Positions 1-64,000 of a stretch of 64,000 bases of DNA are shown here, in pieces. The stretch is from contig OZ025873.1 in the NCBI GenBank assembly GCA_964019415.1, forward strand, positions 7,406,234 to 7,470,233, in the 5' to 3' direction. Within the stretch, counting starts at the first letter, position 1; every line of letters starts with the position of its first letter. This stretch comes from Ianthella basta (Eukaryota; Porifera; Demospongiae; Verongiida; Ianthellidae). The notes beneath the pieces were generated by a model. It was not told where the DNA came from, ran no database searches, and was given only the letters and a program-made list of their open reading frames with translations. The translations under genes and the position numbers were made by a program.

Positions 1-99
1 GTACATCCATACTCTGCAATGTTGTGACAATGTAAATTTTAGAAGTAGTCAACATTGTAGTTATCAGCTGCATAATACAGTGGTTTCAGGCTTGATTAG

Positions 100-3000
100 C
101 TACACAGCTCCATCATCAACTCGCGCTGTATTCTCCAAATGTTCTACACCTACGCCGCTGCCTATTCCATCTTCATCTTCCTCTCCTCCTCCACTCCGCC
201 CACCTCCCCCTTCCACCTGGGCCCCATCCACCACAGGTTGACTGATGTAGGGAGTGTCATAGGTATGTGGCTCGGTAGTGTCCTCACCTGCAGACCATGA
301 GCAGAGTGGGAAGGCATCTATGTGTGTTTCACACATAACTGACTTGCATGCAACACCACCTTACACCTCAGTATACGTACATGTTAGCATAATGCTCACA
401 TGCACATAACATGTACAGCTGGTGATGCTCCAAACATATTGCAATACGCGCTTAAAACAGAAGGTATATACTGCCATGGACATGAGAAATACAACATCAA
501 TGGCACTACTTCCACAGTGGCCCATGTGCTCATGATGATATACCTTCCAAGGTGAGAGGTGCATAAGCTGGATTAGCCTTCATGGTGACTTCTTCACACT
601 CATCACTAAGAGTATTCCCCAAAGTGGACCTGCCAAATTAAACATTATTATTTACAATCACAGGTATGACAACCTCACTCTGCACTTTACCAGGTAGTTG
701 CATAGACACACATAGGCTACTTGTGCAATACCTTAAGGCTACTAATTTTACCACTACTCACTAATTTAGCAAACTTAGTGAGTAGTGAAAATTGCTAAAA
801 ATTTGTACTCACAAAATTTTGTACAGGCAATGCAAAAATATCACTATACACAAACTTCAGAATTGCTACTATTATTACCCACCAAATCCTAGACTGTTCA
901 AAACACTAAATTTAGTTGCCTCTCAAATTTTTAGCCTTAAGGCATTTTACTTATAGGAAGAGTAAGCATTGGTAGCTATCAAGCCTTAATTCAATACAAT
1001 CATAGACAATCCACTCTACCTATGGTGCAATACAACCTAACAGCATCACTAGTTAAACATTGTACAGTAAACAATTAGTGACAGTGCAGCAGTTTCCCCT
1101 TCTCTCACTCTTGAGTAACTGGCTGATTTGTCTGCCCTTCATCCATGTTGTAGTACTCGGTAAACATTTCATCTTGAGGATGCAAATTGGGATGCAAATA
1201 ATTACCATACACTGCAGTAGTCAGTTGCCATGACAATCAGGATAAGCAGTAGAGATGGTAGCCAGAAAAGTTGGTCAAGCTCAGGGGGCCGGGCACCAGC
1301 ATCTGAAAACTCCATAGCATGCACTCACCACATTGCCAGCAACCACATGTGCAGTTATGTGTGCATGTACTTACTGCTGAATGCTATGTCAGTCATTCTT
1401 ATTCCTTCACCTTGTTGCTTTACGGAATATCTGTAACAAACAAAGACCATCATTCAAAATTATTACTCAATACTAGTGTGCGTATGTGCTGGTGTGTGTC
1501 TGTGACTTAGCTGTAAACAATGCATGCAAGTACATAATTATAATGAAGGCATGTTTACCACAGCGCACACAATACAAACCTTCCACTTCTCCTCCAGCAG
1601 ATCAAAGCCACCACAAATGCTACGACCATACATATCGGCAGAACACCAGCTACAATCCAGCCACTGGCTATAGCAATAGTAGATGGCGGGCATGTGGGAG
1701 GTGGCGGACTGGATATTGTAGGAATTGTAATGTTCCTCAAGTAAAATGGCTGCAGCAGCCCTGAGTCCACTCTGGTCTCAATCTGAACTTGGTACTCCTC
1801 CCCTGTCTGGACACCCTGTGCAGTGAGTTGAGACTGAGTGGCTGGGAGGATGTACCGTAACTGGGTAGCTGGCCACACCCCTAGAGGGGCCAAAGTGACC
1901 TCATACTGTAATAGGGAATCACCAACAAACTGAGTAGGAGGAGTCCACTGGAGTAGGAGAGCATCGGCAATAGTCGCTGGACTGTAACCCACTGTCAGCA
2001 AATGCAAAATTCAACATTTGAAATAATATATACAATGCAACTGGAAGATCGAGTAAAAGTCTATCAGTATGCATCTCTACAACATACGTATGTATACATC
2101 CAGCATATAATATTATCATCTATAAGAGTATAGTACACAACTTCAAGACAAAGGCAATGACGCAGGCCAGCATGAAGCTTGTGCTTTGCTTGGCAGCATT
2201 GTTCTCTTACCTGTGTTTGTAGTAGTGACGTTGATCCACTCTGTGAATCTGCTGACTGCTGCATCATTGACAGTTGCAACTTTCAAGCTATACTCCTGTC
2301 CAGGTGTCAACCCTAGTACATAAAGGAAACTGCCTCCTTCAAGAGAGACGTTTACCAATGTTGCATCACTGAAATCATTAGCTTGTCTCTTTGCTCTGTT
2401 GGCAGCAGGTTGGAGCATTAGCACCTGTCCACCTGTAATGACATTCATGACTACACTGGTGGCATTCAATTTGAGGAGAACAGCAGTGTCTCTTGTGATG
2501 TACTGCTCAATGACAGGGATAGGCTGGCCTGAGAATGGAATGTAGAATTCGATATGATTAATTGGCATGATACAGATCTGGACATTACCAATTAAGTATT
2601 TTAGTACTGAAGTATATTCACAGCCCAGTAACTGCATGCCTACAGCAACCAGTCCTAAATCTGAATTAAAATTCATTGGAAGGGTTCAGAGTGAAAAGGT
2701 ATACACAACATCTTCATGTATAAATGCAATAACCTTCACCATTCATGATGCTGACAGTTGCGATGTCAGGTGATTCCTTGATGACACCCGTAGCTGCAGA
2801 TGCTGGTGGGATCTCCAGGGTAAGAGTGAAGGACTTAGCAAGTTCAGCAATGGCGTCACTAATGATAGGCACATTGAAAGTGATCACATTCACTCCAGCG
2901 GGGAAGGTCACTGAGAAGGTTTCACCCTCGTAGTCAGAGCCACCTGTGAGTGAAGTCATGAGTCAGAGGAGGTGAGGATACTTGCAAGAATGTACATTTC

Positions 3001-4898
3001 ATGCAATTTAACTGCACATCTTATCCTTGCTAGAATTATACTGCAATAGAGGGGGCACAAACCCCACCATAAGTGTAAACACTCTAGCTGGTGTAAAGTA
3101 GAATAAAGTGTACGAGTGGTGTCAAGACTCACGAACAGCACTTCCATTCTGTGTGAGGACTGTGACAGTGAAGGCAAAAGGATGGGCTGCAAGTGCTTCC
3201 AAGGTAATGACAGCATTGATGTCCACTCCTTTCGTCACAGAGTAAATGGGGCGACTGAATCGTACAGGAATTGAGGCTGTGCAAGTGCAAAGCAAAAACA
3301 GTCTACATGGAAAGTCTTGAATACAACAAAATGTTATGGGACAGTGTGTGCTGCCAGCATGTTCATCAACTATTGTACAAAAAATATAAACAATAGAATG
3401 CATACCACCAGTTAGGTCTACTGTACATAATGTGTACCTGCATGGACAGCCTAGGAATGATCATTTCCAGCTGATTATCAGACTAACAGTCTTCCGTTGC
3501 AGAACATGCAGATATATAGCAAAACACTTGAAGTGGTATACTGTTTTGGTGATGGTATTACACAGTGCATTACTGTAGTAGCTGTGTAATGTGACTCACG
3601 GCATGCAATGGCAGCTGATAGCTCTGAGGTTAAATTGTTAAAGACATCGAGGGTTTCAGCAATGAAAATGTGGTCTGAGTTGCTCCCAGTGATGGTCAGT
3701 AGCTCTAAGGTTGCACGGTCAATCATGTTCATTACCCGGCTACCAAATGCAACACCGTAGTTGATAGTGCCTGCTGCGACAGTGACAGCTGTAGCATTCT
3801 CCAGTCTCTGCTGGTCAAACTCATCAGTTTCACCAAAGTAGTGAGTTTCACCATCAGTAATGACAATGATGACTCTAGAGACACCAACACGACCCTGTTC
3901 TTCAAATATCCTAACACACTCCTCCATAGCTCCAGGAGTGTTGGTTCCACCGGGAGTAGTCCTCTCTACTCGGACCACATTGCGAATGACATTCACCAAA
4001 GTGGTCTTGTCAGTGTAAGTGGTCAAGTTGAACTCTCTGAACACATCTCTCCCATACTTGACCATAGCCACCCTGCTGTCCTGAGCTGTGGGGCCAACAT
4101 TCAGCCCATCAACAATCTGAGAAATGATGTCTACCAGTGTGATGAAGTCGTCATCATTGATACTGTTCGACGAATCAGCAGCTATGCAGTAGTCCACAGG
4201 AATGGTGCAGTTCATTTCCACTGAATTCAAAACAAGAGCAACACAATAGAATACAGTAATGTCTGTTACCCACACCCCCAGGTTTGCAGCTACTGTTGTT
4301 CCAAACAGTAACATAAACTTTAAGCCTGTATGGTTCTACGTATGTACAGTCACTCTCTATCCAACATCAGTGATACACTTGAGCAGTGAATGAACAATAA
4401 CACTACACACTCAGGTAGCTAGAACGGTACACACAATATCAGCATATTAAGTCCAAATAGCTACTTACGATACACATCAGGCCACATTAGCTAATCTTGT
4501 AGTGCACAACAACGACAACAACCATTCCCACACAGTCAACATCAGCTTGTGCTGCACACCACTCCCTGTGCATGTGATCAGCTCACCTTGAGCTGCCGCA
4601 CCAAGCAGGCAGGCGAGTGCTGCGGCGTATGTAGATGAAAGACATGCTTCAAGTAACATAACTCAGCAACAAACGTTGTCAAGGTGCATATGTACGCAGT
4701 GTCAAGTGAACTGATTTCAAGCAAAGGTAGCAAAGGTTAGGTTGACGCCAAATTGTGGTCGAAGCCACGTACGTAGCCAGCTAGCTACAGTGTGATTCCC
4801 TCAACTGGTAGCTGAAACGAAGCTTGACGCATATAGCGAGCCTGCAACGAACACATACCTGCAATAAGCCTTAGCCTTGCGGCAACAGGAGTCATCAT
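100..4898 (-). CDS. Array gene A1: VWA / Calx-beta / FN3 single-pass receptor, 733 aa
   Basis: Eleven exons (high to low): 4859-4898, 4587-4619, 3600-4220, 3133-3276, 2734-2943, 2211-2528, 1580-1991, 1375-1430, 1109-1172, 544-629, 100-317. All junctions are GT-AG and the sum is 2202 nt with no stop. Residues 1-24 form a signal peptide ending LLGAAAQ. Residues 25-231 are a VWA domain with an intact MIDAS (DSSNS, a GGTNT threonine, ITDG). About 232-349 is one Calx-beta repeat, 350-455 an FN3-like module with an RAKR site, 456-550 a second FN3 and about 566-588 the membrane helix followed by WRRSGR. The tail carries NPAY, then YDTPY and an acidic C-terminus. It is the smallest array member and has no VWC exons, probably by deletion. 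The start is the first of two adjacent ATGs. Cell-surface adhesion or recognition is inferred from the domains; ligand unknown. Confidence 0.88.
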
Positions 4899-4965
4899 TC
4901 ATTGGATTCAGCACTGGCAGAAGCTGGAAGGAAGCCCTAGATATTTGTGGCACAATCAACAACTT

Positions 4966-4990
4966 ACAGTAATTAACGCCCAGGAGGCGC
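4966..4990 (-). promoter_or_regulatory. Conserved upstream box of gene A1
   Basis: A box containing TAATTAACGCCCAG followed by GGCGCT lies 68 bp upstream of the A1 start codon. The same box occurs 63-86 bp upstream of the first exon of A2, B, C and D and nowhere else that I noticed. It contains a TTAATTA core that would suit a homeodomain factor. A promoter or 5' UTR role is inferred from position and conservation. Confidence 0.6.
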
Positions 4991-5542
4991 TATCTAATGC
5001 AGCACATATACGTGTGTACCGTAAACGAGCAATCACAGAATGACATTGTACTAAGCAATTCTGCGATCTCAGTTCCGCCCACTTCTCTACATAGTCCTGA
5101 TCACTTAGCTAGTGTGCGTTAAATTGGGCACTCTGATTTCGCCAATGGATCTATGCTATATAGTTACTGGTATATGTGGCTTGGCCTAGTCAATGATGGG
5201 CAGGCCTAGTAGTGAGTACATTATTAGCTAGTAGTGTACATTTATACTAACAATATGGTTGGTGTATTAACATTGTTTTGACCAACAGTTCCTCTAGCCA
5301 TCTATCAGGATACTGTGTGTTTCAACTCAATTCAGGCTGGCATTTATTAAAATAAAATATACATAGCACAGACATAGCTTAGAAAGACACTATTACAAAC
5401 AACACGTGTACAGTGTCACACTGCAACATGCACTAGTATATATGCATTAGAAAGAATCAGTAATTAGTGCTTATGTAACTGTTACTGTGCTCGTTTCTTT
5501 AGACCATCCACTGTTGGCACACTTGTAATACTCAGCCTTCAC
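4991..5542. other. Intergenic spacer between A1 and the tail relic
   Basis: No coding exon is recognisable. The stretch around 5200-5480 resembles the spacers at 18.1-19.0 kb and 38.1-38.5 kb, so it is part of the duplicated array unit. The last exon of the type II tail seen in gene F is not found here and was probably lost by deletion. Confidence 0.5.
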
Positions 5543-5938
5543 CTGCAGTGGTTACATGAGCTGGGTTAGCCTTCATGGCGACCTTTTCAAACTCATCATC
5601 ATAGCTTGTAACCAAAGTGGACCTACTGGAGCAGTCATGAGTGTGGCAACTTCATGTCATTGTGTACAGTAGAAGCATTTGCATAAACACACAGCTGTTA
5701 ATGGACAAAACAGTGACTATAATAAATGTTATAGCAGGCCAATCTAAGAGAAATACAGTGTGAACACACAAAAGCACATATAGTTATACACCTCTATAAT
5801 TACAGCTCATTCTGCATGTACGAGATTGCTACAGTGAATTAAATGCTATATAGAAAGAGAATTGTTCCTATGCACCCTGGTGCAGAAGGATGCCTTGCCT
5901 GCCTTCACTCATGGTGATGTACTGTGCAGCCATGTCAT
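5543..5938 (-). pseudogene. Relic of type II cytoplasmic-tail cassette downstream of A2
   Basis: Positions 5543-5622 match the 80-nt NPxY-type tail exon of gene F and stay open, but read NPAH instead of NPAY. Positions about 5876-5938 match the preceding tail exon (MAAQYITMSEG), but a one-base deletion shifts its end into an early stop and the AG acceptor before it is gone (CTCAAA). The final exon is missing. Gene A2 already has its own complete type I tail upstream (7.6-8.5 kb), so this is a leftover of an older array unit rather than a usable exon set. Confidence 0.65.
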
Positions 5939-6099
5939 TTTGAGGTGGAATGAAGTTGATGTGTCTGTTTGATGCACCCACACATTGGTAATACTGAGTT
6001 GAACTTAACATTGGAGCAGCCACTGCAATCAGCATTAGATGTGGCTGCATGTTGTGTCTGAAAAAGGCATGTCACATGCCTTTGGACCTTGCAATTGGG

Positions 6100-6102
<3 letters not shown>

Positions 6103-6163
<61 letters not shown>

Positions 6164-6903
6164 TGTGTGTGTACGTGTGTGTGTGTGTGTGTATGTGTGT
6201 GTGTTTGTGTGTGCGTGGGTACGTGTGTGTGCATGTGCGTGTGTGTGTGTGTGTGCTTGTGTGTGTGTGTGTGTGTGTGTGTATTATGTGTATTATGTGT
6301 ATGTGTGTGTGTTTGTGTATGTGTGTGTGCTTGTATGTGTGTGCGCGTGCACATGTGTGTGTATATGTGCATGGGTACGAGTGTGCGCTTGTGTGTGTGT
6401 ATGCATGTGTGTGTGCGTGGGGGGTATGTGTGCGTGTGTACATGCGTACATGTGCTTGTGTGTGTGTATGCGTGTGTTATTGTTATTGTTATTGTTATTG
6501 TTATTATTAATTTTATTATTATTATTATTATTAATAACAATAACAATAACAATAACAATAACATGCGTACATGTGCTTGTGTGTGTGTATACGTGTGTGT
6601 ATGTACATGTGTGCTTGTGTGTGTGTTTGCATGTGTGTGTGGGGGTATGCGTGTGTGTGTGCGTGTGTGTGCTTGTGTGTGTGTATGCATGTGTGTGTGT
6701 GTGCGTGTGAAGATGTGTGCTTGTGTGTGTGTTTGCATGTGTGGGGGTATGCGTGTGTGTGTGTGTGTGTGTACATGTGTGCTTGTGTGTGTGTATGCTT
6801 GTGTGTGTGCACGTGTGTATGTGCATGCGTGTGTGCATGTGTGCTTGTGTGTGTGTGCTTGTATATGTGTATGCATGTGTGTGCATGTGTTTGTGTGTGT
6901 ATG
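6103..6903. repeat. GT-rich microsatellite tract, 0.8 kb
   Basis: Pure (GT)n at the start decays into GTGTGC, GTATGT and GTACAT variants with a higher-order pattern of CTTGTGTGTGTGT blocks. The long open frames through it on both strands are only Val-Cys or Thr-His dipeptide runs and are not genes. Confidence 0.95.
6477..6562. repeat. Inverted (TTATTG)n / (CAATAA)n hairpin inside the GT tract
   Basis: A run of TTATTG units leads into a TTATTA centre and is answered by a mirror run of CAATAA units, giving an AT-rich foldback of about 86 bp. The GT-rich sequence on either side is similar (TACATGTGCTTGTGTGTGTG), so the hairpin lies in a duplicated stretch. Confidence 0.8.
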
Positions 6904-7609
6904 AGTACTAGTAGTACAAGATGCATATATATGAGTATAACAAAAATACATGGTGTGAATTTAAAGCATGCATGCAGAAAAATCCAGCCTCAACGCTTTT
7001 GGCTCTTGATCTATTAATACTTGATGGTGCTAGCTATAAGGCAGCCACGCTGACGAACATGCATGCATGCATGTCGCAGTGTTATAATTAATAAATTAAA
7101 TACAATTATGAAATGACATTGTATAGTTCATTGTATAATATAAATTCTTGAAACCATGGCTAAAATTATGTACATAATAACAATAATAATTGTACTATTA
7201 TAGCAATTGTACTATAATATAGCAAAATTATATATCAATAGCTCTATTGTATATAATCATCATGCATTATTGTAATATAATCGAACTTGCACATGATTGC
7301 ATGAAACAAACATCAGTTTGTTTCCTTCACTGACACATAATATTGACAGTATAACATTGCTGCCACACACCCTTAAAGTCTACTAGTAGATGCGCACTAA
7401 GTCTTATAGTCTAGTTGTGGGAATTACAAATTTAGAAGCAGTCTTCAATCAGAATACAGTGACACATGTTGATTAGCGAGTAGCTGTCGTATATATGCAG
7501 TAGTTATCGGTTTCATTTATCTAATACAGAGGTTCCAGTATATAACTGTTTTGCTATGTAGCTCCAATCTATCATCATACTCTTGAAACCTCTACGCTTT
7601 CTTTGCTGC
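6904..7609. other. AT-rich spacer downstream of A2
   Basis: Sequence from about 7080 to 7330 is strongly AT-rich with short direct repeats (ATAATAATTGTACTATTATAG). No exon, RNA gene or transposon terminus is recognisable. The part next to 7609 is the likely 3' UTR of A2. Confidence 0.4.
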
Positions 7610-9761
7610 CTACTCCATCTTTGTCTTGCAGTTCTCAAGATCTCCTTCACTCCACCCACCTCCCTCTTCCATGTTGGCCCCATCCACAGGCTGACGAATG
7701 TCCTCACCTGCAGACCATATGAAGACGTTGGAAGGAGATGTAATATCATTGCTACTGCTATGAACACCAGAAATACAACTTCAGTGCCTCGAGCTCTCCA
7801 CCTATTAATGGTATTTAAATTTGCTCATGCATGCAAGCTACATAATATACCTTCCAATACAGTAGGTGCATTAGCTGGGTTAGCCTTCGCGGTCACTTCT
7901 TCACACTCATCACTGAGAGTTGTCTCAAAACAGGATCTGCGATATTGAACAATTAATCACAATTATGGCAGCCTCATTCTTCAACATGCAGAGAGTAGGT
8001 ACACAGACACACATCTATACTGTAGGTTTACTGAATAGCATAAGAATACATCAATAGGGAGATTAAGCATATGTCTGTAGCTAACAATATTAATTTAATA
8101 AAATGCACCCATAGTCGGACACTGTGTACAGGTGGTAGTGTGCAGCGATATCCCCTTCTCTCACTCTTGTGTAGCTGGCTGACTTGTCTTCCCTTCATCC
8201 ATGTTGCTGCCGTGGGCAATCAACTCATCTTGAGGATGCAAATTGGGATGAAAGTAATTACCATACACACACAGGCAAGAAGTGGTCACTTGCCATGATC
8301 AGGGGAAACATAACAGGAGGTAACCACCATGTTGTGAATTCGAGCAAATATATAATAATTACAAGTTGCTGAGGGTCGGGGGGACATTAGCATCTAAAAC
8401 TGCTTCTAGTGTGCTGTTCTTAGTGTGGACCACATTGCCAAAACTTATGCTCTTACAGTACATGCACACTCACTGCTGAATGCTGCATTACTGAAGGTTG
8501 AACATGCCACCATTCCTATTCCTTCATCTTGCAGTTTCACAGAGTATCTGGCACAGCCAAATAAATACCTATTATTAGCGTGTGTGCTGTAAGTGTGTGA
8601 CTTAGCTGTACGTAAAACAATGAGTACATGCATGCTTCATCAAAACATACAGTCACAAACCTTCCACTTCTCCTCCAGCAGATCAAAGCCGCCACTAATG
8701 TCACAACCAAACATATCAGTAGAACACCAGCTACAAGCCAGCCACTGGCTATAGGAATAGTAGCTGGTGGGCATGTGGGAGGTGGCGGATTAGATGTTGT
8801 AGGAATTGTAACGTTCATTGAGTAAAATGGCTGCACCAGTCCTGAGTCCACTCTGGTCTCAATCTCAACCTGGTACTCCTCTCCCGCCTGGAGACCCTGT
8901 GCAGTGAGTTGAGACTTTGTGGCTGGGAGGAAGTACTTCACCTGGATGGCTGGCTCTGCCCCTAGTGGGGTGAGAGTGACCTCATACTGTAACAGGGAAT
9001 CACCAACAAACTGAGTGGGATGAGTCCACTGGAGTAGGAGGCTATTGGCAATAGTCACTGGAGTAACCACTATAAGGAAAAGAGAGAATCAGTGTAGAGT
9101 AAGAGTAAGAAAATGCACTGAGTTGCAACTTGTCTTGCTTGTTGCAGTGATCCAGTCGCACACAACAATATAATAATAATAATTATATCTTAGATACTGA
9201 GATGTATGCATGGTGCGGGATAGAAATCCAAATGTATAATAGTACCTCTACTACATATTATACACATTCTGGCAAAATTCTATATGATTAACCTGCTTCA
9301 AGACAGAAAGCAATAGTAAGACTCTAGCCAGCATAGTGCTTATGTCATGCTCAGCAGCACTGCTTTCTTACCTGTGTTTGTAGTAGTGACGTTGATCCAC
9401 TCTGTGAATCTGCTGACTGCTGCATCATTGACAGTTGCCACTTTCAACCTATACTCCTGACCAGGTGACAACCCTAGTACATAAAGGAAACTGCCTCCTT
9501 CAAGAGAGATGTTTACCAATGTTGCATCACTGAAATCATTAGCTTGTCTCTTTGCTCTGTTGGCAGCAAGTTGGAGCAGTAGCACCTGACCACCTGTAAT
9601 GACATTCATGACTACACTGGTAGCATTCAATTTGAGGAGAACAGCAGTATCTCTTGTGATGTACTGCTCAATGACAGGGATAGGCTGACCTGAGAATGGA
9701 ATGTGGAGTGTGCACACACAATGAAGATGAATGCGCACACACATGCACACATGCACGCATG

Positions 9762-9797
<36 letters not shown>

Positions 9798-12700
9798 CGC
9801 ACACACACACACACACCACCCACAACGGCTCATAACACACACGCACCAGTAACACATACATACTATGCACTTTAACATAGGTACGTACAAGGTACATTGG
9901 TGTTCATGATAGTCTCTCCAGCCACATAGTCCACTCCATCAATGGTACAGGCAATGGGTTCACAAGTGATGGTCGGACAGCAGACACCAGGAGGAGGGGG
10001 AGTGGAAGAAGTCAACTTCTCACCAGTAGGACAGCTTGGACACGTCGCCATCTACTCAAGGAAGGGAAAGTTTAACACCTTACCAGTGTACAGTTGAATT
10101 TTTATCTCACTACAGGCTTACAGTGCAGTTTCTACTTCCATCTGCTTCACAAGAACTGAAATGGAAATGGGAGTTTGAAAGACATAAAGGCAATTTGGCT
10201 CAGACATTTGTTCGTAAATAGGAAACGCTCGTATGCAGCACAGAAGAGACCAACTCACCAGCTAATCTCACAAGGGTCAATGGTTGGAATAGTCTCTCCA
10301 GCCACATAGTCAACTCCATCAATGGTACAGGCAATGGGTTCACAAGTGATAGTTGGACAGCAGACACCAGGACCAGGAGGAATGGAAACAGTCTCCTTTT
10401 GACCATCAGGACAGCTGGGACATGTCATGTTCTTTAGAAAGAACAAAGTACTCATTCATTAACACTATCTACGTCATTAATAATATATAGAAAGTATGCA
10501 TTCAACAAGCAAGCAATGATCACTAACAGTAGACTAGACTACCAACATCCAGCAACATACATTTTCTTTCATTCTTCTTATGATGAGCACTTACACTGCA
10601 GTTCCTGCTTCCATCTGCAGCACAGGAGCTGATCATGAAATGGAAATGGAAATGGACATTCAGCTAATGCAATCCAACATTCTGGATTGAGTGCATCACA
10701 GTTATCTGTATTATAATTATTCTATGGTACAAACTTATGAATAAAATAATTATATCAACGCACCAGCTAATCTCACATGGACCAACAGTTGGAATAGTCT
10801 CTCCAGCCACATAGTCCACTCCATCAATGGTGCAGGCAATAGGTTCACATGTAATGGTTGGACAGCAGACACCAGGACCAGGTAGAATAGAAGCAGTCAA
10901 TTTCTCCCCAAGGGGACAGCTTGGACACATTGTTATCTACATAAGTACACAAATGAGGTCTAGGGGTCACTCATCCACCTTTTTCAACACTGCACAAGGA
11001 CTGTAACTGTGAGTGGCTGGATGGGTGGGTGGATGCTGATTGGGATTACTTACACTGCAGTTTCTGTTTCCACCTAAAGCACAAGAGCTGAAATAGCAAT
11101 GGGAGGCACAATTTAGTACAGAGATGATACGTGTGAGGTGACTTATATTGTCTGCCAACTGAATCACACATAGCCACAAGCAGCATAATAACGGCATACC
11201 AGCTCACCAGCTAATCTCACAAGGGTCGATGGTTGGGATAGTCTCTCCAGCCACATAGTCCACTCCATCAATGGTGCAGGCAATGGGTTCACAAGTGATG
11301 GCTGGACAGCAGACACCAGGAGGAGGGGGAGTGGAAGCAACCAACTTCTCACCAGTGGGACAGCTACAGAACTGATTCCTGTACTGGAAGTGCATGAAAT
11401 AGAATGTCAAGGATTATCAGTACACTCTATGAAAATACATAACTGTCATGCTCAAGCTGTCAAAGGAGACATTCACTGACAGTAACAATGGCATGGCCAG
11501 AATTCTAACCTCCGTTACATTATAAACAGTTCCATTGAAGACACACACTGCAGAGAGAGGAGTCAAGAGTGAGAATATCTGAATTTACATCAAGTGTGAT
11601 ATACAATACATATCATAAGAGATACAGTATGAACATCCCACAGCTGACATGAATAGCAATACTCATAACCTGTCACTAACTCTAAATTTGCTTGCCGTTC
11701 TGAATCTTAATTGTACAGCTCTGGGCATTATCATGCAGATAAGTAGCTTAGTACATACCAAGTATAACCACAACCCATTTACCACCTACAGCAACTAGCC
11801 CTATAAGTCTGAATCTCAAAAGCAACACTGAAAAATTGAAATTCATTTGAAGGGTTCTGAGTGTAAAGGTATACTCTAAGTCATCATGCCTCTATAAATG
11901 CAATAACCTTCATCATCCATGATGTTGACAGTTGCAGTGTCAGGTGATGCCTTCATGACACCCATAGCTGCAGATGCTGGTGGGATCTCCAGGGTTAGAA
12001 TGAAGGACTCAGCAAGATCAGCAATGTTGTCATCAATGATGGGCACATTGAAGTTCATCACATTCACTCCAGCAGGGAAGGTCACTGAGAAACTTTCACC
12101 CTCGTAGTCAGAACCACCTGTAAATGAAAGGAGGAGAGATCTTCTACACTGATCCCAGATAAAGTGAGCCAACACATCCAGCTGGAAAGTGTAACACAAA
12201 GCATGTGTGAGAACAAGACTCACCTATAGCACTTCCATCATGTGTGAGGACTGTGACAGTGAAGGCAAAGGGATGGGCCACAAGTGCTTCCAAGGTGATG
12301 ACAGCATTGCTGTCAACTCCTTCCGTCACAGAGTAGTTGGAAGGATTGAACCGAACTGGAATCATGGCTGTGGGCACACATAGAGAGAGAGCACAATCCA
12401 ATTGATGGTTGCATGCACTGTACAGTCGAGAAGCATCAAGTGAAGCATTCCAAGAGGTGAGTGTATCAAACCGGAAATACTTATCTCAAACGTACGAGTA
12501 GTATCAGTGATGGTGACAAAGGCCACATCTGGAGAACCAACAGCCACAGCTTCCTGTGCACCAGGCAGACTGAGGGTGGCACTGAAGTACTCGTCAGGTT
12601 CCACAAAGTTGTCTTCATTAGTTGCCACAGGGATTGTCACAGTCACTGAGCCAGCAGAGATGACCGCACTAGTGGACACACTAATATAGTCATCAGGATC

Positions 12701-15700
12701 TGGGTGGAAATGAAAGGATGATATGTGCAGTCTGGACTTCAGAGCAATGTATGTATCAAGAAATGGCAAACTGATGTACTTTGAGCAGTGATGTCCATGG
12801 TAGTGACAGTAATGGTGATGTCCTTTGGTGAAGGCTGGTCCAGTACAATCATCAGGTTAGCTGGAGTGCCCTCAGGAACAGTGTAGTTCTGAGGACTGAA
12901 ACTGACGACCACCACTGAAATAGAACATTAAAGATGCTTTGAATAGGGCATACACTGGAAATGTGCACTGTGATGCAATCTGCTAACCCTCGTCATCCAT
13001 GATGTTGACAGTTGCAGTGTCAGGTGATCCCTTCATGACACCCATAGCCGCAGATGCAGCTGGGATCTCAAGGTCAAGAGTGAAGGACTCAGCAAGTTCA
13101 GCAATGTTGTCATCAATGATGGGCACATTGAAGTTCATCACATTCACTCCAGCAGGGAAGGTCACTGAGAAACTTACACCTGAATAGTCAGAGCCACCTG
13201 TGAGTGAGTTAAATGAAAGGAGGAGAGATCTTCTACACTGATCCCACATTAAGTGAGCCAACACATCCAGCTGGAAAGTGTAACACAAAGCATGTGTGAG
13301 AACAAGACTCACCAATAGCACTTCCATCCTGTGTGAGGACTGTGACAGTGAAGGCAAAGGGATGGGCCACAAGTGCTTCCAAGGTGATGACAGCATTGCT
13401 GTCCACTCCTTCTGTCACAGAGTAGTTGGATGGATTGAACCGTACTGGAATCAAGGCTGCAAAAATATATGAAAGGAGAACACAGTCCAATTGATGGTTG
13501 CATCACTTGCATGCACTATACAGTTGGGGAGCATCAAGGGAGGTATTTCAAGAAGTGAGTGTACCAAAATGGGAATGCTTATTTCACACATACGGGTGGT
13601 ATCAGTGATGGTGACAAAGGCCACATCTGGAGAGCCAACAGCCACAGCTTCCTGTCCACCAAGCAGACTGAGGGTGGCACTTAAGTACTCGTCAGGTTCC
13701 ACAAAGTTGTCTTCATTAGTAGTCACAGGGACTGTCACAGTCACTGAGCCAGCAGAGATGACCACACCAGTGGACACACCAATGTAGTCATTAGGATCTG
13801 GGCGGAAATGAAAGGAATACACTTGCAGTCTGAACCTCAAAGCAATGATTCAGTATCAAGTAATGGCAAATTGATGTATACCTTCAGCTGTGATGTCCAT
13901 GGTGGTAACGGTAATGGTGATGTCCTTTGGTGAAGGCTGGTCCAGTACAATCATCAGGTTAGCTGGAGTGCCCTCAGGAACAGTGTAGTTCTGAGGACTG
14001 AAACTGATGACCACCACTGAAATAGAACATTAAAGATGTTTTGAATAGGGCATACACTGGAAATGTGCACTGTGATGCATTCAACTTACCTTCATCATCC
14101 ATGATGTTGACAGTTGCAATGTCAGGTGATCCCTTCATGACGCCCATAGCTCTAGATGCAGCTGGGATCTCAAGGTCAAGAGTGAAGGACTCAGCAAATT
14201 CAGCAATGTTGTCATTAATGATGGGCACATTGAAGTTCATCACATTCACTCCAGCAGGGAAGGTCACTGAGAAACTTACACCTGAATAGTCAGAGCCACC
14301 TGTGAGTGAGTTAAATGGAAGGTGGAGAGATCTTCTACACTGATCCCACATTAAGTGAGCCAACACATCCAGCTGGAAAGTGTAACACAAAGCATGTGTG
14401 AGAACAAGACTCACCAATAGCACTTCCATCCTGTGTGAGGACTGTGACAGTGAAGGCAAAGGGATGGGCCACAAGTGCTTCCAAGGTGATGACAGCATTG
14501 CTGTCCACTCCTTCCGTCACAGAGTAGTTGGAGGGATTGAGCCGTACTGGAATCATGGCTGTGGAAGTAAACACAATACTCACTGTAATTGAGGGATTAG
14601 ATGTTCCATTCGGGAATTTTTAATGAAGAGGATGGAAAATGTCATTGTGTGTGTCCCAGTGTTAGCAATGATGGTGGAATCTCAGCTGTAGGAATGCATA
14701 AAATGAATACAAAGTCCACCTAGGGGGGATTGTAGCCATAACTTTGAGTGGTTAGTAAGACTAAGCCACTTGGGGCACACTCTTCGAATCAAGCCCACAA
14801 CTGAATAAATGCAACACAATTCATCCCCTGCCTAGCTTATATACAGAAGGTCTGTCAAAACCAGTCACTACTAGTTGTAACCAGAACATACAGTTACAGG
14901 TGACCACAGAACACAGCAGTAACAGGTGATCAAAGATCATAACACAATACAAGACAGCAGACACCAGTACATGTAGCAATCATGTCAAGTCAAGACACCA
15001 CAGAATGCATATGCAATGGGAATGTCTATCTCAAACATACGGGTGGTATCAGTGATGGTGACAAAGGCCACATCTGGAGAGCCAACAGCCACAGCTTCCT
15101 GAGCACCAGGCAGACTGAGGCTGGCACTGAAGAACTCGTCAGGTTCCACAAAGTTGTCTTCATTAGTAGCCACGGGGAGTACCCCATTCAGTGTGCCAGT
15201 TGAGATGGTCACATTGAAAGACCCACCGACATAGTCATCACCACCTGGGTGGAATGAATTGATAGAATGACACTTGTAGTATGTCCCTTACAAGAATATA
15301 TCAAGTTTCAGCCCCTGTGTATTTCCTGCCTGCTTATTATTACACAGTCACAACTGCACAAAAACAGGGGTGACATGCAAGACTAGCATCAAGTAGTGAT
15401 AGACAGACTAATGTTATGGAGATCATATTCAACTAAGCACATGCGTGTACCTTGAGCTGTGATGTCCATGGTAGTGACAGTGACAGTGATGTCCTTTGGT
15501 GAAGCCTGGTCCAGTACAATCATCAGGTTAGCTGTAGTGCCCTCAGGAACAGTGTAGTTCTGAGGGCTGAAACTGACGACAACCTCTGAAATGAAAGAAG
15601 TAGCATGTCTGTAATAGAGGCATAGTGTGAATACGTAGACACTGAGATGTACTGTACTAACCCTCGTCATCTATGATGTTGACAGTTACATTGTCTGGTG

Positions 15701-17794
15701 ATCCCCTGACGACAGCCAAAGCCACTGATGCAGCTGGGATCTCCAGGGTAAGAGTGAAGGACTCAGCAAGTTCGGCAATGTTATCATTAATGATGGGCAC
15801 ATTGAAGGTGACCATATTCACTCCAGCAGGGAAGGTCACTAAGAAACTTTCACCCGTGTAGTCAGAGTCACCTTTGTTGGTTGTGTGCATGAAGTGGTTT
15901 GAACAAGAATAGGTAATGACAGCATTGCCATGTATGCACATACAGCTTTACAATTATCATACATTGAATGAGTAAAGGCAAGACTTACGAATAGCACTTC
16001 CATCCTGTGTGAGCACTGTGACTGTGAAGCCGTAGGAAGGGTGGTTTGTAGGTGTTTCCAAGGCGATGACAGCATTGCTGTCCACTCCTTCCATCACCGA
16101 GTAGATGGGGTGAGTGAACCGTACAGGAATTGAGGCTGTGTAAATGCAAAGCAGAAACAGACTACATGGAAAGTCTTGAATACAACAAAATGTCAAGGGA
16201 CAGTGACAGCTGCCAGCATGTCAGCATGTTCATCAACTGTTACAACATATAAATTATACTATGTGTACCATCAGTAAGGTCTACTGTACATAATGTGTAC
16301 ATGGGCAGCCTATAGGAAGGATCATTATCTACAGAGGTAGTCAGACAGATGAATATAGATTTAGTAATTCATTTACATAGAAACATGTAGCTGTATCACA
16401 GTACATAGCTGTCCCTTCCCAAACACCACCCACAGGACTTGACACAGTGCATTACTGTAGCAGCTGCATAATGTGACTCACGGCATGCAATGGCAGTTGA
16501 TAGCTCTGAGGTTAAATTCCTAAGGACATCGAGGGTTTCAGCAATGAAAACGTGGTCTGAGTCATTCCCAGTGATGGTCAGTAGCTCTGAGGTGGCACGG
16601 TCAATCACATTCATCACTCGACTACCAAATGCAACCCCGTAGTTGGTAGTGCCTGCTGCAACAGTGACAGCTGTAGCATTCTCCAGTCTCTGCTGGTCAA
16701 ACTCATCAGTTTCACCAAAGTAGTGAGTGACACCATCAGTAATGACAATGATGACTCTAGAGACACCAACACGACCCGGTTCTTCAAATATCCTAACACA
16801 CTCCTCCATAGCTCCTGGAGTGTTGGTCCCACCGGGAGTAGTCCTCTCTATTCTGGACACATTGCGAATGACATTCACCAAAGTGGCTTTGTCAGTGTAA
16901 GTGGTCAAGTTGAACTCTCTAAACACATCTCTCCCATACTTGACCATAGCCACCCTGCTGTCCTGAGCCGTGGGGCCAACATTCAGCCCATCAACTATCT
17001 GAGAAATGATGTCTACCAGTATGATGAAGTCATCGTCATTGACACTGTTGGACAAATCAGCAGCAATGCAGAAGTCCACAGGAATGGTGCAATTTATTTC
17101 CACTGGATTTAAAACAAGAGCAACACATTTGAATACAGTAACATCTGTTATCCACACCCCCAGGCATGTAGCTACTGTTGTTCCAAACAGTGACGTTAAC
17201 TTTAATAAGCCTGTACGGTTCTACGTATGTACAGTCACTCTCTATCCAACATCAGCGATGCACTTGAGCAGTGAATGAACAATAACACTACACATTCAAG
17301 TAGCTAGCTAAGATGGAACCGTACGCACAACATCACCCTTTTAAATCCAGGTAGCTAGCTACTTTACACATTAGTTCACAACATTAGCAGCTAAGCTAAT
17401 CTTGTAGTGTGCAACAACGACAACAACCATTCACACACAGTCAACATTAGCTTGTGCAGTACACCACTTCCTGTGCATGTGATCAGCTCACCTTGAGCTG
17501 CCGCACCAAACAGGCAGGCGAATGCTGCGGCGTATGTAGAGGAAAGACAGGCTTCAAGTAACACAACTCAGCAACAAACGTTATCAAGGTGCATATATAC
17601 GCAGTGTCATGCGAACTGATTTCAAGCAAAGGTTAGCTTGACGCCAATTCGTGGTCGAGGCCACGTACGTAGGCAGCTAGCTACAGTGTGATACCCTCAA
17701 CTGGTAGCTGAAACGAAGCTGGATGCATATAGCGAGCCTGCAATGTATACGTACCTGCAATAAGCCTAAGCCTTGCGGCAACCGCAGTCATCAT
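7610..17794 (-). CDS. Array gene A2: VWA / 7 Calx-beta / VWC repeats / FN3 receptor, 1667 aa
   Basis: Thirty-one exons total 5004 nt in frame. Signal 17755-17794 and 17492-17524; VWA 16482-17102. Calx-beta pairs: 15989-16135+15662-15871, 15451-15585+15041-15244, 14415-14558+14090-14299, 13882-14016+13594-13797, 13313-13456+12988-13197, 12780-12914+12496-12699, 12224-12367+11908-12117. VWC block: 11510-11547, 11208-11383, 11054-11087, 10764-10936, 10595-10628, 10259-10431, 10122-10155, 9889-10051. FN3: 9372-9689; FN3 plus helix: 8661-9069. Tail: 8474-8547, 8165-8228, 7851-7936, 7610-7707. Two Calx-beta subtypes alternate (one starting IPVRF, one VSFSPQNYTVPEG). VWC repeats share CEPIACTIDGVDYVAGET. 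Odd points: the tail motif is NPAN, not NPAY, and the last exon lacks the YDTPY motif of A1. Surface receptor by domain inference. Confidence 0.88.
9763..9816. repeat. CA microsatellite in A2 intron
   Basis: An (AC)n run with a few CAAACACGC interruptions lies between the last VWC exon (9889-10051) and the first FN3 exon (9372-9689). The equivalent intron also carries CA repeats in B and F, so the repeat predates those duplications. Confidence 0.9.
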
Positions 17795-17879
17795 TCGAAT
17801 TCAACACTGGCAGGAGCTCGAAGGAAGCCCTAGGTTTACAAAATCGTAAGCCGAGATCTATGGCACAATCAACAACTTA

Positions 17880-17904
17880 CAGTAATTAACGCCCAGGAGG
17901 CGCT
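17880..17904 (-). promoter_or_regulatory. Conserved upstream box of gene A2
   Basis: Same TAATTAACGCCCAG...GGCGCT box as before A1, 86 bp upstream of the A2 start codon. The role is inferred from conservation at five loci. Confidence 0.6.
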
Positions 17905-18784
17905 ACCTGATGCAGCGCATACGTGTGCGTAGCGTGACATGAGCGATCACAGAATGACCTTGTACTAAGCAATTCTTCGATCTCAGATGAGCCCACCTCT
18001 CTACATATAATATTATAGTCTTGATCACTTAGCTAGTGTGCTTTAAATTGGGCACTCTGATTTCACCAATGGATCTACACTATAGCTTTGTGGCTTGGTC
18101 TAGTCAATGATGGCAGGCCAAGCAGCTAGCTAGTGGGTATTAGCTAGCAGTGTACATTAATAATGAGGTTGGCATATTAACATTGTTTTGACCAACAGTT
18201 CTAACCATCTATCAAGATATACTGTGTGTTTCAACATTTACTAAAATTTGTTGCTTGAAGGATCACTGGGTTTACGCCACCAATCAACTACACCAGTATT
18301 GGTGTTACAGTTGGCTGGGAGGCCCAAAAGGCCCTATTAAGTTGGTAAGTTGGCAACCAGTGATTCCCTTCCCCCTAACATCCTACAAAGATGGAAGAGC
18401 CACAGACAGCTGTTTCGCCCTAATTGGGGCTCATCAGTGTGGCGTACTGATGGTAATAGGATGAATGCCACCTCCATATGTATCCACCACAAGCTAAAAC
18501 ACTTGTGGTTTCAACACATAGAAGCAGCATAAAATTAGGGGGAAGCCTCAGCCAAAAAGACGGCTGGAGTCAGGGTTGTTCAAAAGTGACTCTTGCAGTT
18601 AGGCCCCTGCAAAGGCTAGGTTTGCAACCTAGCCTTTGCAACTAAAATGTTGGGATGCACATATATAGCTACATAACAGACATGCATGACATGAAAGAAT
18701 TTTGTAACAAAACGTATGTAGATAGTAAAATAATAGTAGCTTGCTTTTTGCTTTCACTCTACTTGACTGTCTTCCTCCATCATT
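17905..18784. other. Spacer between A2 and the tail relic of B
   Basis: No exon is recognisable. Positions 18240-18600 look like inserted sequence because they are absent from the related spacers at 5.2 kb and 38.2 kb; the family is not identified. A short perfect palindrome follows at 18608-18640. Confidence 0.4.
18608..18640. repeat. Perfect inverted repeat, 15-bp arms, 3-bp loop
   Basis: The left arm TGCAAAGGCTAGGTT is answered by its exact reverse complement after the loop TGC. It lies at the end of the unidentified inserted stretch and may be part of an element terminus. Confidence 0.85.
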
Positions 18785-18790
18785 AACTTG

Positions 18791-19474
18791 TCATATGTAC
18801 AGATTATCCACACTCTTTTATTGTCTCTGTCACCAGTTCCCCTTTGGCTGTGCCTTCCATCTGTGCGCTCAGATATGAGTAGGGAACATCACAGGGATCA
18901 GTGCCATCATCCATTCAAAGGTCATGAGCAAGAAGGCATATTGCAATCAAAACAGTGTCACACTGCATGATGCACAAGTATATATAGGTATGAGAAAGAA
19001 TCAGTAAATACTGCATATATAACTGTTACTGCACATGTACACTGTCTCTTTAGACCATCCACTGATGGCATATTGTTATACTCAGCATTCACCTGCAGTG
19101 GTTACATAAGCTGGGTTAGCCTTCATGCCGACCTTGGCAAACTCATCCTCATTGTTTGTATCCAAAGTGGACCTACTGGAGCAATCATGAGTGTGGCAAC
19201 TTTATGTCATGTGCAGTAGAAGCATTTGCATAAACTGTTAATGGAAAAACAGTGACTAATATAAGCTAGCAGGCAAGTCTAAGAGAAACACAATGTTGAA
19301 CACAAAAATCACAGGTATATTTATACACCTCTATATAGCTCATTCTGCATGTATGAGATTGCTACAGTGAATTAAGTGCTATATAGAAAGAGCACTTGTT
19401 CCTCATGCACCCTGGTGCAGAAGGATGCTTTGCCTGCCCTTCACTCATGGTGTTGTACTGTGCAGCCATGTCAT
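18791..19474 (-). pseudogene. Relic of type II cytoplasmic-tail cassette downstream of B
   Basis: Three blocks match the tail exons of gene F in order: about 19411-19474 (MSEGQAKHPSAPG), 19093-19172 (EDEF...NPAY, open and with AG/GT borders) and about 18791-18915 (DVPYSYLSAQM). The first has lost its AG acceptor, and the last has lost its acceptor and is frame-shifted after the tyrosine motif. Gene B has its own intact type I tail at 19851-20896, so this cassette is probably dead, though the middle exon alone could still be spliced. Confidence 0.65.
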
Positions 19475-19850
19475 TTAGAGGTACAATAAAGTGAGTGTCT
19501 ATTTCATAAACCCACACATTGGTAATACAGAGTTGGACTTGACATTGGAGCATCAACGTGCTACAATCAGTGTTAGATGTGGCTATATGTGTTGTGTCTG
19601 AAGAAGGGTGCATGGCACATGCCTTTGGACCTTGCAAGTGGGGGACCGGAGTGGTGTGTGTGGGGGGGGGGGGAGGGTAGGTGGGTGTGTGTGAGTGTGT
19701 GTGATCGAACCATTATTTGTCTCCTTCTCTAACATAATGAAAGTATCACTGCAACACAGGTACACCCTAAACGTCTATAGTGTTGTCGTTATACAAATTT
19801 AGAAGTAGTCAACAATGTAGTTATTGGCTGCATTTATTTAATACGTGGTT

Positions 19851-22057
19851 TCAGGCTTGATTAGCTGTAGCTCCATCATCAACTCTAATCGCATTCTCCA
19901 AATGCTCTGCACCTACTCCGCTGCCTATTCCGTCTTCATCTTCCTCTCCTCCTCCACTCCGCCCACCTCTCCCTTCCACCTGGGCCCCATCCACCACAGG
20001 TTGACAAATGCAGGGAGTGTCATAGGTATGTGGCTTGGCAGTGTCCTCACCTGCAGACCATGAGCAGAGTGGGAAGGCATCTATGTGTGTTCCACGCATA
20101 ACTGACTTGCATGCAACACCACCTTACACCTCAGTATATGTACATGTTGGCATAATGCTCACATGCACATAACATGTACAGCTGGTGATGCTCCAAACAT
20201 ATTGCAATATTAAAACAGGAGATATACACTGCCATGAACACCAGAAATACAGCAGCAATGGCACTCTATCCACAGTGGGACATATGCTCATGATGCTATA
20301 CCTTCCAAGGTGAGAGGTGCATAAGCTGGGTTAGCCTTCATGGTGACTTCTTCACACTCATCACTAAAAGTGTTCTCCAAAGTGGACCTGCCAAATTAAA
20401 CAATTATTTCAATCACAAGTCAAATGTGCATGACAACCTCACTCTGCACCGTACCAGGTAACTGAATAGACACACATAGGCTAATTTAGCAATTGTACCA
20501 TAACTTACTAAATTACAGTAAACAATTAGTGACAATACAGCAGTTTCCCCTTCTCTCACTCTTGAGTAGCTGGTTGACTTGTCTTCCCTTCATTCATGTT
20601 GTAGTACTCGGCAACCATCGCATCTTGAGAATGCAAATGGAATGAAAATAATTACCTTACACCGCATGTCAGTTGCCATGATCAGGGGTAAACATTAGAG
20701 ATGGTAGCCAGAAAAGTAGATCAACTTCAAGGGCCTTGTCACCAGCGCTAGCATCTGAAAACTTTTCATAGCATGAACCATCTTGCCAACAACCACATGC
20801 ACGTGCTGTTATGTGTGCATGTACTCACTGCTAAATGCTACAGCAGTTGAAGTGGCCACCATTCCAATTCCTACATCTTGTTGCTTTAAGGAATATCTGT
20901 GACAAACAAAAGACCATCATCCAAATTATTAATCAATACTAATTTTGTGTACTTGCTAGTGTGTGTCTGTGACTTAGCTGTAAACAATGCATGCAATTAA
21001 GTGCATATAATGAAGGCATGTTAACCAATGCACACATAGTTAATACAAACCTTCCACTTCTCCTCCAGCAGATCAAAGCTCCCATTAATGTCACAACCAT
21101 GCATATCAACAGAATACCAGCTACAATCCAGCCACTGGCAATAGGAATAGTAGCTGGTGGGCATGTGGAAGGTGGTGAATTAGATGTTGTAGGAATTGTA
21201 ATGTTCCTGGAGTAAAATGGCTGCAGCAGTCCTGAGTCCACTCTAGTCTCAATCTCAGCATGATACTCCTCCCCGGTCTGGAGACCCTGTGCCGTGAGTT
21301 GAGACTGAGTGGCTGGGAGGATGTACCTCAACTGGGCAGCTGGTCCCACCCCCAGGGGAGTCAGATTGATCTCATACTGCAAGAGCGAGTCACCAACAAA
21401 CTGAGTGGGAGGATTCCATTGGAGTAGGAGGGCATTGGAAATAGTTGCTGGACTGTAACTCACTGTCAGTGAAAGCAATAATTCAGAATTTGAAATAATA
21501 CATACAATGCCTCTACTTCATAATTATACATTATGTATACATCCAATGTGATCATCTATAAGAAAATCCTCCTGCACAACTTCCAGACAAAGGCAAAGGT
21601 ACACGGCACAGGCCAGCATGGAGCTTGTGCTTTGCTTGGGAGCATTGTTCTCCTACCTGTGTTTGTAGTAGTGACGTTGATCCACTCTGTGAATCTGCTG
21701 ACTGCTGCATCATTGACAGTTGCCACTTTCAAGCTATACTCCTGACCAGGTGTCAACCCTAGTACATAAAGGAAACTGCCTCCTTCAAGAGAGATATTTA
21801 CCAATGTTGCATCAGAGAAACCATTAGCTTGTCTCTTTGCTCTGTTGGCAGCGGGTTGGAGCAGTAACACCTGACCACCTGTAATGACATTCATGACCAC
21901 ACTGGTGGCATTCAATCTGAGGAGAACAGCAGTGTCTCTTGTGATGTACTGCTCAATGACAGGGATAGGCTGACCTGAGAATGGAATGTGGAATCAAATA
22001 ATTATGATTAATTGATGCAATACTTGGTCAAATGTATATACACACACATATGCAACA

Positions 22058-22088
<31 letters not shown>

Positions 22089-25000
22089 CAGCACACACAA
22101 ACGCTCACATATTGGTATCTGAAAACACTGTACAGCTATACTTTTTAACATACGTACAAGGTAGATTGGTGTTCATGACAGTTTCTCCAGCCACATAGTC
22201 CACTCCATCAATGGTACAGGCAATGGGTTCACAAGTGATGTTTGGACAGCAGACACCGGGAGGAGGGGGAGTGGAAGAAGTCAACTTCTCACCAGTAGGA
22301 CAGCCACAGAACTGATTCCTGTACTAGAAGTGCATAAAAATAACATTTCAATGTTTGTCAGATGACAGTGTCACACTATAAGAGTTTGTGGGAAGATACA
22401 GACAGCAATGATGGCGATGGTATATGGTATACTGACCTCTACTACATTATAAAGAGTTCCATTGAAGACACACCCTGCAGAGAATGAAGACAAAAGAGTG
22501 AGAATGCCTGGCTTTGCATCAAGTAGGATACAGAGCAAGAGAGATAAAACAATCATTACCACATCCTTGAATAATTAGGTAAAGAGTAAGTGTTACTAAA
22601 CTGAGATGTACTGTACTAACCCTCATCATCCGTGATGCTGACAGTTGCAGTGTCAGGTGATCCCTTGATGACACCCATAGCCGCAGTTGCAACTGGGATC
22701 ACCAGGTTAAGAGTGAAGGATTCAGTAAGTTCAAAAATGCTGTCATTGATGATGAACACAATGAAGCTGATCACATTTACTCCAGCAGGGAAGGTCACCG
22801 AAAAACTTCCGCCCGCATAGTCAAAGCCATCTATCAGGGTTTAAAAGGGTAAGTGGAGGAGAAGAGAAGTATACAAAAACGTTTCTAGCAAGTTCTATGT
22901 GTGTGTAGAGAGGCCAGTTAACTTTAGGTAGGTACTACAATAGACAGCTACCTAGACTGGACTCCTGGATATACAGCCAAAGTGTTTGCAAAACTAGCAG
23001 TAGTGTCACAGCCAGGCTGCAGAGATGGAACCATGTGGAATAGCTAATAAACTGGGTGGGGACTGAGGCTCTTCCACTGTAGGATGAATCCAGCCCTCAT
23101 TGAGATCAATGAATTCAATAGCATTCCAGTCCTCAAGCTTTGCTTTGATACTATGACTAGTATAGCAGCCTACCAGACAAAATATGCAGTGACGTAGCAC
23201 TAAGCACTTCTCTGGTTGACTTATCCTGCATAAGTATGCATACGTGTAGTGTTCTGTACTGTCCACACATAAACTCATCTATTATTATACACTCTGCAAT
23301 AATATGCCTTGAAATTTATGCACTGTATGTGTAACAAGACTCACCAATAGCACTGCCATCCTGTGTGAGGACTGTGACTGTGAAGGCAAAGGGATGGGCT
23401 GCAAGTGCTTCCAAGGTGATGACAGCATTGCTGTCAACTCCTTCCGTCACAAAGTAGTTGACAGGATTGAACCGAACTGGAATTATGGCTGTGGAAATAA
23501 ACACAATTATACTCAGCATACGTAAGGGATTACACTGTATGATTGGGGAGCATTTTGTTGTGATGACCTCTATGTAACATGTGCATGTGTCCCAAACCTA
23601 CAAGAATTATAGAAGATATGTAACACAACTCTTGAGTCAGCATATATACTATAGCTATCTTGGTGAGGGTCATAGTTTGTCAAGGTAGCATATACTATGA
23701 TTTGTGTTACTGTCTGCTCACAGACAAAGACAAGCTGCAAAACTAGTTTGGCATATTGGGACAGTCTAGTAAGCCAGATTAGCTGCACAACATATAGTCA
23801 ATATACACACCAACATGTAGACTCTCTCGTTGCTCATGAATGAACTAGCATTGGTCCACTCTTTGAAAGAAATTTCATCGAGATATGCACATTTCTTTAT
23901 CCCAAATCGAGCAGAATCCTTATCCACAGAGGGAGCTAGATTATTAATCTAGTTTAATAATTTATTTACATAAACATACTTTTACCAGTCCCTTCTCATT
24001 TACCACCCACACGGCTTGACACTGTCTTCACTAGAAGCAAATGTACATTTAACTTACAGCATGCAGTGGCAGCTGGTAACACTGAGGTTAAATTGTTAAG
24101 GATATCGAGGGTTTCAGTAATGAAAACGTGGTCTGAGTTGTTCCCAGTGATGGTCAGTAGCTCTGAGGTGGCACGGTCAATCACATTCATCACCCGGCTA
24201 CCAAATGCAACACCGTAGTTGGTAGTGCCTGCTGCGACAGTGACAGCTGTAGCATTCTCCAGTCTCTGCTGGTCAAACTCGTCAGTTTCACCAAAGTAGT
24301 GAGTGACACCATCAGTAATGACAATGATGACTCTAGAGACACCAACACGACCCTGTTCTTCAAATATCCTAACGCACTCCTCCATAGCTCCTGGAGTGTT
24401 GGTTGCACCAGGAGTAGTCCTCTCTATTCTGGCCACATTGCGAATGACATCCACCAAAGTGGTCTTGTCAGTGTAAGTGGTCAAGTTGAACTCTCTAATG
24501 ATATATAGCCCATACTTGACCATGGCCACCCTGCTGTCCTGAGCTGTGGGGCCGACATTAAACCCATCAACAATCTGAGAAATGATGTCTACCAGTATGA
24601 TGAAGTCATCATCATTGATACTGTTGGACGAATCAGCAGCAATGCAGTAGTCCACAGGGTTGGAGCAATTATTTGTTAGCCCTTAATGCAGAACAAGAAG
24701 AATACAACTGAGTACACAAATGCCCAGCTGCAATCTGGCTATATATCAATACAGCCGTTCTGAATACTAATATATCTACTACAAATTTGCATGACCTTAC
24801 ATGCAATCACTCTCTAACCAACAACAGGTTTTAGTGTGAGGCATTGAACAATAAATGCACAATGTTTGTACATATTAGACATGTACTCGTTCAATTATGG
24901 TAGATCTAGAGGAGTGCATGCAATCTGCTTCAGCTTCATGATGCAGATCAAGAGCCCACAGCAATAAAATGGAATAACAACAAACGCCATTCCTACCGTA

Positions 25001-25432
25001 GAGAGAGTCATATAATTAACTTGCTCACCCTGTGCTGCCGCGCCAACCAGACACGCAAGTGCTGCGGCGTATGAAGAGGAAAGAAAGGCTTAAAGTAACA
25101 CAACACAGCAACAAATGCAACGCTATCAAGGTGCACTAGCTAATAGTCTAAACCCGTGCACGTCGACGTGAACTGTCGGTCTGATTGCAAGCCAAAGTAT
25201 AGAGAAGAAATCGATGTTGCAAGCGAGGGTAGTTTGACATGGTCAGAATCACGTGGCTATAAATTCGTGTAGGAGACACTGAAAGCTTATGATAGCTAGC
25301 TAGCTACTGTCTAGCTAGTTAGCTATACAGTGATTCCTTCAGCGGGTAGCTGAAACAGAATTGAACCTGACGCATATAGCGAGACTGCAACGTATACGTA
25401 CCAGCAAGAAGCGTTACGGTAACAGGAGACAT
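19851..25432 (-). CDS. Array gene B: VWA / Calx-beta / VWC / FN3 receptor, 807 aa
   Basis: Exons: 25402-25432, 25029-25061, 24058-24681, 23345-23488, 22621-22830, 22437-22474, 22158-22323, 21657-21974, 21051-21462, 20829-20896, 20560-20623, 20302-20387, 19851-20080; total 2424 nt in frame. Signal peptide 1-21, VWA 22-229 with full MIDAS, one Calx-beta (230-347), one VWC-like cysteine module (348-415), FN3 with RAKR (416-521), FN3 plus membrane helix (522-658), tail to 807. The tail has EYYNM, NPAY and an acidic end; the YDTPY of A1 reads YDTPC here. The start of the VWA exon (LTNNCSNPVDYC) diverges from the other copies (MNCTIPVDYC). A possible AATAAA lies just after the stop on the minus strand (TTTATT near 19833). 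Its intron 22831-23344 is longer than in paralogues and holds unidentified sequence. Confidence 0.87.
22060..22088. repeat. CA microsatellite in B intron
   Basis: A short (CA)n run between the VWC exon and the first FN3 exon, at the position equivalent to the CA tracts of A2 and F. Confidence 0.85.
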
Positions 25433-25494
25433 CCTTCGCTTGAATTCAACTGGCAGAAGACTGCTTACACAATCAACTGTACACAACTATATAA

Positions 25495-25519
25495 CGGTAA
25501 TTAACGCCCAGTAAGCGCC
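25495..25519 (-). promoter_or_regulatory. Conserved upstream box of gene B
   Basis: TAATTAACGCCCAG box 63 bp upstream of the B start codon. The following GGCGCT reads AGCGCC in this copy, so the downstream half is less conserved. Confidence 0.55.
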
Positions 25520-26874
25520 ACCTTGCCTTGCGGCGCCTATGAATTTTGCTGATGAATGTAAGTAAAAGGTTAAATGCATGGACACACACACGCACGCACG
25601 CACGCACGTACACAGCTACATGAGGGGTCACTTATATACTGTGCTGAAGTCTCAAACACAGTGGCTGAAATCCAACTGAAATTGTGAAATGTTAGTGCAC
25701 CGATATATAAAGACTCCATTATAATCCTTTGGGAAGCCTCAAACTGCATGTTTAGTACAATACATCAACTTGCTCATTTAGTTTCTGTGTGTGTAGAAGC
25801 TGTGAGAAATGACTGCATTGTCCAGTTGAAGCTTCAATATGCATCATGATACATTGTGATATATCATCTTGCTGAAATGTCTGAGAGGACCTAATTAGCT
25901 TTGAGCCAAAGAGTCTAGCTCTGATTTCCCCAAATGGGAGATTGGCAAGAAAGTCATGTAAAGTGTATAGTTGCCAATCAACCTTGTTTTTTCATGGTGG
26001 ACTTGGCTGCACTAGCCATCATATGACAACAACAGAAACTGCATGAGGTATTCAAAACATTTCTGTTAGACCATCAGTGTTTGGAAACTTTGTTACATTG
26101 TTACCTGTTTGAATACTTGTAACCATACAACTTTCTGTTTCCATTATTGTTGTTGTTGTTGCTGCCTTATGAAAGGCTCCATGCTGCTGCTAAATATGTC
26201 GCAGTATTACATTATACTTATTGTAAATTGTGCAGATTATTAATTACCGCATATTATGCTTAAAGTTCTGTGTCATGTAAATCAGCAAAATAATAATTAT
26301 ATATGGTGCTACCCCACATGCACAGTATAGGCCTCACATGCTACGTGCAAACAATGGTTCTCCTTGGCCAAACCAACTTTAAAAGTCATTGCATGCTTCT
26401 TAGCTTCGGATCCATGAGCCTGTGGTGTGGTGGTAATGTTATCAATTACAAGCTAGGTACTAGCTATAGCTAGCTAGCAATATATATGTGTATATACCAA
26501 GTCATGAAATTCAGTGATACCCCAGAAATTAAATTTAGTGAAAATCCTAAGCTTTGAGCTTAACTTTGACATCCGTATATATGTATTATAATCTGGTCCA
26601 TTAATTTTTTGACAGTATATATAAGTGACAATATAACATCACTGCAATTATGGCATTATATAATTAGTTGCGAGAATTACAAAGTTAGAAGCAGTCTTCG
26701 ATTAGAATACAGATACATACGTTGATTACAAGGAGCCAGTAGCTGTTGTATATACATAGTAGTTATCAGTTTCATATGCCTAATACAGTGGTTCCAGTAA
26801 CTGTTTTGCTATGTAGCTTCAATCCATCATAAATTCTCATCATATTCTCTAAACCTCTACACTTTCTTTGCTGC
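25520..26874. other. Spacer between B promoter and gene C 3' end
   Basis: No gene seen. It holds a short (CACG)n run near 25587-25608, a (TTG)n run near 26145-26165 and AT-rich sequence with TAGC repeats near 26460. Unlike the spacers behind A2 and B, no type II tail relic is recognisable here. The part adjoining 26874 is the likely 3' UTR of gene C. Confidence 0.5.
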
Positions 26875-29800
26875 CTACTCCATCTTTGTCTTCCAATCCT
26901 TTAGATCTCCTTCTCCACTCCATCCACCTCTCTCTTCCATGTTGGCCCCATCCACAGGCTGACAGATGTCCTCATCTGCAGACCATATGAAGACATTGGA
27001 AGGAGATGTAATATTATAGCTACTGCTACAAACACCAGAAATACGACTTCAGTGTCTCAAGCTCTCCACCTATTAATGGTATTTAAATTTGCTCATATGC
27101 ATACAAGCTACATAACATACCTTCCAACACAGTAGGTGCATAAGCTGGGTTAGCCTTCGCGGTCACTTCTTCACACTCATCGCTGAGAGTTGTCTCAAAA
27201 CTGGATCTGCGATATTAAACAATTAGTCACAATTTTGGCAGCCTCATGCATTCTTCAACATGCAGGGTAGGTACATAGACACACCTCTATAGGTTTGCTG
27301 AATAGCATAAGAATACATCAATAGGGAGATTAAGCATTCGTCTGTAGTTAGTAAGACTAATTTAATGAAATGCACCCATAGTCGGACACTGTGTACAGGT
27401 GGTAGTGTGCAGTGATATCCCCTTCTCTCACTCTTGTGTAGCTGGCTGACTTGTCTTCCCTTCATCCATGTTGCTGTAGTGGCCATCATCGGCATGGGCA
27501 ACCAACTCATCTTGAGGGCACAAATTAATTGAGATGAAAATAATTACCATACACACACAGGCATGCATGCAGTGGTCACATTGCCATGATGCCTACCAGC
27601 TTGTAAGTTCAAGCAAAATTATATTAATTACCACCAGCAGTGCAAGCTGCTGAGGGTCGAGGGGACATTAACATCTGAAACTGTTCTTAGTGTGGACCAC
27701 ATTGCGAAAAATTATGCTCTCACAGTATATGCACACTCACTGCTGAATGCTGCATCAGTGAAAGTTGAACATGCCACCATTCCTATTCCTTCATCTTGCA
27801 GTTTCACAGAGTATCTAGCACAACCAAATAAATACCTCTTATTAGCGTGTGTGCTGTAAGTGTGGCTGTGACTTAGGTGTAAAACAATGAGTGCATACAT
27901 GCTTCTATAAAACACACAAATACAAACCTTCCACTTCTCCTTCCACGGATCAAAGCCACCACTAAAGTTACAACCAAACATATCAGCAGAATACCAGCTA
28001 CAATCCAGCCACTGGCTATAGGAATAGTAGCTGGTGGGCATGTGGGAGGTGGTGGATTGGAAGTTGCAGGAATTGTAATGTTCCTGGAGTAAAATGGCTG
28101 CAGCAGTCCTGAGTCTACTCTGGTCTCAATCTCAACCTGGTACTCCTCCCCTGTCTGGAGACCCTGTGCAGTGAGTTGAGACTGAGCGGCTGGGAGGATG
28201 TAACTAACCTGGGCAACTGGCCCCACCCCCAGGAGGGTCAGAGTGACCTCATACTGTAAGAGGGAGTCACCATCAAACTGAGTGGAAGGAGTCCACTGGA
28301 GCAGGAGGGTATCAACAACAGTCGCTGGACCATAAGCCACTGTCAGCAAAAGCAAGAACAAATACATCATATACAAATACATACAATAATTGTAAATATA
28401 AAGATAATGTGTTCTAAAGGTGTCTTGCTCTTCACAGTGATTCATCAGGTGCACAACAATGCAGCAGTCTGGAAACTATGTAAAAGTAAACCAGTGCCTC
28501 TTCTACACTACATGCATTCTATGAATATCCTGCTACACAACCTCAAGACAGAAAGCAGTGGAACATGACTCTGGAAAGAAGATAACTTATCCTATACATT
28601 GGCAGCATTGTTCTCCAACCTGTGTTTGTAGTAGTGACGTTGATCCACTCTGTGAATCTGCTGACTGCTGCATCATTGACAGTTGCCACTTTCAAGCTAT
28701 ACTCCTGTCCAGGTGTCAACCCTAGTACATAAAGGAAACTGCTTCCTTCAAGAGAGACGTTTACGAATGTTGCATCACTGAAATCATTAGCTTGTCTCTT
28801 TGCTCTGTTGGCAGCATGTTGGAGCAGTAGCACCTGACCACCTGTAATGACATTCATGACTACACTGTTGGCATTCAATTTGAAGAGAACAGCAGTGTCT
28901 CTTGTGATGTACTGCTCAATGACAGGGATAGGCTGACCTGAGAATGGAATAATGAAATGGCACACACACACTTACAGGAAGAAATTCGTAAGCATAAATA
29001 CAGCTAGGCCTTTGGAAGAAGGCCACGTCCGAAGACAGGCATAATGGAAGAAGGCAAACCCTGTAATTTTCAACATACAGGGTAGATTGGTGTTCATAAT
29101 AGTCTCTCCAGCCACATAGTTCACTCCATCAATGGTACAGGCAATGGGTTCACAAGTGATGGTTGGACAGCAGACACCAGGAGGAGGGGGAGTGGAAGCA
29201 GTCAACTTCTCACCAGTGGGACAGCTACAGAACTGATTTCTGTACTGGAAGATCACCAAATTAGGCATGTCAATGATTATGAGTACGCCCTATAGGATTG
29301 TGTAGCAGTCAAGCTCAAGCTGTTGAAGAAGTAATGCACAGAAAGTAATGAATGGTGACAAGGCCATACAGAATACTAACCTCAAATACATTATATACAG
29401 TTCCATTGAAGACACAAACTGCATGCAAAGAAAGAGGTCAAGAGTGAGGCTGACCAACTGAATGTACCATTTAAAACAGTTATTCATCATGCCTCTATAA
29501 ACTCAGCTAACCGTCGTCATCAATGATGTTGACAGTTGCAGTGTCAGGTGATTCTGCAATGACACCCATAGCTGCAGATGCTGGTGGGATCACCAGGTCG
29601 AGAGTGAAGGACTCAGCAAGTTCATCAATGTTGTCATTAATGATGGAGACATCGAAGCTTGTCACATTCACACCAGCAGGGAAGGTCACTGAGAAACTTT
29701 CACCCTCGTAGTCAGAGCTACCTGTGAGCAAGTTAAATGGAAATAGGAGGTGGGGAGAGGTGCAAGAATATTTCGTGCTATAGAGCTGTGTTGTCTTTGT

Positions 29801-32800
29801 TTGAACTATGACCCTACAATAGCAGGCCACCTACTGCACAGTTCCTTCATAAATTAAGTGAACACTTCCTAGCTCAAAGTGAATAAAGTGTATAAGTTGC
29901 GATAAGACTTACAAATAGCACTTCCATTCTGTGTGAAGACTGTGACAGTGAAGGCAAAGCTGGAATGATTCTCAAGTGCTTCCAAGGTGATGACAGCATT
30001 GCTGTCTGCTCCTTCTGTCACAGAGTAGTTGGAGGGATTAAACCGTACTGGAATCATGGCTGTAGAGATATAAAAGAATATACAAAGTCCATTTGGGGAT
30101 TGCATGGCAGTTCAATAGCATCTTGTGAGGTACACCAAGAGATGTACCCAACTGGGAATGCCTATCTCAAACATACGGGTTGTATCTGTGATGGTGACAA
30201 AGGCCACATCTGGAGAGCCAACAGCCACAGCTTCCTGTGCAAAAGGCAGACTGAGGGTGGCACTGAAGTACTCGTCAGGTTCCACAAAGTTGTCTTCATT
30301 AGTAGTCACAGGGACTGTCACAGTCACTGAGCCAGCAGAGATGACCACACTAGTGGGCACACTAGTGTAGTCATTAGGATCTGGGTGGAAATGAAAGGAT
30401 GATACGTGCAGTCTGGACCTCAGAGCAATGTATGTATAAAGAAATGGCAAATTGATGTACTTTGAGCAGTGATGTCCGTGGTAGTGACAGCAATGGTGAT
30501 GTCCTTTGGTGAAGGCTGGTCCATTACAATCATTAGGTTAGCTGGAGTGCCCTCAGGAACAGTGTAGTTCTGAGGACTGAAATTGACGACCGCCACTGAA
30601 ATGGAACATTAAAGATGCTTTAAATAGGACATACGTACCCTGGAAATGTACTACATTGTAATGCATTCAACTAAGAAGTTTAAACAGGAGCAAATGAAAA
30701 GATACTACATCACAAGGAATTGAACCAACCCTCATCGTCTATGATGTTGACAGTTACATTGTCTGGTGATCCCCTAGTGACAGCCAAAGCCACTGATGCT
30801 GGTGGGATCTCCAGGGTAAGAGTGAAGGACTCAGCAGGTTCAGCAATGTTGTCATTAATGATGGACACATTGAAGCTCATCACGTTCACTCTAGCAGGGA
30901 AGGTCACTGAGAAACTTTCACCCGAATAGTCAGAGCCACCTATGTTGGTTGTGTACATGGAATGGTTTCAGCGGGTGTAGATAGGAAGATGATATAGCAT
31001 TGCCATGTATATGACTTGTACACAATGTCACATATACAGTTATGTAAATGCACACTGAACGACTTACTGGTAGCAGTGCCATCCTGTGTCAGGACTGTAA
31101 GGCTGAAACCATAGGAAGGATGGTCTTTAAGGGCTTCCAAGGTGATGACAGCATTGCTGTCCACTCCTTCCATTACAGAGTAGACGGGGAGACTGAACCG
31201 TACTGGAATTGAGGCTGTGCAAGTGCAAGCAGAACAAAAAGTATATATGCACATAACTACAGTTCCCACTTGACATATTGCATTACTGACAACAATTGTA
31301 TATATGCATGTGACTCACAGCATGCATTAGCAGCTGATAGCTCTGAGGTTAAGCTGTTAAGGATATCGAGGGTTTCAGCAATGAAAACGTGGTCTGAGTT
31401 GTTCCCAGTGATGGTCAGTAGCTCTGAGGTGGCACGGTCAATCACGTTCATCACCCGGCTACCAAATGCAACACCGTAGTTGGTAGTGCCTTCTGCAACA
31501 GTGACAGCTGTAGCATTCTCCAGTCTCTGCTGGTCAAACTCGTCAGTTTCACCAAAGTAGTGAGTGACACCGTCAGTAATGACAATGATGACTCTAGAGA
31601 CACCAACACGACTCTGTTCTTCAAATATCCTAACACACTCCTCCATAGCTCCTGGAGTGTTGGTTCCACCGGGAGTAGTCCTCTCTATTCTGGCTACATT
31701 GCGAATGACATTCACCAAAGTGGTCTTGTCCGTGTAAGTGGTCAAGTTGAACTCTCTAAACACATCTCTCCCATACTTGACCATAGCCACCCTGCTGTCC
31801 TGGGCTGTGGGGCCAACATTCAGCCCATCAACAATCTGAGAAATGATGTCTACCAGTATGATGAAGTCATCATCATTGATACTGTTGCCCGAATCAGCAG
31901 CTATGCAGTAGTCCGCAGGAATGGTGCAATTCATCTGCTCTGAATACAAAAAGAAAAACAGGATTAGCTGATAATGAATGCACTGATGTCTGTTAGCTGT
32001 TTAGTACGCAGTTACTGCTTCTGCAAACAGTGAAACTAAAACAATACCAATTCAAATTAGGCAAAGTACACCTAATTTGAAGAACATTCTGTGTGATAAA
32101 GTCTAAGATGTACATGTGCTCCAAACATACGGGTGGTATCAGTGATGGTGACAAAGGCCACATCTGGAGAGCCAACAGCCACAGCTTCCTGTGCACCAGG
32201 CAGACTGAGGGTGGCACTGAAGTACTCGTCAGGTTCCACAAAGTTGTCTTCATTAGTAGCCACAGGGACTGTCACAGTCACTGAGCCAGCAGAGATGACC
32301 ACACTAGTGGACACACCGGTATAGTCATTAATATCTGTGCATGTAGAATTGAAAGAATGACACTTGTAGTCTGACTTTAGAGGAGTGCATCAAGTAATGA
32401 TAGACTGATTAATGATGGATTATATTCAGCACCACTACGTACTGTATGTATCTACCTTCAGCTGTGATGTCCATGGTAGTGGCAGTAATGGTGATGTCTT
32501 TGGATGAAGGCTGGTCCAGTACAATCATCAAGTTAGCTGGAGTGCCCTCAGAAACAGTGTAGCTCTGAGGACTGAAACTGATGACCACCACTGAAATGAA
32601 ACATTTAAAGATACTTTAAATAGAACATACACTGAAAATGTTTGCATGCACTCAACTAACCCTCATCATCCATGATGTTGACAGTTGCAGTGTCAGGTGA
32701 TCCCTTCGTGACGCCCATAGCTGCAGATGCAGCTGGGATCTCCGGAGCAAGAGTGAAGGACTCAGCAAGTTCAGCAATGTTGTCATTAATGATGGACACA

Positions 32801-35800
32801 TTGAAGCTCATCACATTCACTCCAGCAGGGAAGGTCACTGAGAAACTTTCACCCACATAGTCAGAGCCAACTACATGTGAGTTTATGGGTAAAAGACGAG
32901 GTGAAGGAAGATGCAAGCAACATTGCATGCTAAACAAATATGTTGTCTGTACTTTAAGTACCCTGCAGTAGTGGGGTGACCTTTCAGCACTGTTATCATA
33001 TTAAGCAACACAACACACTCTAGCTAGAAAGTGAACAAAATGTACCAGTGATGACAAGACTCACCAGTAGCACTTCCATCCTGTGTGAGAACTGTGACAG
33101 TGAAGGCAAAGCTGGGATGGTTCTCAAGTGCTTCCAAGGTGATGATAACATTGCTGTCTGCTCCTTCTGTCACAGAGTAGTTGGAGGGATTGAAGTGCAC
33201 TGGAATGATGGCTGTGGAAATGAAGGGATAGAAAGTCCAGTAAGGATTGTACTGTGATATAGTGCCTTGAGAAAAATGCTACGGTAGCTAGAGGGGAATG
33301 CTGGAATGCGTATCTCAAATGTACGGGTGGTATCAGTGATGGTGACATAGGCCACATTCGGAGAGCGAACAACCCCGATATCCGGTGCACCATGGCCAGG
33401 TAGGCTGAGGGTAGCACTGAAGTACTCGTCAGGTTCCACAACGAAGTCCTCTTTAGTAATCAAAGACAGTGTTGTATTCACTAAGCCAGCTGAGATGGTC
33501 ACATTGAAAGACCCGCCCACATAATCCTCAGGATCTGGGTAGAAGGGATATAAAAAGGAAGTCATTTGTGGACCTCAGAGGACTTATACATATATCATGT
33601 AATGCAAACAGATTAATATTGGATTACATTCTACACATAAATACCTTCGGCTGAGATATCCATGGTAGTAACAGAAACAGTGATGTCATTTGGTGAAGGT
33701 TTGTTTAGTGTGATCATCAGGTTAGCTGGAGTGCCCTCAGGAACAGTGTAGTCCTGAGGACCGAAACTGATGGCATGTACTGAATAGGAAGAAGTAACAT
33801 ATCCTTAGTTATTTAGGTAAAGATCGAGTGGATAGTTACTACACCGAGATGAACTGTGCTAACCATCATTGTCTATGATGTTGACAGTTACATTGTCTGG
33901 TGATCCCCTGGTGACAGCCATAGCCGCAGATGCTGATGGGATGTCCAGGGTAAGAGTGAAGGACTCATCAAGTTCTGCAATGCCGTCATTAATGATGGAC
34001 ACATTGAAGCTGATCACATTCACTCCAGCAGGGAAGGTCACTGAGAAGCTTTCATCCTGGTAGTCAGAGTCACCTTTGTTGGTTGTGAAGATGGAATGGT
34101 TTCATTGAGTGCATATTATACGAAGATGATAGCATTGCCATGTATCCACAATGTCATAAGCATAATTGCATATCAAATGAGTGAAGGCAAAACTTACGAG
34201 TAGCACTTCCATCCTGTGTGAGCACTGTGACTGTGAAGCCATAGGAAGGATGGTTTGTAAGTACTTCCAAAGTGATGACAGCATTGCTGTCCACTCCTTC
34301 CACCACAGAGTAGATGGGGCGACTGAACCGTACAGGAATTGAGGCTGTGCAAGTGCAAAGCAGAATACTCCACACAGAAGCATACACTTCCTTTACGTAT
34401 GCTTAACTATTACAAAGTTAACATATTCTGAGTAGTAGCGCAGTAATAAATAGTTTATATGCACACAGATACATGGTCCTCTCTCAGTTACCACCCATGA
34501 TATTTAACACAGTACATTACTGGCAGCAACTGCCAAGCGACTCACGGCATGATAAGGTGAAATTGTTAAGGACATCGAGGGTTTCAGCAATGAAAACATG
34601 GTCTGAGTTGTTCCCAGTGATGGTCAGTAGCTCTGAGGTGGCACGGTCAATCACGTTCATCACCCGGCTACCAAATGCAACACCGTAGTTGGTAGTGCCT
34701 GCTGCAACAGTGACAGCTGTAGCATTCTCCAGTCTCTGCTGGTCAAACTCGTCAGTTTCACCAAAGTGGTGAGTAACACCGTCAGTAATGACAATGATGA
34801 CTCTAGAGACACCAATGCGACCCTGTTCTTCAAATAGCCTAACACACTCTTCCATAGCTCCTGGAGTGTTGGTTCCACCGGGAGTAGTCCTCTCTATTCT
34901 GGCTACATTGCGAATGACATTCACCAAAGTGGTCTTGTCCGTGTAAGTGGTCAAGTTGAACTCTCTAAACACATCTCTCCCATACTTGACCATAGCCACC
35001 CTGCTGTTCTGAGCTGTGGAGCCAACATTCAGCCTAACAACGATGCGAGAAATGATGTCTACCAGTGTGATAAAGTCATCGTCATTGATACTGTTGGACG
35101 AATCAGCAGCTATGCAGTAGTCCACAGGAATGGAGCAGTTGATCTGCACTGAATACAAAAGAAGAACAACACAATTTCCTGATAATGAATACACTATTAC
35201 CTATTACAGTAGCTGTCTAGTACACAGTACACATCAAGGATGGGATGGCTGCAATGCCAGCTGTCATTCTCCCTCCTGCGATCATCTATACTGTGCATCA
35301 GAGGATCAAGATCAAGTCTGAATGTCGTCCCACGATTCCCAATCTCCACTGACTTGGCCACCAACAAATCACGCGTGGCCCTCTACTAAATTCCTAAAAC
35401 ATGGGCCTATAACATATTGAACATTTGATATTTGATGTTACCGTTGATATTTTATGCTGTGTGTATTGCCTCATGTTTTTTATTAATGAAAAAAAGTACA
35501 CAGTTACTGCTGTCTCAAGCAGTAACGTTACCACTGCAAGCTAGCATGGTTACACGTGGACACTAAGACAATACCATGCAGTTTAAATCAGACATTACAC
35601 CTCATTAGAAGAATGTCCAAGTTGCACGTGCGTGTGTCCCAAACGTACAAGTAGTATCAAAGATGGTGACAAAGGCCACATCTGGAGAGCCCACAGCCAC
35701 AGCTTCCTGTGCACCAGGCAGACTGAGGGTGGCACTGAAGTACTCTTCAGGTTCCACAAAGTTGTCTTCATTAGTAGTCACAGGGACTGTCACAGTCACT

Positions 35801-37972
35801 GAGCCAGCAGAGATGACCACACTAGTGGAGACACTGGTATAGTCATCAGGATCTGGGTGGAAATGAAAGGATGACATTTGCAGTCTTGACCTTAGAGGAA
35901 TGCATCGAGTAATGCTAAACTGATTACATACTGCATGACATTTCTACCTTCAGCTGAGATGTTCATGGTAGTGACAGTGACAGTGATGTCCTTTGGTGAA
36001 GGCTGGTCCAGTACAATCATCAGGTTAGCTGGAATGCCCTCGGGTACAGTGTAGTATCGAGGACTGAAACTGACGGCCACCACTGAATTGGGAAAAATTA
36101 GCATACTATTAAAATAGGCAAAGAGTGTAAAGATATTACACTAAGTTGCATTGTACTAACCTTCGTTATCCATGATGTTGACAGTTGCAGTGTCAGGTGA
36201 CCATGCAATGACACCCATAGCTGCAATTGCATCTGGGATCTTCAGGTCAAGGGTGAAGGATTCAGCAAGTTCAGCAATGTTGTCATTAATGATGGACACA
36301 TTGAAGCTGATCACATTCACTCCAGCAGGGAAGGTCACTGAGAAGTTTCCACACACATAATCAGAGTCACCTTAACATGGAATGGTTTGAGCAAGAGTAG
36401 GAAGATGACACCAATGCTGTGCATGTATGTACAATTGCATACCGTTACATTATTATACATTGAATGAATGAAGGCAAGACGTACAAAATGCAGTTCCATC
36501 CTGTGTGAGCACTGTGACATTGAAGCCATAAGAAGGATGTTCTGTAAGTGCTTCCAAGGTAATGACAGCATTGCTGTCCAATCCTTCCGTCACAGAGTAG
36601 ATGGAGGAATTGAACCGTACTGGAATTGAGGCTGTGCAAGTGCAAGTTAAAGTAGTCCACAGGGTAAGAATAAAACACAACAAAGCAAAGCTAATACCCT
36701 ACATGCTGACAGCATGTTCAGCTACTGTATTACAAATTACAGTATTATTGTTACAGTAAGGTCTAAAGCATTTATCTGGACAGGCCAAAGTTGCCCCCTT
36801 CAATTAACCATGCATTCATCCACAGGACTTGACACAGTATATTGTTATCAGCAACTGAGTATGTGACTCACGGCATGAGAAGGCGGCTGATAGCAATGAG
36901 GTTAAATTGTTAAAGACATCGAGGGTTTCAGCAATGAAAATATGGTCTGAGTTGTTCCCAGTGATGGTCAGTAGCTCTGAGGTGGCACGGTCAATCACAT
37001 TCATCACCCGGCTACCAAATGCAACACCGTAGTTGGTAGTGCCTGCAGTGACAGTGACAGTTGTAGCATTCTCCAGTCTCTGCTGGTCAAACTCATCGGT
37101 TTCACCAGAGTAGTGAGTGACACCATCAGTAATGACAATGATGACTCTAGAGACACCAACACGACCCTGTTCTTCAAATATTCTAACACACTCCTCCATA
37201 GCTCCTGGAATGTTGGTTCCACCGGGAGTAGTCCTCTCTATTCTGGACACATTGCGAATGATATCCACCAAAGTGGTCTTGTCAGTATAAGCGGTCAAGT
37301 TGAACTCTTTAAACACATCTCTCCCATACTTGACCATAGCCACCCTGCTGTCCTGAGCTGTGGGGCCAACATTCAGCTCATCAACAATCTGAGAAATGAT
37401 GTCTACCAGTGAGATGAAGTCATCGTCATTGGTACTGTTGGACGAGTCAGCAGCTATGCAGTAGTCCACAGGAATGGTGCAGTTTATTTGCACTGAAGTC
37501 AAAAGAGCAACAAACAAGAGCAGCATAATTTCATACACTAATGTCCACACAGACAGCACTACCTTGCGTATATAGCACACCTTACCCAGTGTATAGGGTC
37601 TGCTCACCTTGAGCTGCCGCACCAAGTAGACAGGCGAGTGCTGCGGCGTATAAAGAGTAGAGAATAGCCTCAAGTAGACTAGCTAATAGAACTCAGCAAT
37701 AAATGCTATCAAGTTACATCAGAGTCTACATATGTACGGTAAATGTGAACTGATTGCAAGTGAAGGTTAGCTTGATGCGGTCAAAGCCATACGCAGCTAG
37801 CTAACTACATGACATTGTACAGGACATTGAATAGACCTAGCTACGTTGCTAGCTAGCTACGTAGCTACGCACTGCATCTCTGTGGGTAGCTGAAACAAAC
37901 TGACTGAATATGGCGAGCCTGCAACGTATGCGTACCTGCAATGAGCGTTGACGTTACGGCAACTGGGGACAT
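26875..37972 (-). CDS. Array gene C: 3 VWA / 9 Calx-beta / VWC / FN3 receptor, 2111 aa
   Basis: Thirty-one exons, 6336 nt in frame. Signal 37936-37972, 37608-37640. VWA1 36872-37492. Calx-beta 36485-36631+36161-36370, 35948-36082+35649-35852. VWA2 34546-35148. Calx-beta 34198-34344+33864-34073, 33645-33779+33325-33534, 33065-33211+32661-32870, 32456-32590+32131-32334. VWA3 31319-31939. Calx-beta 31068-31214+30730-30939, 30461-30595+30177-30380, 29913-30059+29512-29721. VWC 29381-29418, 29079-29244. FN3 28620-28937; FN3 plus helix 27928-28339. Tail 27741-27814, 27432-27510, 27121-27206, 26875-26975. VWA2 and VWA3 have no signal exon before them and enter and leave in phase 1, so one long protein is the simplest model. 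VWA2 is six codons shorter at its end. NPAY is present. Alternative: internal promoters could make shorter proteins, but no upstream box precedes VWA2 or VWA3. Confidence 0.82.
35149..35648. other. 500-bp intron of gene C before VWA2, partly unique sequence
   Basis: Positions about 35230-35510 have no counterpart in the other VWA-preceding introns. The plus strand holds a short open stretch ending near 35343 and a T-rich stretch with TTTTTTATTAATGAAAAAAAG near 35476-35497, which could be the tail of an old insertion. Family not identified. Confidence 0.35.
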
Positions 37973-38050
37973 CTTCGGTCATTCAAATTCAGCAGAGACG
38001 GAAAGGAAGCCCAAGGCCTACAATCAACTGTACGTACATGCACACGCCCA

Positions 38051-38075
38051 CAGTAATTAACGCCCAGTGGGCGCT
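38051..38075 (-). promoter_or_regulatory. Conserved upstream box of gene C
   Basis: CAGTAATTAACGCCCAG followed by GGCGCTACCT, 79 bp upstream of the C start codon; same arrangement as the other array genes. Confidence 0.6.
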
Positions 38076-38309
38076 ACCTGGCCTGGCGCGGCGCCTATTT
38101 GCTTAATTTGTTATGTGTGCCAGTGTTTCAACTTAAATCCAGGCCAGCATTCATCAAAATGTACAGACCTAACACATAACATCAAATGCAAATGTCTATA
38201 TAAATAGGTGTACAGAGATTTTAACAACAAGCACATAATTGGAAATAATGGTAGTTCTATACCCTACTTGAAACACTGATAGTCTCCCTCCATCTTTAGC
38301 TACAACTTG

Positions 38310-38737
38310 TCATATGTACAGATTATCCACGCTCCCTTTATTGTCTCTGTCATCCATTTTCCCCCATGGCTGTGCCTCTCATTTGTGCGCTCAGATACAA
38401 GTAGGGAACATCATAGGGATCAGTGCCATCATCTGTTCAAAGGTCATGAGCAAGAAGGCATACTGTGATCAAAACAGTGTCACACTGCACGATGCACAGG
38501 TAGCTATATGTATAAGAAAGGATTTGTAAATAGTGCATGTAAAACTGTTACTGGGCTTGTCTCTGTAGACCATCCACTCATGGCATACTCCTGAATACAA
38601 GTATACATCTCTCTTACGACATGTACAAGATTGCTACAGTGAATGGTAGAAAGAGCACTTGTTCCTCATGCACCCTGGTGCAGAAGGATGCCTTGCCTGC
38701 CCTTCACTCATGGTGATGTACTGTGCAGCCATATTAT
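38310..38737 (-). pseudogene. Relic of type II cytoplasmic-tail cassette upstream of C
   Basis: Positions about 38674-38737 match the first type II tail exon of gene F and keep its AG acceptor (CACCTCTAG) and frame (MAAQYITMSEG). Positions about 38310-38430 match the last tail exon (YDVPYLYLSAQMRGTAMG) but the frame shifts near the end. The NPAY exon between them is deleted. No FN3 or membrane exon lies upstream, so this is the cut-off 3' end of a lost array gene. Confidence 0.65.
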
Positions 38738-38783
38738 CTAGAGGTGCAATAAAGTGAATGTGTCAACATGCACACACACATTC

Positions 38784-40297
38784 AGGCTAACTGACTTACA
38801 CATCAAAGCAGATATGTAAGAGAACACTTGAAGTAGCATCCTGTATTGGTGATGGTGTTATTTTGTCAGAGAAATGTAGTTTGTGTGACTGCCTGCTCAC
38901 AGACAAAGATAAACTGCAAACACATACTGTCACTACAGACACTGTGCATAGCAGTAGAGGAATGTATGTGAAATGGACATAAAATATGTAAATCAATGCA
39001 TTCTGTAGTTGAATTAATATATGCATGAATGTTCATGGCTGCAGAGTATAGCTACACACACGATTGCATGAACAGGCCATATGTATGCAAGTGCACAGCT
39101 CTCTCCATGCATCGTCCCATGTGTGTCTCAGCTGTATGTAGCTGGCTATCCGTTCGTGTATGCAGCATGTATGTATGTACCCATAGCTAAGTACTTGTAC
39201 ACATACGTACATACATTTTTAACATGATTTCTGATTAATGACCCGATAAAGCTACAACCCTAGCATTAGCGCGGATTTCAGCCCACCTCGTACCATACAT
39301 GCATTGCGGAAGTACGTACTGCCGGGCAGACAGCAAACAACTGGAAACATGACTGACTGCACAGTAATCTTGATGCCCTGAAGAAGTGGACAAGTGCTCA
39401 TCTGAAGCATAATTAAATTAGCCTGACACTTTTGTCTCACTCACAGTTGGCAGCAAGGCACAGATGCAGTAGCAGACTGAGCCGGCTCAGTGAAATTAAT
39501 GACAAGGTCAAACCATGTGCCACTTCAGCCCATGCAGTTTTGTTGAAACCACTGCAGTCCGGTCTGCAGTGGACCAGAGGTGTACATTGTCTGAATTTCA
39601 TTCAAGGCCTTGCAATTGGGTGTCGCATCATGCAGGGATGAGTCATGGAGGTACGGTGGAACCATATACACGTATCCTATACTAGTGCAGCTGGCACTGG
39701 ATATTGTAATAAATTTATGCACAATGCATGCAGTACTAGCACTGCATGCTGTGCAGTACGTACGTAATAATGCATAGATGGACGGGAACATAGAAACATG
39801 CTCATGCATAAATCCATGCATGTGGGTGCATGTACATGCAGCTCTGCACAATGGGCATGCATGCGTAATTTATGCATGCACGTATATGTATATATAAACA
39901 CCTTGAATAAACTCACTCAATCCCCCAGAATTAACCTCCTATACATGAACGTATGTGCATACATGCACATAGCTAACAGCCTGCAGCTGGGGCCTACATA
40001 GCTATAAAGTCCTCGCGTATGATCAATATATGCATGTACATGTGCGCATAATGTACAAGTGCCCATGTGCATCACGTGCTTTGAACATGACATACATTTA
40101 TACAGCAGCTCAATATTCTTTATATATTTCTTTTAGCAGCTCAATTATATTTTGGGTATCCTTGTCCAAGAAGTACCACTGTAACAAAACAACACACTAG
40201 TACGGGTAACATGATTACAGAAGCAGATCACGTCAAGCGTTACACACTAGTGAGCTAGCTATAGCTGATGTCTAAATGTCCTTGTACTCCTTGTTAG
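38784..40297. other. Spacer between array and U2AF1
   Basis: No gene seen. The region is rich in short TGCATGCA and TACGTA palindromic words. The side near 40297 is the likely 3' UTR of U2AF1. Sequence at about 39250-39650 differs in composition and may be an old insertion, but it shows no terminus I can name. Confidence 0.45.
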
Positions 40298-43200
40298 TCA
40301 GTGCCTTGATTGTCGTGGCGACCTGGAGTGGCACGGGGAGTGAGACCTTGAACGAGACCTGGAATGGAGGGTTATATTAGGTAGAGAAGAAAGGGGGGTA
40401 GAGGGAGGAGGGGGCAGAGAGGAGAGGAGAGGGGAAGGGAGGAGGAGAGGGGAGGAGGGGGTAGGGAGGAGGAGAGGGGAGGGGGGAGGGAGGAGGAGAG
40501 GGGAGGGGGGGAGGGAGGATAGGGGAGGAGGGGGGTAGGGAGGACAAGGGAGGAGGAGAAGGGAGGAGGGGGTAGGGAGGAGGGGGTAGGGAGGAGAGGG
40601 GAGGAGGGGGTAGGGAGGAGAGGGGAGGAGGGGGTAGGGAGAAGGGAGGAGGGGATAGGGAGGAGAAGGGAGGAGGGGGGTAGGGAGGAGGAGAAGGGAG
40701 GAGGGGGGTAGGGAGGAGAGGGGAGAAGGGGGTAGGGAGGAGGAAAGGGGAGGAGGGGGTAAGGAGGAAAGGGGAGCAGGGGGTAGGGAGGAGAAGGGAG
40801 GAGGAGAGGGGAGGAGGGGGTAGGGAGGAGAGGGGAGGAGGGGAGTAGGGAGGAGGAAAGGGGAGGAGGGGGTAAGGAGGAGAGGGGGAGGGGGTAGGGA
40901 AAAGAGGGGAGGAGGGGGGTAGGGAGGAGAGAGGAGGGGGGCAGGGAGGAGAGAGGAGGGGGAATGGGAGGAAACAAGGTAGGGAGTAGGAGAGAGAAGG
41001 CGAAGGAGAGATGCAATGCAATGCTGACAGACACAGACACACACACGTTATGGTAAGAAACTAAGAATGCAATGTTCATAACGAAAGGGTGTAAGCTGCA
41101 AAGGCAATGACAGGTGTATAGCTTATTACTGTGCAATTGTACAATAAAAATGTTGACTCTTGCAAGTGTACAGGTAACAGGTATAATTTATGTACGTATG
41201 TAGCTGACGTGACACTGTGTATACACTGTACAGTAAGAGCTTGCGATATCGTCAGCACAGTACAATCAGGTAACGCTTCTGTGTTGTGCTCACCTCCTGC
41301 TTCTCTTACTCCCTCCACGACGGGAATACAGGAAACGCCTGAGGAAGAAGGAGTGAGCAGCAAAGAGAAGGCAAGAGACAGGGCCACAGGCATAATTACC
41401 GAACACTACAAACTTACATCATTGTTTTAAAAGCAGAAATAAGTAAAGTAGTATCTTTTTGGCACATCCACGGGTCCCTTACAGTGTGGAGTGTGTGAAA
41501 CGTGAGCAACTGGTACAATGAGGCCAGGGAATAACTGGTCTTGCATCCTGCAACCGCATGATTGTGCAATAACAAGCTCGCAGAGAAAATATGGGCTGTA
41601 TGCGAGACTAGGGACTACTGGTACGTATATTCATACCACAATCTGGAAAGTGGCCTGACTACACAAGACTAAAGGACTATGCACACATGGCTCACAGCAC
41701 AATTGGTACAACAGCAAGAGGAAGTTTTAACAGATAAGCTGGTGGACACACACCCACCACTTGACTCACTTCACATCCCTTGAAATTGGTTTGAGGTGCA
41801 TAAAGTTGCAGAAACCACCGCGGGTACACTCCCTGAAGCAGCATGGAGGAGTAGGGCAAATAGAGCTGAAATGACACACCACTCACACTCATTCAATACA
41901 GCACAAACCTCTATATTGCAGCACCACGGCAGAGCACACAACACAGATTGCACAACTCCTATTACAGTAAATTATCAGGAACATGCAGGAGTACTTAGTA
42001 CATAGCTGTTGGAAAAAATACTTGAGGAATGCACAACTGAGAGCTGCTGCATCAACTCAGGCGGAGGGGTATCCTATGCATGCAAAAGGATACATCCCAG
42101 GAGCAGTCAACCACACAGTCTGGTGGAAGCAGTTAGTTTGGCTATCTCCAATACTCCTGAAGCTGTAGTTCATAGATAGGGCTAATATAGTATACATGCA
42201 TATGTATGATATCACCTTACACATCACATCAATCGGAGGAAGAGGAAGGTGTGGGAGGAAACTCCCGAACCAAACACTATACTTAGACCCCAAGGAGTGC
42301 TTCAGTCTGTAGAAATGTGTCAGTATCTACGTACCACAGCAGTCCTGTGCATTGATAAGTGTATCGGTATAAGAAGTCTGTATGTGATCTTAGCCACTAG
42401 TAAACAGCACACAATAGTGAGTGAGGCGAGAAGAAGCCCAGCAGCCCCCAGATCAATACATGTTCCACTGTCACTGGCTTTGCGCCACAGTGTTGATCAG
42501 GCTCACAGCTCAGCCGAAATACATCACAAAAAGCACTCAGTTAAATTATGAGCAAGAGTATACCATAGGACTGTAGGCAGCTTGACACTGTGTGCTCTAG
42601 TGTGTAGTGCATCATTCAACCCACCCCATCTCGTACTGCCTGCAACACGCCTCACGGAAATCAGTAACTGGAGACAGCTCAGCATGAATGGGTTGGCCTG
42701 TGGAGGGAAGGACAAGTGACAGCAAATAACGCTACACAAATCCGGATCTAAAGAATGGTGTCCGTCATACATACAGTACATAGCCATTACTTGAGGGACT
42801 GAACAACAGGTGGTAACTATTCTTGAACCCTACACATTGCCACGAAGCCCACTTATCAGATATACATACAAAACTGTAGGTCTAACAGTGTCAGCACAAA
42901 ACACACAGTCATCTCTCAAAATGGTCAATCATGTACACACACACATGACTACAGCTGTGCATGTACTTGATGTCCTCTATTTAGACAGAGGTGGAAGACA
43001 GTGTAATATGAAGCTATTGCTGCTTTCTGAACAAATCTGGAAGACAAAGTCTACTGTACCAAGCCTACTTGCTGAACAAATGGAACGCGGACATGTTTAT
43101 GGAGAAGGCGACCCTTTATCATTCAATACTCCATGATTGTATGCGATGTAAGCAGGTCCATTCCATGACCACAAGTATGTGATGTGAGCAGTTGTGGGAA

Positions 43201-46040
43201 AAAGGACACTTCATGCTACGTATGTAAAGTGTCACTACAGGTGTTGTTTCAGTAAATTTGACATTTTATGTCTTTCGTATCTGTGGTATCGTTCAAACAT
43301 CCAGACCAAGTTTGAATTCCATAGTCCTTTTCTGAGCTTCAAACCAGGAAGAATAGTTACAGCTGCTAAAGGGTCAGCTAAAGATCTGGAGGTTGCCAGT
43401 GCTGGTCCGGTTCACTGCCATTTTTCCCTTCCCCCTGTCTTTCCTTACCACGTGTAGTTCCAAACATTATCTTTCATTCGTGTCACCATGGTACATAGAT
43501 CATCTTAATTAGCATTTCCGAGTGTCACTGATTAGTCAGTGCCCGGTGTGGGAGTTTCAAAGGAGGCTCTGGATAAAGCCCGCCCACATTGGTATATAAG
43601 GAGGGAATGGATTGGTGGCTGTTGGCGGTGACCAGTGACCTGGCTGCTAAAGGGTCGGCTAAAGATCTGGAGGTTGCTGGTGCTGGTCCGGTTCACTGCC
43701 ATTTTTCCCTTCCCCCCTTCATTCCTTACCATGTGTACTTCCGAACGTTATCTTTCATTCGTGTCACCATGGTACATAGAGCATCTTAATTAGCGTCTCT
43801 ACGTACGTATACGAATACAATAATGGAAGCATTACGGAGCATAATCTCGTAATTGCACAGAGCATATTTTTGTACTTTGAGCGAGCGTATCTCTGGAATG
43901 GGAGCAGTTATCGAAGTGCTACAAAGTGCAACAGAGAGTCCACCTGGTACCATTAACTCAAAATCAACAATAGTGCTAAGTGTTCACTTTTCTCAAGTCC
44001 GCTCACATATAATTGAGAATCACACGGACAGGTAAGCGAACAAGAGATACAAACAAAGTTTACAAACAGAAATTCTGCATAATTGCATACACTACAACTT
44101 TGAGCATGAGCATCAGCACACCCCAATATATTGAGGGTGTACAACAATACACTTACCATTGTACCAGCGATTGTTAAGGGCCATCACTGCCTTTTCAGCA
44201 ATCTCCTCATTCTTAAACTGTAGAATATAAAACACAGAAAAAGGAACCAGAAGATATAAAGGTCGATGAACACTTGGCAAAAACAGGAACTCATGCAAAA
44301 AGAAAGACGTTGAAATAGGCTTTGGAAGATGGGTGAGTGCACTGAGATATGGAAATGGGACATAGTATATGTACAAGTACAACACAGAAAGGAAACTTTT
44401 AGCAGGGTATGGCTGAAGGATGCTAAAACACACTGAAAACCATACTGACAAACATTTCAAATCTTCACAGAAAGTAGGACAAAGGATACAGGAGAAGGAA
44501 GCATACACAGTGATGACAAAAAATGAAAATGGGAAGTACAATCAATGGTAGGAACCATTGACATAGGAGAAAAAGAGACATTCGCAGACGGTTGCAAGCA
44601 GACAAAAAAGACCCATCCAAGTACTAACCCAGCCCAATCCTGCTTAACTTCGGTGATCAGACGAGAACCGGTGCATTCAGCATGGTATGGTCGTAGGACA
44701 CTAAAACACATCTACAAAGCCTTTTATATTGCAGGAAAGTGGCAGAAAGACTACAGGAGATGGGAGAATACACTGAGATGACAATGGGTGACAGTGGCTA
44801 GTAGAATCCATGCTTGTAGCCACAGATAAAAGAGAAAAAGGGACATTGAAAGAGTTCCAAGAAAATGAAAAAGACCTACAGCACTGGGTATTCCCAGGCG
44901 GTCACCCATCCAAGTACTAACCCAGCCCAATCCTGCTTTACTTCGGTGATTAGACGAGAAACGGTGCATTCAGCATGGTATGGCCGTAGGACACTAAAAC
45001 ACATCTACAAGGCCTTTTATATCGCATGAAAGTGGCAGAAAGACTACAGGAGATGGGAGAATACACTGAGATGACAATGGGTGACAGTGGCCAGTAGCAT
45101 TCATGGATATAATCATCGATAAAAGGAAAATAAGTATTTCGAGTTAAAAATTTGTGGGGCTACCGCCCCAACTCAAAATACTTGCTCCCTTCGGTCGCAG
45201 CTCTGTCACTCACAATAGGTAAACATGACATTGTGTCAGTAACCTCAGCACACACACACACACACACACACACCACACACATGCACAAACACTACACCAC
45301 ACATACCACACATGCACACACACACACACACACACACTGCACACAACACACACACACACACACACACACACCACACACACACACACACACATGCACAAAG
45401 AAATCTCCAGCAAAGACAGATCTAGACACATGTCAATTTGAAAACAATATAGGGGCTGCCACAGGCAGCCCCTAAAAAGGACATTATAAGAGTTCCAAGG
45501 AAATAGAAAAAGACCTACAGTACTGGGTATTCCCAGGCGGTCACCCATACAAGTACTAACCCAGCCCAATGCTGCTTACCTTCAGTGATCAGACGAGAAC
45601 CGGTGCATTCAGCATGCCGTAGGACACTAAAATACACCGACAAGGTCGTTTACATACTACAGGAAAGTTGCAGAAACAGCACTTGGCATTCTCAGGCAAT
45701 TACTAATATTAGAGCCCAGATTCATATGTTCAAGCAATAACTCACTTCATGTAGCATCCCTAGATACATACATACATGTACACAACTACAGACTTGTTCT
45801 GGAGCAACCTGGTCAACAAATCTTACCTTTACATATACATTGCCCACGAGGTGATCACCAAGGTTGTCACAAATGTTCATCTCCTCAATACCTCCGTACT
45901 ACAAATAGTGAAAGTGATGGACATCACAGCAATGACATTTATGGTGAATGTACTCCGACTCACGTTAGCATATGGATACAAGGAAATGCAAGGACATGCA
46001 TGTTAACGTGTACTATACGTACATACGTACAAGCACACGT

Positions 46041-46090
<50 letters not shown>

Positions 46091-47260
46091 TGTGCACTAA
46101 CAAGTACGTTGATTTGAGGGCTTAGACTATCACACACATACATGTCAGAGAAGCACACACATGTACTGTGATGCACGTACACTGCATACATACATGCATG
46201 CACATACTGTACCTTGTCTTCTAATTCAATAAAAATGTCTTCAAAGAACTCATCAAAGTGAGCCTGCTCCTCCTCATCAGTCATCACCTCTGTACAGTCA
46301 ACAGGACATGTAACCATGGTAACACAACATGTTCAGTGACAAGACTGTGACATGTGACACTGTGACCATGACAGTATGTGACAATATAACATTAACGTTC
46401 CGTTTCCGTTTTGTTCCGTTTAAAATGAAGGATTTGACTGCTCTACGGTGCGTTGCACGTTCCAAATGATGGAAAGAAGAGATTAGCTTTAGTGTGCCAG
46501 GCACTGGCGAAACAACTTTGCGGGCAATCGTCGAGCTTGTCTAATGAGGAATGACAGCAGCAGCACTCGCAGACGTCGTACTCTCCCACAGGCGCCCCCA
46601 ATGCACAGCGATATCGTTGTATTGAACCGTCTGGAACCGTTGCATACTTCTTTCGTTTCATTTGGCTGACGGTACCGCATGTTTTTCCACTGTTCTATAA
46701 AAACGGACGTTCCGTTTGTCTTATAAAATGTACATTACCCACACATATGTACATCTAAACACCCAATCACACCCACACAACACACAAACCGTATCTACAG
46801 GATATCACAAACAAACACCCACTAGCACCTACAGTACAGTATACCCACTCAACTAGCACTGCATTAATGCATAAAGAATAGCAGCACCGGACACCCAATA
46901 CCCCAGTGTTGATAGAATGGTTAAATGAAATTGTACTCACTCTGTCCATCTGGGTTCTTAGCAGGATTGTTTGGATTTTGGTAGAGATTTTGCAGGAGAA
47001 TCGTCTTCATATTGTGAAGCAAAGACAGCAGGAAGACATATGAATGGAAGATATTTCAACACCGTGTGTGTGCATGCGTGTGTGTGTGTGTGTGCAGTGT
47101 GTGCATGTGTGCATGCGTGTGTGTGTGGTGTGTGTGTGCATGCGTGTGTGTAATGTGTGTGTGTGTGCGTGCATGTGTGTGTGTGCAGTGTGTGCATGTG
47201 TGCATGCGTGTGTGTGTATGTGTGTGCATGCGTGTGTGTGTGCGTGTGTGTGTGTTTGTA

Positions 47261-47349
<89 letters not shown>

Positions 47350-50300
47350 TTGTGTGTGCATGTTGCATGCATATGTATGTGCACTTGTGACACACCTGAC
47401 TGAAAATTGGCTTATTGTGCAAGCGGGAACATCGATCTCCATGGCGACAAGCTCCAATTTTGAAGTAAAATGAACAGTTGACTCTGCACAACAAAAAGGA
47501 GGAGCTCTGTTTAAGCAAAGTGTAATGATACACAATGTTATGATAATTAGGCAAGCTCTGTCTTAGCATTCATAAAATCAACAGTTGTGTTGCTTCTTCA
47601 AGAAGGGATCAACTGATCAACTCTTTTGAGTACAAGTATGAAGCAGACAGCAATTAATCAGACATACATCTACATACCGTCTACATGTACATATCTCAAG
47701 TAGTATAGTAACTCCTACAAGCATGACACCTACTGTTAGCAAAACAATACGAGTATGCCACATGAGCTTGAAAGGAAATACTGGGAAAGAGGAGGATTGA
47801 CAAAATATGTAGTTTTCTTATTTCCAGGAGATAAACAAGAAATCCTAGCAGAATTCAGGAAGCAATGTCAACACCTCCAGCAAAGTTGACAGGGCTGGTG
47901 TTTTCCGTTCCTGGTGGACACCCTCCACATCTATAATACCAGATCAGGCCATGCATGCAAGGTCATTCAGTACCAACATCCACAACACCACCATCTGCAT
48001 ATCCGAATAAGCATCCCTTGACGCATTATGAGGGATCACATTCCTATTGCCCACACTAGATTGTCATTTACATGCTGATCAATTGCCACAATGTACATGC
48101 TTAGTTTGAAGTGGTGCAGGGTCAAGGATCCAAGAGTTGATGGCTGTAAATAGCTGTTGATAAGAACTTGGAAGAAGATGGAAGCCACAATTACAATTAT
48201 TGTGATGTGTTGCGAAGAGAAATGATGAACATTTGAAGACAAACACCACCAAAGGCTGGACGAACACTTTCCAACCATTTAGGATCCTTCTAGGTGGTTA
48301 GGCTTAGTGTGGTCGGGATAAAGAAATCATTATAATCATTACAATCATTAAGTAGACACCTTGCTTACAACTTGTTCGCATGCCCATCATATATTATGTT
48401 CAAAAAGAAAAGGTGCACATCAATGCAGCTCTTTGTGCATGCAAGCCAAAAGGGAAGAGGTGAGGAATGAGGACATCATCTTTGTAGAAGTACCTCGAGG
48501 TGCTGCAAAAGCGCATGCCTGTATGGAGTGCACTATGCAATCAACAAATGACTACTTTTGCACTGCCTGAGGACTTCCAGTTTGGTAGCACGGTAGTGTA
48601 CATATGCTACGATGGTGTCAGCCAGCCCCCAAAAATCCACTTCACTCAGGCATGGGGAAGACCATGTCTGGGAAGGCCGTCCTTCTTGCTGCAGCTGGTT
48701 CCACATTCTCTCACAGAGGGAAAGAGAGAATACACCTTGCAGCTAATTGAAGAAGGTATACCCATAATGACTATAGGATGACTAGAGGAAGGACTTGAGA
48801 AGAAAGAAAAACAGAGACCAGTCACCACAGTGAGTAAAGTGGAGACCTGCTCAGTACATTACAATTGCCATATGTCAGAAGATGGAGACAATAATATCCA
48901 AAATTAAGAACTAATAAAAACGACGAAAAGGAAACCAGTCCTTAAGAACAGAGTAGTATGCTTTACTGATGATGATGTCTTGCTGGAACTTGAAACCAAA
49001 GCAGAAGAAAAATGTTGTGCAGAGCAAGAGAAGGAGCAAAAGAGGCTAGAGAAAGATTAGAAAAAGAAGGACAAAGAACGAAGGAAAGAACTGAAGGAGA
49101 AAGAGGCACAGAAGAAGAAGGACAAGGAAAAGTGGAAACAATTAAAGGAAAAAAAGGCACAGAACAAGAAGAAAGGAGCAGGACGAAAGAGAAATATGAG
49201 ACAGAGTGTGAAAAGCACTAGAGCAGCTACTGACTTAAGTGGAGATTTCAATAAGCTCAGTATTTCAAGTGACACCTGCAGACCCCCGAAAGCTGTGCCT
49301 GCATCACTTCCGACGACCATATCTCCAGCAGAGCTTTAACTTCGACATCACGCCACGTTGCACCTCTGTCTGTCCTTCTTTCCGCCATCTTTAATCCGGA
49401 TTCGATCCAGGGTCGAGAGCAGGGTTCGACCCAGATTATATCCAGGGTCGACTCATGCGTGTGAAAGGTGTACATCCGGGTCGAATGCAGATTCAACCCG
49501 GATTTGACCCGCATTTTTTGGTCCATGTGAAAGGGGTTTAAGTATTGTCTATTGTATTCAGTTGTGATATGGGGTAATTACGCCATTTCCCGGACAGCTA
49601 ACGATAAACCAGCGAGAAAAGTCAGAAAAGGGTGTACTTCAGCAGAAAAACCGCTTATATTATTAACTGGAAAAACATCTGTTCCTCTAGAGGTGGTGAG
49701 AAAACGAGCCGTTTCATCGAGATCACCTAGCGACACCATCCTTAGTAGCACCCGCCATTTTCCCTATTCCCGGACATTTTTCCTAAAGTGGGACAGACAT
49801 TAGAAATTACCGTGCTTTCATTTAAGCTTTGTTTAAGTGGATAAGTTCGGTAGTACAGCCATGGATCAACATTCAGTGCACTTCCGAAAGGACTGGGCAA
49901 GGTTGCTAGAGTCAGATAGCCCTACACAACAAAGATGACGCCATTTGAAACAACTGTTACAGCAAATCCAAGTGCCCTCTTCATCAGTTCCACAGCTGTA
50001 GGTGGTGCAAAAACTTTCGTCCGCCTCTCCAGTATCAACCCACATGTATGTCTGCCTTCACTCTGCCTAGCTATCGTCTGTGAATTTAAATCAGCAACCA
50101 AAGTATGGATATTTTGCTGCTGTCCGGCAATTGGCAACTGCAGTAACTAATATGTAGTGAATTTTACTAACCTCTCTCAAGCACAGAAGTTAGTTTCTAT
50201 TGTAGCGCATGCAGTTCGATCACCAATGAGTTCAGTGTATCTTTCCGTAAGCAGATCCGGCCAACCGTTCGAATGTGGCACGCAATCGAAGATAGTGCAA

Positions 50301-51743
50301 TTCTTAGCTCCTCCTACTTCCTGCCAATTCTTGATGCTTGGGAAGAGATAGGGGAGAAGGAATCAGTGTCCAGCCACCGAACAAAGGGTACTCGTCCCGT
50401 TTTGCCTGCGGATTCTTAAACCCAGCTAGTGCAAGTATCAACCAAGCGTGGCATTAGCTGGAAGGTTTGCCTGTCTGTTTCGTGCGACGTACATTTTTGC
50501 TGAGTGTCCGGGTATTGGCGCTGTCCCGGAAATGGCGTAGCTACCCTACAGTGTGTTAATTGTGTCTGGTCTGCTCTGGCTCCTGTACTTGCTGTTAGCT
50601 GGTATATCATCACACCGTTAATGTCTCAATGATGTATACAATACTGCAACATGGCATACCGTATGGCCGGAAATTTTGGCGGGGAATTTATTTTGGCGGA
50701 TTGGCGGTTTTGAGAGCAATCCGCCAATATTTCTTCTACCAAAATTTGTGCAATCATAAGGTTTGTTCCGTTTAACAAGCCTGGTTGCACCAGGCCTATA
50801 GATTAATTGTCAGCATGGAGTTCACAACTGACAGCAGCGCGAGGACACTACGTTTCCAAAGAGCTTTGCACACTGGAGGTGGAAGAAGAGCGCAAGGAAG
50901 CCGAGGCAATCCGAACGGCGTCGTATATGCAGTTGCTGTGAAGACTGACATAAAGATCGTTGTCGGTAACTTACTTCGGCAGATTTCAACAGCCTGTTCT
51001 CTATTTCTGCATCGGAGCGATACAATTGTGTGCGAGGTCACAGGCTGCAAGCGAGCGTCAGCAGATCTACCAAAAGGAGGTTTGAAAGCCTTTGTACGTT
51101 GCAGCACTCGTGGGAAAAGCTAAGGATTGGAACGAAAATAACCCAATTATGGTCAAACAACAGTGCGTGTACTCCTCAGTCAGACAGAGACTTTTCAGCA
51201 ATCAAGCTCTGTTCGTCTGGGTTAGCCATTTTGCTATGAATATCATTATGGCACAGGCTTTGCCAATCCGCCAAAATAAATTCCCGCCAAAATTTCCAGC
51301 CATACGGTAATTTGCTGTTTTCTAACACGTCTCATAATACCCTCACTGTCTCGTAATACATGTAGTCATCGTGCATAAAGATTGCTCTCTAGCACAAACA
51401 ACCTAACTATTCACATACCAATAATTGTAGTGTGGGTACTTTGGTTGGCAGTGACCATGCGTGTGTACTCTTGAGTTTGTATTAAACTAAGAGTCATCGG
51501 CCACATGGGATAAGAATGCTTAGGTGACCCACAATTGGGGCGGGTACCTTATGGGTTACAATAGATTAGTGGTCACCTTAAGCACAACGTCTAACATGTG
51601 CCTAAGTTCATAGCAAAGCTATAACGTGCTTAGAGCTCAAGTTTCACATGCAGTTTGCGTATCACGTGCAGGTTGAGGGCGACACGCCGCACAACTCACT
51701 TGTCTTTTTCGGTACCAAAAATGGAATGAAGATATTCTGCCAT
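40298..51743 (-). CDS. U2AF1: U2 snRNP auxiliary factor small subunit, U2AF1 / U2AF35, 215 aa
   Basis: Ten exons: 51700-51743, 47396-47483, 46941-47004, 46213-46289, 45827-45898, 44157-44217, 42625-42697, 41770-41832, 41294-41338, 40298-40358; 648 nt in frame. The protein starts MAEYL and keeps the first zinc finger ([20 protein letters not shown]), the U2AF-homology RRM ([45 protein letters not shown]) and the second zinc finger ([20 protein letters not shown]). A short Arg-Ser tail ends it, shorter than the vertebrate glycine-rich end (family about 240 aa). It recognises the AG of the 3' splice site with U2AF2 in the nucleus. The first exon lies 4.2 kb upstream of exon 2; that intron carries two inverted-repeat elements. 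The last intron is mostly pyrimidine tract. Promoter shared head to head with the TBCC-like gene. Confidence 0.95.
40381..40975. repeat. Purine/pyrimidine minisatellite in the last U2AF1 intron
   Basis: About 0.6 kb of GGGAGGAGAGGGGAGGAGG-type units of roughly 24-27 bp on the plus strand, with unit-to-unit length variation. On the U2AF1 sense (minus) strand it is an almost unbroken C/T tract ending about 22 nt before the AG of the terminal exon. The plus strand has many runs of three or more G, so G-quadruplex or H-DNA structure is possible. The long open frames through it (Pro-Leu-Ser runs) are not genes. Confidence 0.93.
43357..43797 (+). repeat. Direct duplication of about 160 bp in a U2AF1 intron
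   Basis: Positions about 43357-43515 and 43641-43797 are copies: GCTGCTAAAGGGTC..., AGATCTGGAGGTTGC, CTGGTCCGGTTCACTGCC, CATTTTTCCCTTCC, TTCGTGTCACCATGGTACAT. Each includes GGTTCACTGCC, which resembles a Pol III box B, followed by a T5 run. TATATAAGG lies upstream of the second copy. The repeat may be a Pol III-derived element; this is a guess. Confidence 0.6.
44611..44699 (-). rRNA. 5S rRNA-like copy 1, 3'-truncated
   Basis: The minus strand reads as 5S rRNA from GTCCTACGACCATACC through TCGTCTGATCACCGAAG, TTAAGCAGGATTGGGC and GTACTTGGATGGG. It then stops about 27 nt short of the normal 3' end and runs into TCTTTTTT. TATAAAA lies 29 bp upstream at 44722-44728. Internal control elements are kept. 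It may be a truncated gene or a pseudogene. Confidence 0.75.
44722..44728 (-). promoter_or_regulatory. TATA box of 5S-like copy 1
   Basis: TATAAAA on the minus strand, 29 bp before the first base of 5S-like copy 1; the identical spacing occurs in copy 2. Upstream TATA elements are known for 5S genes of several eukaryotes. Confidence 0.6.
44871..44992 (-). rRNA. 5S rRNA-like copy 2, full length
   Basis: About 122 nt on the minus strand follow the eukaryotic 5S pattern end to end: GTCCTACGGCCATACCATGC, CGTCTAATCACCGAAG, AAAGCAGGATTGGGCTGGG, GTACTTGGATGGGTGACCGC, CTGGGAATACCCAGTGCTGT, then AGGTCTTTTTC with a T5 terminator. TATAAAA at 45015-45021 is 29 bp upstream. It sits in a tandem unit of about 290 bp shared with copy 1 and lies inside a U2AF1 intron in the same orientation. 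The stem formed by the two ends is largely kept (CCTACGGCC against GTGCTGTAGG). It could be expressed or a young pseudogene. Confidence 0.85.
45015..45021 (-). promoter_or_regulatory. TATA box of 5S-like copy 2
   Basis: TATAAAA on the minus strand, 29 bp upstream of 5S-like copy 2. Confidence 0.6.
45250..45392. repeat. CA microsatellite
   Basis: (CA)n with interruptions such as ACACCACACAT, in the same U2AF1 intron as the 5S-like copies, between copies 2 and 3. Confidence 0.9.
45510..45624 (-). rRNA. 5S rRNA-like copy 3, internally deleted
   Basis: The minus strand matches copy 2 but lacks about nine bases near the 5' end (the GGCCATACCAT part), and its upstream TATA has decayed to ATGTAAAC. 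The T5 terminator is kept. It is probably a 5S pseudogene. Confidence 0.75.
46040..46088. repeat. CA microsatellite
   Basis: A (CA)n run in the intron between the U2AF1 exons at 45827-45898 and 46213-46289. Confidence 0.93.
47066..47350. repeat. GT microsatellite near U2AF1 exon 2
   Basis: GT-rich interrupted repeat, pure (GT)n from about 47263 to 47348. It lies 46 bp from the 5' splice site of U2AF1 exon 2 and reads as CA-rich intron on the sense strand. Open frames through it are Cys-Val or His-Thr runs only. Confidence 0.93.
47750..49260 (+). other. Degenerate coding-like sequence inside U2AF1 intron 1
   Basis: Plus-strand open fragments follow one another in different frames: 48500-48781 and the Lys/Glu-rich stretch about 48960-49230 ([20 protein letters not shown] type, predicted coiled coil). 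They are separated by stops and no splice pattern links them. The combination of a globular part and a charged coiled coil in an intron suggests an old transposon or captured gene, but I do not recognise the family. Confidence 0.35.
49360..49545. repeat. GGGTCGA / TCGACCC-rich short repeats
   Basis: The words GGTCGA, TTCGACCC and GATTCAACCC occur repeatedly in both orientations over about 180 bp and can pair with one another. This resembles the end of a foldback element; family unknown. Confidence 0.45.
49572..50546. mobile_element. Inverted-repeat element, about 975 bp, non-autonomous
   Basis: The left end GGGTAATTACGCCATTTCCC is matched by the reverse complement of the right end, GGGTAGCTACGCCATTTCC, with the match continuing through GGACAGC. 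Internal sequence repeats parts of the terminus (CGCCATTTTCCC near 49752). A small open frame at about 49922-50137 on either strand has no recognisable domain. A target-site duplication is not clear. It is probably a MITE-like DNA transposon in U2AF1 intron 1. Confidence 0.65.
50659..51307. mobile_element. MITE-type DNA transposon, 649 bp, TA target site
   Basis: Terminal inverted repeats of about 47 bp differ at one substitution and one inserted base. The left starts CCGTATGGCCGGAAATTTTG and the right is the reverse complement of CCGTATGGCTGGAAATTTTG; both continue GGCGGGAATTTATTTTGGCG. TA dinucleotides flank both ends (50657-50658 and 51308-51309), as with Tc1/mariner-like insertion. The inside has an open frame at 50785-51123 without a recognisable transposase domain, so it is non-autonomous. 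The high similarity of the two ends suggests a fairly recent insertion. Confidence 0.85.
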
Positions 51744-51917
51744 GGCTAGATGTGAAGACCTTTAACTGAGCTGTCTGTACCGCAGTGAAGCTGTAGCTCT
51801 GCCGAACTGTACGTGGTGCTCGACGTGGTGTATACGTAGCGTACGTAGAACAAACGTTTATTAACAGGGGCCACGCCTCCCTAGCAAAAGCTGGATTATC
51901 CTTATCACTCTTCAAAA
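51744..51917. promoter_or_regulatory. Divergent promoter region between U2AF1 and TBCC-like gene
   Basis: Only 174 bp separate the U2AF1 start codon (minus) from the first ATG of the TBCC-like gene (plus). Head-to-head spacing this short implies a shared promoter. The sequence is moderately CpG-rich (ACGTACG, GCCGAAC) and has no clear TATA box, as is usual for housekeeping genes. Confidence 0.6.
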
Positions 51918-52256
51918 ATGGCGCAGAAGGTGTGCAGTGCAATCGCCAGCAAATGCTATGCTGCTGTGCATAGGAATAACTTGACTGGAGTGGTTAACTC
52001 ATCACATCGTTTGTTTGATAGCTTGACACTGTTTTGTTGAGCCATTTGTTATTTGGCAGTAAATATGAAGTGCTTTTGGTGTTTGCGTAGGCTCCCAAAA
52101 CTGTGATGGAGCGACTGAAAGGCAGCCCAAGAGAAGAATGAAAGGGGTACAGTACCTGGCGAAGGAATGCTCTAGAGGACGCATTTCTGAAAAGATTTTT
52201 AAGACCAACGCTCATGGTGCGTACATACGTAGCTACGCACCTGTACCCCTGTGTCG

Positions 52257-52281
52257 TTTGTGTGTGTGTGTGTGTGTGTGT
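52257..52281. repeat. Short GT microsatellite
   Basis: (GT)n immediately downstream of the 52091-52216 exon of the TBCC-like gene. Confidence 0.85.
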
Positions 52282-55200
52282 GGCTAGGCATTTGTATCTC
52301 TATACTGTAGCCACGAAATAGCGAATGGACTGGTCAGTATTATGCAGTTGATAGATATCTGTCTGTTCCTCATGTGCAATAGAGCTGGGCAATATAGTAC
52401 TATCAATTCAATGCCATCAAACAGTACCATTGATACTCCTAGGGTATCAAAGGTTAATAGTTTATCTGTCAAGGTACTGTTTGTGCAGTTGATATGTATG
52501 TAAGATTAGCATATACATGCTGAAGGCCAAGTGGCACAATGGTTACTGCTTGGGATGGGTATCAAACTCCGGTTTTCTAGTTCTTCTGCTCGTACCTTTT
52601 CGAATACAGGCACTAGGTCCACTCTTTGTGAGAACATTTGGTTCTTTCATGACCAAGGATTTCATGATCCCTCATGTAGTGCGCACATGTACACTGTAGT
52701 TCCACTGATACACCAGCTATGCATCATAATACAACCTGAACATAATGCATTGGTATATGCAGGAATATGTCTGTATTGCCCAGCACTACTGTGTACATGG
52801 GACAACCATTTCATGTACTCTTTCATTGTTCACGCTTTGCTTCTACATGTACATGCAGAGGCAGAGGCTTCAGTGAAAGAGCTTACATCTGCCACCTCTG
52901 CTGTGATAGTCCAGTCCACTCTGGACCAGATAATAGAGAGGAGTCAACAGTTGCAGAAGGACTTGGCAGACAATAGTCACCTTCTAACTAAGTACAACTT
53001 AAAGAGTACTCAGCAAGTGAGTGGCACTGAATGAATGCCAGAGCTACAGGACTTCGGTACACTGCATTGTGCCCTGCAGGGTTGAAGCAGGATAAGCATA
53101 CTTTTGCATCCCGTGCACATGAGCGTTTGTGCCAGTGTGCAGATCAGTGTTAAGCAATCTCCTTCTATGTAGCCAAAATGTTACTAAGTCTTGTGCATAG
53201 GAGAGTGTAATTTGTTGTGATTTGCTTCTGCCAATTGTATGTCTTTATAGAATGAATGGATTTACTTGTGGTAATACTTGCACTGTAGTTTAAGCCACTG
53301 TTTATTCCCTCTGTACTTTGCAGCATATGCAGTCCCTGTTGACAACTTTAGCACAACGCAAGGAGGAACTGGCTCCACCAAAAATGTTTTCATTTTCGGC
53401 ATGACAGAAAGCTGCCCCTGACACTCTCATTGACGCCACAGATGGCCATATCACGGATTGTACTGATGGTGCCTCTTCGCCAGCCAAGATACCGAAACTT
53501 CCCGTAATACCGGTGTGTGGCTTTGCTGACCAGGATAGTTAGGTGCTGCGACTGACGCCTGGTGAAGTAAATGGGATGGATTTAGACTTCAATCACCTTA
53601 CTAACTGTACAGTGTACATCCAAGGCTGTCCTTCAACAGTCCACATCACACAGCTAGCAAAGACTAGGTGAGTTTAACTGTATGTAATAGCTAAAACCAT
53701 GCTAATTCAACCATGCAGTTGGTACATAAGTGCATCTGCTGTATATACAAGTATTTTCTGACGACCGGTGTGTATTTTGTCAAGTTTCAAGCATTTGCTC
53801 CACTGCATCCACGGTTACAATGCTGTGCCATCCCTTCTGTGCCTTCCTCTTTTGTTGCTGAGCTTACTGAGCTCGATATATGTCTCTCCAGTGTGTGCGA
53901 TGGGCCATATTCCGATCCTGACTTACCCGCGAAGAAATTCTCCAGTCGGTGACGTTTTCTTCTATGCAGCGACCTTGACACCAAGTCAGTGAGGTTCTGT
54001 GTTGTGTTAATGACCACTTCTGTAGCACAGGGAGTGCTGCAGACGATTTCCAAAGCCATAAACACGCTGATATGCGACGACTCTACCGACATGACTGCAA
54101 ATTCAAAGCTTGTTCTCTGCAGTGCAAGCTCGTATGTTTTTTAAATAAACACTGATATATAGCCAAAAGAGCCCCAAACACGTTCGTATCAGCCAATCAT
54201 GAGCACGGTGCACCATTCCCGCTGCATTTGATCATGAATTCTTTGGTGCCATTTTCTGAAAATTACGCATTGCATAAGTTTTGATTTCTATTCTCGACTG
54301 CCACATGTTTGTTTGTGATTTTCTCATACGTACGTATATGTAGCCTCATTTTATGGAAGATTTATGGTTTAAGCTGTGAAATATAGAATTATTTGATTGA
54401 ATGTAAAGTGATAAAACGTCATGTTTTGCGATGTTTTGCAATAGAATCATCGGGCAGAGCAGCTGTTTCGATGTACAGTTTATTGTGCAACTGTTTTCAA
54501 ATGGTTTGGTGACGTAGTTATACAAGAAAAATGGAGGGTGGAAGGAGCTCTGCTATGTGAGGTGCAATGGTTGAGAATGATTTTAATGGTTACAGTACTA
54601 GTACATTCAGTAACTGTTCTAGCAACTCTGTGTTGCTGCATTTGCTTAGTGGACTAGCTTGTAATATATTCATACGTATGTACACAGCACATGTTCCACA
54701 AATCCACTGGATTTATTGTGTTTCATTTTTAGCTTCGCTTGCACAGGACGACACACAGTACTGTCTTTCTCCATGTCACTAGCAGCGGGATTATTGAGGA
54801 CTGTTCTGAGATGCTCTTTGCTCCTTACAACTTCACATACAAAGGCATTGAGGAGCACTTCAAGGTGTGTTGGCTACTATAATTATATACAATGGACAAT
54901 GTAGGATCTTTCTGCTCTCTTCTGATCTATTCCAATACACACTGAACCTGTCCAATCTAGCCACTATAGTGCATGCGTCACCATCCTGAATGAGCAGTGG
55001 AGTTTAAGCTCCATTCTGACCAGGGGCTGGAGTTTAAGTGGATGTCATGTGGCAGTGCTGTACTTGTTGATACACACTTGTTGCATTGGCATTGCCGATA
55101 TGTACTCATTTATATATAACCTTGCAATAAATATTGTACAAAACTATAAATTACTAGCAGGGCGCTCGCCTTTGGCAGGTTTTTCTGCTTTGGCGAGTCA

Positions 55201-55364
55201 CACGACAGCAAGTTGGGCCCAGGGTGATTTGAAGAATCTGTGCCGTTAGAAAAGGAGGGTAGCTACTATAACGACGGCCGAGTTTAAACTCGATCGTTGG
55301 ACGACAGCGAATCAAACCGCCCGCTAACCGGAAGTCAATGAGTAATAATTAATAAAATGACTAG

Positions 55365-55460
55365 TCTGGCTCACTAGACCGTCCCGTAAGCGCCGGTAGG
55401 CGTGGTAGGGAAGGGACGGCACTTATTGGGGCGCTTATTGGGACGGTCTAGCGAGCCAGA
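55365..55460. mobile_element. Foldback element of about 96 bp
   Basis: The arm TCTGGCTCACTAGACCGTCC is matched by the reverse complement of GGACGGTCTAGCGAGCCAGA at 55441-55460 with one mismatch. Pairing continues inward (GTAAGCGCC against GGCGCTTA). It lies in an intron of the TBCC-like gene. Size and structure fit a small foldback MITE. Confidence 0.65.
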
Positions 55461-55624
55461 TTATAAAATGGCCGTCAGCCGCGAACGAAAAAACGGAATT
55501 TGAAGGATATCTCTTCAGGAATTGCAAGACAGGCGATTTCAACCCGTGGAGGACCCTTCTGGAGCCCCACCTTATAATCCCTGAGAGTTTGGTGGCGTTC
55601 TGTTCCATAGCTTTTGTGCCAAAA

Positions 55625-55650
55625 GCAAACAAACAAACAAACAAACAAAC
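55625..55650. repeat. (CAAA)n microsatellite
   Basis: Six or more CAAA units in a row in the TBCC-like gene's last intron, possibly the A-rich end of an old insertion on the plus strand. Confidence 0.8.
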
Positions 55651-56603
55651 TGAATTATAATATATATAGATGCTATATGAACCCATGATGCTTAACCAAC
55701 TACCAATAGTCTCACTGAATGACAGTCACCAGCCAATTTCCTTGTCACTTTCTACATATTTCTTAACAGCCTTTAGCAGCACTAAAGATGCTTAGCACTG
55801 CACTTGTGTATTTAGCACGTACACTTACAGGATATATTGTGTTGTTCCAATCTGCCACATTTAGGGCAGTGATTATCATGCTGCAGCTCGACAGGTATAA
55901 TGATTGGGGCGAGCGACGTGAAGTTTGTCTCTTCTGGGTGGTGTGAAACCGGAAGATGTGGTAAGTCACGTCCACTCCATATATGGTTGGTTGGTTCTTT
56001 GAACCATTGCACGTGCGCAGTGGGTGATGACGCACCACAGGCTTGTGCAACACCTGCACATGACCAGAGGTTTGTATAACACCTGCACATGACCAATCAG
56101 ACAGCTGACGTAGCGCTTCAAGCAAATTGATGCTACTGCTAAATGGCGCTGTGGCCAAGAGAACAATGGGTACATCTGTATTCGCCTGTGCAGGGACAGC
56201 ACTGCTAGGTGAGCAGTGTACCCCAGTTGACAGCTAAACATAGTCCCGGTGTATTCTACTTATGCATCCTTCATGGGCAACTTCACACTTCGTGGCAGGA
56301 CACATACACTGTCTTGCTTACCTTACTGCACATCCTGCTATCTTGGCTGTTATTTTACCCACATGCCCCTACATACTCCCGCTCACCCCCACAATGTTTT
56401 ACATTTGTCTAGTAGTACTGCTGAGCGTGTTCCTTGTCCTGTCTTCTGCTTAGGACGCACAATTGAGTGAGGTCAATAACTGGGACAAGATAGAAGACTT
56501 CAATTGGCTGTCCTCTGGTACTCCTTTACCTAATTGGAATCTACTGCCGGAAAGCCAAAGAGTACACATCACAGATTCAGAGTGTACTGCTGCTGGTACA
56601 TAA

Positions 56604-57362
56604 TCTGACATGTATTATAATACATAGATGCCGCTGTATCATAAATATAGCCATGGCCATACATGCACTGCATGATGGAGTATGTTGCTTAGATCATGAG
56701 CTCCAGATTGAGCATTGTTAGTATTATTATATATGCATGATGCATGTGTGAGCATGCAGCTGAAGGCCTATATATTTAATATAGGTATATATTTGACTGG
56801 GTTAAGGTGCATGTGTGTATGCACATGCATGCATATATTAACTTTGTTTAAATTTTGAGTTGTGGAAACATGGCCTTCATTTGCCAGCAGTGAATGAGAA
56901 TTGTATAATGTTTTATACTGTGTTTTTCTGCTGTTCGATCACAAGAGTGAACTTCAGTGCTATACATACTAATCAGCATAATTATGATATAGCTTGAATT
57001 CCATGAATAGTACTACGTGCACGTGTTAATAAACTCAGAATCGCACATCAGTTAAGACAGAAACACGCAAGACATCCCCCATACAAAGCAAGAACATTAC
57101 TCTATTGTAGTTTAAGAATCAGTTTCACGGTGCATTGTATAATCATAACTTGTGTGCATGTGCATTGAATTCATGTACATTGCAAGACTGCATGTTTGTG
57201 ACATCTTACAATCTATATAGAGATGGCATGAGAAGATGCTCATTAACAGGCAAAATAGCATAATACTCATGATGAAATAGTCCTATTGAATTACTAATAC
57301 AACTACATAGAACATGATTTGAAATTGCATTGAAAAGTATAGCCTTATTCATCAAGAAGTGC
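56604..57362. other. Spacer without recognisable genes
   Basis: AT-rich sequence with scattered TGCATG words. I see no exon, RNA gene or element terminus. Confidence 0.5.
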
Positions 57363-58489
57363 TTAACAAAACTGTGTGTTCTGCTGATCTTGGTCTCCAA
57401 ATGTGATTGGTGGTAGGGACTTTCCAAGCTTTACTGCCAATTTTGTCAGCTGTCTGCGAAACTCCAGTGCACCAATAAACATATTCTGGAAGTGGTGCAT
57501 GCCTCCATTAAGTTCAAAAGCATTGCGAGTATGAAGTAGTACTCTGTTGTTTAGGAGCACAAAATCCCCAGGCTCTGGAAGCAACTCTAGGGCTCTGGGT
57601 GCAATGAAGATTCAATAAACTTAGCAAACTTGCTGTAAGCTTCATTATGGCTCTACTAACTCTGGGTCAACTGCCAAGGGACCATGAATGTCGGGTGCCT
57701 AACTCACTCCAGTGATGTGACCCCAATGGTTGAGGGTGAAATGTGGGCGTGAGTAGCTGTAAGGGACAGGACCAGGTAGATTCTTATCCACAACATTGAG
57801 ATAAAAAGTAGCAGGAACCTTGGCCAGGACAGCAAACTCCCAAGGGTGTTCCTTACGAAACAATTCTGCTTCAAATAAACCTGTTCTCCACCCTTTACTT
57901 GCTTGCCGAAGGTGAAGCAGTGAAAAGATGTGAACCCAGCAGGCGATTTCCTCCACTGGTGGTCCATGTGGAAAGGGAGCTCCACACAAATTTCCAACGT
58001 TGTTGGCTTTTTCTGGGGGATCTGACTTTACCTCTTCAATTGGCCTGCAATGGTATTGCAAAATGTGCTCACTCATTTTAAGTCCAATTTCCTGTGATCT
58101 TCCGGGCTCTGCAGGGACATTCTTGAGCATTGCCAACTGGCCAGAGGCAGCTGTCATCATGAACTCAAACAAAACCTTGTTGCTTGCCATGAAGTCTGCG
58201 TACTCCACTGGCATAGGCCAGGGTGCTTCAGCGGTTCCCATTTAATTTCCTTGGGAATAGCATTCCTGCCCTCTGACCAGTATGCATGTTTCTCTAGGAA
58301 CCACAGAGGCAATTTGGTGGAGTGGCTTCTGCTGTGTTCATGCTCCGTCCATTCCAGGTGAAGATAGCCATCTTTCTCCATTGCCTTGTCAATGGTATAG
58401 TTAGGAAAAAGATTGCATGGATTGTAGAATGGTGCTTCATCTGCAACAGTTCGGCATTCTGGACACCAGCACTGATACCGCAGCCACAC
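57363..58489 (-). pseudogene. Gamma-butyrobetaine hydroxylase-like 2-oxoglutarate dioxygenase, broken
   Basis: Reading down the minus strand, blocks follow the BBOX1/TMLHE (TauD) family order: an N-terminal zinc-binding part (LRYQCWCPECRTV, DGYLHLEWTEHEHSR, WFLEKHAYW), a linker helix (PMPVEYADFMASNKVLFEFM), the Fe-binding HxD segment (ELPFHMDHQWRKSPAGFTSF), HPWEFAVLAKVPATFY, YSRPHFTLNHWGHI and the distal-His segment (GDFVLLNNRVLLHTRNAFEL). The family hydroxylates butyrobetaine or trimethyllysine in carnitine synthesis. The blocks lie in different frames with at least four frame changes (about 58235, 57985, 57880 and 57580) and no introns between most of them, so it is a decayed, perhaps processed, copy. 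Which family member it came from is uncertain. Confidence 0.75.
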
Positions 58490-58505
58490 AGCATGATACG
58501 ATGTT

Positions 58506-58538
58506 GGGGGACGGTGCAGAGAGACTGCACCGTCCCCC
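58506..58538. repeat. Perfect GC-rich hairpin, 14-bp stem, 5-base loop
   Basis: GGGGGACGGTGCAG, loop AGAGA, then the exact reverse complement CTGCACCGTCCCCC. It lies just upstream of the broken dioxygenase and at the junction where array-derived sequence begins. Confidence 0.9.
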
Positions 58539-58539
58539 G

Positions 58540-58710
58540 TGTAGAGACTTTGGTTACTCTTAGTTTATCTGTAGAAATAGCATTGATTCACTCTTTAAAA
58601 GAATTTCCATCTAGAAACATTTCCTTAATCCCTACATTGGTCAGAATCCTTATCTACAAAGGTAGTCAGACAGATGAATCTAGATTTAGTAATTCATTTA
58701 CACAGACAAA
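58540..58710 (-). other. Orphan intron fragment of an array gene
   Basis: The sequence resembles the intron that follows the VWA exon in A2 (16330-16380) and B (23855-23975): TTCCATCTAGAAAC, TCAGAATCCTTATCTAC, GGTAGTCAGACAGATGAAT, AGTAATTCATTTACA. It is joined at about 58711 directly to the intron that precedes the VWA exon, so the VWA exon itself has been cut out. Confidence 0.6.
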
Positions 58711-58794
58711 CATAATTTCATACACTGATGTCCACACAGACAGCGCTACCTTGCGTATATAGTACACCTTCCCCAGTGATTAGGGTCTGCTCAC

Positions 58795-59153
58795 CTTGAG
58801 CTGCCACACCAAGTAGGCAGGCGAGTGCTGCGGCATATAAACAGTAGACTAGCCAATAGAACTCAGCAATAAATGCTATCAAGTTGCATCAGAGTCTACA
58901 TATGTACAATAAATGTGAACTGAATGCAAGTGAAGGCTAGCTTGATGCGGTCAAAGCTATACGCAGCTAGCTAGCTACACGTACAGGACATTGAATAGAC
59001 TTAGCTACGTTGCTAGCTAGCTATACGCACTGCATGCTCTCTGTTCCTCTACCATTCCCTCAGTGGGTAGCTGAAACAAAGTGACTGAATATGGCGAGCC
59101 TGCAACGTATGCGTACCTGCAATGAGCGTTAACGTTACGGCAACTGGAGACAT
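58795..59153 (-). pseudogene. Orphan signal-peptide module D of an array gene
   Basis: Exons 59117-59153 and 58795-58827 encode a signal peptide almost identical to that of gene C (MSPVAVTLTLIA then LACLLGVAAQ) with intact GT-AG borders and a conserved upstream box. No VWA or other array exon follows; downstream is a remnant intron and the broken dioxygenase. The promoter and signal exons may still be active, but the gene body is gone. Confidence 0.75.
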
Positions 59154-59232
59154 CTTCTTCGGTCATTCGAATTCAGCAGAGATGGAAAGGAAGCCCAAGG
59201 CCTACATCAACTTACGTACATGCACACACCCA

Positions 59233-59257
59233 CAGTAATTAACACCCAGCAGGCGCT
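59233..59257 (-). promoter_or_regulatory. Conserved upstream box of module D
   Basis: CAGTAATTAACACCCAG followed by GGCGCTACCT, 80 bp upstream of the D start codon. One base differs from the consensus (ACGCCC to ACACCC). Confidence 0.55.
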
Positions 59258-59494
59258 ACCTGGCCAGTGCGGCGCCTATTTGCTTAATTTGGTACCGTAT
59301 GTGTGCCAGTGTTTCAACTTAAATCCAGGCCAGCATTCATTAAAATGTGCAGACCTAACACATAACATCAAATGCAAATGTCTATATAAACAGGTGTACA
59401 GAGATTTTAACAACAAGCACATAATTGAACATAACTGTAGTTCTCTACCCTACTTGAAACACTGATTGTCTCATCCATCTTTAATTATAATTTG

Positions 59495-63746
<4,252 letters not shown>

Positions 63747-64000
63747 CTGGATAGATTCAAGAAAAGTGCCAAATGTGTACGTTGAGTGAACTTATAAGTT
63801 GATCAGCAATACACAGATGACGAAGCAACTCATGCACAGCTATGCATAATTCCCTCTATGGCTTACAGTATTCATCTTACCTAACTATATACGTAGCTAT
63901 ATAGTGTGCACAGTGTATGAAACAGTACTAAGTCTTGTGAGTAAATGCAAAGCATAGCAAAGACACAGGACGGCAGCTCCAGATACTGCTATATAACTAT

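Follow-up and report, generated by a model that had tools for sequence, protein, structure and literature searches.

The window, that is, the whole stretch of 64,000 nucleotides that was analysed, carries similar modular genes one after the other on the same strand. The question that it raises is what kind of protein they encode, and how these proteins acquired their modules. The preliminary description had proposed a family of recognition or adhesion receptors, possibly used in self/non-self discrimination. The models of genes A, B, C, D and F on which our answer is based are computed, curated predictions, F being built from the window and the adjoining contig sequence.

The window is part of a receptor array

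About 12 receptor loci and two relics, spread over some 135 kb, make up the array, which continues past the window at both ends. The mtDNA points to a demosponge as the source; silicatein was looked for as a sponge marker, and none of eight cathepsin loci examined gave a clear one. Four consecutive minus-strand genes open from ATG to stop had been described, and this was borne out: A, B, C and D follow one another on that strand, and all five models, F included, are complete from ATG to stop, with GT-AG borders at 97 of 97 introns and consistent phases. The fifth gene, F, previously placed at 59 to 64 kb, is present and complete on the same strand, but its first exons lie beyond the window, the gene starting at 65536. 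The models and their main parts are the following (module numbers are motif counts).

100..4895, minus strand: gene A (722 aa, 11 exons); leader, VWA, 1 Calx-beta, no VWC-like module, FN3, FN3, TM, NPAY tail; 10/10 GT-AG introns, no internal stop; Pfam VWA, Calx-beta and fn3 above cut-off
7610..17791, minus strand: gene B (1666 aa, 31 exons); leader, VWA, 7 Calx-beta, 4 VWC-like, FN3, FN3, TM, NPAN tail; model, motif counts, Pfam on the VWC-like block only
16482..17102, minus strand: VWA exon of B, phase 1-1, MIDAS-type DLSNS + TDG; model, selection test, genome-wide search
8661..9689, minus strand: first-FN3 exon and FN3-TM exon of B, the predicted family-marking part; model, genome searches
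19851..25432, minus strand: gene C (797 aa, 13 exons); leader, VWA, 1 Calx-beta, 1 VWC-like, FN3, FN3, TM, NPAY tail; model, Pfam, PDB sequence matches
26875..37972, minus strand: gene D (2126 aa, 31 exons); leader, three VWA blocks with 2, 4 and 3 Calx-beta respectively behind them (9 in all), 1 VWC-like, FN3, FN3, TM, NPAY tail; model, motif counts
59776..65536, minus strand, first exons past the window end (64000): gene F (814 aa, 16 exons); leader, VWA, no Calx-beta, 4 VWC-like, FN3, FN3, TM, NPAY tail; model, Pfam

All five begin with a two-exon N-terminal leader and VWA, go on with a middle part that varies, and finish with two FN3 and a hydrophobic helix that is followed by a tail. The single domain order described before is thus correct as an order, but the contents differ: D has three VWA, F is without Calx-beta and A without VWC-like modules. 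In a genome search with the FN3-TM exon, 13 of 14 matches fell inside the array, the remaining one being weak (C20, E 0.005). As judged from these matches, the FN3-TM exon is a marker of the receptor family.

Domains, helix and tail

Three models, A, C and F, were scanned with Pfam, which confirmed VWA and fn3 in all of them and Calx-beta in A and C. Of the domain profiles named at the outset, that of VWC was unmatched. Among PDB sequences, collagen VI alpha3 and integrin alpha-1 match the VWA of gene C; its Calx-beta is matched by the Na/Ca exchanger and its FN3 by fibronectin. The MIDAS motif, DxSxS, is found in six of the seven VWA exons of the five genes; the third VWA of D reads DSGNS instead.

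The cysteine repeats of the middle part had been named VWC on their cysteine spacing, an identity that no profile supported. No Pfam VWC match was obtained at E<=1 in gene F or in the four repeats of B, nor any match to PF00093 exon by exon across the array, a search of low sensitivity, as every repeat is distributed across exons. The NCBIfam profiles tried gave nothing useful, and the block of B passed the cut-off of DUF7210 over a 15-residue stretch. We keep the label 'VWC-like' for convenience.

Leader and helix are predictions from a hydropathy scan with a threshold of 1.6. The C-terminal helix is the top peak in each of the five models (2.55-3.32); in genes A to D, weaker peaks that still exceed the threshold fall within Calx-beta or VWC-like modules (maximum 2.11, in C), and the leader of gene F has no peak above it. 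The tails are 81-145 residues long. NPxY, the sequence motif by which a PTB-binding receptor would be recognised, is present in the cytoplasmic tail of four of the five window genes; B, for which it had also been announced, reads NPAN. When the best 7995 candidates from a database of 5.8 billion proteins were scored, one match was obtained, a protein of 1366 aa for which Calx-beta is listed as one of the domains; this database possibly covers eukaryotes thinly, so that the near-absence of relatives says little.

Relics and broken tail cassettes

Remnants of receptor genes and of tail exons were found at four places in the window.

58540..59174, minus strand: relic E, 5' part; two leader exons (59153-59117, 58827-58795), VWA exon missing; sequence identity to D and the neighbouring gene Gm3
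38114..38776, minus strand: relic E, 3' part; lone tail exon (38737-38674) and gene F-like 3' flank, NPAY exon missing; two-block identity to F
19082..19474, minus strand: broken second tail cassette after gene C, acceptor AG lost; exon sequence
5532..5938, minus strand: broken second tail cassette after gene B, acceptor and frame lost, NPAH; exon sequence

The 5' part of relic E is 85% identical to the 5' region of D until 58711, then 90% identical to the post-VWA sequence of Gm3, and the genome-wide VWA search found no VWA there. In its 3' part, two blocks are 90% and 89% identical to the 3' end of F, and the gap between them is the place of the NPAY exon of F.

A second, phase-compatible pair of tail exons lies downstream of A, B, C and the neighbour Gm2. 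These complete second cassettes are broken in four of four cases, by a stop in A, by loss of acceptor and frame in B, and by loss of the acceptor in C and Gm2. Taken as one set with F's own, their NPxY exons have a dN/dS of 1.30 (10 pairs, of which 6 exceed 1 and one is undefined), versus 0.43 in the used exon. Alternative cytoplasmic tails, in the form of mutually exclusive 3' ends, were rejected on both grounds. In the neighbour Gm1, the first exon of the second pair is intact and the second exon was not found.

Selection and exon evolution

The selection test covered the VWA, first FN3, FN3-TM and NPAY exons. Among paralogues, dN/dS was 0.34 for VWA, 0.41 for the first FN3, and 0.43 for both FN3-TM and the NPAY exon. 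Values of 0.34-0.43 are not expected of chance open reading frames, which supports the tested modules as real coding sequence. Among 10 VWA copies, none of 45 pairs had a dN/dS above 1. From these sequence comparisons, the tested modules are without diversifying selection among paralogues, and VWA is under purifying selection.

The exons of VWA, Calx-beta and the first FN3 are of phase 1-1, and module number differs between genes; in the model of D, phase 1-1 exons run across all three VWA blocks without internal stop. One FN3 exon has a homogenised appearance, which suggests conversion. A Calx-rich cluster lies 1 Mb away, and its best matches to the VWA and Calx-beta exons of gene B are more than 90% identical. 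For its Calx-beta half-domains, the best matches reach 68-87% to a Calx-rich gene on C11 and 93-100% to the cluster 1 Mb away. In an automatic model at C6:8.445-8.47 Mb, a VWA precedes a long Calx-beta array, and FN3-TM is absent. The best reading of these sequence patterns is that the receptor family evolves by exon shuffling.

Proposed function and alternative explanations

The models, the Pfam and PDB matches and the dN/dS values give good support to a family of membrane receptors whose head is a MIDAS-type VWA. The genes probably encode single-pass cell-surface receptors for adhesion or recognition. The VWA head would bind its ligand via a metal ion, the Calx-beta array acting as a calcium-stiffened spacer; once ligand is bound, the NPxY tail may recruit PTB-domain adaptors of the talin, Dab or Shc type, which could lead to anchorage on the cytoskeleton, to signalling or to endocytosis. 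The extracellular matrix, or Calx-rich proteins resembling aggregation factors, would be the likeliest ligands. Against this reading stand B, which has no NPxY tyrosine, the DSGNS motif in the third VWA of D, the weaker hydropathy peaks in the ectodomains of A-D, and the leader of F, which stays below the threshold.

Modules on independent exons are also what a gene-fusion artefact would allow, and the C6 model indicates that a VWA with a long Calx-beta array exists without FN3-TM. The models might then join a secreted VWA-Calx protein to a separate FN3-TM receptor. This is highly improbable, as the order from leader and VWA to FN3-TM and tail recurs without stop in five curated genes, no clear second leader exon lies between the two parts in any of them, and the whole of gene F is contained in about 6 kb. 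A role in innate immunity or phagocytosis, with microbes or food bacteria as the targets, would fit the tandem expansion, and NPxY tails serve endocytosis too. In one study, sponge genes containing VWA and Calx-beta shift expression after microbial stimuli (PMC6208332), their membership in the present family not being established. We nevertheless find such a role unlikely, given that the tested modules lack diversifying selection and that Pfam recognised no lectin, SRCR or LRR domain in A, C or F.

Allorecognition, in which polymorphic receptors with variable heads compare neighbouring individuals, would agree with tandem single-pass receptors of differing module number, with relics and apparent conversion, and with VWA and Calx-beta exons common to Calx-rich genes; a review also ties Calx-beta aggregation factors to allorecognition in Amphimedon (PMC10815962). 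The VWA paralogues, however, are under purifying selection, and self/non-self discrimination, as suggested at first, is left unsupported by the 45 pairs. Moreover, an FN3-TM search found no second array allele on another contig, although such an allele would not be visible if the assembly were purged or collapsed, and aggregation-factor-mediated adhesion is given as not enriched in an Amphimedon grafting study (PMC5450542). We regard allorecognition determinants as quite unlikely.

The preferred reading, adhesion or recognition receptors, has a more specific version. The receptors could be membrane-bound counterparts of the aggregation-factor system, having VWA and Calx-beta exons in common with Calx-rich proteins that are secreted, binding these or each other through matched modules and signalling through NPxY, while shuffling and conversion would keep receptor and ligand genes compatible. 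We consider this very doubtful as a whole. The link to aggregation factors, raised in the preliminary description, gains some support because the exons of gene B match Calx-rich genes at above 90%; the status of those genes as aggregation factors is that of candidates.

Comparison with known systems

Sponge aggregation factors resemble the array in their clustered genes with Calx-beta arrays (detected here by Pfam in A and C and by motif counts in A-D), a likeness that runs through the Calx-rich genes on C11 and 1 Mb away, themselves candidates. Their specific C-terminal domain is Wreath. They are extracellular proteoglycans, as a review states (PMC10815962), whereas the five predicted array proteins carry two FN3, a transmembrane helix and an NPxY tail (NPAN in B). 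Integrin alpha chains with an inserted I domain likewise have a VWA/I domain with MIDAS, and the match to the integrin alpha-1 I domain is one of sequence; in contrast, A, C and F have no FG-GAP beta-propeller match at E<=1 in Pfam, and in the array receptors a single chain carries both the I domain and NPxY. FRAS1/FREM proteins have Calx-beta and, as a feature, CSPG repeats; FRAS1 also has VWC and a transmembrane helix. Calx-beta and a transmembrane helix recur in the array proteins, but with a VWA head and an FN3 pair in place of CSPG repeats, for which A, C and F gave no match at E<=1. The Alr genes of Hydractinia, described as a family of single-pass receptors within one genomic interval (PMC11067881), are clustered like ours; Alr proteins belong to the immunoglobulin superfamily, unlike the VWA/FN3 proteins of the array.

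Significance

The domains are known ones, but searches of open-access literature turned up no tandem array whose membrane-anchored proteins combine them, and within that scope the earlier statement that no such receptor had been described is not contradicted. Calx-rich genes in other parts of the genome contain nearly identical VWA and Calx-beta exons, and the array offers a clear example of receptor evolution exon by exon. To our knowledge, the receptor of the aggregation factor and the locus controlling tissue compatibility are open questions in sponge biology. The array is a concrete candidate for that cell-surface receptor, and for the compatibility locus, if any exists. If the receptors are indeed membrane-bound counterparts of the aggregation-factor system, the array would provide both the aggregation-factor receptor and a candidate sponge recognition locus.

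Gene models and domain identity

The assembly comprises 209 Mb in 96 contigs, with the window at C6:7406234-7470233. The four consecutive minus-strand receptor genes A to D, and the fifth, F, were modelled with a simple spliced-gene predictor written for the analysis, then curated exon by exon. All five curated models are complete, with 11 (A), 31 (B), 13 (C), 31 (D) and 16 (F) exons, encoding proteins of 722, 1666, 797, 2126 and 814 amino acids, respectively. The 97 introns are all GT-AG and no internal stop occurs, which agrees with the preliminary description of genes open from start to stop; its ends for A and D (100 and 37972) were also reproduced. F starts at 65536, outside the window.

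Each gene has a two-exon leader. Leader and helix were assigned with a 19-residue hydropathy scan (threshold 1.6), in which the top peak of every model was the C-terminal helix (2.55 to 3.32). Models A to D had lesser peaks above 1.6 within their Calx-beta or VWC-like regions; the F leader had none above this value. The tail motif is NPAY in A, C, D and F and NPAN in B; the proposed NPxY tails are present in four of the five window genes. Of the seven VWA exons in these genes, six carry the MIDAS motif DxSxS.

The Pfam-A scan covered models A, C and F. VWA (E 2e-20 to 6e-18) and two fn3 stretches scored above curated cut-offs, as earlier called by eye; Calx-beta did so in A and C (E 2e-13, 2e-14), F having a count of zero, and this part of the proposed plan is not common to all. 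For C, searched with its residues up to the helix, PDB matches were the VWA of collagen VI and integrin alpha-1, the Calx-beta of the Na/Ca exchanger, and fibronectin. The 'VWC' label fared less well: the cysteine spacing resembles VWC, but no VWC profile matched these repeats at E<=1 (models A, C, F and the block of B). The block of B passes the DUF7210 cut-off (37.2 versus 27 bits, over a 15-residue stretch), that of F is narrowly below it, and the latter matched nothing in PDB at E<=10. Genome-wide, PF00093 gave one match of 42 scored, on contig C10, in an exon-by-exon search that is insensitive to repeats divided between exons, as the VWC-like ones are.

Extent of the array

Using the exon of C that carries the second FN3 and the helix (FN3-TM) as query on the whole genome, 14 matches were obtained among 25 scored candidates. 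Thirteen, one of them partial, are on C6 at 7.346-7.479 Mb, all on the minus strand; the other, on contig C20, is weak (E 0.005). Together with module searches, this gave eight receptor genes with a VWA (A to D, F, and Gm1 to Gm3 on the left), four 'FN3-only' receptors at both array ends (Gm4, Gm5, G10, G12), whose tails carry NPAY and YENV, and two relics: G11, a short VWA-FN3 fragment, and E, inside the window. Outside the window, all models are automatic except for the curated start of F, and three of these eight automatic models (Gm2, Gm3, Gm5) contain one in-frame stop each.

Relic E has neither a VWA exon nor an NPAY tail exon, and consists of two parts:

58.8-59.2 kb of the window: two leader exons
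38.7 kb of the window: single tail exon

The halves are separated by ORFs with TauD and RRM_1 matches, weak and below cut-off; of four ORFs scanned in this stretch, two matched no family. The weak TauD match, below cut-off, is in one of two minus-strand ORFs at 57366-58241 that by eye suggest a gamma-butyrobetaine dioxygenase-type gene. The weak RRM_1 match is at 44.1-44.5 kb; minus-strand ORFs at 40.3-46.3 kb resemble by eye a U2AF-type splicing factor gene, and a minisatellite rich in GA, about 550 bp long (40402-41060), adjoins an RS-rich ORF. Also by eye, exons resembling beta-COP lie on the right flank of the array, about 11-20 kb past the window end; near its left end, some 73-75 kb before the window begins, is an ORF resembling the reverse transcriptase of a retroelement.

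Modular exons and their sharing elsewhere in the genome

In the curated models, VWA, Calx-beta and the first-FN3 exon (FN3a) are phase 1-1, and FN3-TM is phase 1-2; the VWC-like block has phase 1 at both outer ends and other phases internally. Module number per window gene varies from 1 to 3 for VWA, 0 to 4 for VWC-like and 0 to 9 for Calx-beta, of which Gm2 has 17 (automatic model).

Modules of B were used as queries for exon sharing, notably with a second cluster:

C6:8445050-8510000, plus strand: one VWA and a very long Calx-beta array first (loci L018-L024)

Its further part holds numerous divergent VWA exons accompanied by cysteine-rich repeats, for which no Pfam family matched; contig C36 gave match scores identical to part of this cluster. 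In the cluster (C6:8.445-8.51 Mb), the best identity was 94% for the VWA of B (median 42%) and 93-100% for four Calx half-domains (medians 79-89%). Two stretches of contig C11 gave best matches of 68-87% (L040, Calx-rich) and only 39-47% (L041). Contig C19 has a VWA exon with 78% identity to that of the array (L025, C19:3760001-3770000, minus strand). In an automatic model it is followed by several domains that by eye resemble immunoglobulin domains; the exon has apparently been shuffled into another receptor class. FN3a and FN3-TM had no match at E<=1e-3 in the C6 cluster, the C11 stretches or the C19 locus.

Selection and apparent homogenisation of the FN3 exon

Ratios were calculated as mean dN over mean dS among paralogues of one assembly, the exon ends of Gm2 and Gm3 being approximate (uncurated). 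dN/dS was 0.34 for VWA (10 copies, 0 of 45 pairs above 1), 0.41 for FN3a (8 copies, 1 of 28), 0.43 for FN3-TM (8 copies, 0 of 28) and 0.43 for the NPAY exon (7 copies, 0 of 21). All four evolve under purifying selection. Extra tail-exon pairs after some genes, the 'second cassettes', are relics. Their exon has a dN/dS of 1.30 (5 copies, including that of F itself; 6 of 10 pairs above 1, one undefined).

When F was compared with the other VWA-bearing genes except Gm2 (six in all), mean dS was 0.55 for VWA and 0.44 for FN3-TM, and only 0.074 for the intervening FN3 exon. In these comparisons, identity in the adjoining intron was no more than 50-66%. The simplest reading is that this exon was homogenised by exon-limited gene conversion, although nucleotide-level constraint might also account for its low dS. 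The argument for conversion rests on F, because among closer genes the adjoining intron is likewise similar (up to 90%). The end genes G10, Gm4 and Gm5 have pairwise dS of 0.07-0.10 in the FN3 exon at the same position, the only module compared there; G10 is about 120 kb away from the other two.

Other observations in the genome

On the mitochondrial contig (C96, 21,233 bp), COX1 is translated through nine TGA codons, 20 tRNAs were predicted (two pieces read), and atp9 was recognised by eye in translation. Such a set is typical of demosponges and suggests that the genome comes from one. Among eight cathepsin loci examined, no clear silicatein was found. One of these regions (L030, C6:3129864-3135966) contains three adjacent single-exon cathepsin-like matches; both of the ORFs read apparently have a replacement at the catalytic Cys (GDS, versus GSC in others).

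Possible role of the family

No title or abstract retrieved from one open-access library describes the receptor combination. For Amphimedon, a review (PMC10815962) places allorecognition under the control of clustered aggregation-related genes with Calx-beta domains, and, in a grafting study (PMC5450542), aggregation-factor-mediated adhesion genes are reported not to be enriched.

Purifying selection on the modules tested speaks, though not conclusively, against a role needing diversifying heads. The sequences show a family of single-pass receptors whose genes are intact and under constraint, with a head of metal-binding type and, in most, an NPxY tail. The heads may bind matrix or aggregation-factor-like ligands in a metal-dependent manner, and the tails would couple the receptors to PTB adaptors.
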